NCBI GenBank assembly: GCA_021927905.1
Contig: BLLK01000076.1
Span: 1 to 59,726 of the forward strand
From: Chaetoceros tenuissimus
Taxonomy: Eukaryota; Bacillariophyta; Thalassiosirophyceae; Chaetocerotales; Chaetocerotaceae
Reading direction: 5' to 3'
Length of the DNA stretch: 59,726 nt
This document shows, piece by piece, positions 1-59,726 of the stretch (position 1 is the first letter of the stretch; each line of letters begins with the position of its first letter). The notes beneath the pieces were generated by a model. It was not told the origin of the DNA. It did no database searches and saw only the letters and a list, made by a program, of their open reading frames with translations. A program made the translations under genes and the position numbers.

Positions 1-1207
1 ACACTAGAAAATGGAAAACTGATCCCAATCCGTGGAAAACCAACTTTTAACCAACTCACCGACCTACGGAAACTTCTTGTCCAAAATGCTGCCACAATCC
101 ATACAACGCTTGGTGGAGGACAACATGGCTATTCAGGACTTGTAGTGTCCCCAGCTGACTACGCGCTCCTCAGTAATGTCCCGTTCCAAATGCCAGGATT
201 ACCACCAGTGGATCCTGTGTACCCTCCAGCTGCTACCCAACATCAAATCTCGGCTGCAGACAGAGTGCATACCGAACAATGGCGAAGATACAACGAAGCT
301 GTTGCAGTGGAACAAGCATTAAAAAAAACAATTGACTGAAGTTATTGAGAGAATTTATTTGAATCAACGACTAAATAATATTACTGGCGTGCTTACGGGC
401 CCTCTCCACGACACTATGACTTGGTTACTACAAACATATGGCCAGGTAAAATATTCCACTGTTGTTGAAGAACAAGCTGCACTCACAAAATACCCAGTCC
501 AAGTCCACACCACTCTCACTGATTTTTTTACAAAAATTGACGAGCACGTTCCTCGTGCTACGGCTGCAGGAGTCCCATTGACCGAATTTCAAGTTATTGC
601 AATCGCCAAACAAGCTATTCAGAAAAATACAAGTTTTCAGCAGGCTGTTATGGCTTGGAATGCAAGACAACAGCAACCGACCTGGATTGCCTTCAAGCAA
701 TTTTTTCTACAACAACAAAATGATTTGGAACAAGTCCTCGAGGAAACACCAGCTGGACAAATGTTCCACACTCCTACAGCTGATGATCATCAACTAATGA
801 TGCAACTCATGAACATGCTCCTTGAACAGCATCAAAACCCACCAGCACCTGCTCCAGCTCCACCAGCACCTGCTCCAGCTCCACCAGCACTTGCTCCAGC
901 TCCAGCTCCACCAACACAAGATCATTCTGCTTTCCATGCTGCACAAGCAGCAGAGATCCAGCTACTTCGTGCAGCTATCGATGCATTGCAGGCAAATGTA
1001 CGTCGTCCTCGTAGACCTCCACAGCCTATGACTGGACCAAGACAAGGCCAACCAAGTCGACCAATTCCTGCTCACTTCAATAAATACTGCTACACTCACG
1101 GACGCTGCAATCATGATTCTCCAGGGTGCAGAAATAAATGCCCTGACCACAAGGATGAAGCAACCATGGCAAATAAAATGGGTGGAAGTACATTTGGATG
1201 CTCTTGA
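1..1207 (+). pseudogene. Copia gag polyprotein, frameshifted, 5' partial
   Basis: Capsid/nucleocapsid of the retrotransposon. Frame 1 is open from base 1 to a stop at 337-339; the protein then continues in frame 2 from about 330, immediately after a run of eight A's near 321-329, which looks like a one-base indel. The first part reads through LVVSPADYALLSNVPF. The second part has a central Gln/Glu-rich capsid-like region, a Pro-Ala repeat (about 835-910) and a C-terminal Cys/His knuckle (CYTHGRCNHDSPGC, near 1088-1130) followed by KMGGST. It ends in TGA at 1205-1207, after which the same frame carries the protease. The frame change goes the wrong way for a standard -1 slip, so decay or a sequencing indel is likelier than programmed frameshifting. 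Confidence 0.8.
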
Positions 1208-1504
1208 CGAGGTGGGACCGGAATAATCAATACTGATAAAATAAATAATATTTGTATTCCTGCAGTCCCACCCTCAATAGAAAATATTTTACAAGGAACT
1301 GATGTAATGAAAGCAGACTCTGGTGCATCTGGCACATACCTGATGGAGACACATGCGGAAAAATTACACAATTTACAGCAAACCACAACTGGTCCAGCAG
1401 TCGGAACTCCAACAGGTATCAGAATTGAACCGAACAAAAATGGCAATCTCCCTTTGACGGTCTCTCAGAGGAAGCAAAACAAGCCCATGTTTTTCCAGAA
1501 CTAA
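1208..1504 (+). pseudogene. Copia aspartic protease region, frameshifted into pol
   Basis: This segment follows the gag TGA in the same frame and contains the retropepsin catalytic signature DSGAS at about 1317-1331 (reading KADSGASGTYLMETHA), typical of Copia proteases. There is no ATG directly after the stop, so expression would need readthrough. The frame ends at 1504, while homologous sequence continues in frame 1 from about 1460 (SEEAKQAHVFPEL) into the pol frame. A single-base indel near 1450-1465 therefore separates protease from integrase. A working CoDi would have one continuous polyprotein here. Confidence 0.7.
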
Positions 1505-1524
1505 CGAGTGCATCGCTTTTATCA

Positions 1525-4500
1525 ATGGGACAACTGTGTGACGATGATTGTACTGCTGTATTTACCAAAAATGATTTACAAATTTTCAAAAATGGAAAAT
1601 TATTGATTAAAGGACTACGAAATAGAAAGGATGGACTGTGGGATGTTCCGTTTGATCAGTCGAAGCTTCTCCAAAACCAACCATCTGCGAATGTTTTAAT
1701 AGATCTCCAACAGTCAAAAAAGGAACTCGCATCATTTTATCATGGAGTGCTTGGTGGCCCAGTAAAAACAACATTTCTCAATGCACTTCGGAAAGGATTC
1801 TTCACCAACTGGCCCGGTCTGACCACCGAATTGATCTCAAAACATCTTGATCCAAAAATCTATACAGCCAAAGGTCATATAGCACAAGAAAAACAGGGGC
1901 TCAGGTCGACTTCACAAACTGATACTGATTTTTTACCAGAACAAGAGACAGAAAGAACTCATGAATGCTTTGTTACCATCGAAAAGTACGACGAATTGAA
2001 TGGAAAATCCTATTCTGACCTGACTGGTCGTTTTCCCATTCCATCTAGCCGAGGCAATGAATATATTGTTGTGATCTATGACTACGATGCAAATGCTATT
2101 CTAGCCGAAGCAATTCCAAACCGACAAGCTGCAACCATCCGTGACGCCACTATCAAAATGCTAGATAAATTGACAACCGGAGGTTTTACTCCCAAGCTGC
2201 ACATTTTGGATAACGAATGCAGTGCCCTGCTCAAGGCTGCTTTTCACAAACACAAAATTAAATTTCAATTGGTACCTCCACATCAAAAAAGGCGTAATGC
2301 AGCCGAGCGTGCGATTCAAACATTCAAAAATCACTTCATAACAATTCTCTGTTTGGTCGATCCTGATTTCCCTCTATCTGAGTGGGATCGTCTCCTTCCT
2401 CAGACTCTCCTTAGCTTGAACCATCTGCGAGCAGCCAGAGTCAATCCAAAATTATCGGCCTATGCTGCACTTGAAGGAATTTATGATTTCAACAGATCTC
2501 CATTAGCTCCCCTCGGAACCAAGCTTGTGTACCATGTCAAGCCTGATCAACGATCCACCTTTGGCACAAGAGGCAAAGAGGCGTGGTATGTAGGACCTGC
2601 ACCAGAACACTACCGTTGTGTTACTATTTTTCTTCCGGACACACAACGCGAAATACAGGTAGATACTGTGCAATATTTCCCGAATAGGGTACCGATCCCA
2701 AAGTCGTCCAAAGAATCTCTCCTTCTAAAATCAGCCTTAGACATGCTAGAATTACTGAAGGATCCGACGCCGGCTATGCCAGCTCTTGATTACTCGCAGC
2801 TCACAACTGCCGCAGTAACCAAACTTGCAGAACTATTGCATCGTGCAGCCAAACAACCGAAGGTGCACATTCCTACTGACAGTGTTCCCACAGAGAACGT
2901 TCCAACTCCATCCACCCCCGACGAGAGGGTCGAACCATCATCCCCTGCACAAGTTCCGAGGGTGGTGTCACCAACCCCACTTCCACAGGAGGGTTCAACT
3001 CAACATCCGGCACAAGTTCCGAGGGTGGAGTCTCAACGTTCTCCACAGCCATCTGTTAGTCCAACGCAACAGCCAACACCAATTCCCATTACACAAGATG
3101 ACGATTGTACTCCATCTCAACGCCTGCATCGCTACAACACCAGAAATAAATTTTCAAGGCAAAATGCACTTGTCCATCTCCTTCAGGAACAACCATCTGA
3201 TCCATCTGATATGTTTTTTATGCCAACAGTGCATCATATTTTCAATGAAATTACTGGAAAAAAGGAAACATTGGACACACTCCTTGCTGGAAAATTTCAT
3301 GACATCTGGAATCGATCTCTTTCCAATGAGTTAGGTCGTCTCACTGAAGGTATCCGTGACATAAAAGGTACACAGACCATGGTCTTCATACACAAAGATC
3401 AAGTCCCAGTCGGAAGAATAGCAACCTATCTCAATCCTGTTTGTGATTACAGACCCAAAAAAGATGATCCACATCGAGTTCGATTAACGGTGGGGGGAGA
3501 TAAATTACCGTACCCTTTTGATGCAAGTTCTCCAGCAGCGGGATTGACAGATGCCAAATTAATTTTCAACAGCACCATTTCCACCGACAACGCAAGATTC
3601 ATGTCCATCGATATAAAAGATTTTTTCCTAAATAATCCTATGCAGCGATATGAATATGCACGGATTCCGGTACGATGGATTCCTGAAGACATCATGGAAA
3701 AATACAATTTGAAAGAAAAAATTTACAATGGTTATGTCTATGTTGAAATTCGTAAGGGTATGTATGGCTTAAAGCAAGCTGCACGTATTGCATATGACAG
3801 ACTTGTCGAATATTTACGTCCTCATGGATATGCTCCCTCCAGAACCAACCCAGGTTTATGGAAACATGAATCCAAAAAAGTGTACTTTGCATTATGTGTG
3901 GATGATTTTGGTGTGAAATATACATGTAAAAAACAAGTGCAACATCTGCTGGACGTACTACAGCAACAGTATCCGATTCAATATGACTGGTCAGGAAATG
4001 AGTTTCTTGGGCTGACGTTAGACTGGCATTACGACGAAGGCTATGTCGACCTGTGGATGAAGGGATACATTAATCATGTTCGTCACAAGTTCCAACACCC
4101 AGATCCAAAGCGACCCCAACACTGTCCACACCCATATCGAGAAATTCGATATGGTGCAAAAATTCAATATGCGGACGCACCGGACGAAAGTCCTTTGCTA
4201 TCCAAGGCTGCAACGCGAGAAATACAAGCTATCGTTGGTTCATTACTATACTACGCACGAGCTCTTGATTCCACATTGCTTCTGGCATTGAATACATTGT
4301 CTTATCAACAATCCAAGCCAACAGAAACTACCAAAAAATTAGCCATGCAATTATTGGACTATGTGGCAACATATCCTGATGCTGTCATTCGATTCAAACG
4401 TAGCGACATGATTTTATATATCCACTCTGATGCCGCTTACCTCGTGCTTCCAAAAGCACGCAGTCGAATTGCTGGATATTATTTTTTAAGCAACAATGTA

Positions 4501-5076
4501 CGAGATGGTGAGGACCCACCACTCAACGGTGCTGTCCTCGTCGAATGCAAAAAACTTGATCCAGTTGCGAGCTCCTCTGCCGAGTCTGAAACAGGTGGAT
4601 TGTATAACAATGCACAGAATGGTGTACCAATGCGAAATGATCTTGAATTTTTAGACCACCCCCAACCTGACGATGGAACACCTTTAGTCACAGACAATGC
4701 TTCTTCTCATGGCCTCCTAACAAAACTTATGAAACCAAAACGAGCAAAAGCATGGGACATGAGATACCATTGGCTCGAAGATCGAATTCAACAAAAGCAG
4801 TTCAAACTGATTTGGAGAAAGGGTATAGAAAATTTAGCTGATTATTTTACAAAACATCACCATCCAGCAGTGCACCAGAAGATGAGATACAAATATTTGC
4901 AATGCATCAATGCAATGATTGACCAGCAATGGCCTTCAATCCGTAAACAACTTCCACATACGCGCCTAGCGAGGGTGTGTTATAAACGCCAGCTCCAACT
5001 GGCTAGCAACCTAGCCGCATACATGGCAAGCTATTTACCGATTACTCAAGATTCAGCATTTCCGTTGCTCTCTTGA
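1525..5076 (+). CDS. Copia pol: integrase, reverse transcriptase, RNase H
   Basis: Long open frame of 1183 codons. Integrase core shows D-D-E residues in SYSDLTGRFP (about residue 165), ILDNECS (about 227) and NAAERAIQTF (about 258). A Pro/Ser/Thr-rich linker follows (about 440-540). Reverse transcriptase has MSIDIKDFFLN (about 692), YGLKQAARIAYDRL (about 746) and the catalytic box ALCVDDFG (about 788), a Copia-type variant of YVDD. RNase H shows HSDAAY (about 967), SSAESE (about 1016), TDNASS (about 1056) and NLADYFTKH (about 1102). The ATG at 1525 is simply the first in frame; in the element this is the middle of a polyprotein whose upstream part is frameshifted. The frame is uninterrupted, implying a fairly young insertion. 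Confidence 0.9.
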   Translation: MGQLCDDDCTAVFTKNDLQIFKNGKLLIKGLRNRKDGLWDVPFDQSKLLQNQPSANVLIDLQQSKKELASFYHGVLGGPVKTTFLNALRKGFFTNWPGLTTELISKHLDPKIYTAKGHIAQEKQGLRSTSQTDTDFLPEQETERTHECFVTIEKYDELNGKSYSDLTGRFPIPSSRGNEYIVVIYDYDANAILAEAIPNRQAATIRDATIKMLDKLTTGGFTPKLHILDNECSALLKAAFHKHKIKFQLVPPHQKRRNAAERAIQTFKNHFITILCLVDPDFPLSEWDRLLPQTLLSLNHLRAARVNPKLSAYAALEGIYDFNRSPLAPLGTKLVYHVKPDQRSTFGTRGKEAWYVGPAPEHYRCVTIFLPDTQREIQVDTVQYFPNRVPIPKSSKESLLLKSALDMLELLKDPTPAMPALDYSQLTTAAVTKLAELLHRAAKQPKVHIPTDSVPTENVPTPSTPDERVEPSSPAQVPRVVSPTPLPQEGSTQHPAQVPRVESQRSPQPSVSPTQQPTPIPITQDDDCTPSQRLHRYNTRNKFSRQNALVHLLQEQPSDPSDMFFMPTVHHIFNEITGKKETLDTLLAGKFHDIWNRSLSNELGRLTEGIRDIKGTQTMVFIHKDQVPVGRIATYLNPVCDYRPKKDDPHRVRLTVGGDKLPYPFDASSPAAGLTDAKLIFNSTISTDNARFMSIDIKDFFLNNPMQRYEYARIPVRWIPEDIMEKYNLKEKIYNGYVYVEIRKGMYGLKQAARIAYDRLVEYLRPHGYAPSRTNPGLWKHESKKVYFALCVDDFGVKYTCKKQVQHLLDVLQQQYPIQYDWSGNEFLGLTLDWHYDEGYVDLWMKGYINHVRHKFQHPDPKRPQHCPHPYREIRYGAKIQYADAPDESPLLSKAATREIQAIVGSLLYYARALDSTLLLALNTLSYQQSKPTETTKKLAMQLLDYVATYPDAVIRFKRSDMILYIHSDAAYLVLPKARSRIAGYYFLSNNVRDGEDPPLNGAVLVECKKLDPVASSSAESETGGLYNNAQNGVPMRNDLEFLDHPQPDDGTPLVTDNASSHGLLTKLMKPKRAKAWDMRYHWLEDRIQQKQFKLIWRKGIENLADYFTKHHHPAVHQKMRYKYLQCINAMIDQQWPSIRKQLPHTRLARVCYKRQLQLASNLAAYMASYLPITQDSAFPLLS

Positions 5077-5083
5077 TCTCATC

Positions 5084-5155
5084 TGTGTAACTAGTTCATT
5101 TATTTCGCTAATTACTTAGTAGCAATTACCTCAACAAATTCACTAGTCTACAACA
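5084..5155 (+). repeat. Candidate very short 3' LTR or element end
   Basis: Directly after the pol stop the sequence begins TGTGTAACTAGT and ends ACTAGTCTACAACA, so it has the TG...CA form and imperfect terminal inversion of an LTR. The next base, 5156, is where host sulfotransferase sequence (ggcac) resumes. At about 72 bp it would be unusually short, no purine tract precedes it, and the matching 5' LTR is outside the window. It could instead be a truncated element end. Confidence 0.4.
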
Positions 5156-5677
5156 GGCACGCATCCTTCATTTTTGCAAGGTATCCACATTTTGCCTGCC
5201 AGGCCAGTCCTATTTGCCTCCTTTGCAATGATTGTTCGAAGAGATGATCCACCGACCTTTCTATTGTGGAAGAATACAAATGGTTTGTCATACCTTGGTA
5301 TAGGTAATGCAGGAGTATACTTTGAAACCATGTCTGGAATCTGGTCTTTCCAATATTGTAGTCTCGATTCAGCAACTTCTTTAGTGATTGTGATCGGATC
5401 TCTGTCATGTACTACTAATAGTCCAGTAGTGCTGTTGCTGGTGATTGGGTCAGAACTACTATCACGGACTACCATTTCAGTAGATACATTTGTAGTATTG
5501 CTTCTACTGGCTTTTGAAATTTGTATTTCTATCCTCGTCTTTGTTTTTTTTTCTGAAAGAGAAACTAATTCAGACTCTTTCAGAAGAAAAATGAAAATAA
5601 AAAATAAAACAAAGGAAGTTGAACAATGTCTGTTTCTTTCTTGTTGAGTTCGCTAGGCTAATCAGATTACGGAGCAT
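5156..5677 (-). pseudogene. Sulfotransferase, 5' half, cut by the CoDi insertion
   Basis: This is the minus-strand start of the gene whose fuller copy lies at 32540-33717. ATG at 5677-5675 opens a type II membrane protein (MLRNLISLANSTRKKQ). A hydrophobic stretch and a Ser/Thr/Asn-rich stem follow, then the PAPS-binding loop in FFHNRKVGGSSLRT. The match stops at KNEGCVP where the retrotransposon begins. The AT-rich region around 5530-5610 differs by indels from the right copy, so the TM part and stem are out of frame here, while the stem to PAPS loop is continuous. Protein divergence from the right copy is about 8% (9 of ~106 residues), far more than in the neighbouring transporter and J-domain genes. 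Non-functional. Confidence 0.85.
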
Positions 5678-5827
5678 TTTTCTACCAAAGAGATACCTGA
5701 GCAGATTGAAAATTTCTAGTGTTGGGGGAATAGAAATCTGTCAGTCTCAATTTCAGATCGGGGAGAGGAGTTTTATTTCTCCGAAATTTGGTCCAATCTT
5801 GATCCTCCATCCCATCTTAGGAAAGAG

Positions 5828-6028
5828 GAAGGGGGGAATGGCTCTTCTTTCCTTTCTTAGAACTCAAAAACTCAATCTCTCCATATCCGATCAGGAGAAG
5901 GGGAGAGGAAGGAAGGAAGGAAGGAAGGATTGGGATTCTAAGCAGTCGTGGAGAGAAAAAGAGCTGAAGAAGAGAGGGAAAAGGAAATGTTCGGGTATGT
6001 AAAAAACTCTCTCAGGTTGAAGTTTTCC
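5828..6028 (+). mobile_element. Dispersed short repeat (MITE-like), copy 1
   Basis: About 200-230 bp family recognised by GAGGAAGGGGGGAATGGCTC near its start, a GGAA microsatellite, GCAGTCGTGGAGAGAAAAAG, and an end with AAAACTCTCTCAGGTTGAAG. This copy lacks the usual first 20 bases and an internal TCTCTCTGA segment. It forms the outer boundary of the near-identical part of the left arm. No coding capacity. Target duplications were not resolved, so the class is uncertain. Confidence 0.7.
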
Positions 6029-6035
6029 GTCACAG

Positions 6036-7177
6036 GTGCATGGGTTTGTTCCATCGCGCAACCTAAACAATCATGAGATTCCATTGAACTACCAAAAAGA
6101 AACTTTACCAGCATCTTCAAACTTCAATTTTAATCAAAAGGTGAAAGCACAGGTAAATGGGGAATATATTCCAAACACTATTGAAGCATGTAAACTACTT
6201 CAATACGAACCTACTATGCATCTCGAGCATTCAAAGCTTGTGATGAAATTTGATCAAGCTGAAATTAAGAAAGCATACCGTCAGAAAGCCAAAGCCTATC
6301 ATCTAGATTCTAGAATTAAAATGTTGAAGGATGAAGAAAGATTCTTTCAGAAGAGCAGAAGCACATGATCAATATTGAGTTCCAACGATTAAATGCAGCA
6401 TATAGAGTTTTGAAATTCAAGGCTAACCAGTCCCCAGAGGAGAGTGCAAAAGAAGTTGTAGTTTCAAGTAAATTTGGAAGTTATAGATCTCAAGCTTACT
6501 CTGATTATCACACTGATAATGATCAACGAGTTGGTATTTGTCTAGGCAATACATCAATCAGTCCAAACAGTTTTGAACGCAAAGTATCTGCACATGAACC
6601 TCCAAGAAAGAAGGGGCCTGTTAGGGCTAGAGATGATTATTCCACAAGTAATGAAGATAGAGTGAGCCTTTATAGAACAGGAACTCAGAAACCTGTCACG
6701 CCTAAACCGAAAGCGCAACATGTCAAGAGAACAGAAAAGCACGTATCACGACAAGGCCCTCAAAAGATGGATGTCAGTGAAAAGAGAAAAGTAAATGCTT
6801 ATTCTGAGTATAACTCAAGCATTGAACAGAACGTTGGAAAATTTAGTGTGAATGATGAAATTGTGGAGAAGATGTTACGAGACCAAGAGGCAAAGGCTAG
6901 AAAGATGAAAGCAAGTATTAGCGTCGAGGAGGTTACTGAGAAATTGCAGCCAGAACCACTTGTAGAAACTCCAAGCCCTAAGTCTCCTGAGCCTTTGCAA
7001 GAGGAAAAGCCTGGCTTCTCTTATGATTTCAAAGATTATACTTCAGAGCAGACTTCATATGCAAGTGATGATGAAATTCTTCAACGACCAAATAGAAGAG
7101 TCAGTGCTTTTTCTGACTACACCACTTCAAATGATCAACGTGTTGGTCTATATGGAAGAGTTGGATCTAGTAGCTAG
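6036..7177 (+). pseudogene. J-domain-like protein with four C-terminal repeats, frameshifted
   Basis: The first frame (6036-6368) ends in a J-domain-like helix (AEIKKAYRQKAKAYHLDS). The second frame (6365-7177) resumes with the expected last J helix (FQRLNAAYRVLK), so the domain spans a frameshift near 6340-6360. The hallmark HPD tripeptide is HLD, so Hsp70 stimulation is doubtful even if the frame were intact. The C-terminal region carries four diverged copies of a motif like SDYxTSNDQRVGLY (near 6505, 6640, 6805 and 7115). The apparent start lies just after a repeat copy, so the true N-terminus may be lost. It converges with the transporter gene across 279 bp. The inverted copy at 31047-32188 has the same frameshift. 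Confidence 0.65.
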
Positions 7178-7456
7178 TATTTTTCGAAGCTACAGTTTCG
7201 GGGACCATAGGGAAAGTTTTCAAATTGGGTTTGATTGATTGTAAGAAAATAGAATTGAGAAGACTGCAATCAAACGTTTTATAGATTTACATGTTAGAAA
7301 GAATAAAGCATGAGTATCATTATAAATTAATAATATACTTTTGCTTCTACTTAAAACGAATAACTCTATTCAATAGAGGAGTGCTTTTGCTTCACTAGAG
7401 ACTTTGGATTTGATTAGGAAATAGCTAGATATTTAGATTATATATTATTCAACATA

Positions 7457-9026
7457 CTAAATTTCACGTAACTTCGATTTTCTTCCATCTTCAAGATCGA
7501 AAGAATAGGAGTCAGTGAAGCAATCGTCTACCAAGTCTTGGAGATCACGATTGTCAGAGTTTGAGAGTTTGGTGTAACGAAAAGGACCATATCGTTGTAT
7601 GTAGAATAACAATGTATCAACGTTGACACTTTTTAGGAAAAGGGCAATGATAAATATCATCATTCCTACCAAATGCATAGGTGTACATCTATTGTTCTTG
7701 AATGCAATGAAACTGATGAATAAGGTAAATGCTTTCCTTGTAGTAGAGGTGATGCTCATGGACAAGGCACCAAATCGTTTTGTGATTGCTCCTGCGCAAG
7801 ATGATCCACATAGACCAGTCAAAGTAAACAGTATAAGAACCACAATTTTGCGACTTATAGTCCAAAATATTACACTGTCTTCCTCGGATCCATCAGCGAG
7901 GTTTTGAATTTGAGGTATCGTTCCATGTCGAAGGAAAAAGTGCTGGAATCCCGGTATAAACTCTCCGCTTATTATGGTCGCAACAAGCATTGCTACAAAC
8001 GATATCGAGTAGATGACAAGTTGAAATTCATCTTGTGTAGTACGATGATTTACCATGATTAATTCAGAATAATTCGCAACAGCACCATCACATATCAACG
8101 ATACAGTCTGGATATATTGGCAAACATTGAATATTTTGTGAGATTATGAAATAATTCCTCCAAAATCAAGAAGGATAATATGAATTGAAACTTACCAACA
8201 TTGCAAGTCCTAGTGGGTGAAAGACAGTTGTTTTGGAATGCATATCTGCATTAATAAAGAGCGATAGACCTGTCACCAATAGTCCAACCATCCAATAGTC
8301 TTGTTTTGAATATGTTCTTTTTCCAATCACAATTCCACCAATCATGGTAAACATCACTCTAGAACTCTTGATGAGGGTTTTCATGGGATAATTTAAGTAT
8401 CGCATGGCAGCGTTCGTCATACCAACATCAGTAGCTCTAATCAATGATAAAGTCAGGTACAATTTGATTAAAGTCCAACGATGATTGCTGTTCTCTACAG
8501 ATGGTTTTTCTACTATAATGGAATCTGTGTTGTTGTTTGTAGGTTCAAAGACTATCGACTCATCATCAGTTATGGACTCTGTCGTCGAACTTCCACTTGT
8601 CGACACTGGACCTTCATCTCTATTCCCAATGGAGACAGGAGACATGGAAGCAGTACTCACAAGCACTAATGATGGAGAAGAATCAGAAGGTGAAGCCTCT
8701 TCTTGTGCTCTTTTTTGTTTCATATAGCATCTTAATCTGTCCAACATTGTCAAAATAAAACTCCAGAATGCATATCCTAGAAATTGACAAGTACTGAAAA
8801 ACATTGTATACTTTCTTCCAGTAATATGAACGGCAATTAATTCTTGAAGGTATCCATAGACAAGAGTAAATGAGAAAACCCCACATGCACAAACGTAAAA
8901 ATGGAAATTGGGCGAAAGATGAGAAAGGTCCATTCCAAACAAAACCAAATCTGTCAATTCTTGCTTGGAATCTAGCCTTTGACTTCTTCTTCTACGCTTT
9001 GTACTATCTTCTTCCTTGTTGAACAT
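7457..9026 (-). CDS. Nucleotide-sugar/PAPS transporter (SLC35B-like), left copy
   Basis: Two exons, complement 8196-9026 and 7457-8107, with an 88-nt intron (8108-8195) carrying GTAAGT donor and CAG acceptor; 493 residues. A Lys/Arg-rich N-terminus and about ten hydrophobic segments fit a drug/metabolite-superfamily antiporter. Sequence resembles the UAA/SLC35B2-B3 group that imports 3'-phosphoadenosine 5'-phosphosulfate into the Golgi: VYGYLQELI in the first helices, LIKSSRVMFTMIGG, SLICDGAVANYSE after the splice site, and KRFGALSMSITSTTRKAFT. A Ser-rich loop with acidic residues (about residues 110-165) interrupts the usual core. The frame stays open upstream of the chosen ATG to the edge of repeat copy 2, so the native N-terminus was probably removed. 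One codon differs from the right copy. Confidence 0.75.
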
Positions 9027-9123
9027 ATCCCTCGCTGAATTATTTTTTCCAGATGGTGTTCTACTTCTACGGTGTAATTTACTTGGTGTGATTCGAAGAA
9101 CATCGTCTTCGTCTTGACTTTCG

Positions 9124-9345
9124 GTTTAATGTGAGGGGAGAGGAAGGGGGGAATGGCTCTTCTTTCCTTTCTTAAGAACTCAATCTCTCCATATCCGATC
9201 AGGAGAAGGGGAGAGGAAGGAAGGAAGGAAGGATTGGGATTCTAAGCAGTCGTGGAGAGAAAAAGAGCTGAAGAAGTCTCTCTGAGAGGGAAAAGGAAAT
9301 GTTCGGGTCTGTAAAAAACTCTCTCAGGTTGAAGTTTTCCGGTCT
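9124..9345 (+). mobile_element. Dispersed short repeat (MITE-like), copy 2
   Basis: This is a complete-looking copy starting TTTAATGTGAGGGGAGAGG and ending in CTCTCTCAGGTTGAAG. It is in the same orientation as copy 1, so the J-domain/transporter pair lies between direct copies. It abuts the N-terminal coding frame of the transporter. Confidence 0.75.
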
Positions 9346-9950
9346 TTAATTTTTTTCCCCTGTCTTTAATTTTTTTCCGCTGTCTTTAATTTCCCCCCTG
9401 CCTTTAATTCCCCCCCTAATTTTCCCCCTCTGTCTTTGAAGAGGTTGAAGTCTTCCGGTCTTTAATTTTTCCCCCTGTTATTAGACTAAAATGGTCTCAC
9501 GAAGAATAGGTTGAAGTGTTACAACTGATCAGTCGTAGGAAATTTCTAGACCCTTCTATTTTTGGTTTTTCGAACTTCCAATTTTACCATCCTACCATCC
9601 TTTTGAAGTGTTCGGGTCATTAGACTAAAAAGATCTAATAAGACTTATCTCAACTGATCAGTCGTAGGAAATTTCTAAACCCTTCCATTTTTGGAACTTC
9701 CACAGTTCACCATCCTTTTCAACAAAATATTCGGCGATCCCCGAGGGAACTGAGGGTGTTCGGTGGTAATTTTGATTCCGAAGACATTTTCTGGGAGAAT
9801 ATCTTTTCAACAGAGACTAGACAACTAGGCAGGAGATTGATTAACTCCTCATTCCTGTCTGTGAAATTTCTGGTGCCACGAAAAGAAAGGGCTGTAATCT
9901 AAAAACAGTTGCCAGGGGTCCTCGAATAAAGCCTATATCTTACTTTCATC
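9346..9950. promoter_or_regulatory. Repeat-rich upstream region of the GT-sulfotransferase gene
   Basis: This stretch holds several short near-direct repeats of CTTTAATTTTTTTCC type. It also has two copies of ACTGATCAGTCGTAGGAAAT (near 9525 and 9655), GAAGTGTTCGGGTCATTAG near 9605, and ATTCGGCGATCC at 9729-9740, a motif found upstream of other genes here. Beyond 9741 the sequence is single-copy and leads to ATG 9951. No confident TATA or initiator was identified. Confidence 0.45.
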
Positions 9951-12518
9951 ATGACCAACTGTCTTTCTAGACTACTTTTCACCACACTTCTTTATTGCAT
10001 TAGCATCCTTTCTTTTTTTCACAACAAAATTACTCAAGAAGAGTATGTCAACAAGAGGAAAGCTCTGAGACAACTGAAGAAAAGCTTTCAGTCTAGCCAC
10101 TATGTAAAAGAGAAAAATCGACCCGATTCTATGAAAGTCATGATCGAATCAGTCAAGTCATATCAGACTACTCGAAAACTAAACCAAGATGGAATGGAAG
10201 CAGATGATGAGCTTTCAAAATCCCAAAAGATCATCGAGAGCGCAGTAAAAAAATACATTCCAAACAATTTTAAAGACACAGTTCAAAATATAGATAGTAC
10301 GGATGTTGACTCTGTCTGTGCATTACTATTCTTTGGTCTGGGAAGGAGTTTCAAAGAGAAAGCTTTTCCAAGCATACACAAGTATTTGCTGCAAGTAAAC
10401 CATTCCTGTAAAGTTTTTGTGCATACATATGATGTAGCGAACGAAAAGGGGACCCATATCAATGCAAGGGAGCTTTCCCTACTAACTGATGACGCTTCAA
10501 GCATCATCTTCGAAACTGAGGAAGAATTTCGTTCCCAACATAATTTGACTCTTTTCCACAAATATTTCCCAACAAATGTAAATAGTAATAATTGGAAATT
10601 TCCAATAAGTATAGACAACATGATACGACAATGGCATTCTATTGAGAAGGTTTGGAAGTTGATGTTAAATTTCGAGAATAATCGTCAGCTAAAGTTTCTT
10701 CGTGTTGGCTTCTTCCGTCCTGATGTCATCTATACACATCCCATTTCAATTGTAGATCAAAATGAACCTGCAGTTATTCCGTCTATGATGTATTTCTCTC
10801 AACAGAATGGATGGAATGGACTTAATGATCGGATGTTTTATGGAACTCGCAAATACGGTGAAGTTTGGGCAACACAGCGTTTTTGTAACATTGAAAATTA
10901 CATTCAATGGCAGCAAAGCGAAATAAGCCATATCCGACATGGTTTGAGAGGTCTGCATTCAGAGGATTTCATGAAATATATTTTGACAACGAAAGGACGT
11001 CTTCCATTACAGATAAAAAATATCTGTTTTAAACGCGTTCGTTCCAATGGCGATGTACTTCATTGTGACTGCAGATATTTGGAATCAGATAATGGTAATG
11101 AATATGGCAAGACAGAGGTACTAGTAGATCTTAGATTGAATACTGCCCCCGGAGTAATTATTCTTGGAATGCAAAGATCTGGAACATCCCTACTTGCAGG
11201 TTTGCTATCTCATGCCTTTTCATGGAATGTACCGGGACAAGTAGATGATAGTAGCAACTACAACAATATAAGATCTCGAAGTTCTTATCAGAATGTTCAT
11301 GTTGTACAGCAGAACGAAGAATGGATGAAATCTCAAAATGTTACTTGGGATAATATTAAGAGTGACAATGACCAGCTTGTAGCGCGGACTTTTGACGTGA
11401 ATCTAGCTACAAAAATCGGTATACATGGTCAGAAGGCACTGGATTTGTATAATAATGGTGCATACACCCCATGGCTAATGAATGATCCACGACTGTGCTT
11501 CACACTCGGTGCATGGATACCTTTACTCGAGTCTGAATTCTACCCACCGCCTGTTATATTCATGTATCGCAACCCTCTTGAAATAGGATTGATTCGTCAA
11601 GCAAAAGCACAACACACCATATCATTGCTGGAAAGCTTTTATTTGTGGATACTACATAACAGAGAAGCAATCAGGCTTACTCAAGACATTGATATTTGTC
11701 GAATAGCAACAAGGTTAGAAATATCTATTCCAGTCAATTTTATTTTGTTTATGCATCTCATTTTTCTCCGTCATGTGTAAAGTCATGATATTCTCTTTAG
11801 GAAACCAGAGCAAGAGCTACTAAGATTGCAAGATGAGTTGATGAGATGTGGGTTGCATTCTCGTAGTTTTAAGCTGGATGAGATTACGAAGGAGCTTTTA
11901 GACGGATCATCTTCTGAACAATGGAATGTTTCACGCAATTCGAGAGAAGAAGTCAATGGAGATGAAACATGTGACTTTATTCCGTTTCAAAATACGGGTG
12001 CTGCATCGAGTAACGCATCCATTGCAGCAATGGAGTCAAAAATGTATGATATTACCATGAAAATATACTGCGACTTGAAGTCAAGCAAAGCATTCGAAAG
12101 AAGCTATTTGTGGCCAGATATGCCCCAAGTAATAAGGTATGAATCACTTCTTATAGCTTGATATTAAACCTATCAATCTTCTTACACTATTTTACAAAGT
12201 GACGAAACACAGTCTAGATATTCGAACATGATAAGGAGGGAGAACTTAGTTAGTGAAGAAAGAAGTCTGTCGAAGGGGCCTGCGTACAGTTCCCATTGGA
12301 AAGACTTTTCGAAATATGAACGAGAAGCTGCGAAAACATTGGGTTTTACAAAGAAAATGTGGGATAAAGGTGCATGGCCTGGAGGATTGGACTCGAAGTA
12401 TTGGAATATGCTGGAGTCGGGGGAACAGGCTGCTCTTGAAAGGTTAGGATACTTGCAAAGTACATGGGATATTGCAATAACTAATGATGGAATGAACAAA
12501 AGAATTTTCCAAGAATAA
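9951..12518 (+). CDS. Glycosyltransferase-like/sulfotransferase two-domain Golgi protein
   Basis: Three exons rebuild an uninterrupted protein of about 805 residues: 9951-11713, 11801-12136 and 12200-12518. Introns of 87 and 63 nt have GTTAGA/TTTAG and GTATGA/AAAG borders, both splitting an AG|N codon. An N-terminal signal anchor (residues about 5-24) is followed by a basic stem. A glycosyltransferase-like domain follows (about 118-340; starts CALLFFGLGRSF, contains FLRVGFFRPDVIY and GLNDRMFYG), seen in many algal and plant proteins. Next is a sulfotransferase domain with a PAPS loop GMQRSGTSLLAG (about 407) and MYRNPLEIG (about 540). The C-terminus after the last intron is Trp/Lys-rich. It has no truncation, so it is probably one of the working genes. 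It would add sugar and sulfate in the Golgi; substrates are unknown. Confidence 0.78.
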
Positions 12519-13176
12519 TCATAGTCAAAGTTATAATCTTTATCTTTCTTTTCTTCTTGACAAGTAAGCAAGCAATAGACTAACACCCCCATGCATGTTA
12601 CAAGTATTAAATGGCACATGACTCTTCAGAAGTCTAATAAATAGTCATCAACTATCATCACCTAATAGTCCTCAAAATATCATGGATATTTATCACATGA
12701 TATTCTTTGGTCTGGGCTAAAGTTTCAAGGAGAATGTGTTTCAAGCAGACAAAATATTTGCTCAGTTATTTTATATATTTCTTTCTGAACAAGTTTCTGC
12801 TTCCAAGGGATCGTCTAGGTAGAAACATTACTAAGTACGTAGTTTTGACTAAAGATTCAATATTTGCTGTCATGTAGTACAGTCTCTCTTTATGACTCTT
12901 TCATAATCAAGCCTAAAATTTTTAATCGAGGATAGTCTTGACAAAGCAGTTCATAATCTTTGTAGGAGAGCAACAACGCACTATTCTATCAAAGATATTT
13001 GTCATAGCTGTATCCCAGGACCACAAGTGCTTAATAAACGAGAAGATGAGGCAAAGTCAAGAGCTATGTATAGCTAGCGATTGTATGATGCAACATCACA
13101 ATTGTTAATAGGCTTGGTTATTTTGTAGACGGTATTTTGAAGCAACCAATTATAGATCCAAATGCCAATGAAATTA
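12519..13176. other. Intergenic stretch with a relic of the preceding gene
   Basis: No open gene is seen. At about 12690-12765 a degenerate copy of part of the 9951 gene appears (TATTCTTTGGTCTGGG then TTTCAA, AAGCAG and TATTTGCT), matching 10320-10390 with substitutions. The rest looks single-copy and AT-rich. Confidence 0.5.
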
Positions 13177-13800
13177 CTAAATGACGAGTTTGTTTTGTTT
13201 CGGGTCAGTGCAATTAAAAACGCCTTCTTCACCCAGTCGAGTTTTGCGATTGCTCTTAAATGCATTGATTGTTCCTTCTAGAGTAAAACACACTCCAAGT
13301 TTGAATTCCTCCAATACCATACTTGCCAGAAGGGGGCTCATCAGTGGTGTGAGCAATCCAATGCTCATAGTAGTACCTTGTAATATTTGCATTTTAGCCA
13401 TAACGCCTCCTCCCCCTGGTTTAGCTACAAGCGGGCGCTCAATTGGTGCTTCCAATCTAGTGACATAAGATGATCGCACCCAAATGTAGTTAAAATACAC
13501 ATACCCCCACGAGTAATCGTAAAACCTGCCTTTTCTAATTGAGGGACAGTCTTAAAGCGAAACAATACATCTCTCCATGGCTCAATTACATATTTAAACA
13601 ATGGTCCATCAGTTGCTGCTCTCTTTGCTTCTGTCATATTTCCATGGTTGACCATTCCTTTACTATGCATGTAAAGAAAAACAGAGTCTTTCCTCTGTTG
13701 AGGATTCTGGGACATGGCTTTTTCCCACATAGAATGCAGCCCCCAGTACTCATATCGATTTTCATAACGGGGTGTGACAGTGGCACTAGTGCCACCAATT
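13177..13800 (-). pseudogene. Glycosyltransferase-like fragment with HSKG motif, frameshifted
   Basis: Minus-strand coding remnant. From about 13800 it reads RYENRYEYWGLHSMW, then FLYMHSKGMVNHGN and LFKYVIEPWRDVL. The frame then shifts by one base near 13490 and resumes as YFNYIWVRSSYVTRLE and PIERPL. The HSKG and FNYIWVRSSYV elements are typical of a glycosyltransferase-like domain found in stramenopile and bacterial surface-glycan proteins. The N-terminal part is missing: at 13801 the sequence switches to another gene on the opposite strand. The tail after PLVAKPGGGG is not recognisable. Confidence 0.55.
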
Positions 13801-15787
13801 TGGAAGCAAATATGAGCAATGGATGCGATCATCAAATTTTCTTGGTGACCATAGTATCAAAGAGGTTCGACGTCATGGAACTTGCTTTTTCCAATTTGTG
13901 ACTGATGTCGATCATACGGGAGACCTTCTATCATCAGATGGTTCTCAGCGGCTCATTGTGATTGACCCATCTAGAATGCCATACAAGAACAACCGTCGGA
14001 ATACAAAAATCTTGAAGCTGAATCCTGGTCTACTCTTCCCTTGGGCTGATAGAGTGATTTGGCAGGATGCTAAACTTCTTCAATCGAATCATGGTAATAT
14101 GCCTTCGCCCCGTGGTTTACCAAGCGATTACTTACTACACTTCAATCGTACCGTTGGTCGCTATGGTGTTTGCTCAAGCTACATGGGATTGCCTCCTGAT
14201 AAAGCTTCTGTTGGAGACTCCTCGACAGTCAGTTTTAAAGCTCATTGCGAGGCTATTATTGCTGCTGCTGAGAAGAGACCTACTGTATCTGATGATCTCG
14301 AAACTCTACGACTCCAGTGTCAACACTACGAGGAAATGCATAGTAATGAAGCACTACAGTCGAGTCAGGTATTTTACAATCAGCATCCACTTGTTGATAC
14401 TGCCTTCATCGTTTATGATATGCGTAATTCAACCTGCCGAAAATTTAATGGAGATTTTGGGTGTTCATGGCTCAGTGAAATATTTTGTTTCTCCGACCGA
14501 GATCAGATTTCATTTCCACATGTACTAGCAAGCTCAGGGTTGAGGCTTTCTCCTCATATGCAAGTTACTGGTCAAGAATATCGCGACCGCATATATATTA
14601 ATGAAAATCAAAGACCTATGTTACACATTGCAAAGAGAAGCTGCCATTGGTACTATAGGAGCTTTTCTCGATGTATAGCAAGTTCCAACACGCATATTGA
14701 TGAGGAAATGATCAAGGACAACGAGACTACACCAACGACCACCACAACGTCAACATAACTGAGAGTTGCTGTGATTGTAGCGGGTACTTTGAATAGGTTC
14801 ATTTTTGATTCTGCTCTGAAAAATTTGATAAAACCTATGAAAAAAAGAGCATCCGTTGACTATTATGTGTCACTAAGCACCGCTCGAATGAAAGCTTACA
14901 GGTCAGACTCAGGATACACAGACCGCCTTCAGCCAGATCCCACACTACCTTCTTCTTCTGTTGAAGATTTTGTTGATATAGAGGAATATATACGAACCAA
15001 AATTGCCAGTCTGTCCTCGTCTGTAGGTGCCGTGAATTTGCAGAAATCTGTTGATATCGATTCTGAGCCAATGCTTATCGCTAGAAGAGAAAGAGCCCTA
15101 GAAGAGAACCCAGACGAAGATCCAGACTCAAGATTTCCTATCATTGACAATAGAAACGCTGCTATATCGCAAAGGACTGCAAATGCAAATAGGAATCTTT
15201 TGAGGTTGCACCTAGCTATACAGAGTTTGTGGAAGACTGCCACCAATTGGGAAAACGAAGAAGGTTTTAAATACGATTATGTCATGTTCCTTCGTGACGA
15301 CTCTCTCTGGTTGAAAGAGTTTGACATACGCAATCTTGTAGCTAAAGGTGGAGACATTTTCATCCCTGCATGTGATGCAAGGGATCCTCCTTTACAACCA
15401 AGTGAAATAAATGACCATATCCTAATTTCGCGACGTGACACTGCAGACGTATTTGGAAATTACTATTCAGAACTATTGAAAAGAGATGTCAAGGCTTGCA
15501 TGAAACGACTTCCAGATGATCTGACAAAAGGTGGAAGGCGTGGATGCAATAGTGAAATGTTACTGAAATGGATAGTGGACGAAAGAAACATAACTGTCAC
15601 CAAACTTGGACAAAGTAAGCTACCCTTTCAGCGCTCTGCAAATGTAAAGTTACCGGATGGATCGAATGTTCCATGTTTCCATAAGTTTTGCCAAAGTCGA
15701 AAGCACCCCTTGACTTTCACAAATGAGTCGAATGGAATGAAAATGTGCAAACATATCGATTGGAAGCAGGTTTTGGACATAAAATAA
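13801..15787 (+). pseudogene. DUF616 (TOD1/MUCI70-like) protein, 5'-truncated copy with internal stop
   Basis: This is a copy of the full-length gene at 50173-52773. Homology begins abruptly at 13801 (TGGAAGCAAATATGAGC), corresponding to residue about 206 of the intact 866-residue protein, so the membrane anchor and first part of the DUF616 domain are absent. A stop (TAA, 14756-14758) replaces the Lys codon in the Thr-rich linker between domains; the same frame reopens at once and runs to 15787. Protein similarity to the full copy is very high otherwise. The DUF616 part shows RHGTCFFQFVTD and FSDRDQISFPHV; the C-terminal part shows YVMFLRDDSLW. Non-functional as it stands. Confidence 0.85.
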
Positions 15788-16049
15788 ATGTATTTGAAAG
15801 TGTAAATGTTTTTGCTGCTTCAATCCACAATATATAGACTATGTAGTATTGTAATGTTTATTATCGATAGCCAATTAGAGTCATGAAAGTCGTTGCTAGA
15901 TAAACTTCTCCAGTTGTTATTAGAACCTCCTCGAGAAGAGAGCTAAAGCCCCGTTCCTTTTCGGTAGCCTACTAGTCTAGCATTTCGAGCTTGCTATGAA
16001 GATCTAAACTTCTTCTGACCGGATCGAGAACATCATTATGAGGAGAACT
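15788..16049. other. 3' flank of DUF616 copy and junction to a sulfotransferase fragment
   Basis: No gene is seen. The stretch includes a segment (about 15920-15995) whose reverse complement resembles the repeat at 16797-16865, with shared GAGGAGGTTCTA and GGGGCT..TAGC blocks. The whole stretch, with the end of the gene before it, recurs inverted at about 44434-44814. Confidence 0.6.
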
Positions 16050-16592
16050 CATCAATTGGAACTTGCGAAAGGGCAAACTGTTTCCTATCACAAGTTAGAT
16101 GATTCCTATCCATTCTTCGATTGTATAACAAACATTCGACCCACTATTGATAGAGTTGTTAGTTGTTGGAACTATAGAATGACAGTAGAGATGGACACCC
16201 TGCATTTGCCTTCCTCTGATTCATTGACACCTAAAGACTGGAATAATCTTCTACCCGTTGCAATGGATAAGCACAACAATGGTTGCAACAACGAGTACGC
16301 TCGCATTTTTGGAAGTACAGCTCATGAGAGTGAGATCAACTCGCTGTCTCCTAGCAAACCTGACTTCCTACAAGAGTTTGAAAACATTGTCTCAAGAATG
16401 TCTCGGTGTGCCATTGTGCATATCAATCGTTGTGAGGATAGTAACAAGATTCTTCATCATTTCGTGCCTTGGATGAGTATGGCAGATAAGTGTGGCACCC
16501 ATGAGAAGAATTCCAATAGTACAGGAGGACTTTCGGAAGAGGCTACAGAAGTCATTCTTGAATTAGAATTACATGGACGAATTGTTATTTAG
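16050..16592 (+). pseudogene. Sulfotransferase, 3' half only
   Basis: This matches the last ~180 residues of the gene at 32540-33717, from KGQTVSYHKLDDSYP to the shared C-terminus LELELHGRIVI, with only a few substitutions. The PAPS loop (5' half) is missing. The ATG at 16038 belongs to fused upstream sequence, not to the gene. The segment keeps the 3'-phosphate-binding-like strand TNIRPTIDRVVSCWNYR. It lies about 11 kb from, and on the strand opposite to, the CoDi-cut 5' half at 5156-5677, so the two pieces cannot form one transcript. Confidence 0.85.
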
Positions 16593-16687
16593 GTATGCTG
16601 GAGAGTTGTTCGAAAGTCAGTTACAAGTGACCTTGGATGCATCTCAATTTTAACTGAGCCATACTTGACATCATTCTTGTGATTGTC

Positions 16688-16990
16688 TGTAAACTTGGCG
16701 GCACGCTAAAGCCTTTTCCAAGTTATGATGCGAATGAAACTCAAGCTTCTATACCATTGATAGCACAGTACACCATAATGATGCTCAGATCGTCTTGTTC
16801 AGTAGCCTAGTCTATCGAAAGAAAGGGGCTCTAGCTACTTTCTGGAGGAGGTTCTAGGCACTAGACGCCAGATTGTCAGGTCTGAAACAGAGAAGGTTTA
16901 TTTTTTAAACATTACTAAGTATTTATAAACATTGTTCAAAACATTCCAATGAGGACAATTGTCATGATAATCTGTTCGATCTATTATAGA
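16688..16990 (+). repeat. Dispersed 3'-flank repeat, copy 1
   Basis: A segment of about 300 bp with AACTTGGCGGCACGCTAAAG, GAGGAGGTTCTAGGCACTAG and CATTCCAATGAGGACAATTG. Near-identical copies lie at 17868-18180 and 33813-34140, each between a sulfotransferase-type 3' end and the 3' end of an unknown minus-strand gene. Confidence 0.8.
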
Positions 16991-16998
16991 AAGACCAT

Positions 16999-17721
16999 TC
17001 AATCAATGCTCTTCACAAGATCTTCCGTATCTAATTTGAGAAAATCTGCAATAGTATTCGTAGCAATGAGAGAGAGCTGTAGTGCGCATTCCTCACCTGT
17101 GTACTGCTGAAAGGAGCAAGAAACAATCTTATGCCCAGACGATTTCTTATTACACATCATGGTGTCATGAATGCAAAAGGCAGAAAAAATACTCATGCCT
17201 TTGGTTTGTTGGATATCATCATAAATGGCGCAGCCCCACATTTCTTCATATAAGATCTTGTCTAGGGGCTTAGACTCTTTGGGAAGGTGGATTTTTGGAT
17301 CGTATTTACCACTATCTTTTGGTGTACCTTTGGGGAGAATATGAGTATGGTCAGTGGAAGTGATGGGACCATGATTCACAATGATATATGCTTTTGTTTT
17401 CAATGTTCTCTTCATGGCATCCTCCAGCATCGTGGAGTTGAAGTGGCATTTATGTCCATGCCAGTTCTCATAGAATCGGTGGTAATCAGATGGCATTTCA
17501 TTTGCTGCATACATCTCATCGTCATATGCTGGTCCGTGGAAACTTGAAAAAGATCTAGATAATCCTGCAGCCTTGACCCACATCTCTTTTGCCAATTCAC
17601 AATTGGGGATATGCTCCAAAACATGCCAATAGGTGTTTCCTCTAATTGTGCGCTCGCTCATCATCTTCAATGCCTCGAGACTGAGGGTAAGAATATCTGC
17701 CTTTTCACATTCAATACCCAC
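16999..17721 (-). pseudogene. Unknown protein, 5'-truncated
   Basis: Minus-strand open frame with protein-like composition (RTIRGNTYWHVLEHIPNCEL, SSFHGPAYDDEMYAANEMP, YIIVNHGPITSTDHTH). I do not recognise the family. There is no ATG in frame near the upstream edge: the frame stays open to about 17770 before a stop, so the N-terminus is probably missing. The 3' end is repeated at 18196-18415 and 34145-34262 with the same flanking repeat, so a gene of this type once stood next to each copy. The setting suggests membrane or glycan metabolism, but no catalytic motif supports this. Confidence 0.45.
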
Positions 17722-17867
17722 TTGAACCTCAGATATTACGATTTCTGTACTATGATTTACGTTTGCACTTGGACATCATGAGATATTGGAGTGAATTGAA
17801 GTGTTCCCTTTCCCCATCGGCGAGAGCAGATAGCTAACCTTCTTTCTAACAGACTATGATATCTCGA

Positions 17868-18180
17868 GTAAACTTGGCGGCACGCTAAAGTATTTTTCCA
17901 AGTTATGATGCAAATGAAACTCAAGCTTCCGTACCATGGATGACACCGTACGAAATAATGATGCTCAGAGTTTTCTTGTTCAGTAGCCTAGTCTACCGAA
18001 AGAAAGGGGCTATAGCCACTTTCTCGAGGAGGTTCTAGGCACTAGACGCCAGATTGTCAGGTCTGAAACAGAGAAGGTTTATTTTTAAACATTACTAAAT
18101 ATTTATTAACATTGTTCAAAACATTCCAATGAGGACAATTGTCATGATAATCTGTTCAATCCATTATAGAAAGAGGATTC
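17868..18180 (+). repeat. Dispersed 3'-flank repeat, copy 2
   Basis: This is a second copy of the 16688-16990 segment with small substitutions (GTACCATGGATGACACC instead of ATACCATTGATAGCAC). It is followed by a further short copy of the 3' end of the unknown minus-strand gene. Confidence 0.8.
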
Positions 18181-18195
18181 ATATTTCTCCAAGGA

Positions 18196-18415
18196 AAGTC
18201 AATGCTCTTCACAAGATCTTCCGTATCTAATTTGAGAAAATCTGCAATAGTATTCTTAGCAACGAGAAAGAGAGCTGTAGTGCGCATTCCTCACCAGTGT
18301 ACTGCTGAAAAAATCTTATGTTCAGACGATTTCTTATCGTAAATAATGGTATCATGAATGCAAAGGGCAGAAAAATACTCATGCCTTTGATTCGTAGGCT
18401 TGAGGTGTATTATCA
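18196..18415 (-). pseudogene. 3'-terminal fragment of the unknown 16999-17721 gene
   Basis: The minus strand repeats the C-terminal coding segment (about 60 codons) of the 16999-17721 frame, with a deletion after GTACTGCTGAAA and extra substitutions. It joins directly to the 3' end of the PC-esterase-like gene. Confidence 0.65.
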
Positions 18416-18423
18416 CATTCTTC

Positions 18424-19839
18424 CTACGTGTTGCTGTAGTAAAGCCTATGGTATAGCATACGGCTCCAGTATTCGAGGGGGCCAGGTAAGCAAAAGTGAC
18501 ACCCGTCAAAGGTTGAATCAGCTCTCGCTAACATCATTGGTGAGGTGTCAAGAATCTGGAATCGGCGAGTTGAATTATTTTGAAGGAACACTTCGAATGC
18601 AATTAAATTCTGCATCGGTTGTTCAGGTCTTGATCCACCATATGTTGACCACTTTTCTCGCATTGAAGGTTCAACTCTTCCAGCCTTGGATGATTCCGAA
18701 TCCCAGTCGCCGGCACCTCGAATATAATGTCGAACGCTTGTCGTTCGAAAGAATTTGTTGCTATCAGCAATATTGCCGAAAGAAAATGTCAACACCTTCT
18801 CCAATTTTTTTCTGTAAAGTGCAGTCCAATTCGAACCTATCTTGAATCCGACATGATGTCCAATATTGAAAACGACGACGTCTCGCTCTTCCGTTTGATC
18901 AAATGCTTTGTCTCTAATGTCTTCAACACCATTGTGCACCTGAAGATATCTAACTTTTTCACTGGCGTCCTCCGGTGACATTCCGAGTACGTGGATAAGT
19001 TCACATCGCATGGATTGACTCCACTGTCTAGTAAGACTGTCTCCAACGAGGTAAATCTTCCTATTATGAAGAGCTTTTCCGACCTGTTTTGCGTACAAAT
19101 TGCGATCTTTAAATAATAAGACACGATATTGCGGCAATTTTGATTGCCACATCCAAGGATCGTCACCGGCAAGAATTCCGGGGCTGTTTGAAATTGCCTT
19201 TGCGGCCATCGAGTTGTATCTGCTCAGTTTTGCTGTGTCATTGGAATTTTTCCATGCATCTGGATCATGACAATTTCCCTGACGTTCTTGATCAAGACAA
19301 TGTAAATGTTCCTTTGAAGGGCTATTAGCTCGAGCGTCGGGTCTGTAAATCCACTCTCCAGCTTTTTCGGCAGGGAATTCTGAATTGTGGATGGTGGTGT
19401 AAAATTCCAATTCACTGATTTTTTCAGAATTAGTGTCTTCATCTACCAAAATCGGATCTATCTTTTCCAACTTGAGGTGAATTTTGAGGGGTGCTTTGTT
19501 TACTTCCTTCTTTAGTTCAGGTTGTATTTTTCGATCTAGTTCTGGTAGGTCTGCGCTTTTCTCTGCATCATCACGATTACTATTTGAAGTTGTACTTGTA
19601 TTTCCCTCCCTTTGTATTTCTTGATGATCTATCTTCATCTTAAATCTCCCCTGGCCACCAACGTTGAAAACAAATATGAGCGCGGCTACAACAAGGAAGA
19701 TACTTCTTCCTTTCGATCGACCTGCAACACTTGTTCTTGCTGAACTTTGAATCTTGTTGTTGGCTTGTCTCTCATGTTGAGGATTGATAAAAATGTGTCT
19801 ATTAGTTAATATCATCCTAGTTCTATCCTTCCTTGGCAC
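18424..19839 (-). CDS. PC-esterase (TBL-like) SGNH-fold membrane protein
   Basis: Intact frame of 471 residues. A basic cytosolic start is followed by one membrane anchor (IFLVVAALIFVFNV, about residues 46-60) and a Lys/Glu-rich stem. The catalytic domain has the block I motif GDSLTRQWSQS (about residue 265), a mid-domain FNIGHHVGF and a C-terminal block DGCHFCLPGPLEYW (about 443-456). GDS plus DxxHxCLPG is the signature of the PC-esterase / trichome-birefringence-like family, plant Golgi O-acetyltransferases and esterases acting on wall polysaccharides. Ser of GDS and Asp/His of the last block would be the triad. A truncated duplicate lies at 45066-45755. A repeat copy lies about 80 bp upstream of the start. 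Confidence 0.8.
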   Translation of the reverse strand: MPRKDRTRMILTNRHIFINPQHERQANNKIQSSARTSVAGRSKGRSIFLVVAALIFVFNVGGQGRFKMKIDHQEIQREGNTSTTSNSNRDDAEKSADLPELDRKIQPELKKEVNKAPLKIHLKLEKIDPILVDEDTNSEKISELEFYTTIHNSEFPAEKAGEWIYRPDARANSPSKEHLHCLDQERQGNCHDPDAWKNSNDTAKLSRYNSMAAKAISNSPGILAGDDPWMWQSKLPQYRVLLFKDRNLYAKQVGKALHNRKIYLVGDSLTRQWSQSMRCELIHVLGMSPEDASEKVRYLQVHNGVEDIRDKAFDQTEERDVVVFNIGHHVGFKIGSNWTALYRKKLEKVLTFSFGNIADSNKFFRTTSVRHYIRGAGDWDSESSKAGRVEPSMREKWSTYGGSRPEQPMQNLIAFEVFLQNNSTRRFQILDTSPMMLARADSTFDGCHFCLPGPLEYWSRMLYHRLYYSNT

Positions 19840-20803
19840 TGATTCCAGGGAGAAACAAAAGGGAAAAAAGCTAACTCTATTTTTCTTTTCTAGGAAAAGA
19901 CTAGGATTTTTAGGAAAAACCTGGTTTAATGTGAGGGGAGAGGAAGGGGGGAATGGCTCTTCTTTTCTTTCTTAGAACTCAAGAACTCAATCTCTCCATA
20001 TCCTCTCCAGGGGAGAGGAAGGAAGGAAGGAAGGATTGGGATTCTAAGCAGTCGTGGAGAGAAAAAGAGCTGAAGAAGTCTCTCTGAGAGGGAAAAGGAA
20101 ATGTTCGGGTCTGTAAAAAACTCTCTCATGGGTAAAAGAAAGGCTTGGAACAGGTTGAAGTGTTCGAGTCTTTAAAACTCTCTTTTGGAACCTAGTTTGA
20201 TTTTCGTGTCAAAAGCTAAATTGGTAGCAACAGAAAGGACCATGCAGCAGACCAAATTTGAAAATGAAAATTTTGCTTGATGAAGCCTCTCCATCCCTTG
20301 ATTGTAGACCGCAGTAGCTAGCTAGCAGAGAGGAACGGAAAAATCGATGTGATAATGGAAACTAATAACTTCAGTAATAGAAATTCGCTGTACATGAAGC
20401 CTCTAATGAAGATTTCTATACATGGTTGACGTTGTTTTTATAATACTGCAGTGAGTCGGAAGTGCGCTGCTTTTCATTTCCAAAAGAAGAAAAAGCATTT
20501 TTTATTATTAAATCATAGTCAAAAATAATAACAAGGACAAATTATACCATTTACTTGTCTAGTAATAAAATAACATTGATTGTTTTTTATAACTGGCGAT
20601 TTCTTTGACATGCGAGAAGGAATATTCAAAAATGACGAGTTCATGTATTCCACTTCAACAATGCTTTCATGCCTGATAAAAGAAGGTTCGTTCGTTGTCA
20701 CAAGCCAAAAAATGTTTGATTTAGGATATAAATATACAAGTACCAACAACAGCATTCGAACGTATCAAATCTCCATACTAGGAAAACATTGTTTCAAGAC
20801 TTA
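19840..20803. other. Intergenic region with dispersed repeat copy 3
   Basis: At 19922-20122 lies a further plus-oriented copy of the MITE-like repeat (TTTAATGTGAGGGGAGAGG through AAAAACTCTCTCATGGG), followed by GTTGAAGTGTTCGAGTCTTT near 20152. The remainder (20170-20800) is AT-rich with no gene or repeat that I can recognise. Confidence 0.6.
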
Positions 20804-22138
20804 TCAACCTTTCCAGGGTGTGTTTGGGTATGGGTCATCCCCTCCAGCTCCATTGCGATTATCATCGCCGACTTGTGCTACAGGAGGTTTGCTAAATGGA
20901 CTATCAAAGACAGCAGTCGTCCAATTATGGTCATCTTTGTAAAGGACTACAGGCCTACCATTGGTAAATTTTGGAGTATTCTGAGACGAAGTATTTTGAA
21001 ACAAAAGACATTTACCCACCCCTGTTGAGCATTTTGCATCGGTACCGAGGTCATTGGGTGCTCGTTCTGCAATGGCCATAGCCAGCAACTTCAGATTGTA
21101 CCAATTTATGAGACTTGGATGTGCCCCATACTTCTCCCATGTCATCTTTACCCGATTACCCACCGGTCCAATGTGCACCATGCGCTCTGCAACACTCAGT
21201 AATACATGGTTACATGGCCTGGAGATCAAAAATCCATTGTATATAGTCAAGCCAAATGGCTTTTTTTCAGTATCATCGTCAGTGCCCATGGCCTTTTGGG
21301 AGTTTCCCTGTGTCATGTACACACTATCAATTGAGTCTACAAAGGAGGCATTGAAAGGGGTAAGAATGACTGCATCATCGTCAAGGTAGATACCGCCGTT
21401 CTTGTATAAAAAGAGGTACCTCCATAGATCAACCTTGTGAGGGGTTCTAGGTAGGGCGTTGTAGAGAGCTTGAAATCGGAGTGGCTGCGTGCGCATGAAT
21501 GCACAAATGTCTGCATCAGAATGCCATTTATATCCAGTTCCAGGTGGTAAATTGGCTAATACGACCTCGACCTCTGCCCTGGATGGACGTCTATCGGGAG
21601 CAGAAGACTGATGAAGGACCCACGGATGTGGAGAATTCCTACTATCATGGCATTTGGGTGCCCCAACAGTGTCGTCGTACAGTAAAGCTTCCTCTATGAG
21701 TGGCCAGCTGGGAAATCCTTCACAATCCATGTGGTTCTTAATCTGCATCTTCTCCTCCGCCAAGTCATGCTCTTCCAATTCACTATCATTCAACTGCTGT
21801 TTCATATCTGCAATTGAAGCTTCTATTTTGTTTAATTGCTTAGTATTCATAGCTGCAATTGAAGATTCTGTTTTGTTCAATTGCTTAGTATTCATAGCTG
21901 CAATTGAAGATTCTATTTTGTTCAATTGCTTAGTATTCATGTCACTAAATGAAGATTCTATCTTCTCCAGGAGCTCATTAAGAGTAACTTCACGCCCTCT
22001 TACCGACTTACAAAAAAGCTCTATGTCAAGCACGTCTTTACATTCTCCATGAATTGTAATGCAGGTGAAAACAAGATACGAAATTACCAGTAATGCCGAT
22101 ACTGACAAAGTAGTAAATCGTTTCTTAATTGATACCAT
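20804..22138 (-). CDS. GT32-like glycosyltransferase (DXD) with coiled-coil stem
   Basis: Intact frame of 444 residues. A signal anchor (about residues 10-30) is followed by a stem of three near-identical blocks (AMNTKQLNKIESSI type, about residues 60-115) that would form a coiled coil, then the catalytic domain. The core KVDLWRYLFLYKNGGIYLDD (about 235-255) is the hallmark of the glycosyltransferase sugar-binding region (Gly_transf_sug, GT32; Och1-like and capsular glycosyltransferases), with DDD as the metal/sugar-nucleotide site. WHSDADICAFM and a later NGFLISRPCNHVLL fit the same fold. Donor sugar is not predictable. It is divergently arranged with the sulfotransferase at 22754 across a 615-bp shared upstream region. 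Confidence 0.82.
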   Translation of the reverse strand: MVSIKKRFTTLSVSALLVISYLVFTCITIHGECKDVLDIELFCKSVRGREVTLNELLEKIESSFSDMNTKQLNKIESSIAAMNTKQLNKTESSIAAMNTKQLNKIEASIADMKQQLNDSELEEHDLAEEKMQIKNHMDCEGFPSWPLIEEALLYDDTVGAPKCHDSRNSPHPWVLHQSSAPDRRPSRAEVEVVLANLPPGTGYKWHSDADICAFMRTQPLRFQALYNALPRTPHKVDLWRYLFLYKNGGIYLDDDAVILTPFNASFVDSIDSVYMTQGNSQKAMGTDDDTEKKPFGLTIYNGFLISRPCNHVLLSVAERMVHIGPVGNRVKMTWEKYGAHPSLINWYNLKLLAMAIAERAPNDLGTDAKCSTGVGKCLLFQNTSSQNTPKFTNGRPVVLYKDDHNWTTAVFDSPFSKPPVAQVGDDNRNGAGGDDPYPNTPWKG

Positions 22139-22753
22139 CTTGAAGGAGAGAATTGAGGTTGTATCATAGAAGAAGGTGACTCAAAATGCCCAGATCTAGA
22201 ATAAGATCGCTGAAGAAAAAAATAGTTGTAAAGTTTTCCTACTGAAAGCAGAAACGGATAACTAAGAACGAAAAGCCATCACAGAAAAATTCATCTTCCC
22301 AAAGTACATTCCCACCTCTTGGGCCAGAAAGTGTTCGGGTCTTTAGTTTTAAAAGGGAAAGGATGAAGTGTCCGGGTCTTTATAAAAAAAATTTCTCTTG
22401 GAAGAGGCTAAAGTGTTCGGGTCTTTAATTTTTTCTCTTGGAAGAGTTGAAGTGTTCGCGTCTTTAATTTTTTCTCTTGGAAACCTTTCACTTAGAACCA
22501 AGTCTTCTTATTAGATCTTTCTATACTAATGACCTGAACACACTTTTTCCCAAAAGATGGGTTTTAGTGACCCGAACACTTCAACTCTTTCTGTTCTTCC
22601 TCCCCCCCCCTTCTCCTGATTGTGATTGAATCTGGACAGATTGAGTTCTTGAGTTCTAAGAAAGGAAAAAAGAACCATTCCCCCCTTCCTCTCACAGAGT
22701 ATGCTGAGCTAGCTATTGCTTTTGTTTTTATTACATATAATTTGAATGAAGAC
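22139..22753. promoter_or_regulatory. Divergent intergenic region packed with short repeats
   Basis: The region lies between start codons of the GT32-like gene (minus) and a sulfotransferase (plus). It contains CAGATCTAGAATAAGATCGC at about 22192-22211, a variant of the AGATCTAGA..AGGATCGCCGAAT motif upstream of other genes. Four direct copies of AAGTGTTCGGGTCTTTA-like sequence follow (near 22330, 22368, 22405, 22446), then one inverted copy (ACCCGAACACTTCAAC, near 22570), and a partial inverted MITE-like copy (about 22594-22700). The arrangement could serve both genes; function is inferred only from position. Confidence 0.45.
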
Positions 22754-24069
22754 ATGAAATCTCTTGAACATGATGAAATTGAACTGCTAATAGTAAATAA
22801 AGAACAGAGAGAAGAAATAGAACCTCACCCATCGATTGGAAGAAGGATATTTCTTTTCTTTTTGTTCATGTGTTCATTTTGCGTGGTAATTCCGTTTACT
22901 GTTGCCAAAATTTATTCCATGGTGAGCCTAGACAAAGAAATCAGCGGAAATAGCATATACGAAAATAGGAAAAAAGAACCAGCAACAGCAGTACCTAACG
23001 AAAGCAGCAAAGAAGATGATCAAACAAAACCAAAAGACGACAAGGATTTCTTTGACAAGATCATATGGCCTCCGCTACAGCATTCATTGTGTGGCACAGG
23101 CGCCCCAAATCTAACGCTCTCCTCTACCCTCTTTGAACTAGCGCGCACCGAGGCTTTTGAAAATGATTATCCAAGAGTTCCTGTACCTTCAAATGCATCC
23201 ACAACCAAAACAAAATTTTTCTCCGGTGAATACCATATGGTGCTGATGTTTTTTCTGGCACGAATGAAAATGGAGAACGCTTTCACACGGTGTATACAAG
23301 AATATGGAAGTGTGCAAACAACCAGATCCGCTCAATCATGGAAGAGGTTTCTGAATATTTTCACATGGGAGGCATCCGTAAAATCAGATTGTCCAAAGCC
23401 CTTCAGGAAATCAAGAACAATGAATTAAACCCAAGCTTTCCAAAAGTTTGCATCTACACCGCCATTCGGGATCCTATTTCGCACTTTTTATCCGGATACA
23501 ACGAAATAGAAACCCGTCTGTTGGGAAGTTGGAACAAAACAAACTCTGGTAAAAGAGAAATAGCACCGTATCACTTTCGTGTACCCTATAATCAGACAAG
23601 CCCTGGCCTTCATCGAAAACGCTTCCGGGGCTTTGTCGAGGACCTTCTTCTGGAGACGCCAGTTTTCGGTCGTGAAGTGATGTACTTGCACATATCTGCC
23701 ATGAGCCGTGTTTTGATAGATTTGAAGAAATACAACTACACGCTGACGGGATATATTCCAGAACTGCAAAACATCACGTCGGCATGGCCAGCTTTCATGG
23801 CTTCAACCTGCCCAAACTTTTATTCGGTAGAAACAATTCCATCGCTCCACATTGGGGGTCAGCACAAATCGTCAAGTGATCTGTTTGGCCTATACGCGGC
23901 CGCAAAGCAGGTTTGGAAAGAGTCTGGGCCATTCTCCCGTGCACTCTGTCTCTTACACGCTTTTGACTACGCCTGCTTTGAGAATCTTCCAGACGGAATT
24001 CCCTTCCTATGTCAGTCTGTCTACCAAGACCACGCAAATCAAATTATCAACGTTGGAAAAAAAGACTAG
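22754..24069 (+). pseudogene. Golgi sulfotransferase with a single frameshift
   Basis: ATG 22754 is preferred over the upstream in-frame ATG at 22622, because that extension translates a repeat. The first frame gives a cytosolic tail, a membrane anchor (RRIFLFFLFMCSFCVVIPF) and a stem with FDKIIWPPLQHSLCGTG. Near 23215-23230 the coding frame changes by one base and continues to 24069: TVYTRIWKCANNQIRS (PAPS 5'-phosphosulfate loop-like), IYTAIRDPISHFLSGYNEIE (3'-phosphate-binding RDP motif), then a Cys-rich C-terminal part (LCLLHAFDYACFENLPDG). The family is a carbohydrate sulfotransferase common in diatoms. The break could be decay or a homopolymer error (T run near 23217). Confidence 0.7.
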
Positions 24070-26212
24070 GGAGGACTCGTGGTTTACTAAAAACTATGAC
24101 AATGATGGATCACTGATTATGGAATATTTAATTCTATGAATCATTTCTGGAGCTAAACAAGAGGTGCAAATTTCAGCCTGAAGGCGTAAAGTAAATGTAT
24201 TTGAAAATGTAAATGTTTGTGCTGCAGCGCTGTGATATCGTCATACAGAGGTTTCTAGAATGAGTACTATCTTTTTCTCAAACACCTTCTTTCCGCGTTC
24301 CGAAATTCGAGATTGACAAGTACCAAGCTTCAAGGATTACATTGTACATCTGAGTGAGATTTGAACATCTGTGTATCCAGTTTTTTGTTCCTCTATTATT
24401 CTTTTACTATACTAGCTTCAATCAACAACGGTACTTGTTGAGTAGGGTCGTTATCATCATTATTAGTTTTTGAGCGATTAAGGTGAAGGGTAAACAAGAA
24501 AATCATCAATGGAGCAGAGATAGAGTATGTAAATTTCTCGATCTCTCTGATTACTATTTCGGAGTTTAATTTGAGAGAACAAGGCTCCGCCAGTGTATTT
24601 GCTATGAGTCGATCTTATTGAAAAATTGAAATTGCATTTACTTCAAATGCAGATGAGTGTGCAGTGTTAGAAAGTACAGACATATGAGTTAAAATTGTTG
24701 ATCGAAAAAAGTAGAAAATGCGGTTTCCCATTCGACACAATAAGCGCTCTCGTATACTGATAAACTGATTGATTCGAATTGCATTTTTGCTTTGTAAAAT
24801 TATAAATGTGTCTATTTTTTATTAGATTGAATTTGTTTAATCAATACAGCAATAAAAACGGTGAAATTGTGATGAAACTGCATCTACTGGAACGTTTTGA
24901 TTCAAACATGTTGTATACAATACAGTATGAGCAAGTCTCTACAAGTAGTACTTTTACTATAACTACTTAGAAATGAATATAATAAGAGAGAGCACAGGGA
25001 GCAATTATTAAAAGACAAAACAAGCAAGTCAAGCACCGGTCACACATATAGCTAGTTACATTGCTTCCTCCTCGCTCCTGTATAGTTGGAAAACTTGGAT
25101 CTGAGTATGATTGATTGGTTTATGAAATGAGATTGTTCTATGAAAGATGGACTTTTTCCTACAGAACCATAGAAGGACGCATCATGTAAACAAGCGAAAA
25201 GGAATAAGTCAATTTATTGTAGGTATGGTATGGTTGTTCACACAACTAGGAATCTAGCTGTTGCAGAAAAGATTAAATCTCTCTTTTTGCCAAGCATCAT
25301 CACAATGGAGCAAATGCTTCTGACTTGAATAAATTGTTCTAAGTCTTTTTCATAAAAAAGTGATGTGCCATCGTACTAGGCATGAAGATAGCAGGGAAAT
25401 TCCAAGTGCTCGTCGATTACACTGATTATCACTGTGGTGTTTAATTTGAGAGAAGGCGCCACCGGTGTATGCACGTTGATCTTATTGAAGAAATATGAAG
25501 GTTTCTGCAGTGATAGAAATAGAAGGATCGCATTGTGAATTACAGAAGCATGAATACGTCTCAAATGCAGATTCCAATCGATGCAATATGCATACTTGTA
25601 TGCTGATATATTCATTGGTTCTATGGGTCTTTTACTTTGTAAAATAATATATGAGTCTATTCATTAATAGATTGAATTATTTCATCAATCGAAATTTTCC
25701 ATTTTTGAGATTTTTCCATAAACCCGTCGAAGCATGGATTCCCGAAGCCCTTAAGGCCTTTTCGGGTCATCATGAAAAGTTCTTGATAGTTCCCCCAGTC
25801 CATCCATTCAGCGATCCTGTTCTAGTCTAAAGGGCATGTTCGGGTCATCATGAAAAAATCTCCCTCTTCTAAGAAAGGCGGGTGAAACGGGGACAATTCT
25901 CCATTTTTCAAAAAGGTGACAATTCCCCCAGTCCATCCAAATTCGGCGATCCTGTTCTAGAGTAAAGGGGACTGTTTGCGTTCTGGTCATCATACAAAAA
26001 TCTACCTAAGGGAAGGGAAGGATTGAGATTCTAAAGAATCAGTGGAGAGAAAGATATTTGAATAGGAAAGAAAAACGCTTCTCTAAGAAACTTTCTCGGA
26101 TTCTAATCCTCCATTAAAAAAATCACCAGACATTTCATCTCTTTTTGCATCAAACAGAAAGCGGATCAACTATCCAGAATATTAAAGTCGGGCAAAATAG
26201 TTACAAACAATC
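24070..26212. other. AT-rich intergenic region with an old internal duplication
   Basis: No gene is supported. Segments about 24490-24845 and 25400-25710 are diverged direct copies (shared GTTTAATTTGAGAGAA, GATCTTATTGAA and ATTAGATTGAATT/AATAGATTGAATT blocks). From about 25740 the upstream region of the next gene begins, with two diverged repeats of CAGCGATCCTGTTCTAG / CGGCGATCCTGTTCTAG (near 25810 and 25945) and TTCGGGTCATCATGAAAA. Confidence 0.55.
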
Positions 26213-27195
26213 ATGAACCATATTGAGCGCTTGATTGAGCATCGAGCAAAATTCATGATGCCCTTTGTGTTTGCAATTTCAATTTTTGTTACAGTTACTT
26301 GGATCATTAAAGTTGAAGATGGAGAAGTTCTGGATTCAAAAACAGCAAAGTGCACTATTTTTTCTCCAATACACCAGCAATCTAACCTCCCTAACCTCTC
26401 CTCTAAGATGAATAAGATGGTATTTCTCACGTTGGAAAATCTGGTGGAAGTTATGTGGTTAATCTGATGGAAGCACTTCAGAAGCGAAATGATTTTGAAC
26501 TGGTCCAAGGTGCCTCTCTCAATGGCACTGGTTTTATGCCTAAAAAAGAGAGATTATTTGCTGATATTAAGTCTTTGGATAATAATACAATCTACGAGAA
26601 TCATGCTAACTATATCCAAGGACTTGAAGATTTGGAATGGATAAGCGTGGTACGAGATCCACTTGCTTTGATGAATAGTCATTTCTACTACGCAGTGGAC
26701 ACACGCACAAGAGGTAAAAAGGCGTATAAAGTGCTTGAAGAAAGGAAAAAGGATAAGGTTTGTGGTTGCTTCAACCTTGAGTTTGACGAGTGCATCGACA
26801 CAAAGTTTAAACACAATTGTACCATCAATCTTCCATCACAAATGTCGTACTTTTGTGAGCCACGGGATCCAGATTGCACCCTTGATTCTGCATTGCGCAA
26901 TGTGGAGAATTACCTATTGATTGGAATCACGGAAGAGATGGCAATAGCAATGAAGATGCTTGAAATTTTAAGCCCATGGGCGTTTAGTGGTCAGGGTGAT
27001 GTAAAAGGGAGCGTTTCAAAACGTGGGACGCAGGTCTTTAACCCTGTCACAAATACATCATTGAATGGTGCTATCTCTACAAGAACACGGACTCAAATCA
27101 AGGAACGGGCGCACACGTATAATGATGAGATCCAGTTCTACAACGCAATGAAAAGAATGTTTTGGAAGAAGGCAGTGGAACTAGGTGCAATTTAA
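26213..27195 (+). pseudogene. Uronyl/heparan 2-O-sulfotransferase-like, single-base frameshift
   Basis: ATG 26213 opens a type II anchor (MMPFVFAISIFVTVTWII). At about 26421 one base, probably a T in TATTTCTC, is missing. The frame 26407-26467 therefore leaves the coding phase, and the protein continues in the next frame as SHVGKSGGSYVVNLMEAL, the PAPS-binding loop. The rest is open to 27195: SVVRDPLALMNSHFYYAVDT (RDP motif), a Cys-rich CGCFNLEFDECID and QMSYFCEPRDPDC, and LLIGITEEMAIAMKMLEIL. This order is that of the Sulfotransfer_2 family members HS2ST/UST, which sulfate uronic acids in glycosaminoglycan-like chains. Length (~325 residues) is close to the family. It may be functional if the indel is an error. 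Confidence 0.75.
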
Positions 27196-27581
27196 CAGAA
27201 ACCCGCCCTAGTATCACAAAGTATGTTGCATCTCCCTTCTCAGTCGTGCCCTTTTCTAAAACCTACTGAGTAAAGTTACTTTCCATTTCGAGTGTAAAGC
27301 ATTGGCAAGCCGTCTCATCTGAAAGGATAACATGGCAAACATCATCAAGAGCAGCAGCAATTCCATAACATTTCTAAAACGATTCATCATGTCAAGTTTT
27401 TATTTTATCTTCCCAATAAAATATGATTCCATTCAAATAATCAATTCAGTTTTCTTTTCGTTATTCCCGGACCATGCCGCTGGATATCATACCGGCAGGT
27501 ACATACCGTGAAGAAGAAGTTGGATCAAATTGTCCAGATCTAGAAAGAAGAAATTGAATCAAAATGTCCAGATCTAGAGTA
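27196..27581. other. Downstream intergenic stretch entering the right inverted-repeat arm
   Basis: No gene is seen. Near 27535-27581 two copies of GAATCAAAATGTCCAGATCT-like sequence precede AGGATCGCCGAAT, the motif shared with upstream regions at 47.9 and 53.0 kb. Confidence 0.5.
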
Positions 27582-27928
27582 GGATCGCCGAATATTTTGT
27601 TGAAAAGGATGGTGAACTGTGGAAGTTCCAAAAATGGAAGGGTTTAGAAATTTCCTACGACTGATCAGTTGAGATAAGTCTTATTAGATCTTTTTAGTCT
27701 AATGACCCGAACACTTCAAAAGGATGGTAGGATGGTAAAATTGGAAGTTCGAAAAACCAAAAATAGAAGGGTCTAGAAATTTCCTACGACTGATCAGTTG
27801 TTAAAACACTTCAACCTATTCTTCGTGAGACCATTTTAGTCTAATAACAGGGGAAAAAATTAAAGACCGGAAGACTTCAACCTCTTCAAAGACAGAGGGG
27901 GAAAATTAGGGGGGGAATTAAAGGCAGG

Positions 27929-28426
27929 AATCCGAAATTATACACAATTGGATCCGAATCATACACAACTTGACACCTGTCAAATGACCCAAAATGACTC
28001 CAGTACAAAACATACCAACTTCTACATACCAACAAATTCGCATTAAAACCAACCAATAAGCTGATCACGGGAGAGTCCAAGGGTTCGCCGCCGCGCAGCG
28101 TACGTGTGCATCCTTTCTTTAGGGCGCCGCAGGCACCACAAAGTGTTAGAGGTTCACAAAGTGTTAGAGGGCGGTAAAAGGAGCGCAGCGACTCGCCCTC
28201 TACCACTTTGTGACCACCTCTACCACTTTGTGGCGGTGCGCCGCAGGCACTTAGAGATTATATTTTGCAGTAGCACTCTATTCTACACTAATAGCCGAAT
28301 AGCTTAGTCGGTAGAGCGCACGACTCTGAAATCGTGTGGTTGTGGGTTCGATCCCCACAAGAAAAAGAAAAGAAGGGGAAGAAATAATCCGAATTGTACA
28401 AAGTTGTATAGATTGGGTAGTATGCG
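27929..28426. mobile_element. 498-bp insertion with 13-bp target duplication and tRNA-like segment
   Basis: It is flanked by AATTAAAGGCAGG at 27916-27928 and 28427-28439; the left arm has this 13-mer once and lacks the insert, proving insertion after the duplication. Inside are CCGAA..TACACAA-type motifs at both ends and a strong hairpin (28133-28173 with 28194-28239, containing CACAAAGTG/CACTTTGTG blocks). The hairpin is bracketed by the 13-bp direct repeat GCGCCGCAGGCAC (28124-28136 and 28238-28250). A tRNA-like sequence lies near the right end. It is GC-richer than its surroundings. SINE-like, but the tRNA head is not at the element's 5' end. Confidence 0.75.
28293..28365 (+). tRNA. tRNA-like sequence lacking an acceptor stem
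   Basis: Box A (TAGCTTAGTCGG) and box B (GGTTCGATCCC) of a Pol III promoter are intact. The D arm (GCTT/GAGC), an anticodon stem (CACGA/TCGTG) with an eight-base loop CTCTGAAA, and a perfect T arm (GTGGG-TTCGATC-CCCAC) can be folded. The 5' GCCGAA has no complement after the T arm, and the loop is one base too long, so this is more likely a tRNA-derived transposon head or pseudogene than a working tRNA. The start resembles tRNA-Phe. Confidence 0.45.
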
Positions 28427-28497
28427 AATTAAAGGCAGGGGGGAAATTAAAGACAGCGGAAAAAAATTAAAGACAGGGGAAAAAAATTAAAGACCGG

Positions 28498-28643
28498 AAA
28501 ACTTCAACCTGAGAGAGTTTTTTACAGACCCGAACATTTCCTTTTCCCTCTCAGAGAGACTTCTTCAGCTCTTTTTCTCTCCACGACTGCTTAGAATCCC
28601 AATCCTTCCTTCCTTCCTTCCTCTCCCCTTCTCCTGATCGGAT
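28498..28643 (-). mobile_element. Dispersed short repeat, copy 4, first part
   Basis: Inverted counterpart of copy 2. It reads from CTTCAACCTGAGAGAG to CTCCTGATCGGATAT and is then broken by the insertion at about 28644; the rest is at 29032-29100. Confidence 0.75.
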
Positions 28644-29031
28644 ATCCGGCATGAGGTTTTTCGCGGTTTTTTGGCCTCTCAGGTTGCATAATGCAACCTG
28701 GACCCCTACGAGCGTTTCTACGAGAAAACCATACTGAGAGACACATTTCAAAGAAAAAATCATAGTACAAAACACTAACAAAAATGATGCTATAGTATAC
28801 TTGTTGTAAAAGAGGATTTTACATGTGTTTTGCTCCACACTAACATTGCATCAACTCTACCACACATGTTTGCAGTATTCTGCGTCCTCAGTTCACACAC
28901 ATATGTTGGATAGTCACATCTTACATATGGCCAAAAAGGGGGAAATTCAACGATTTATGCTTACTTTGGCAGCAAACATAGTGATACATATGTACTTCTC
29001 AGACTTGAAACACTCAACCTATGTCTTACAA
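28644..29031. mobile_element. About 390-bp insertion splitting repeat copy 4
   Basis: Absent from the left arm. It begins ccggcatgagg and contains a short perfect palindrome AGGTTGCATAATGCAACCT near 28681. A few bases of the repeat (ggagag) are missing at the junction, so it may be an insertion with deletion. No target duplication or coding frame is seen. Confidence 0.55.
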
Positions 29032-29100
29032 AATTGAGTTCTTGAGTTCTAAGAAAGGAAAGAAGAGCCATTCCCCCCTTCCTCTCCCCTCACATTAAAC
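29032..29100 (-). mobile_element. Dispersed short repeat, copy 4, second part
   Basis: Continues the split repeat to its terminal CCTCTCCCCTCACATTAAAC, directly against the open N-terminal frame of the transporter gene. Confidence 0.7.
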
Positions 29101-29197
29101 CGAAAGTCAAGACGAAGACGATGTTCTTCGAATCACACCAAGTAAATTACACCGTAGAAGTAGAACACCATCTGGAAAAAATAATTCAGCGAGGGAT

Positions 29198-30767
29198 ATG
29201 TTCAACAAGGAAGAAGATAGTACAAAGCGTAGAAGAAGAAGTCAAAGGCTAGATTCCAAGCAAGAATTGACAGATTTGGTTTTGTTTGGAATGGACCTTT
29301 CTCATCTTTCGCCCAATTTCCATTTTTACGTTTGTGCATGTGGGGTTTTCTCATTTACTCTTGTCTATGGATACCTTCAAGAATTAATTGCCGTTCATAT
29401 TACTGGAAGAAAGTATACAATGTTTTTCAGTACTTGTCAATTTCTAGGATATGCATTCTGGAGTTTTATTTTGACAATGTTGGACAGATTAAGATGCTAT
29501 ATGAAACAAAAAAGAGCACAAGAAGAGGCTTCACCTTCTGATTCTTCTCCATCATTAGTGCTTGTGAGTACTGCTTCCATGTCTCCTGTCTCCATTGGGA
29601 ATAGAGATGAAGGTCCAGTGTCGACAAGTGGAAGTTCGACGACAGAGTCCATAACTGATGATGAGTCGATAGTCTTTGAACCTACAAACAACAACACAGA
29701 TTCCACTATAGTAGAAAAACCATCTGTAGAGAACAGCAATCATCGTTGGACTTTAATCAAATTGTACCTGACTTTATCATTGATTAGAGCTACTGATGTT
29801 GGTATGACGAACGCTGCCATGCGATACTTAAATTATCCCATGAAAACCCTCATCAAGAGTTCTAGAGTGATGTTTACCATGATTGGTGGAATTGTGATTG
29901 GAAAAAGAACATATTCAAAACAAGACTATTGGATGGTTGGACTATTGGTGACAGGTCTATCGCTCTTTATTAATGCAGATATGCATTCCAAAACAACTGT
30001 CTTTCACCCACTAGGACTTGCAATGTTGGTAAGTTTCAATTCATATTATCCTTCTTGATTTTGGAGGAATTATTTCATAATCTCACAAAATATTCAATGT
30101 TTGCCAATATATCCAGACTGTATCGTTGATATGTGATGGTGCTGTTGCGAATTATTCTGAATTAATCATGGTAAATCATCGTACTACACAAGATGAATTT
30201 CAACTTGTCATCTACTCGATATCGTTTGTAGCAATGCTTGTTGCGACCATAATAAGCGGAGAGTTTATACCGGGATTCCAGCACTTTTTCCTTCGACATG
30301 GAACGATACCTCAAATTCAAAACCTCGCTGATGGATCCGAGGAAGACAGTGTAATATTTTGGACTATAAGTCGCAAAATTGTGGTTCTTATACTGTTTAC
30401 TTTGACTGGTCTATGTGGATCATCTTGCGCAGGAGCAATCACAAAACGATTTGGTGCCTTGTCCATGAGCATCACCTCTACTACAAGGAAAGCATTTACC
30501 TTATTCATCAGTTTCATTGCATTCAAGAACAATAGATGTACACCTATGCATTTGGTAGGAATGATGATATTTATCATTGCCCTTTTCCTAAAAAGTGTCA
30601 ACGTTGATACATTGTTATTCTACATACAACGATATGGTCCTTTTCGTTACACCAAACTCTCAAACTCTGACAATCGTGATCTCCAAGACTTGGTAGACGA
30701 TTGCTTCACTGACTCCTATTCTTTCGATCTTGAAGATGGAAGAAAATCGAAGTTACGTGAAATTTAG
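29198..30767 (+). CDS. Nucleotide-sugar/PAPS transporter (SLC35B-like), right copy
   Basis: Exons 29198-30028 and 30117-30767 with an 88-nt phase-0 intron (GTAAGTTTC donor, ATATCCAG acceptor); 493 residues. This is the same multi-pass protein as at 7457-9026, with Thr for Ile in the Ser-rich loop as the single difference. The frame is open upstream of the ATG to 29099, where it meets the repeat; the extra codons (ESQDEDDVLRITPSKLHRR) look like authentic coding sequence. The gene therefore probably lost its original start when the repeat arrived and may now initiate at Met 29198. The PAPS assignment rests on resemblance to SLC35B2/B3 and on the surrounding sulfotransferases; another nucleotide-sugar substrate is possible. 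Confidence 0.75.
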
Positions 30768-31046
30768 TATGTTGAATAATATATAATCTAAATATCTAGC
30801 TATTTCCTAATCAAATCCAAAGTCTCTAGTGAAGCAAAAGCACTCCTCTATTGAATAGAGTTATTCGTTTTAAGTAGAAGCAAAAGTATATTATTAATTT
30901 ATAATGATACTCATGCTTTATTCTTTCTAACATGTAAATCTATAAAACGTTTGATTGCAGTCTTCTCAATTCTATTTTCTTACAATCAATCAAACCCAAT
31001 TTGAAAACTTTCCCTATGGTCCCCGAAACTGTAGCTTCGAAAAATA

Positions 31047-32188
31047 CTAGCTACTAGATCCAACTCTTCCATATAGACCAACACGTTGATCATTTGAAGT
31101 GGTGTAGTCAGAAAAAGCACTGACTCTTCTATTTGGTCGTTGAAGAATTTCATCATCACTTGCATATGAAGTCTGCTCTGAAGTATAATCTTTGAAATCA
31201 TAAGAGAAGCCAGGCTTTTCCTCTTGCAAAGGCTCAGGAGACTTAGGGCTTGGAGTTTCTACAAGTGGTTCTGGCTGCAATTTCTCAGTAACCTCCTCGA
31301 CGCTAATACTTGCTTTCATCTTTCTAGCCTTTGCCTCTTGGTCTCGTAACATCTTCTCCACAATTTCATCATTCACACTAAATTTTCCAACGTTCTGTTC
31401 AATGCTTGAGTTATACTCAGAATAAGCATTTACTTTTCTCTTTTCACTGACATCCATCTTTTGAGGGCCTTGTCGTGATACGTGCTTTTCTGTTCTCTTG
31501 ACATGTTGCGCTTTCGGTTTAGGCGTGACAGGTTTCTGAGTTCCTGTTCTATAAAGGCTCACTCTATCTTCATTACTTGTGGAATAATCATCTCTAGCCC
31601 TAACAGGCCCCTTCTTTCTTGGAGGTTCATGTGCAGATACTTTGCGTTCAAAACTGTTTGGACTGATTGATGTATTGCCTAGACAAATACCAACTCGTTG
31701 ATCATTATCAGTGTGATAATCAGAGTAAGCTTGAGATCTATAACTTCCAAATTTACTTGAAACTACAACTTCTTTTGCACTCTCCTCTGGGGACTGGTTA
31801 GCCTTGAATTTCAAAACTCTATATGCTGCATTTAATCGTTGGAACTCAATATTGATCATGTGCTTCTGCTCTTCTGAAAGAATCTTTCTTCATCCTTCAA
31901 CATTTTAATTCTAGAATCTAGATGATAGGCTTTGGCTTTCTGACGGTATGCTTTCTTAATTTCAGCTTGATCAAATTTCATCACAAGCTTTGAATGCTCG
32001 AGATGCATAGTAGGTTCGTATTGAAGTAGTTTACATGCTTCAATAGTGTTTGGAATATATTCCCCATTTACCTGTGCTTTCACCTTTTGATTAAAATTGA
32101 AGTTTGAAGATGCTGGTAAAGTTTCTTTTTGGTAGTTCAATGGAATCTCATGATTGTTTAGGTTGCGCGATGGAACAAACCCATGCAC
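31047..32188 (-). pseudogene. J-domain-like protein with C-terminal repeats, frameshifted, right copy
   Basis: Inverted duplicate of 6036-7177, identical in both partial frames (complement 31856-32188 and 31047-31859). It shares the HLD variant of the HPD site and the same frameshift, so the break either predates the duplication or both copies carry a correlated assembly error. It converges with the transporter across 279 bp (30768-31046), as in the left arm. Confidence 0.65.
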
Positions 32189-32198
32189 CTGTGACGGA

Positions 32199-32425
32199 AA
32201 ACTTCAACCTGAGAGAGTTTTTTACATACCCGAACATTTCCTTTTCCCTCTCATCAGAGAGACTTCTTCAGCTCTTTTTCTCTCCACGACTGCTTAGAAT
32301 CCCAATCCTTCCTTCCTTCCTTCCTCTCCCCTTCTCCTGATCGGATATGGAGAGATTGAGTTCTTGAGTTCTAAGAAAGGAAAGAAGAGCCATTCCCCCC
32401 TTCCTCTCCCCTCACATTAAACCGA
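32199..32425 (-). mobile_element. Dispersed short repeat (MITE-like), copy 5
   Basis: Full-length minus-oriented copy ending CTCACATTAAACC. It bounds the outer side of the near-identical inverted-repeat tract and differs from its partner copy 1 by intact ends and the internal TCTCTCTGA segment. Confidence 0.7.
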
Positions 32426-32539
32426 ATTTCGAAAGAGAAATAAAACTCCTCTCCTCCGATCTGAAAAAGAGACTGACGGATTTCTATTCCCCCAACACTA
32501 GAAATTTTCAATCTGCTCAGGTATCTATTTGGTAGAAAA

Positions 32540-33717
32540 ATGCTTCGTAATCTGATTAGCCTAGCAAACTCAACAAGAAAGAAACAGACATTGTTCAACT
32601 TTCTCTGCTTTTTTCTTCTTTTTTTTCTGAAAGAGTCTAAATTAGTTTCTCTTTCAGAAAAAAATAAAGACGAGGATAGAATTAGACTACAAATTTCAAA
32701 GTCAGTAGAAGCAATATTAAAAATGCATCTGCTGAAACGGTAGTCCGTGATAGTAGTACTGAACCAATCACCAGCAATAGCAATACTGAACTATTAGTAG
32801 TAGATGACAGAGATATGATCACAATCACTAAAGAAGTTGCTGAATCGAGACTACAATATTGGAAAAACAAGATTCCAGACATGGTTTCAAAGTATACTCC
32901 TGCATTACCTATACCAAGGTATGACAAACCATTTGTATTCTTCCACAATAGAAAGGTCGGTGGATCATCTCTTCGAACAATCATTGCAAAGGAGGCAAAT
33001 AGGACTGGCCTGGCAGGCAAAATGTGGATACCTTGCAAAAATGAAGGATGCGTGCCATACTCTTTGCCTCCTAGTCAAGGAAATATTACAATATTTGCAG
33101 GGCATATCAACTATATGCAAATGACTCAGATCATTAGAGAAACAAAGGCTCGTAGCATTCTTTTAGGGATGACAGAGCCAATCACCTTGGAGAAAGGACA
33201 GACTGTTTCCTATCACAAGTTAGATGATTCCTATCCATTATTCGATTGTATAACAAACATTCGACCCACTATTGATAGAGTTGTTAGTTGTTGGAACTAT
33301 AGAATGACAGTAGAGATGGGCACCCTGCGTTTGCCTTCCTCTGATTCATTGACACCTGAAGACTGGAATAATCTTCTACCCGTTGCAATGGATAAGCACA
33401 ACAATGGTTGCAACAACGAGTACGCTCGCATTTTTGGAAGTACAGCTCATGAGAGTGAGGTCAACTCGCTGTCTCCAAGCAAACCTAACTTCCTACAAGA
33501 GTTTGAAAACATTGTCTCAAGAATGTCTCGATGTGCCATTGTGCATATCAATCGTTGTGAGGATAGTAACAAGATTCTTCATCATTTCGTGCCTTGGATG
33601 AGTATGGCAGATATGTGTGGCACCCATGAGAAGAATTCCAATAGTACAGGAGGACTTTCAGAAGAGGCTGCAGAAGTCATTCTTGAATTAGAATTACATG
33701 GACGAATTGTTATTTAG
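32540..33717 (+). pseudogene. Sulfotransferase, fullest copy, one frameshift after the anchor
   Basis: ATG 32540 gives a short basic tail and membrane anchor (LFNFLCFFLLFFL), then a stem. At about 32697-32702 one A is missing compared with the left copy, so this frame stops at 32743, while the stem and catalytic frame continue to 33717. Catalytic features are FVFFHNRKVGGSSLRT (PAPS 5' loop, about 32935) and ITNIRPTIDRVVSCWNYRM (3' phosphate strand with RPT instead of RDP). Conserved Cys pairs and a C-terminus LELELHGRIVI follow. Starting at Met 32815 would give a soluble 300-residue protein without an anchor. The gene looks recently damaged, or the indel is a sequencing error. Confidence 0.75.
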
Positions 33718-34289
33718 GTATGCTGGAGAGTTGTTCAAAAGTCAGTTACAAGTGACCTTGGATGCATCTCAATTTTAACTGAGCCATAGTTGACATCATT
33801 CTTGTGATTGTCTGTAAACTTGGCGGCACGCTAAAGTATTTTTCCAAGTTATGAAATGAATGAAACTCAAGCTTCTATACCATTGATAGCACAGTACACC
33901 ATAATGACGCTCAGATCGTCTTGTTCAGTAGCCTAGTCTATCGAAAGAAAGGGGCTCTAGCTACTTTCTGGAGGAGGTTCTAGGCACTAGACGCCAGATT
34001 GTCAGGTCTCAAACATAGAAGGTTTATTTTTTAAACATTACTAAGTATTTATAAACATTGTTCAAAACATTCCAATGAGGACAATTGTCATGATAATCTG
34101 TTCGATCTATTAGAAAGCCCTTTCATTTTTCTCTAAGAAAAATCAATGCTCTTCACAAGATCTTCCGTATCTAATTTGAGAAAATCTGCAATAGTATTCT
34201 TAGCAATGAGACAGAGCTGTAGTGCGCATTCCTCACCAGTGTACTGCTGAAAGGAGCAAGCCTTAGAAGAGGGAGAAGTTTTCATGAAC
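33718..34289. other. 3' flank with repeat copy 3 and fragment of an unknown gene
   Basis: Repeat copy 3 of the 3'-flank family occupies about 33813-34140. A 3'-terminal fragment of the unknown 16999-17721 gene (minus strand) lies at 34145-34262, ending at GTACTGCTGAAAGGAGCAAG. It then joins CCTTAGAAGAGGGAGAA, the tail of the repeat found at 47846-48060. The junctions record at least two rearrangements. Confidence 0.7.
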
Positions 34290-35400
34290 TTATTTTCTGA
34301 AATCTATGCTATTAGACGATCTGAAATTTTCTGTTGACTCAGATCCTCTGCTCAATCAATAATTATGAATTGCGAGATATTGCGTCGATACTGTCTATGA
34401 TGGTGCTGTCAAAGCCAATTGCGCTGACAGCTGTGGGCTCTGTCCAATCTAATAGCGTCCTGTGAGAGCTGTTAGGTTGCTCCAACAAGTTTGTATATGT
34501 TCTTCATTCTTTCATAGCTGTGTGACGTTGAGGAACCGTATCCTTTCATGGATGCTTGAGTTCTCCCCGCAGTTTACATGTTTTTGAATACTATTTCCTT
34601 GCTTGTCAGACAGCTTTGTCAATAAGCAAGTACTGATTCATTTATTTCTGTGTGGACTTTGACTGGTGAAAGTCCAGTAGCCAAACATTACTATAAAAAA
34701 TAACATATGTTTCAGTATGTTTTACTCTTTTCTATTTTGGCAACATTAGTTCGTTGTCATGTAATGTACAATCATGGGATATTCCATTGCGATATTGTTG
34801 TAACATAGCTCTGTATTTATTTACTTCCTCTTCTTCATCTATGTCTGGTCACGATATTTTCGTTAGACAGATTCTATTAACATTGCGATATTTTCGTTCG
34901 CAGATTCTCTTAGCAGAAATACATTCCACTTTAGTTATTGTTGAGGGCTTTTGTAAGCAATTTCTGAAGAAAAGTACTACAACATCGTTACAGCAATCAC
35001 ATCACACAGCATTGGTCGATACAATCCAAGTCTTTCTACTTCTGCTTGAGTATTGTATTTGTACTTCACTTTGACATTCATGACAACTATTCATACAGTT
35101 CATACAGAGTCCACACTCCAACAATAATTTCTCCTAGCAGGTAGACGCAGTTGGATTGATAATCCTGAACAAAGTGTAATACCAATCCATTCGCCTCCTG
35201 ACTTCTTACCAAAAGGGACAGACTAGACAAAATGATACAGGGTGGAACTCGACTCTTCTTGGCTTCTTCCAGAAAGACATGATTCTTTATCAACATAGAT
35301 TGTAGGTAGGAAGTAAAAGACTTTTGCACAAAACTACTACTAGAGAAGAATTCCAGGGACTAGCAGGCCTGGAAATGTCTATCAAAATAGAACTGGATAG
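34290..35400 (+). repeat. 1.1-kb unit, first copy
   Basis: Direct duplicate of about 49055-50150, several percent diverged. Shared landmarks are TTAGACGATCTGAAATTTTC, TCTGGTCACGATATTTTCGT and AATTCGCCTCCTGACTTCTT (in slightly varied form). It contains short open frames on both strands but none I recognise. No terminal inverted repeats were found. Confidence 0.75.
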
Positions 35401-35410
35401 CGGATTACCT

Positions 35411-35568
35411 GTAACACACAAAAAGAGGGATGATAGTATCTTATAATTAGAAGCTATTTGTTCGTTGTTTGGAGATGTTGTTGGATATATTCTTTGGAGT
35501 CTTGAGAACAATGAGACGCATCACCATAGACATCAATCGTGGAGCTATATTAGTAAATGAGTGTTACA
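35411..35568 (+). repeat. 158-bp repeat, first copy
   Basis: Nearly identical to 43374-43531 (starts TAACACACAAAAAGAGGG, ends GAGTGTTACAT). Here it precedes the TIR element at 35701; there it precedes the TIR-like element near 43573. Confidence 0.85.
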
Positions 35569-35700
35569 TCGGTTCTTCTTCTCATATAAAAAACTCATTG
35601 GAAAACTTTCGAAATTTCTTATGGGAAATTCGTTCAGAGATGGGCTCATGTTTTATTCCAACTTTGAGAAAAAATATGAGAAGATTTTTTCGGTAGCCTA

Positions 35701-36943
35701 TTACCGATTTATTTTAACCGAAGCCACCACCACAGGTTTTTAGCCGACCCCTCTCACAGCTCGCACAAAAATTTTTCAAAAAACTTTTTTTTCACATCAA
35801 AACACATCTCTTCTTTTCACTTAAACTGGCCCATTGAATGAACATGACCCTTCAGAGCCATGCAAAATACTGATGAAACATCTACTTAGTGAATGATTTG
35901 TAGGGAAAGGCAGTGGTGCTTGAAGAAAGCTTGTCATGGTGGTACTACGATAGTACACCACAGTTGCTTTTATCCTTGTTGTTGACTTCTCATGCTATTC
36001 CCGAAGAGCCAAGCTACTGTAGAACCTACTTTTCAATCCTTTTTCGTGGATTGGAGTTCGGAAATGATTTCAGGATTATGGTAGAGCTATCTATTCTCAA
36101 GTATCTTGAGAGGATAAGAATAGACCACTTGAATCGAATCATTTGTGTCGAGTTGCACCTTACATTCAGTTGCCATTTGAAGAAGATTGAAGAAACAGCC
36201 TTATCATTTGCAAGTTCATTCGAATAGAGATAAATTAATAAATTGAATGGAAAGATATACTTGGCTTTAATTTATAATGTTGCAAGCGACATGGCAAGTC
36301 GGAACGTCGGAACCTCAAGAGCTACTTTTCTCTCGTATTCAAAATGTTCTATCCATTCATTCGATTCGATCTTATGATAAGTCTAGACTCTAAATTTTTA
36401 TCATGGTTAAAGTAAGTGCTGCTTTCCATAAGCTTTCCTGTCCTCGTAAGTAGCTTCCGGTCAATATTTAGTTCCGAAGTAGCACTTGTGTACTCTCAAC
36501 TCAGGCCGCTTACTTCGCTCGCTGATAATCAATAATGGTCTTTCAAAGACTTCCTACAGCCCATCAATGCAAGAATAAACAAGCCTTCCTTCTGAAGAGA
36601 GCGTAAAGAGGGCTACACTAAATCAGAGGAACAAGAAGCAGCAAAGTACTAGTCGTTTGTCCTCCTCATGGGCGAATCTATCATGTATCAACAGCAAGAC
36701 AGCATGTTGGGTTCCTTTCAATTCGAATAAAAGCCAAGATCGTCTTCTAATATGCTCTAGTATGAATCTATGAAGTGTTGGTTATGTGTTGTTGGTTAGT
36801 TACAGCTTGAAGTGGCTTTATTCATTAGTGTTGTTGTTGAAAAAACTAGTTTTTTTTGTTTTTTGTAGAGAAATTTTTGCGAGCCGCTGAGAGGGGTCGG
36901 CTAAAAACCTGTGGGGGTGGCTTCGGTTAAAATAAATCGGTAA
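35701..36943. mobile_element. 1.24-kb non-autonomous DNA transposon with TIRs and TA duplication
   Basis: The ends TTACCGATTTATTTTAACCG and its exact complement (36924-36943) open inverted repeats of about 75 bp that also share GTTTTTAGCCGACCCCTCTC. The dinucleotide TA flanks both sides (35699-35700 and 36944-36945). TA duplication and TIRs suggest Tc1/mariner-like or a related superfamily. Inside, only short frames occur (for example 35913-36227, 104 codons, unrecognised) and no transposase, so it would depend on a helper. Confidence 0.8.
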
Positions 36944-37139
36944 TATGGAGAAGTAGAGAAAGGAGATGGTGGTTGTGCGATGAAAACGTAAAATATGATC
37001 AGTAAAAATAGAAATGTCAATTGAGATACTGTACCGGTGTGCTTGAGATGTCGAGTGAAGTAATGAGGAGTAGAGTGTTCCGAAAAGAAATCGAGTATTT
37101 TGCACAGTCCTAAAGTTTCAGAAAACTCATCCTCACCGG

Positions 37140-37740
37140 TTGGCGATTGGAGATTGGAAATAAAAGTTGTTGCCTCAAAGTAATCCTAGCGAACGTAAAA
37201 TACGATAAGCTAAAGAAAACTCGTCCTCAGCAGTTGGAGAGTTGGAGAGTTGGAGAGTTGGAGATAAAAGTTGTTGCTTCAAAGTAATCCTAGCGAACGT
37301 AAAATACGATAAGCTAAAGAAAACTCGTCCTCAGCAGTTGGAGAGTTGGAGAGTTGGAGATAAAAGTTGTTGCCTCAAAGTAATCCTAGCGAACGTAAAA
37401 TACGATAAGCTAAAGAAAACTCGTCCTCAGCAGTTGGAGAGTTGGAGAGTTGGAGATAAAAGTTGTTGCCTCAAAGTAATCCTAGCGAACGTAAAATACG
37501 ATAAGCTAAAGAAAACTCGTCCTCAGCAGTTGGAGAGTTGGAGAGTTGGAGATAAAAGTTGTTGCCTCAAAGTAATCCTAGCGAACGTAAAATACGATAA
37601 GCTAAAGAAAACTCGTCCTCAGCAGTTGGAGAGTTGGAGAGTTGGAGATAAAAGTTGTTGCCTCAAAGTAATCCTAGCGAACGTAAAATACGATAAGCTA
37701 AAAAAACTCGTCCTCAGCAGTTGGCGATTGGAGATAAAAG
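37140..37740 (+). repeat. Tandem array A, 96-bp period, six units
   Basis: Each unit holds a conserved core (CCTCAAAGTAATCCTAGCG .. AAGCTAAAGAAAACTCGTCC) and a variable linker made of two or three TTGGAGAG octamers. Starts of GATAAAAG at 37263, 37359, 37455, 37551 and 37647 give the 96-bp spacing. Confidence 0.92.
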
Positions 37741-39929
37741 TTGACTCAAATAGAAAGAGTAGATGGGTGATGTCCAGTAGCGTATGTCTTGATAGTGTAG
37801 CAATTAAATACAGCAAAAGAGCTCTAGAGGAAACTCGGAGGTCCGAAGAAGGATCTTGATTCATGCAAAGAAGGATCTTGATTCATGCACAGTACGAAAG
37901 TCAATACTAGGTACTGTCGATTGCATGGGCTGATACGAACTTGTCGATACGTCTGTCTAAGATTCCTGAGAAAGAAGGGAGTAACAAGATATAATAAGAT
38001 GTGTGTTGTAAAAATAGATGCAATACTATACCTTGTAGACCTGCTGCCAAGATGAATGAAACGAAAGAGAAGCAAGTGTGGTCCAAACAAGACCCAGACT
38101 ATGGAGCAAAGTGTAAAAAGAAGAAACTTGGAGATGGAGACTAAAGAGATTGCTCCAAAATGAGAGAATAGCTGAAGTGTCGAGAAGGATAGGGAGATGA
38201 ATGAAGTAGAAGTCGAGCGTTCCGAAGGTAGAGTGAGCTTGTGATGGCAGACATACTCGTGAACTGTAGACCGTAGCAATTGTTCCAAACGTAAAATGAG
38301 CTGGTCGCAATATTATTTACCGAGGTCTGAGGCAAGTGTATATCGAAATATAGTCTGACTTTGATGCAAACTATGAAGGTAGAGACTTGTATTAGGGCTG
38401 TAGCAAATCGAGCAAAGAAGGAGAGAAAATACCAGAGCGAAGTACGGTTACACTAAGGGAAGGATAAGGCTACCCTCGATGCGAAGAAATCTCATTCATA
38501 AGAACAGTTGCTCGAAAGAATGCTGAAGATCTGTCTGAAAAAGAGGATTCATAGAAAAGAATGTGAGATGCATGAATGCAGCTGGAATACTGTACCCATG
38601 AACCTTTTGCGGAAATAACGACGAGTAGAACAAGTACATCCTGTATGGAGAGTATGAATGATGCTAAACTTGGTACTTTCATGCAAACAACGAAATAAAG
38701 GTGAAGGCGAAGATAGAGACAGGAATTACGTTCGAGGCGTAAACCATGCATTGATACAAAGTAAAAAGTTGGTATCCGAGGACAAGCTCAGAAGTAATAC
38801 AAACTTGTTGTCATCTATTGGAAAAGAGGGTTATAGCGCAAAGTAAATTGTAAGTTGAATATAATTGAAATACTATACCGAGTAACAGCGAAGAAAATCA
38901 TGCGTGTGAAGCGTGACGTCTGACGCGGGATATGAAGGCAGAGATTTGAATCTACGGATTGTATCAAAAGAGAAATTATGAATGATGGATAGTACAAAAC
39001 GGTACACCTGAACTCTGTCGATTGCTCAAGACTGCTATGAACTTGTCTACTCCGCCTTTCGACCTGCTGCGAAGATGAGGGAAATGGAACGGACCCAAAC
39101 CATGACGAAAAGTGTAAGAGAAGTGACTTGGGGGTGAAGACCGTAGAGACTGTTCCAAAATGAGAGGTAGCTTGTAGCCGGTGATGGAGATGATGAAGAT
39201 AAAGCAACTGCTGTCCAAATGTAAAGCATTTATGAGCAAAGTATTTGTAGCAAGGAGACTAAAACTACCAGCTGTTACTCTGACTATGATGAAACAAGCA
39301 AGAGCAGAAGTCGAAATTTGCGAATATGAAGGAGACAGCAAATGCGTTCCAGGTGCAAGCCATGCTTGAAACAAAGTACGGAATTCGGTATCCAAGGGCA
39401 ACTCCAAAGCAGTACAAACCTGTTTCATTTATGGGAAAAGAGGATTATAGAGCAGAGTAAAGTGGAAGTCGAATAAAATTGCAATACTGTACCAAATAGC
39501 CATCACGTAAAACCCGATTGTGCAAAAGATGCAAATGTAGAAACTGCAGTTGGCTAGTTGCAAGGACAGACGCATTGAAAGCTATTGTAAAGCAGATAGT
39601 TTCAAAAGACATGAAGACGGAGACTTGAATGCGTAGACGAAATTTGTAGTCTTCTAAAAAGAGAATTGTAGGTATTGAAAGGTCGTTAAAATGAAGGCAA
39701 AGGTAGAGACAAGAAGTGCATCCCGGGAGTGAATCTTGAGTGGCATAAAGCACTAAAGCCCGTATCCAGTACCACTTCCCTTTTATCTATTTGAACGGGA
39801 CAAGAGAGTAAAAAAACTAATGAAAAATGTTAGTTGAATAAAAAAATATGCTTCAAAGCAACCCTAGCCATTGTTCAGTAATGGATATATCTAATGGAAA
39901 CTCATCATCAGCGAGTAGAGTTGTAGAGT

Positions 39930-41030
39930 AAAGTCTGGACTTTGGACTTTGGACTTTGGACTTTGGACTTTGGGCTTTGCCTCAAAGTAGACCTAGCAAG
40001 CGTTCACAACGACTTAAAGCTAAAGAAAACTCATCATCAGCGATTTGGACTTTGGACTGTGGACTTTGGACTTTGGACTTTGCCTCAAAGTAGACCTAGC
40101 AAGCGTTCACAACGACTTAAAGCTAAGGGAAACTCATCATCAGCGATTTGGACTTTGGACTGTGGACTTTGGACTTTGCCTCAAAGTAGACCTAGCAAGC
40201 GTTCACAACGACTTAAAGCTAAGGAAAACTCATCATCAGCGATTTGGACTTTGGACTGTGGACTTTGGACTTTGCCTCAAAGCAGACCTAGCAAGCGTTC
40301 ACAACGACTTAAAGCTAAAGAAAACTCATCATCAGCAATTTGGACTTTGGACTGTGGACTTTGGACTTTGCCTCAAAGTAGACCTAGCAAGCGTTCACAA
40401 CGACTTAAAGCTAAAGAAAACTCATCATCAGCGATTTGGACTTTGGACTGTGGACTTTGGACTTTGCCTCAAAGTAGACCTAGCAAGCGTTCACAACGAC
40501 TTAAAGCTAAAGAAAACTCATCATCAGCGATTTGGACTTTGGACTGTGGACTTTGGACTTTGCCTCAAAGTAGACCTAGCAAGCGTTCACAACGACTTAA
40601 AGCTAAAGAAAACTCATCATCAGCGATTTGGACTTTGGACTGTGGACTTTGGACTTTGCCTCAAAGTAGACCTAGCAAGCGTTCACAACGACTTAAAGCT
40701 AAAGAAAACTCATCATCAGCGATTTGGACTTTGGACTGTGGACTTTGGACTTTGCCTCAAAGTAGACCTAGCAAGCGTTCACAACGACTTAAAGCTAAAG
40801 AAAACTCATCATCAGCGATTTGGACTTTGGACTGTGGACTTTGGACTTTGCCTCAAAGTAGACCTAGCAAGCGTTCACAACGACTTAAAGCTAAAGAAAA
40901 CTCATCATCAGCGATTTGGACTTTGGACTGTGGACTTTGGACTTTGCCTCAAAGTAGACCTAGCAAGCGTTCACAACGACTTAAAGCTAAGGAAAACTCA
41001 TCATCAGCGAGTGGAGTTGTAGAGTGAAGC
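39930..41030 (+). repeat. Tandem array B, 96-bp period, about eleven units
   Basis: The core is CCTCAAAGTAGACCTAGCAA .. GCTAAAGAAAACTCATCATC. The linker is a run of TTTGGAC/TGTGGAC heptamers, longest at the left edge (39935-39975). The period is 96 bp across most units, with unit-to-unit identity near 99%, indicating recent expansion. Two frames stay open for more than 320 codons only because 96 is divisible by three. Confidence 0.93.
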
Positions 41031-42204
41031 TTTGCCTCAAAGTAGACCTAGCAGGATACTCAAATAACAAGCGAAGGAAAACTCATCATAGGCGAAACGG
41101 AAAGAAGATTGCAGCTATGCCTCAAAGTAGACTAAGCATGCTCAAATAATAAGCAAAGGAAAACTCATCATCGACGAAACTGGAAGAAAAGAAAAAATAG
41201 AGGTCTGAAGCAAAGTGTATCGAAATGTAAGCTGACTTGATGCAAACTATGAAGGTAGAGACTTATCCAAAGACAATAATAGTTGCTCCAAGGCAGGTAC
41301 AAATGTGTGTCATCTATCAGAAGAGAGTTTTAGAGAACGGGTAGGCTGTGAGTCAAAAGCAAATGTAAACTATACCGAATAGCCAAAAAATGATTGTGAA
41401 TCGAAATGCATTTTAAACGTGATATCAATGAAATATATGACGACAGAAGCTCGAATATGTTTCGCATGATTGCGAGGAAGATTGCATGGGAAGCAAAACC
41501 TGAACATGGCCAAAACTGCAAAAGTAGGGTCCTCAGTACCCTGTGATGGATTGAAAGTAATTGTAAAGCAAATGTAAACAGCTAGTGACGAAGGGTATGA
41601 AGGTGGAAACTTGAATGCGTAGTCGAAATTTGTAGTTCTCGTGAATGAAAGTATATTGCCGAGGTAGAGACAAGGAAGAAGAAAGCGAATGCGTTCCAAT
41701 TATGCGGAACTGGAAGGGTGTAGCGAAGTATTTGCAGCGAGTAGAGTAGTAGTGCCAATAGGGGGCAGTAGCAGTTGCTCGACAATGATCTAATCCTTGC
41801 GATATATAGAAGTTATAAACACGGACAAGCTCAGAAGTAATACAAACTTGTTGTCATCTATTGGAAAAGAGGGTTATAGAGCAAAGTAAATTGTAAGTTG
41901 AATATAATTGAAATACTATACCGAGTAACAGCGAAGAAAATCATGCGTGTGAAGCGTGACGTATGACGCGAGATATGAAGGCAATAACTTAAATGCGTAG
42001 TCGAGATCTTTATTCTTCCAAAAAGACTGTAGCTATTGAGAGATCGCAGAAGTGAAGGCAAAAGTAGACACAAGAAGTGCATCCTAGGACTGAATCTTGA
42101 ATGGCGTAAAGTACTAAACTGCATCCATTACTGTGAAGTGTCAGACCCCCTATTTCTTTTTTATTTGATCGGAAAAAGATAGTAACAATGAAAATCAAAT
42201 GTTA

Positions 42205-43110
42205 GTAAAATAAATAAGTTGCTTCAAAGTAATCCTAGCCAACGTTCAGTAACGAATATAGCTAAAGAAAACTCATCATCAGCGATTGTAGATTGTAGAT
42301 GCCTCAAAGTAGACCTAACAAGCATTTATAGCAAGCCAAGAAGACTCATCATTAGCGGGTAGATTGACGATTGACGATTGACGATTGACGATTGACAATT
42401 GACAATTGTAGATTGTAGATTGACGATTGTAGATTGACGATTGTAGATTGACGATTGTAGATTGACGATTGTAGATTGACGATTGTAGATTGACGATTGT
42501 AGATTGTAGATGCCTCAAAGTAGACCTAGCAAGCGTTCATAGCAAGCTAAGAAGACTCATCATTAGCGAGTAGATTGTAGATTGTAGATTATAGATTGTA
42601 GATGCCTCAAAGTAGGCCTAGCAAGCGTTCATAGCAAGCTAAGAAGACTCATCATCAGCGGGTTAGAGTGTAAATAAAAGTTTGCCTCAAAGTAAACCTA
42701 GCAAGCGTTCACAACGACTTAAAGCTAAAGAAAACTCATCATCAGCGAGTAGAGTTGTAGAGTTGTAGAGTTGTAGTTTTGCCTCAAAGTAGACCTAGCA
42801 AGCGTTCACAACGACTTAAAGCTAAAGAAAACTCATCATCAGCGAGTAGAGTTGTAGAGTTGTAGAGTTGTAGTTTTGCCTCAAAGTAGACCCAGCAAGC
42901 GTTTATAGCAAGCGAAGAAGACTCATCCTCAGTGGGTTAGATGGTAGATAAAAGTTTTGCCTCAAAGTAGACCTAGCATGTTCATATAAGAAACGAAGGA
43001 AAACTCATCATGGACGAAATTGAAAGAAGATTACAGCAATGCTTCAAAGTAGACCTAGCAAGTGTTCATAACAGACGAAGGAAAACTCATCATTGACGAA
43101 ACTGGAAGGA
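42205..43110 (+). repeat. Tandem array C, same core with varied linkers
   Basis: About nine diverged units of the array-B core separated by GATTGAC/GATTGTA heptamers (42355-42605) or AGTTGTAG octamers (42755-42875). The unit length varies with linker expansion. Confidence 0.85.
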
Positions 43111-43373
43111 AAGAAAATATATTCCTGTAATTATAAAGGAAAGGAGTGAGTATAATACTATAAAATAATAGAACTATCAGAAGGAGATGAAGAGGCGATT
43201 ATGAGCATGAATCTTGACACTCCTCAACACAAAATTGAGTAAAACTAGTGAGTACATCAATCGCTGTTCTGCAAAGTAAAATAAAACCATTCAGACTGTT
43301 AGCTCGGAGCACATATATCTCGCGACTCATATAATATATCGGTGGTTGGGTTTGATGAACATTCGGTGCCATG

Positions 43374-43531
43374 TAACACACAAAAAGAGGGATGATAGTA
43401 TCTTATAATTAGAAGCTATTTGTTCGTTGTTTGGAGATGTTGTTGGATATATTCTTCGGAGTCTTGAGAACAATGAGACGCATCACCATAGACATCAATC
43501 GTGGAGCTATATTAGTAAATGAGTGTTACAT
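43374..43531 (+). repeat. 158-bp repeat, second copy
   Basis: Direct copy of 35411-35568; the homology stops at GAGTGTTACAT on both sides. Confidence 0.85.
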
Positions 43532-43572
43532 ACAATCTCTTCCTGGTTCCATCTATTCACACTCCTTTCCAA

Positions 43573-44272
43573 TTGATCTACCCTTTGCACAAATTGGGGG
43601 GTATATTTTCATCTGGGGGAATTACACAATTTTAAGCTAAATCACTGTTAATTCGACTTTGCAGATTTTCTTCAACTAATTTAATGTTAAGCAAAGGCCC
43701 GGAAATCCACGCGACAGCAACGCTAACAAAAACCCAATTCACCTCCAATTTGAATGAAATGCATTGAATAGACCTAATTCCTATCAGTACAATTAGGATC
43801 AGACATCGGAAGAATAGACTAAAACTACTACTCGAATAGATTGCGAAGGCTGAACCTAATTGTACCATGGAAAAGAGATGCTAAAGTAGAGGAAGTCAAG
43901 ACTGAAAAGGTGGGAAACACACAACACTTTCAAATCGATAGAAATCAATTCACAACACTTTACAAAGAACAGCATTCGATGCAATATACATAGAGACTAA
44001 TAATTGTTTATTGATGTAAAAGATTTGTTTCAATATCATTTCTTTGTTATGTACAGAGCCTTTGTATTCACTCTATTGTGGTGTTCGTTTGCGATGTTGT
44101 TGAGTTTGGTGTGGAGATGCGGAAAGAGAGCAGCAGCAGAGAGCACCAGTATCTAATGTACGTACCCTACTGTGCAAATATGAAATGTCGCAGAAATCCC
44201 TTTTTACTTAAGCCCCTCCCCTCTTCCAAAAAGATGAAAATTCACCCCCCAATTTGTGCACGGGGTAGAATC
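43573..44272. mobile_element. About 0.7-kb TIR-like element
   Basis: The left end CTACCCTTTGCACAAATTGG..ATTTTCATC and the right end (inverted) CTACCCCGTGCACAAATTGG..ATTTTCATC form imperfect inverted repeats of about 38 bp. A clear target duplication is not seen. No transposase; short frames only. Confidence 0.55.
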
Positions 44273-44299
44273 CAAACAAGATCAAAGATGTTGCAACCG

Positions 44300-44433
44300 A
44301 AACAAAACTGCTTGGTTCTTACTACTTAGATCAGTTAGAGTAGAAAATATGCACGTTCCAATTGAGCCAAACATATCAAAGATGTTTGGCTCTTACTACT
44401 TAGATCAGCTAGAGTAGAAAATATGCACGTTCC
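44300..44433 (+). repeat. Two-unit tandem duplication
   Basis: The block CTTACTACTTAGATCAG(T/C)TA through ATGCACGTTCCAATT occurs twice about 75 bp apart. It ends where the inverted DUF616 fragment begins. Confidence 0.75.
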
Positions 44434-44814
44434 AATTTATGAGTTCTCCTCATAATGATATTCTCGATCCGGTCAGAAGAAGTTTAAATTTTCATAGCAA
44501 GCTCGAAATCCTAGACAAGTAGGCTACCGAAAAGGAACGGGCCTCTAGCTCTCTTCTCGAGGAGGTTCTAATAACAACTGGAGAAGTTTATCTAGCAACG
44601 ACTTTCATGACTCTTATTGGCTATCGATAACAAACATTACAATACTACATTTGTCTATATAGATAGCATAAACATTTACACTTTCAAATACATTTATTTT
44701 ATGTCCAAAACCTGCTTCCAATCGATATGTTTGCACATTTTCATTGCATTCGACAAAGTCAAGGGGTGCTTCCGACTTTGACAAAACTTATGGAAACATG
44801 GAACATTCGATCAA
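44434..44814 (-). pseudogene. 3'-terminal fragment of the DUF616 gene plus its junction
   Basis: Reverse complement of about 15670-16055. It holds the last ~35 codons of the DUF616 gene, its 3' flank, and the first bases (GAGGAGAACTCAT) of the junction that precedes the sulfotransferase fragment at 16050. The junction was therefore already present when this piece was copied. A second short partial copy follows at about 44815-44870. Confidence 0.75.
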
Positions 44815-44870
44815 AGATTTACTTTATTTCACAAGACCTGCTTCCAATCGATGTGTTTGCACAATTTATA

Positions 44871-45065
44871 AGTTCTACAGCCTCGGCATCTCTGTACGGC
44901 CTCTTCAATTCATCAACCATTAATTTCATGACAACAGACCTGCTAGCCTCCTTTCTCTTTCTCGCACCTGCTTTTGCCGTTTCTGTCTGACCAAGTGTTT
45001 TAAAGTGATCTCGTAATTCGTAATGACTTTAGAAATGATGCATACCAAAGTCTCCGCCTAGACTC
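44871..45065. other. Short unassigned stretch, possible gene remnant
   Basis: On the minus strand the bases about 44870-45000 read as plausible coding sequence (KLMVDELKRPYRDAEAVEL), without a start and interrupted upstream. I could not assign it. Confidence 0.25.
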
Positions 45066-45755
45066 ATCAAGAAATACAAAGGGAGGGAAATACAAGTACA
45101 ACTTCAAATAGTAATCGTGATGATGCAGAGAAAAGCGCAGACCTACCAGAACTAGATCGAAAAATACAACCTGAACTAAAGAAGGAAGAAACAAATCACC
45201 CCTCAAAATTCACCTCATTGGAAAAGATAGATCCGATTTTGGTAGATGAAGACACTAATTCTGAAAAAATCAGTGAATTGGAATTTTACACCACCATCCA
45301 CAATTCAGAATTCCCTGCCGAAAAAGCTGGAGAGTGGATTTACAGACCCGACGCTCGAGCTAATAACCCTTCAAAGGAACATTTACATTGTCTTGATCAA
45401 GAACGTCAGGGAAATTGTCATGATCCAGATGCATGGAAAAGTACCAATGACACAGCAAAACTGAGCAGATACAACTCGATGGCCGCAAAGGCAATTTCAA
45501 ACAGCCCCGGAATTCTTTCCGGTGACGATCCTTGGATGTGGCAATCAAAACTGCCGCAATATCGTATCTTATTATTTAAAGATCGCAATTTGTACGCAAA
45601 ACAGGTAGGAAAAGCTCTTCATAATAGGAAGATTTACCTCGTTGGAGACAGTCTTACTAGACAGTGGAGTCAATCCATGCGATGTGAACTTATCCACGTA
45701 CTCAGAATGTCACCGGAGGGCGAGTGAAAAAGTTAGATATCTTCAGGCACTTTAG
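45066..45755 (+). pseudogene. PC-esterase-like gene, truncated duplicate
   Basis: Inverted duplicate of the middle of 18424-19839, from the stem (EIQREGNTST) through the catalytic GDSLTRQWSQS. It lacks the membrane anchor. At about 45718 a two-base loss (GGAGGGCGAGTG versus GGAGGACGCCAGTG) shifts the frame, and homology ends at TATCTTCAGG. The acidic/Cys blocks and the C-terminal DxxH are absent, so it cannot be catalytic. Confidence 0.85.
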
Positions 45756-46025
45756 CCTACAAAGACTTTGAAGCAAAAGAACAAGCTAACCAGAATGTTA
45801 TGTAATAGAGGTATTCATTATCTAGGTGCCTACAAGTACTTACTTGCTTGCTTTTGATCATTGTGGTCGTAATTTTGGTAGATAGACGAGACGTAAAGAA
45901 AAGGAGGTAAAGTTACCATGTTTGGGAATAGCAGCTACAAGCAGAAATGAAGGGTTACATTGGTTAAATGCACATGTGTAGTTTTGTAATAAGATTGTTT
46001 ATTTGCTAGGGTTAGATCAGAAATA

Positions 46026-47744
46026 CTAATATTTTTTTAGAATTTCAGACAGAATGAACTTGGCTTCCATCTGTGAAATCTTCTCCATTTCGTGTTCATA
46101 ATGGCTAAAGTCTGGTGCGCTATCCCACACAGGGTCAATGAGAAAGCTAGTATCAATGAATGAGACTGGCACGAGTGTTGTATTCCTGCTCTCTTGTTTA
46201 GAGAAACCATCCGCAATATCGTGAAGTATTTTGTTTGCAATCTCAGCATTGATAGGAGTCCGAAAATCACGTGGAGGGCACGATCTACGGTCCCACCCCA
46301 TTCCACATGCGTGGGCGGACCTTAACAGGATCCTTTGGAGAGGGGATTTTATTCTGAAAGACTCTCGTTGGAGGAATCTCACTGACTCTGTCAAAGCATT
46401 TTGCCACTCAGTAAAGTTGACATTTGTCCAACCCGCTTCTAATCGTTTGAAACTGAAAGGCCATTGAAACAATCCTAAAACAATATGGGTACACCCCATT
46501 TTGCCAAGGTCCCAAGACTCAGATTTTCCAACTGTATTGGGATAACTTTCACGCATCATGGAGCATCCAATGGGCGCATTTGCTAGCTTCTCAGTACCGT
46601 TAAAGTGCACCTTAAGATTTCCCAAACAATTATTTTTTAGTACTCTTGAATGGCTAGCACCTAAGAAACAGACTTCAACTTTCTTCCCTGTGGCAAGTCT
46701 TCGCTGATGTTGTTCTAAAAGCGTACCTAAACCAGGTTGGTTGAGTTCTGCATCTGGTCCTGAATCATTCCAGAGAAAGTTGTAATCATTGAAGGGCTTC
46801 AAGCGATCTTCATTGAATTGTTTGCAATACCTGCTTGGTTTATTGGTCCTTTTTCTACACGATTCGGGTTGAAATCGTGTGAAGACTGGCGTTGGTTGTT
46901 CAAGTAGAGGACCATTGCTACTAAACTTGTTGATGTTGTGCCTCAATTGATGCTGATCGGAGAGGACACTCTTGTGTAACCACCTCCCCCTGACCTTCTT
47001 GTTTTCCAACCTTTGATGAAAAAGGTTGACTGCAATTGAGGCGTTATTTTTGCTTGTGATGAGGCCGTTTTCATCCGTCCTGTCTGCAAGGCACACAGTC
47101 ATGAGGTTCAAGCTTGATTGGAAGCCTTCTTCATATTTCTCGCACAGCAAAAGCAGGATTTCCACATGGTAATTGCCAGACTTTGGCATGTGAAAGAGAT
47201 CATAGGTCCCTACTACAACATCATCAATGACATCCTCAAAATTGATCATTGACAAAGACCATCCAGATATCCGTCCCTTGAAGACAGGGCTATGGCAACT
47301 TCGCTGAGGTTTTAAATGAATTTCAATGCGAGATTTTATTGGAATGTGAAGAATCTGCAAAATGTCGGAGGTGACATAGCTATAATAGTGGTTTGAGGCG
47401 ATGTTCTGCGCTGATGATTTGATGTCATCATGATTTTTTGGCTTTACTGTTCTTGCCTTGGCAACTGAATCCAATTGAGAGATGCTTGGAGGAATTGAAG
47501 ATTCCTGTCCATCCTCAGCATCAGTTTGATTGTCACCAGGTGCAGCTGCTGCTGCAACTGCATCTAGTTGAATTTTCATCATCTTTTCCTTCTTTGTTTT
47601 GGCGTTTTTTGGCTCAGTTGGCACATATCCTACTTTGGTATTTCTACTGCTGACTTCAAACAGGGTATAACACACCAAGATTATGCACACGAAGATCAGC
47701 AATGCACTGATTTTCTTCCGATTTGTCCTCAGTTTGCTAATCAT
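46026..47744 (-). CDS. SGNH/NXPE-like membrane protein, possible glycan acyltransferase/esterase
   Basis: Intact frame of 572 residues. MISKLRTNRKKISALLIFVC begins a type II anchor, followed by a Lys/Glu-rich stem. A beta-rich domain (about residues 140-250: IEIHLKPQRSCHS, DLFHMPKSGNYHVEI) resembles the filamin/Ig-like part of NXPE and related proteins. The C-terminal SGNH-like hydrolase domain begins with CFLGASHSR (block I, about residue 357), continues with THIVLGLFQWPF, and ends with DFSHYEHE as candidate Asp-His block (about 548). Such proteins modify polysaccharide acyl groups. The start is supported by the anchor. The upstream region contains the repeat at 47846-48060, about 100 bp from the ATG. 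Confidence 0.7.
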   Translation of the reverse strand: MISKLRTNRKKISALLIFVCIILVCYTLFEVSSRNTKVGYVPTEPKNAKTKKEKMMKIQLDAVAAAAAPGDNQTDAEDGQESSIPPSISQLDSVAKARTVKPKNHDDIKSSAQNIASNHYYSYVTSDILQILHIPIKSRIEIHLKPQRSCHSPVFKGRISGWSLSMINFEDVIDDVVVGTYDLFHMPKSGNYHVEILLLLCEKYEEGFQSSLNLMTVCLADRTDENGLITSKNNASIAVNLFHQRLENKKVRGRWLHKSVLSDQHQLRHNINKFSSNGPLLEQPTPVFTRFQPESCRKRTNKPSRYCKQFNEDRLKPFNDYNFLWNDSGPDAELNQPGLGTLLEQHQRRLATGKKVEVCFLGASHSRVLKNNCLGNLKVHFNGTEKLANAPIGCSMMRESYPNTVGKSESWDLGKMGCTHIVLGLFQWPFSFKRLEAGWTNVNFTEWQNALTESVRFLQRESFRIKSPLQRILLRSAHACGMGWDRRSCPPRDFRTPINAEIANKILHDIADGFSKQESRNTTLVPVSFIDTSFLIDPVWDSAPDFSHYEHEMEKISQMEAKFILSEILKKY

Positions 47745-47845
47745 TATTCCTTTTTTTTGCTAGTAATATGATAAAAGTGCTAAGTAGGGGAATGAATGTA
47801 CATTACTATGAATTATGAACAGTAATGTGGATTTGTGATGCGAGA

Positions 47846-48060
47846 GCAGAAGACAGTAGCTTGGGTAGGAGACGTTTTCTTTCTCAAAAGGGAGGCATCA
47901 ATAAGACCTTGAATCAAAATGTCAAGATCTAGATCAGGATCGCCGAATTTCGGATGGCCTGGAGGAATTGTCACTTTTTTGGAAATTGGAGAAATGTCTC
48001 GGTTTCACCCGACTGCCTTAGAAGAGGGAGAACTTTTCATGATGACCCGAACAGGCCCTT
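47846..48060 (+). promoter_or_regulatory. Upstream repeat of the SGNH gene
   Basis: Near-identical to 52909-53122: GCAGAAGACAGTAGCTTGGG, AAGATCTAGATCAGGATCGC, GTTTCACCCGACTGCC, CATGATGACCCGAACAGG. Each copy lies 100-140 bp before a minus-strand glycan gene start, same orientation. It could be a mobile repeat that brings promoter elements or a conserved regulatory block. Confidence 0.6.
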
Positions 48061-49054
48061 TAGAGGAGATAGAGAGAGGAAAAGAATTTTATGATCTTTT
48101 TAAAATGACCCGAGGGCCCTTTCCAAGACTGAAGTTCAAGAGTTCATGATTCTCTCAGAGGCTTCTCCCTTCTTGAACCCTGATCAGAAGAGGATCTTTC
48201 TATTAATGACCTGAACACTTCAACCATTTCTTTTTCCCAAGAGATTACCTTTTTCTCCTCAGGGAATCAGAGTTTTTTTAAAGACCCGAGCACTTCAACC
48301 ATTTATTTTTTCCCAAGTTAGCTATTAGAACCCTTCCAGGGAAGGAGAACGAGAGGAATTCTCTTAAAAAGAGATAGAAAAGGTCTCCCTGACGTCATCT
48401 TTGGACTCCAATGCTAGCTAGTCATTGGATTCTCATGAATATGCCATCTGATCCAACTGCTTTGTCCATCCAACTTTTCCGAAGTTCTTATTCTCGTATA
48501 TTGAAAGAGATGCTGACATGCACTGTAGAAATGGTTTTGACAGTGAAGGATCCCATCAACAATCAGACTGTATTACTTGTCCACAGTGGTGGAAGGCATA
48601 AACCTGGCGAAAAGATTGGAGGGATGTCACGTAATGGTTTGTCCTAAATTTCATAGAGACGCAGTTTGGCCATCAAAGATGAATCCATCGAGACAGCTTT
48701 GGGAATATCGACAATACATTGAAAAAGACGTCTATAACAGAGCGCTTTACAATTAACCTGAAGGACCAAGATTTACAAAATCTCATGTCATTGGATCAAG
48801 TGAAAGAAAGATATTAACAGCACGACTCTGGAATTAGGTTTCAACTTCAAGGTGTTGGAGCCGACATCGTCATTCCATTCAAGCAGAAGCAACCGAGTAA
48901 ATGGTACTGATAAGTTCAAATTACTGGGTCTTGTCACTTGCTACGTAGATGGATCCATAATTTTCATCAGAGTGCTTTGAAAAGAAAGTCTCTCACTTCA
49001 TTATATAGAAGACACAGTGGATTTACGCGGCCCGGTAACATTTATTCGTCATAA
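48061..49054. other. Repeat tail and possible degenerate gene
   Basis: 48061-48360 holds several copies of GACC(T/C)GAACACTTCAACC-like sequence. From about 48500 to 48750 the plus strand reads protein-like in shifting frames (for example VKDPINNQTVLLVHSGG and CPKFHRDAVWPSKMNPSRQL), but stops and frame changes prevent a gene call, and the family was not recognised. The remainder to 49054 shows nothing. Confidence 0.3.
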
Positions 49055-50150
49055 ACTATATTATGAAATCCATGCCATTAGACGATCTGAAATTTTCTAT
49101 TGACTCGGATCCTCTACTAAATCAATAATTATGACTTGCGAGATATTGCATCGATACCGTTTATGATGCTGCTGTCAAAGCCAATTGCGCTGACAGTTGT
49201 GTGCTCTGTCCAATCTAAAAAGGGCCTGTGCTGTTAGGTTGCCCCAACAAGTTTGTATATGTTCTTCATTCTTTCATAGCTGTGTGAGGTTGAGGAACCG
49301 TATCCTTTCATGGATGCTTGAGTTCTCCCCGCAGCATACATGTTTTGAATACTATTTCCTTGCTTGTCAGGCTTCTTTGTCAATAAGCAAGTACTGATTC
49401 ATTTATTTCTGTGTGGGCTTTGACTGGTGAAAGTTCAGTAGCCAAATAATACCATAAAAAATAATATATGTTTTACTCTTTTCTATTTTGGCAACATTAG
49501 TTCGTTGTCATGTAATGTACAATCATGTGACATTCTATTGTGATATTGTTGTAACATAGCTCTGTATTTATTTACTTCCCCCTTCTTCATCTATGTCTGG
49601 TCACGATATTTTCGTTCGACAGATTCTATTAACAATGCCATATTTTCGTCCGTGGATTCTCTCAGTAGAAATGCATTCCACTATAGTTGTTCACGGCTTT
49701 TGTAAGCAATTTCTGAAGAAAAGTACTACAGCATCTTTAAAACAATCACATCACATAGCATTGGTCGATACAATCCAAGTCTTTCTCTATCTGCTTGAGT
49801 ATTGTATTTGTACATCACTTTGACATTCATGGCAACTATTCATACAGTTCATACAGAGCCCACACTCCAACAATAATTTCTCCTAGCAGGTAGACGAAAT
49901 TGGATTGATAATCCTGAACAAGGTGTAATACCAATCAATTCGCCTCCTGACTTCTTACCAACAGGGACAGACTAGACAAAAACATACAAAGTGGTACTTG
50001 ACTCTTCTTGACTTCTTCCAGAGAGACATCATTCTTTATCAACATAGATTGTAGGTAGGAAGTAAAAGACTTTTGCACAAAACTACAAACAGAGAAGAAT
50101 TCCAGGAACTGGCAGCCCTGGGATTTTGTATAAAATAGAACTGGACACAA
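49055..50150 (+). repeat. 1.1-kb unit, second copy
   Basis: Direct, diverged duplicate of 34290-35400. Here it ends about 20 bp before the 3' end of the DUF616 gene; there it ends near the 158-bp repeat. Confidence 0.75.
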
Positions 50151-50172
50151 AGATCGACAATTTCAAATACAT

Positions 50173-52773
50173 TTACTTTATTTCAAAGACCTTTTTCCAA
50201 TCGATTTGTTTGCATATTTTTATTGCATTCGACTCATTTGTGAAAGTCAAGGGGTGCTTTCGACTTTGACAAAACTTATGGAAACATGGAACATTCGATC
50301 CATCCGGTAGCTTTACATTTGCAGAGCGCTGAAAGGGTAGCTTACTTTGTCCAAGTTTGGTGACAGTTATGTTTCTTTCGTCCACTATCCATTTCAGTAA
50401 CATTTCACTGTTGCACCCACGCTTTCCACCTTTTGTCAGATCATCTGGCAGTAGTTTCATGCAACCCTTGACATCTTTCTTCGATAGTTCTGAATAATAA
50501 TTTCCAAATACGTCTGCAGTGTCACGTCGCGAAACTAGGATATGGTCATTTATTTCACTTGGTTGTAGAGGAGGATCCCTTGCATCACATGCAGGGATGA
50601 AAATGTCTCCACCTTTAGCTATAAGATTGCGTATGTCAAACTCTTTCAACCAGAGAGAGTCGTCACGAAGGAACATGACATAATCGTATTTAAAACCTTC
50701 TTCCTTTTCCCAATTGGTGGCAGTCTTCCACAAACTCTGTATAGCGAGATGCAACCTCAAAAGATTCCTATTTGCATTTGCAGTCCTTTGCGATATAGCA
50801 GCGTTTCTACTGTCAATGATAGGAAATCTTGAGTCTGGATCTTCGTCTGGGTGTTCTTGTAGGGCTCTTTCTCTTCTAGCGATAAGCATTGGCTCAGAAT
50901 CTATATCAATAGATTCCTGCAAATTCACGGCACCTACAGACGAGGTCAGACTGGCAATTTTGGTTCGTATATATTCCTCTATGTCAACAAAATCTTCAAC
51001 AGAAGAAGAAGGTAGTGTGGGATCTGGCTGAAGGCGGTCTGTGTATCCTGAGTCTGACCTGTAAGCTTTCATTCGAGCGGTGCTTAGTGACACATAATAG
51101 TCAACGGATGCTCTTTTTTTCATAGGTTTTATCAAATTTTTCAGAGCAGAATCAAAAATGAACCTATTCAAAGTACCCGCTACAATCACAGCAACTCTCG
51201 GCTTTGTTGACGTTGTGGTGGTCGTTGGTGTAGTCTCATTGTCCTTGATCATTTCCTCATCAATATGTGTGTTGGAACTTGCTACACATCGAGAAAAGCT
51301 CCTATAGTACCAATGGCAGCTTCTCTTTGCAATGTGTAACATAGGTCTTTGCTTTTCATTAATATATATGCGGTCGCGATATTCTTGACCAGAAACTTGC
51401 ATATGAGGAGAAAGCCTCAACCCTGAGCTTGCTAGTACATGTGGAAATGAAATCTGATCTCGGTCGGAGAAACAGTGTATTTCACTGAGCCATGAACACC
51501 CAAAATCTCCATTAAATTTGCGGCAGGTTGAATTACGCATATCATAAACGATGAAGGCAGTATCAACAAGTGGATGCTGATTGTAAAATAACTGACTCGA
51601 CTGTAGTGCTTCATTACTATGCATTTCCTCGTAGTGTTGACACTGGAGTCGTAGAGTTTCGAGATCATCAGATACAGTAGGTCTCTTTTCAGCAGAAGCA
51701 ATAATAGCCTCGCAATGAGCTTTAAAACTGACTGTCGAGGAGTCTCCAACAGAAGCTTTATCAGGAGGCAATCCCATGTAGCTCGAGCAAACACCATAGC
51801 GACCAACGGTACGATTGAAGTGTAGTAAGTAATCGCTTGGTAAACCTTTGGGCGAAGGCATATTGCCATGATTCGATTGAAGAAGTTTAGCATCCTGCCA
51901 AATCACTCTATCAGCCCAAGGGAAGATTAGACCAGGATTCAGCTTCAAGATTTTTGTATTCCGACGGTTGTTCTTGTATGGCATTCTAGATGGGTCAATC
52001 ACAACGAGCCGCTGAGAACCATCTGATGATAGAAGGTCTCCCGTATGATCAACATCAGTCACAAATTGGAAAAAGCAAGTTCCATGACGTCGAACCACTT
52101 TGATACTATGGTCACCAAGAAAATTTGATGATCGCATCCATTGCTCATATTTGCTTCCAAGAGCAGCTCCGTAGACTACTAATTCTTTGCACTTGCTTGC
52201 AAACTTCTTTGCAATATCTTCTTGTAATTCTCTCAAATATTCTGCATTGTCTCCACAAAGCCCACAAGAGCGCTTATAGGAAGCAGAACTGAAAATAGAG
52301 CGATGTGGATCCTTCATACATGTACCATCCAATATCCAGGGAACATTCTTCTCTGGTGAATGGCATTGTATTTTCGGTGCCACTCCTACTGCTTGTCTCA
52401 AGAGTGTTGATGTAGATACATTTCGAGACACCATGCTTTTCATATCATGCTCCTTACTCTCTGTATGATTGCTACTGGAAGAAGAAGAATCATACAAACG
52501 TTGCTTTTGAAGTAAGTCGAAATGAGCTTCTCTACTGGAAAATACATGCTGTCGCTGATTCTTCATCGACATGCTGTCCTTGTCTGGGGCTTTGATAATG
52601 TTGGCACTGACAATCTTTAGGTCTAAGGCGATAGAAATGTTGAGAATAATTGTTAGGAACAAAAGGAGTAACATTCCCAATAGGATCAATTCAATTTTCT
52701 TCATCTTTCGCTTCTTCATCTTTCGTATCTTCATATTTGATTGGGAATGAATATAGGCATTGTTGTGCGTCAT
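50173..52773 (-). CDS. DUF616 (TOD1/MUCI70-like) two-domain glycosyltransferase-like protein
   Basis: Intact frame of 866 residues. A basic tail is followed by a membrane anchor (IELILLGMLLLLFLTIILNI, about residues 27-46) and a Ser-rich stem. The DUF616 domain (about 195-470) reads CKELVVYGAALGSKYE, RHGTCFFQFVTDVD, RVIWQDAKL and WLSEIHCFSDRDQISFPHV, as in plant MUCI70/TOD1, Golgi proteins needed for pectin and mucilage structure. A Thr-rich linker precedes a second domain (about 515-866) with RVAVIVAGTLNRF and YVMFLRDDSLW, where DD may be the nucleotide-sugar site. Met14 is an alternative start that also keeps the anchor. It is the only full-length copy here; fragments lie at 13801-15787 and 44434-44814. 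Confidence 0.8.
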   Translation of the reverse strand: MTHNNAYIHSQSNMKIRKMKKRKMKKIELILLGMLLLLFLTIILNISIALDLKIVSANIIKAPDKDSMSMKNQRQHVFSSREAHFDLLQKQRLYDSSSSSSNHTESKEHDMKSMVSRNVSTSTLLRQAVGVAPKIQCHSPEKNVPWILDGTCMKDPHRSIFSSASYKRSCGLCGDNAEYLRELQEDIAKKFASKCKELVVYGAALGSKYEQWMRSSNFLGDHSIKVVRRHGTCFFQFVTDVDHTGDLLSSDGSQRLVVIDPSRMPYKNNRRNTKILKLNPGLIFPWADRVIWQDAKLLQSNHGNMPSPKGLPSDYLLHFNRTVGRYGVCSSYMGLPPDKASVGDSSTVSFKAHCEAIIASAEKRPTVSDDLETLRLQCQHYEEMHSNEALQSSQLFYNQHPLVDTAFIVYDMRNSTCRKFNGDFGCSWLSEIHCFSDRDQISFPHVLASSGLRLSPHMQVSGQEYRDRIYINEKQRPMLHIAKRSCHWYYRSFSRCVASSNTHIDEEMIKDNETTPTTTTTSTKPRVAVIVAGTLNRFIFDSALKNLIKPMKKRASVDYYVSLSTARMKAYRSDSGYTDRLQPDPTLPSSSVEDFVDIEEYIRTKIASLTSSVGAVNLQESIDIDSEPMLIARRERALQEHPDEDPDSRFPIIDSRNAAISQRTANANRNLLRLHLAIQSLWKTATNWEKEEGFKYDYVMFLRDDSLWLKEFDIRNLIAKGGDIFIPACDARDPPLQPSEINDHILVSRRDTADVFGNYYSELSKKDVKGCMKLLPDDLTKGGKRGCNSEMLLKWIVDERNITVTKLGQSKLPFQRSANVKLPDGSNVPCFHKFCQSRKHPLTFTNESNAIKICKQIDWKKVFEIK

Positions 52774-52908
52774 AGAGAAGAAGAAGAAGTATAAAATCCT
52801 ATTCGAGGGAGAAGCTATGAATTGGCGATTACTCGTACATATTTTTCCTATTGGAAAATGTCAATATCTTGGAACATACGAGCGAATATTTACGTGATTT
52901 GGGATGGA

Positions 52909-53122
52909 GCAGAAGACAGTAGCTTGGGTAGGAGACGTTTTCTTTCTCAAAAGGGGGGCATCAATAAGACCTTGAATCAAAATGTCAAGATCTAGATCAG
53001 GATCGCCGAATTTCGGATGGCCTGGAGGAATTGTCACTTTTTTGGAAATTGGAGAAATGTCTCGGTTTCACCCGACTGCCTTAGAAGAGGGAGAACTTTT
53101 CATGATGACCCGAACAGGCCCA
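52909..53122 (+). promoter_or_regulatory. Upstream repeat of the DUF616 gene
   Basis: Second copy of the 47846-48060 block, differing by a few bases, about 136 bp before the DUF616 start. It ends at CCCGAACAGGCCC, after which the sequence is unique. Confidence 0.6.
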
Positions 53123-53594
53123 TTTTGCACATACAGTTCAATAGGGAAAAGAAAGAGAAGCGAAGGAGGTGAAAGTGCAAACTACGATGCAGGTAGAATA
53201 TCTTTTGAAACGTCTGCTAACGTCTAGGTGTCAGATTTTGAAAGTTTGAAAAAATGACGCACAATCCATACTCTAATACATCTACTACCTACAGAAAAGA
53301 TTCTAGAGATATGATTGGAAGTCTCGAACTTGAAACAAGTGACGTATATCGAAAAGGAACGGCTGACAGACGGAAGAAGGAATTGAAACGAATGACGTGT
53401 TACAAGCAGAGCCATTGAAATTGTAAGATGTCAGAAAGAGGTGTCAGTTAGAAGGTCTTTACTTTACTTCAGCAGTGTGCTCATAGAAAGTCGAAATTCA
53501 GTTGTGTGGAAGAATAGCTATCTTGTACTGGAACTGGAAAGAAAATTTTTCACTTTCTCCAAACTAATCTAATTTCAAATTCAATCGCTACACC

Positions 53595-55754
53595 ATGTCT
53601 TTGTTCGCTGATTTCATTCCTACCGGCCCAGGTAAGCAACCTGCTAAAGTGCGTGGGGGGGGAAGGGATGATGATGATGATGATGATGATAATGTCAGTC
53701 CTTTCTCTGATTCTTGGACGGAGGCAGGGTCTGCAAACACTGCCCCTCCAGTCAGATACGGACTCTGTGTAGCGCTAGTCAATGATCTCGGAGCCTTGTG
53801 CTGTGGGAGAATTGGCAACAATGGGAATGTCTTCTGTGGAGCGGTCGGCTCGAAGGGATGCCCAACCAGCCATGAGAACAAGGTGGCAGTTCTGGAGGCC
53901 CGCAAAGCTACAGGTGCTGCTGCCTTGTACTACATGTCTAAATCTTCTGCTAAGATCAAGCTTGCTGTTGATCCGATGCTGGATGCTGCTAACTTGGATA
54001 CCATGGAGATTGCGGGACTCCTTCAGGCCAACTTCAAGGATCAAGGAGATTGGATGCATGAAGTTGAGGCTAGAACTGAAGCTCTATTGACTGGTGTCTC
54101 TCTTGCTATTGCTAGATCTACCGTCAAGAAACCTGCCGTGTTCAGCAAGATGGACGATGAAGAGGATATGGAGGACGTTGCTCATGGACTGACTGACATG
54201 TTCGATAAAGCTGCTCTTAATTCACCTGAGAGAGTGAGTGACCAGAAACCAGCTGCTATCGAGCCCAAGGAAGAAGGATGGTTGACGTTAGTGGACAAGC
54301 AGATTGAAGCGTGGATGAGTTCTGCTAATCAAAAGCTCGAGAAAGATGTCGAAGATCTTACTACCAAGTATCAGCTGCTTTGTACCCAGGTGGGAAATCC
54401 AAGTGTTCACCTCGCAAGAGCAGGGCAATCTATTTGGGAAGCAATCGAAGATACAGGTGCTCCGGATCTCATGAAGGTAGTACAAGATCCTGTCAAGCTC
54501 AAGGATCTGCAAGAGGCTGTATTTCAGAATCAAGACTTCAAGAAGTATCTCAAATCTACTAAGGATACGGTTCAGAGCATCACCGACAGAATCAGTAAAT
54601 TGGAGCTGGCTAATGCGAACCGGTCTGCTGCCCCTGCTACTGCTACTTCTCTTTTTGACAGCTTTCATGTTGGAGTCGCGGCACCACCACCAGCTGCAGC
54701 TCCGAATGGAGATACTCTGGCAAAGTTAGCTCAGAAGGTAGCAGATCTTGAACGAGCTAAGAATGGAAATTCTTCTAGAGGAGAGATCACTGTGGTATTC
54801 AAGGATCGGGTATTCACTTCAACTAAAGATGTGCGTTCAGCTTTCAGAATGAATCCTACATCTACTTCTCTGGTACGTCCGTCGATGGTCTACGACGCTT
54901 ACATCCTCTTCGACCTTGTAGCCGACAGAGTATTTGGCTATCCAGACGAGAGGAAGTTCTCTCCAGATAAAGCTCACAGGCTTAACAGGAGCGTCAAGGA
55001 CTTGTTGCATATCCAGTCATCTACCTTGAGTGGGCTACCTAACTTCTTCGATGGATCAAAGAGCTCAAAGATCTTCATGGATGGTAGTATTAAAGGATCA
55101 AAGGCGAGCGTGTTCTCTAACATCAAGTCCCATGATATTTGGGGACCTATGGGGACTCCAAACAATTGTGTCAGGGTGGCTGCAGAAAGGGCCTTGGATT
55201 CCATCAAGCTGGAATACTTGAACAATCCCAGGGAAGGTTTGGATGCTTCGGTCACTGTACTATTGGATTCCATGCTGGTACGCTCTGTTGAATTCGTCAA
55301 GGCTGTGTTTCTCTTTCTCTCCAACGAGTATGAAACACTAAAGCTGTACTTCAGTGAGGGAGACAAGTGCTGGAATTTCCTATGCAATTGTGTAAAGCAA
55401 GTGTTCTCCAGTGAATTCCATGTTGCTAGAGCTGTCTCCAGCTCCGCGGATCATATGAACTGCGACGGAACTAACGTGAATGTGATTTGGACAGCACTGC
55501 GTACTATTTCTATCCAAGAAGACTTTCTTCGCGTGGGCTTTGAGAATCATTCTGGTTTGTCTAGCGCATACTCCCGCTTTATGCTCACCCATATGCCAAA
55601 CAAGGCTGTCACCAAGCTACAGACTGAGATGGAGGGCACGGTGAAGAAGGTAAAGGCAATCGAGGAGAAGTTGACAAAGGTAGAGGGTTTGGCAAACTCG
55701 GCTATTTCCAAGGCTGCAGCAGCAGGCGGAGGAAAGAAGAAGAAGGAGACCTGA
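53595..55754 (+). CDS. DIRS-like element ORF1 (gag-like)
   Basis: 719 codons from ATG 53595. Features include a run of eight Asp (about residues 25-32), a Cys-rich segment (CCGRIGNNGNVFCGAVGSKG, about 74-93), and a coiled coil around 285-385. A conserved-looking globular part covers about 395-680 (VFKDRVFTSTKDVRSAF, TLKLYFSEGDKCWNFLC). A second coiled coil with a Lys-rich tail (AAAAGGGKKKKET) follows. It would package element RNA. It ends in TGA (55752-55754), and the pol frame continues in the same phase. Confidence 0.7.
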   Translation: MSLFADFIPTGPGKQPAKVRGGGRDDDDDDDDNVSPFSDSWTEAGSANTAPPVRYGLCVALVNDLGALCCGRIGNNGNVFCGAVGSKGCPTSHENKVAVLEARKATGAAALYYMSKSSAKIKLAVDPMLDAANLDTMEIAGLLQANFKDQGDWMHEVEARTEALLTGVSLAIARSTVKKPAVFSKMDDEEDMEDVAHGLTDMFDKAALNSPERVSDQKPAAIEPKEEGWLTLVDKQIEAWMSSANQKLEKDVEDLTTKYQLLCTQVGNPSVHLARAGQSIWEAIEDTGAPDLMKVVQDPVKLKDLQEAVFQNQDFKKYLKSTKDTVQSITDRISKLELANANRSAAPATATSLFDSFHVGVAAPPPAAAPNGDTLAKLAQKVADLERAKNGNSSRGEITVVFKDRVFTSTKDVRSAFRMNPTSTSLVRPSMVYDAYILFDLVADRVFGYPDERKFSPDKAHRLNRSVKDLLHIQSSTLSGLPNFFDGSKSSKIFMDGSIKGSKASVFSNIKSHDIWGPMGTPNNCVRVAAERALDSIKLEYLNNPREGLDASVTVLLDSMLVRSVEFVKAVFLFLSNEYETLKLYFSEGDKCWNFLCNCVKQVFSSEFHVARAVSSSADHMNCDGTNVNVIWTALRTISIQEDFLRVGFENHSGLSSAYSRFMLTHMPNKAVTKLQTEMEGTVKKVKAIEEKLTKVEGLANSAISKAAAAGGGKKKKET

Positions 55755-55772
55755 GAGGTTGGGGTCAATGAA

Positions 55773-58700
55773 GTGCAAGTAAGATTAGAGGAAGAGTGTA
55801 GTGGCATTAAATTAATTACACCTGTCAACACTCCTCTTTTCATATTTGCACAACATTGGCCCTCATTGGCCTTCAGTAGTGTGTCACTAGGTTGTAAAAA
55901 CCTAACGACGGTAGTAGATGACATCACATTGCAAGGCAAGTTGGAGTTAGAAAAATCACAAATTGGGGTTACAGTTTGTAGGAGGAATGAAACTCTACGG
56001 GCATTGCATGCATTCAAGGGATCTTGCTGGGTAATGTTACAAGGCTCAGTCAATTACCTTGTACAAATTCTCTCTGCTTTACCTCAGGAGATGGCTTCGC
56101 AGGCGGTGGTTCTCATAACTAATGGCAACAGGAGAAGACTGAGAGACTTTGGTTTGAATGAGGATGTGGGTGGAGCATTGGATCACGTATGGTGGATTGG
56201 ATCAGCCCAAGAACTGCACATTCCAGCTGCTAAGGTGCATGCACAACTGAGAGATATGCTAAAGTGTACGGAGGAAGGAAGCTTCTACTCTGGCGATATG
56301 AATACTCCAGCATATATTCCCTTGGCTAGAATAAATGATCCTGTGATCTGTCCTTCGGTGTTAGTAAGATCTGGGAAGGTGAGGCGAAAGATAACTTCTG
56401 CTGAAGCTTTAGATCTGTACGATGTTGAAGTGCAGTACCAGCATTTCACATCTATAGATTTCAAGAAGCAAGCACCTGGAAAAATCACGTATGGGTTGAT
56501 GGAATCGGTGTTGAAAGCTAGAAGTGTATTGAGTAAGAAGCGTGAAGTAGAGGACACCGGCAGTGATGTACCTTCGGCTAAGAAGGCAAGGGTAACGCAG
56601 ATACTGGTAGAAGAAGATCCGCAGATCGAGGATGTAAGGGAGGATCCAACAGTCAAGAGTGCCAAGGCAACCAAATCAGATGATGCCGAGGTTCAAGTGG
56701 ACATTTGGAACAGACGAATGTTTCAAAAGTGTTTGAGTGTTACCTATCAAGCGGATAAGCATGCTAAGATGTGTGATATGCTGCGAAGAGTTATGCTACG
56801 TTTCTATCAGAGAAAGATCTACGCAAGCTTTAGAAAATACCTACACAAGGAGCATGGTGCTAAGGCAGTCTCAAGATACCATCAACTCAAGCAGAACAAG
56901 AAAAAGAAGCTATCTGAGTTGGAGAAGGATATCATCGTAGGAACAGATGCAATTCGTAGAGCCTCGGAAGCTTCATACTGGGAGTGGACTAGTGGTTCTA
57001 CACTGTTCTTTTGGCGGTGGCCGGAGTGCTATCAACAGGAAGTAAGGGACGGTTTGGCTGTGACTTTGCTAGACAAGCCACCTGTTTACTGGAAGAAATC
57101 CAGATGGCCAGAGGATGATAAACAGCTGGAAGCTATGCGGAAGAAGATCAAAAAGGTAGCGGATAGAGGCTATATCAAAGATGGAGAGGTGGACAGTTTG
57201 ATTTCATTCTTTGCTGTACCAAAGGGTGAAGAAGACATAAGAATGGTGTATGATGCCACCAAGTGTGGCTTGAACGAGGTTATCTGGTCACCAAACTTCT
57301 TTCTACCTACTGTAGCAACGGTGGTACGAAGCGCTACTCCAGATACTTTCTTTGGTGACATAGATTTGGGGGAGATGTTTCTCAACTATTTCTTGGATGA
57401 GGATCTTAGATCAAGTGCTGGGGTGGATGTGACAAACATTGCTGATCTGCTTGAGGTGGAGGTTCCAGAGGGGAAGAGACTGATCATGCGATGGGAGAGG
57501 AACCTCATGGGGCTAAAGAGTTCTCTGTATAACTGCATCAGAACCTTTTTGTGGAGCGAAGACTTCATTCGTGGAGACAGAAAAGACAGCAACAATCCTT
57601 TACGGTGGGACACAGTAGTCACTAACTTGCCTGGCTCAGCTGATTATGATCCTACAAAGCCTTGGATCTACAGGTGGGATGAAACTAACAAGAGAATTGC
57701 TGCTTCCTTTTGTTCATATGTGGATGACATTCGTACTTGGGCTCAAGGTGAAGACCACTGCAACGAAGCAACTCGTACCATAGCTGCAAAGATTAACTAT
57801 CTAGGTCAGCAAGATGCGCCGCGTAAAAGGAGAGAAGTGAGTCAGGCACCTGGAGCATGGGCTGGAGCTACAGTAGAAACAGTAGCTGGAGAAGGAGTCT
57901 ACGCTTCTATACTTCCGGAGAAGTGGAACAAAGCTAGAGATATTGTGGAAAAGTGGCTAAGATGTGCTCCAGAGGAGGAGGAAGAGGACTGGAAGGTGAA
58001 CCGGAAGGAGTTGGAGAAGGATACTGGTTTCTTGATTCATGTATGCTTAACCTTTGAAAATTTCAAGCCTTACTTGAAGGGTTTCTACAACACCCTTAAT
58101 GGCTGGAGATGGGATAGGGACTCAGACGGTTGGAAGAGAAGCAATAAAGACTGGAAGCAGTATTGGGAAGATTTGGAAGCAGGAGATGGAACTACCAATG
58201 GTGTTGAATGGACCAACATTGGAAGTAGGGCGGAGCACTGGTCAGATGTAAAGTTCATGTTGAAGGAAGAACATCAAGATGACAATGCGCCTGTGTTTGT
58301 GAAGGGGGTACCTCGCTTCAAGCAAGATCTTAGAGTGCTTAGTAAGTTGCTAGAGTCAGAAACACCAAGTAAAAGACTCATAAGAGGTAGCAAAATCTGG
58401 GAGATAATCTACGGCTTTGGAGACGCGAGTGGATCCGGCTTTGGTATGTCATGGGAAAAAGACTGCAAGGGCGAGACTACAGGCAGATCAAGCATCTCTT
58501 ACAGATTTGGAAGATGGGGAAGTGATATGGATGATTCTAGTTCTAATCTCCGCGAGCTGAAAAACCTAGTTCAGACGCTGGAGAAGATGGGAGAGAAAGA
58601 GCTAGAAGGAGTGGAGATGTTTCTATTTACGGATAACTCCACAGCTGAAGCAGCCTTTTACAAGGGATCTTCAAGCTCAGAATGGCTGTTTGATTTGGTA

Positions 58701-59561
58701 GTGAGGCTTTCTGTGCTAGAAATGACTCGTAACTGCAAGATACATATCATACATGTAGCAGGCACTAGAATGATAGCGCAAGGCGCGGATGGTTTGAGCA
58801 GAGGAGCTCTAACTGAAGGAGTAATGAAAGGAGAAGCAATGAAATCATTTGTTCCGCTGCATCAGTCAGCCTTGGACAGAGATCCAGCACTGGAACCGTG
58901 GCTACGTGACTGGTTTGAAAGTGCAGGAAGAAATCAAGGCCAAGATTTGGAGTTTCTGTCCATGGAGGACTGGTTTGAGAGAGGTCATGACATTTTGGAA
59001 GGCAGTGTCAACGTAGACGGTCAATGGGTTCCAAATTATGTATCTGGTAATTTTGTATGGTCGCCTCCTCCTAGCTTGGCTTTACCTTGCTTGGAAGAAA
59101 TACGGCGCGCCAGACACAAGAGACAAGAGTCAACTCACATTTTCATTTGTCCCAGGTTGATGACACCTGCATGGAAAAGGCATTTACACAAGGCGGCTGA
59201 TATCATCTTGGAACTTCCCCCTGGTCATGCAGCTTGGAGTGTGAACATGTTTGAACCTTTACTAATAGCAATATTTTTTCCTTTCCTCAACAGTAGACCA
59301 TGGCAACTCAAAGGGTCACCAGCACTTTTGGAATTGGGAAGGAAGGTGCAACAGGTGTTCAAAGGAGACGAAAGCACCAAAAGACATGTTTTGCGGGAAC
59401 TTTGGAATCTCCCGAGAAGGCTGCAAGGAATGTCAGATGAGTTGGTGCTGCGAGTGCTACGTATATCAGGGGAGCCTAGAATTTCATCGAAAGCTACCGG
59501 AAAACGACGAAGGAGCAAAGTGGAAGAAAACAAGCGACTCAAACCGTTTCAATCATGCTAG
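55773..59561 (+). CDS. DIRS-like element reverse transcriptase and RNase H
   Basis: Open for 1262 codons and in the same phase as ORF1, with no ATG soon after the ORF1 stop (the frame opens at 55755; 55773 is GTG). The RT begins with IRMVYDATKCGLNEVIW (about residue 488). It then shows FFGDIDLGEMFLNYFLDED (catalytic Asp, about 528), WERNLMGLKSSLYNC (about 572) and CSYVDDIRTW (about 645). The RNase H has YGFGDASGSGFGMSW (about 880), LRELKNL (about 926), LFTDNSTAEAAF (about 951) and GADGLSRG (about 1005). The C-terminal region contains FICPRLMTPAWKRHL. No chromodomain or DDE integrase was seen. The end overlaps the next ORF by about 180 bp. Confidence 0.8.
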   Translation: MQVRLEEECSGIKLITPVNTPLFIFAQHWPSLAFSSVSLGCKNLTTVVDDITLQGKLELEKSQIGVTVCRRNETLRALHAFKGSCWVMLQGSVNYLVQILSALPQEMASQAVVLITNGNRRRLRDFGLNEDVGGALDHVWWIGSAQELHIPAAKVHAQLRDMLKCTEEGSFYSGDMNTPAYIPLARINDPVICPSVLVRSGKVRRKITSAEALDLYDVEVQYQHFTSIDFKKQAPGKITYGLMESVLKARSVLSKKREVEDTGSDVPSAKKARVTQILVEEDPQIEDVREDPTVKSAKATKSDDAEVQVDIWNRRMFQKCLSVTYQADKHAKMCDMLRRVMLRFYQRKIYASFRKYLHKEHGAKAVSRYHQLKQNKKKKLSELEKDIIVGTDAIRRASEASYWEWTSGSTLFFWRWPECYQQEVRDGLAVTLLDKPPVYWKKSRWPEDDKQLEAMRKKIKKVADRGYIKDGEVDSLISFFAVPKGEEDIRMVYDATKCGLNEVIWSPNFFLPTVATVVRSATPDTFFGDIDLGEMFLNYFLDEDLRSSAGVDVTNIADLLEVEVPEGKRLIMRWERNLMGLKSSLYNCIRTFLWSEDFIRGDRKDSNNPLRWDTVVTNLPGSADYDPTKPWIYRWDETNKRIAASFCSYVDDIRTWAQGEDHCNEATRTIAAKINYLGQQDAPRKRREVSQAPGAWAGATVETVAGEGVYASILPEKWNKARDIVEKWLRCAPEEEEEDWKVNRKELEKDTGFLIHVCLTFENFKPYLKGFYNTLNGWRWDRDSDGWKRSNKDWKQYWEDLEAGDGTTNGVEWTNIGSRAEHWSDVKFMLKEEHQDDNAPVFVKGVPRFKQDLRVLSKLLESETPSKRLIRGSKIWEIIYGFGDASGSGFGMSWEKDCKGETTGRSSISYRFGRWGSDMDDSSSNLRELKNLVQTLEKMGEKELEGVEMFLFTDNSTAEAAFYKGSSSSEWLFDLVVRLSVLEMTRNCKIHIIHVAGTRMIAQGADGLSRGALTEGVMKGEAMKSFVPLHQSALDRDPALEPWLRDWFESAGRNQGQDLEFLSMEDWFERGHDILEGSVNVDGQWVPNYVSGNFVWSPPPSLALPCLEEIRRARHKRQESTHIFICPRLMTPAWKRHLHKAADIILELPPGHAAWSVNMFEPLLIAIFFPFLNSRPWQLKGSPALLELGRKVQQVFKGDESTKRHVLRELWNLPRRLQGMSDELVLRVLRISGEPRISSKATGKRRRSKVEENKRLKPFQSC

Positions 59562-59726
59562 ACCAGGAGATTCTTTTCTGGCTCCATTTCAATGTGACAA
59601 TTGTTGCTTCATGAACCTGTATCTGAGAAATCCTAACCCGCACTCTCCCAGCGATGACATAGCATTGAATTTGATTCGTCGTGCAAATCTTGATATGTTA
59701 TGGGGTAGAGACTCTTCTACCGTGTC
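59386..59726 (+). CDS. N-terminal part of the recombinase-associated ORF, truncated by window
   Basis: This frame is shifted +1 relative to pol and open from 59269; the first ATG is at 59386 and another at 59437. It encodes a Cys-rich stretch (CGNFGISREGCKECQMSWCC), then HARPGDSFLAPFQCDNCCF, NPHSPSDDIALNLIRRANLD and MLWGRDSSTV, where the window stops. The CDNC/IRR-NLD-W block precedes tyrosine recombinase domains in DIRS-type elements. The catalytic R-H-R-Y part would be beyond the window, so the assignment is provisional. Confidence 0.6.
   Translation, partial: MFCGNFGISREGCKECQMSWCCECYVYQGSLEFHRKLPENDEGAKWKKTSDSNRFNHARPGDSFLAPFQCDNCCFMNLYLRNPNPHSPSDDIALNLIRRANLDMLWGRDSSTV

Follow-up and report, generated by a model that had tools for sequence, protein, structure and literature searches.

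Clustered glycan-enzyme genes behind shared upstream blocks in the diatom Chaetoceros tenuissimus

The window, the whole 59,726-nucleotide stretch of Chaetoceros tenuissimus DNA analysed here, is one entire contig (C60) of the 41-Mb genome. It carries genes for putative glycosyltransferases, sulfotransferase-like proteins, a PC-esterase and a transporter, together with copies and fragments of them, listed below with the basis of each assignment in brackets.

5143..5652, minus strand: truncated copy of the 32540-type gene; its start codon is probably at 5677 in a different frame (inverted repeat I4, 95%)
6029..7177, plus strand: J-domain-like passenger gene, frame-changed and cut within the signal peptide relative to the C19 copy
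7457..9026, minus strand: UAA-family (SLC35B-like) transporter, 493 aa, one intron (Pfam UAA)
9951..12518, plus strand: GT-ST fusion, 805 aa, glycosyltransferase-like N-part and sulfotransferase-like C-part (exons 9951-11713, 11801-12136, 12200-12518)
13790..15787, plus strand: TOD1/MUCI70 pseudogene that lacks its N-terminus and has an in-frame stop at 14756 (sequence match)
16008..16592, plus strand: C-terminal fragment of the 32540-type gene (sequence match)
18424..19815, minus strand: PC-esterase (TBL/NXPE-like), open frame intact (Pfam)
20804..22138, minus strand: Gly_transf_sug glycosyltransferase, 444 aa (Pfam)
22754..24069, plus strand: sulfotransferase-like ST22, possible intron 23226-23275 (sub-threshold Sulfotransfer_2)
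26213..27195, plus strand: sulfotransferase-like ST26, frame change near 26416 (PDB sequence match)
29198..30767, plus strand: second UAA transporter copy, inverted duplicate (inverted repeat)
31047..32195, minus strand: second copy of the J-domain-like passenger (inverted repeat)
32540..33717, plus strand: sulfotransferase-like ST32, ambiguous frame change after the membrane anchor (motifs; weak match to 26213)
45062..45727, plus strand: truncated PC-esterase copy, pseudogene (sequence match)
46026..47744, minus strand: type-II membrane protein, family unplaced (membrane anchor)
50173..52773, minus strand: TOD1/MUCI70 glycosyltransferase, 866 aa (Pfam)

Profile searches placed two glycosyltransferases, the esterase and the transporter above their Pfam cut-offs. 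ORF 50173-52860 matched TOD1_MUCI70 (PF04765; 37.3 bits against a cut-off of 21.4, E 2.5e-9), which we take to be the family called DUF616 in an earlier note on this DNA, and ORF 20804-22180 matched Gly_transf_sug (PF04488; 45.2 bits against 23, E 1.5e-11). ORF 18424-19971 matched PC-Esterase (PF13839; 51 bits against 27, E 2.6e-13), and the spliced model of the inverted transporter copy matched UAA (PF08449; 134.4 bits against 26.2, E 6.3e-39), a model with 20 matching loci in the genome; SLC35B1 was the best PDB match of the transporter (E 1.3e-10) and the only one at E ≤0.01. The 46026 gene gave no Pfam match up to E 5 and no PDB match up to E 10. Five full-length enzyme models share a single N-terminal hydrophobic anchor with no stronger stretch after it, and the N-termini of the three frame-changed sulfotransferase-like proteins carry anchors too.

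The sulfotransferase-like genes gave fainter signals. GT-ST scored 22.9 bits with Sulfotransfer_3 (PF13469; E 1.1e-4), below the cut-off of 27, and its copy on contig C34 scored 23.6 bits, while its N-part resembles the C-half of MUCI70 (E 3e-5). ST22 scored 16.3 bits with Sulfotransfer_2 (PF03567; E 0.011), below the cut-off of 22. ST26 has heparan sulfate 2-O-sulfotransferase as its best, weak, PDB sequence match (E 0.023); it matched no Pfam model up to E 5, and no GT-AG intron connects its two frames. ST32 likewise matched no Pfam model up to E 5, weakly matches ST26 (E 0.043) and carries sequences that resemble the 5'-PSB and 3'-PB PAPS-binding motifs; such sequences in the sulfotransferase-like genes were seen by eye only. 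The evidence that 22754, 26213, 32540 and 9951 encode sulfotransferases is thus suggestive only.

These placements trim the inventory of the earlier note, which had counted two PAPS-transporter-like genes, at least four sulfotransferase loci, at least three glycosyltransferase-like genes and two SGNH/PC-esterase genes. UAA, PC-Esterase, Gly_transf_sug and TOD1_MUCI70 hold as families. The two transporters (7457 and 29198) are both UAA members but amount to one gene and its inverted duplicate; the sulfotransferase loci comprise sub-threshold matches or motifs, with 5156 and 16050 being fragments of the 32540-type gene; 20804 and 50173 stand as glycosyltransferases beside the GT-like N-part of 9951, but the 13790 copy is a pseudogene; and 18424 remains the one placed esterase gene. 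Duplicates and fragments account for part of that gene count, and the shared upstream blocks described below had been overlooked.

The clustering itself is real and exceeds chance expectation. All five tested Pfam families (5/5) lie within 48 kb, against at most two in any 48-kb stretch outside the cluster loci, and five were reached in none of 20,000 draws of a random-placement simulation. Several non-homologous enzyme genes of pathway type are linked here beyond chance, one of the marks of a eukaryotic biosynthetic gene cluster. Related clusters lie on contigs C21, C34, C12 and C24; together with C60 they hold every TOD1_MUCI70 match in the genome (16/16) and three of the five PC-esterase loci. 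One stretch of the C34 cluster adds further glycan genes, a GT61 tandem and a nucleotide-sugar transporter. C21 and C34 were also considered as possibly allelic: two of their MUCI70 pairs differ little (dS 0.010 and 0.018) and have similar spacing, but C21:160-165 kb, the sole stretch compared, found no match on C34. Retroelement-like ORFs lie at the ends of C60; four end ORFs matched no NCBIfam model above its cut-off. Read support is required both for the copy number and for the nearly identical inverted repeat, since C60 is a small contig with such ends in an assembly processed with HaploMerger2.

A subtelomeric position was considered and not supported: the C34 cluster sits inside its 4.46-Mb contig, at 1.2 Mb, and exact four-fold TTAGGG was absent from C60, C21, C24 and C12, its 69 matches falling on other contigs or at C34:4.13 Mb. 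A viral origin was likewise set aside, as scans of viral contigs with MUCI70, GT-ST exon 1 and PC-esterase, which detect close relatives only, returned none. Composition, tandem-repeat and tRNA scans had no bearing on the cluster finding.

Homologous blocks, named R1 and R2, were found upstream of unrelated genes. R1 heads the UAA, PC-esterase and two sulfotransferase-like gene types; R2 heads MUCI70, the 46026 gene and a third sulfotransferase-like type. The copies in the window are as follows.

5824..6028, plus strand: R1 copy, 147 nt upstream of where the 5143 gene likely starts
9122..9340, plus strand: R1 block, 96 nt before UAA (minus strand); the GT-ST start (plus strand) lies 611 nt off its other side
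19923..20128, plus strand: R1 copy, 108 nt before the PC-esterase start
22596..22693, minus strand: partial R1 copy, 61 nt before the ST22 start
28496..29102, minus strand: two halves of an R1 copy with 396 nt between them (28646-29041), 96 nt upstream of the second UAA
32196..32424, minus strand: R1 copy, 116 nt before the ST32 start
25826..25961, plus strand: R2 copy, 252 nt before ST26
47844..48069, minus strand: R2 block, 100 nt before the 46026 gene
52907..53124, minus strand: R2 block, 134 nt before the MUCI70 gene

Upstream of UAA, [-315,-94] matches the region ahead of ST32 (95%) and [-300,-97] that ahead of PC-esterase (92%), the latter being matched also by [-124,-61] of ST22 (92%); [-317,-86] of the 46026 gene matches the MUCI70 upstream region (97%), and [-387,-252] of ST26 matches that of the 46026 gene (88%). 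Homology ends 60-150 nt before most starts and about 250 nt before one. Genome-wide, the matches of R1 (16/16) and R2 (21/21) are confined to the five cluster contigs. The motif TGTTCGGGT, carried within R1/R2 at roughly 300 nt from the start codon, occurs no more than 400 nt upstream in all nine gene types, compared with a maximum of 4/9 for 9-mer controls in 200 random sets; its extended form has 19 matches against 0.06 expected. An exact motif copy was sought in the GT61/transporter stretch of C34 and was absent. On C60, R1 stands between UAA and GT-ST, and on C34 between PC-esterase and GT-ST, a case of shuffled neighbours.

The transporter offers a view of how a gene came to lie behind R1. 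The genes 7457 and 29198 are one gene, present on both arms of an inverted repeat of 3206 nt. The arms were reported to be 100% complementary; across the 1570-nt gene there is one mismatch. The gene's companion, recognised by eye as J-domain-like from AEIKKAYRQKAKAYH and without a Pfam match below E 0.2, travels in the same segment. In the C19 copy the N-termini of both genes are longer and an R1 match is absent, while on C60 the transporter segment abuts R1 at both ends and direct R1 copies stand on either side of the C19-like segment. The comparison shows that the C60 segment derived from a C19-like locus, with R1 cutting both ends. Direct flanking copies would also suit an unrecognised mobile element that captures genes in the manner of Pack-MULEs or Helitrons; R1 and R2 might then be its pieces and the glycan bias an accident or a later product of selection. 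The repeated R1 edge GGTTTAATGTGAGGGGAG at UAA, PC-esterase and ST32 fits this, but no terminal inverted repeats were visible by eye in the alignment, and blocks restricted to cluster contigs are unlike a dispersed element; we regard it as improbable.

Selection differs among the genes. Unique-change ratios of the GT-ST copies (0.50, 0.19 and 0.27; P ≤0.018) and of the PC-esterase copies (0.20 on C34 and 0.22 on C21; P ≤0.00015) show that both are under constraint. Eight of ten MUCI70 branches are not significant for constraint, and the Gly_transf_sug copies have dN/dS of about 1 at very low divergence. The captured UAA gene has dN/dS of 0.155 in exon 1 and 0.019 in exon 2, a result rejected as proof of function: the J-domain-like gene, broken in C60, is similarly low (0.089 against C19), so the UAA ratios may predate capture and do not prove use.

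A segmental-duplication hot spot, in which glycan genes chance to sit in a rearranging region and the shared blocks are by-products of ectopic recombination with neither joint regulation nor a joint product, is the rival we take most seriously, at perhaps one chance in three. Fragments, pseudogenes, the near-identical inverted repeat, a clear passenger in the J-domain-like gene, retroelement-like contig ends and the abundance of repeat copies on the same contigs are all what it would leave behind. It sits less easily with the placing of R1 in the window, directly ahead of the start and in one orientation at six of six nearby gene ends (four gene types, GT-ST at 611 nt excluded), with a motif of restricted position common to all nine gene types, with constraint on GT-ST and PC-esterase, and with placeable genes that are glycan-related, except for the passenger, unplaced frames and retroelement-like ends.

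We favour, at about even odds, a young, still-shuffling and probably co-regulated cluster of genes for glycan assembly in the Golgi. Its single-pass type-II enzymes (MUCI70-type and Gly_transf_sug glycosyltransferases, GT-ST, sulfotransferase-like proteins and PC-esterase) would act together with a UAA-type transporter, putatively importing PAPS, on a secreted or surface polysaccharide that may be sulfated, is probably acyl-modified and possibly contains uronate. Unrelated genes would have come under R1 and R2, whose presumed promoter function could bring co-expression, and recombination in or beside the blocks may have allowed gene recruitment or exchange. Several observations count against this reading: no sulfotransferase exceeds its Pfam cut-off, 26213 carries a frame change and 32540 an ambiguous one, and the C34 GT61 stretch, the MUCI70 branches, the Gly_transf_sug ratio, the UAA ratios that may predate capture and the small, HaploMerger2-processed contig, as given above, weigh on the same side. 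The earlier proposal of a diatom locus for a sulfated, acylated glycan survives in part: family placements, beyond-chance clustering, anchors and the C34 glycan genes speak for a glycan-enzyme locus, "sulfated" depends on the sub-threshold matches and a transporter of putative PAPS specificity, "acylated" on one intact PC-esterase gene with 46026 unplaced, and "frustule-associated" is unsupported.

A cluster dedicated to the fucose-containing sulfated polysaccharide (FCSP) of Chaetoceros seems very improbable. Passages of PMC7896085 describe FCSP as secreted by Chaetoceros and located on C. socialis cells, and sulfotransferase-like and glycosyltransferase genes are clustered here; however, no fucosyltransferase or GDP-fucose family appeared among the ORFs scanned (18 of 37 window ORFs directly, and some on C34, the C21 and C34 clusters having been read in part and C12 and C24 to a small extent), and Arabidopsis MUCI70 is given as a galacturonosyltransferase in a passage of PMC10576798. 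The same account of FCSP proposes it as a contributor to carbon sequestration (PMC7896085), and a passage of PMC11468063 calls true fucans in diatoms an open question. Under the favoured reading, unrelated glycan-enzyme genes behind shared blocks are candidates to make a decorated surface sugar together; the linked glycosyltransferase, sulfotransferase, PC-esterase and transporter candidates with a common cis-motif form a short list for testing, and the placing of unrelated genes behind the same blocks would, if the reading is true, be a tangible example of a eukaryotic cluster recruiting genes through promoter capture.

Fungal and plant biosynthetic gene clusters link non-homologous enzyme genes. 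The diatom locus shares this physical linkage and the candidate joint regulation, but is made up of Golgi glycan enzymes, has homologous upstream DNA on unrelated genes and exists in several copies per genome. Bacterial capsule and O-antigen loci hold exchangeable modules of glycosyltransferases and decorating enzymes, and might work alike in that exchange could diversify a surface sugar. By that analogy, R1 and R2 would be both shared promoters and recombination points, re-assorting glycosyltransferases, sulfotransferases and acyl-modifying enzymes; we consider this unlikely, at somewhat under one chance in five. Were it true, any gene joined behind R1/R2 would be recruited, as with the C19-like transporter, and glycans could diversify, for example under virus or bacterial pressure. 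Unlike the bacterial loci, the genes here are eukaryotic and intron-bearing; they have upstream regions of their own, and their products have a Golgi-type topology. Arabidopsis MUCI70/RGGAT1, as described in PMC10576798, shares the TOD1_MUCI70 domain, above the Pfam cut-off, with the diatom protein, which differs in its predicted 866 aa, its multiple copies and a C-half resembling the GT-ST N-part. In brown algae, a passage of PMC11468063 describes a conserved region of five genes (GFPP/FK, a sulfotransferase, an alpha/beta hydrolase, an ankyrin protein and an unknown). Both are stramenopile loci in which a sulfotransferase gene is linked to a gene for sulfated polysaccharide, each of these roles being putative in the diatom. 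They differ in gene set, the scanned diatom ORFs having yielded no GFPP/FK, and in the shared upstream blocks of the diatom, which the passage does not mention for brown algae (PMC11468063). Conservation of the brown-algal region extends across orders; the diatom cluster genes, by contrast, are duplicated and shuffled.

Genome-wide profile searches (41,027,912 bases, 68 contigs), the counts of which are lower bounds, placed 16 of 16 PF04765 matches (at least 16 in the genome) on C60, the contig that makes up the whole window (59,726 bases), and on C12, C21, C24 and C34, four further contigs with glycan-enzyme gene clusters. PF13839 gave at least 7 matches at 5 loci (3 within clusters), PF08449 at least 25 at 20 loci (3 within clusters; the C34 locus is really a Nuc_sug_transp gene), PF13469 at least 22 at 19 loci (2 within clusters) and PF04488 at least 23 at 18 loci (2 within clusters). 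Per 48 kb, C60 holds all five tested families, the C34 cluster four, the C21 cluster three and the rest of the genome at most two. Among 20,000 random uniform placements none reached five families and 31 reached four; this simulated null is simple, given gene duplicates, and the contrast is nonetheless large. The clustering proposed in the earlier note thus holds for these five families, since no other 48-kb stretch in the genome showed a similar density. The published assembly of C. tenuissimus NIES-3715 is described as comprising 85 scaffolds, with lengths from about 1 kb up to 4.46 Mb and a total of 41 Mb (PMC8613185, in excerpt), and C34 has 4,456,483 bases.

The window has 37 stop-to-stop ORFs; a direct family scan covered 18, the rest being copies, antisense frames or unscanned. 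The family assignments of the earlier note were retained for the transporter gene UAA (spliced, 493 aa), PC-Esterase, Gly_transf_sug and TOD1_MUCI70 (MUCI70, at 50173), which passed Pfam cut-offs, and not for the sulfotransferases, which fell below cut-off or lacked a Pfam match. ST22, the sulfotransferase-like gene at 22754, matches Sulfotransfer_2 with an E of 0.011, below cut-off, and gave no meaningful match among PDB sequences; the top PDB sequence match of ST26 (at 26213) is heparan sulfate 2-O-sulfotransferase (E 0.023); ST32 (at 32540) has no Pfam match and one chance-level match among PDB sequences. These genes may carry PAPS-binding motifs, and the transporter may resemble SLC35B2/B3. 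The 46026 gene, previously read as an SGNH/PC-esterase, matched nothing in Pfam or among PDB sequences. The 9951 gene (modelled with three exons, 805 aa) is probably a GT-sulfotransferase fusion (GT-ST), because its N-terminal part is similar to the C-terminal half of the MUCI70 protein (E 3e-5) and its C-terminal part matches Sulfotransfer_3, below cut-off. In five full-length models a single hydrophobic stretch lies close to the N-terminus, with none stronger downstream, and ST22, ST26 and ST32 likewise have a hydrophobic anchor in their N-terminal frames, a predicted topology that fits Golgi type-II enzymes. The ST22 frames are joined by one 50-nt GT-AG intron and 34 GT-AG combinations could join those of ST32, while no GT-AG intron joins those of ST26; the frame changes may stem from homopolymer errors in Nanopore sequencing. 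A 258-aa reading frame at 16999-17775, without Pfam match, has several partial copies in the C21, C34 and C60 clusters.

Comparison of the 600 nt before each gene revealed two homologous blocks, R1, common to UAA, PC-esterase and ST32 with its truncated copy ST5 and partly to ST22, and R2, common to MUCI70, the 46026 gene and ST26. The homology ends 60-150 nt, and in ST26 about 250 nt, upstream of the start, short of the coding sequence. The window contains seven matches to the 219-nt R1 block (9122-9340), two being halves of one split copy. At six gene ends the near edge of R1 is 61-147 nt upstream of the start, always in the same orientation. The split copy is divided by a 396-nt stretch (28646-29041), and 28295-28365 is a tRNA-like sequence (TAGCTTAGTCGGTAGAGCGC...GTTCGATCCCC) without an ARAGORN call. 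Genome-wide, all 16 R1 matches fall on C60 (7), C21 (5), C34 (2), C24 (1) and C12 (1), and all 21 R2 matches on C21 (10), C60 (4), C34 (4), C12 (2) and C24 (1). In the cluster stretches examined, R2 stands directly upstream of nine MUCI70 copies; the region from -559 to -86 of the 46026 gene is 95% similar to that upstream of a C12 MUCI70, and the same upstream region therefore precedes two different genes. Gene order around R1 is shuffled: R1 lies between UAA and GT-ST on C60 and between PC-esterase and GT-ST on C34; on C60, PC-esterase and its R1 adjoin the 3' end of Gly_transf_sug. The clusters include further glycan genes, since a C34 stretch (C34:1206064-1213000), selected partly for its weak UAA match, holds a Nuc_sug_transp gene and tandem GT61 genes, the GT61-type frames forming three units at a spacing of 1225 bases. 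Reading covered parts of the C21 and C34 clusters and a minor part of C12 and C24.

Within 400-nt upstream regions, ACCCGAACA (TGTTCGGGT) was the only 9-mer in 9/9 gene types and its 10-mer form occurred in 8/9 (ST32 has the 9-mer, and the 10-mer with one mismatch), compared with maxima of 6/9 for 8-mers, 4/9 for 9-mers and 4/9 for 10-mers in 200 trials of random same-contig sets. Most exact copies sit around -300, within an overall range of -185 to -376, and the extended motif GAAGTGTTCGGGTCWTTA gave 19 matches with up to three mismatches versus 0.06 expected. The nine gene types are not nine independent events, because some are homologous via R1 or R2; about five contexts (R1, R2, GT-ST, Gly_transf_sug and ST22) may be counted, some still with homologous stretches in common. 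The exact 10-mer occurs 31 times in 181,331 bases of cluster stretches, duplicated-segment copies included, and 0 times in 28,133 control bases, a small and partly repetitive control. R1 and R2 carry the motif on different strands relative to the gene. That the C34 GT61/transporter stretch has no exact copy counts against a shared-motif reading.

UAA and its neighbour, a J-domain-like gene, lie in an inverted repeat whose two arms (5969-9174 and 29050-32255) are nearly identical, with one mismatch over the 1570-nt UAA gene. Other genes of the window also occur as damaged copies.

Truncated or broken genes in the window
5143: sulfotransferase-like copy (ST5)
16008: sulfotransferase-like copy
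13790-15787: MUCI70
45062: PC-esterase
Both C60 copies: J-domain-like gene beside UAA

The transporter segment most likely moved into the cluster from a locus like that on contig C19, where C19:309155-312264 holds a J-domain-like gene and a UAA gene at 95% identity to the C60 segment. Such an origin is suggested because the C19 N-termini are longer (the J-domain-like gene begins with a signal-peptide-like sequence, the UAA frame with a methionine 98 codons before the C60 start position), whereas on C60 R1 borders the segment on either side and the N-termini of the two genes are truncated. UAA dN/dS is 0.155 in exon 1 and 0.019 in exon 2 (1 versus 14 changes); these low ratios are no proof of present use, because the broken J-domain-like passenger is also low (0.089), and much of the UAA divergence may be older than the capture. 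In unique-change tests with three copies per gene, ratios were 0.50 (P 0.018) on C60, 0.19 on C34 and 0.27 on C21 for GT-ST, and 0.20 on C34 and 0.22 on C21 for PC-esterase, the C60 copy of which has a single change. MUCI70 has a median dN/dS of 0.43 (91 pairs, 14 copies), with 13/14 copies free of stops in the aligned span and 2/10 branches significant at 0.05 (8/10 not), and Gly_transf_sug gave 1.04 at a dS of 0.014.

Retroelement-like ORFs lie at both ends of C60, with RVT_2 in 1429-5076 and long ORFs without Pfam match in 53568-59561, and are probably the reason that the assembly breaks there. The last 1127 bases of contig C39 are identical to C21:160001-161127, adjoining the C21 cluster, possibly an assembly branch point. 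C60 also has long tandem arrays at 37120-37734, 39948-41010 and 42359-43108, built mainly from 96-97-nt units that contain sub-repeats of 7-8 nt, and adjoining stretches match C39, C22 and C19.

Most likely, the cluster genes would encode co-regulated Golgi enzymes and transporters building one or a few decorated polysaccharides. Among the open-licence PMC papers searched, none contained both 'Chaetoceros tenuissimus' and 'sulfotransferase', term counts found sulfotransferase, glycosyl and polysaccharide absent from the genome paper and the virus-transcriptome paper, and the cluster was not described in the titles and abstract beginnings listed for diatom sulfotransferase clusters, biosynthesis of fucose-containing sulfated polysaccharide (FCSP), PAPS transporters or surface-glycan duplication. 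An algal sulfotransferase phylogeny includes genes from two other diatoms (PMC4659905, in excerpt). Chaetoceros is described as secreting a fucose-containing sulfated polysaccharide (PMC7896085, in excerpt), and the status of the diatom polysaccharide as a true fucan has been questioned (PMC11468063, in excerpt); we do not claim it as the product, because the scanned ORFs yielded no fucosyltransferase. By analogy, MUCI70 hints at uronic acid in the cluster product, because Arabidopsis MUCI70 is described as a rhamnogalacturonan galacturonosyltransferase (PMC10576798, in excerpt).
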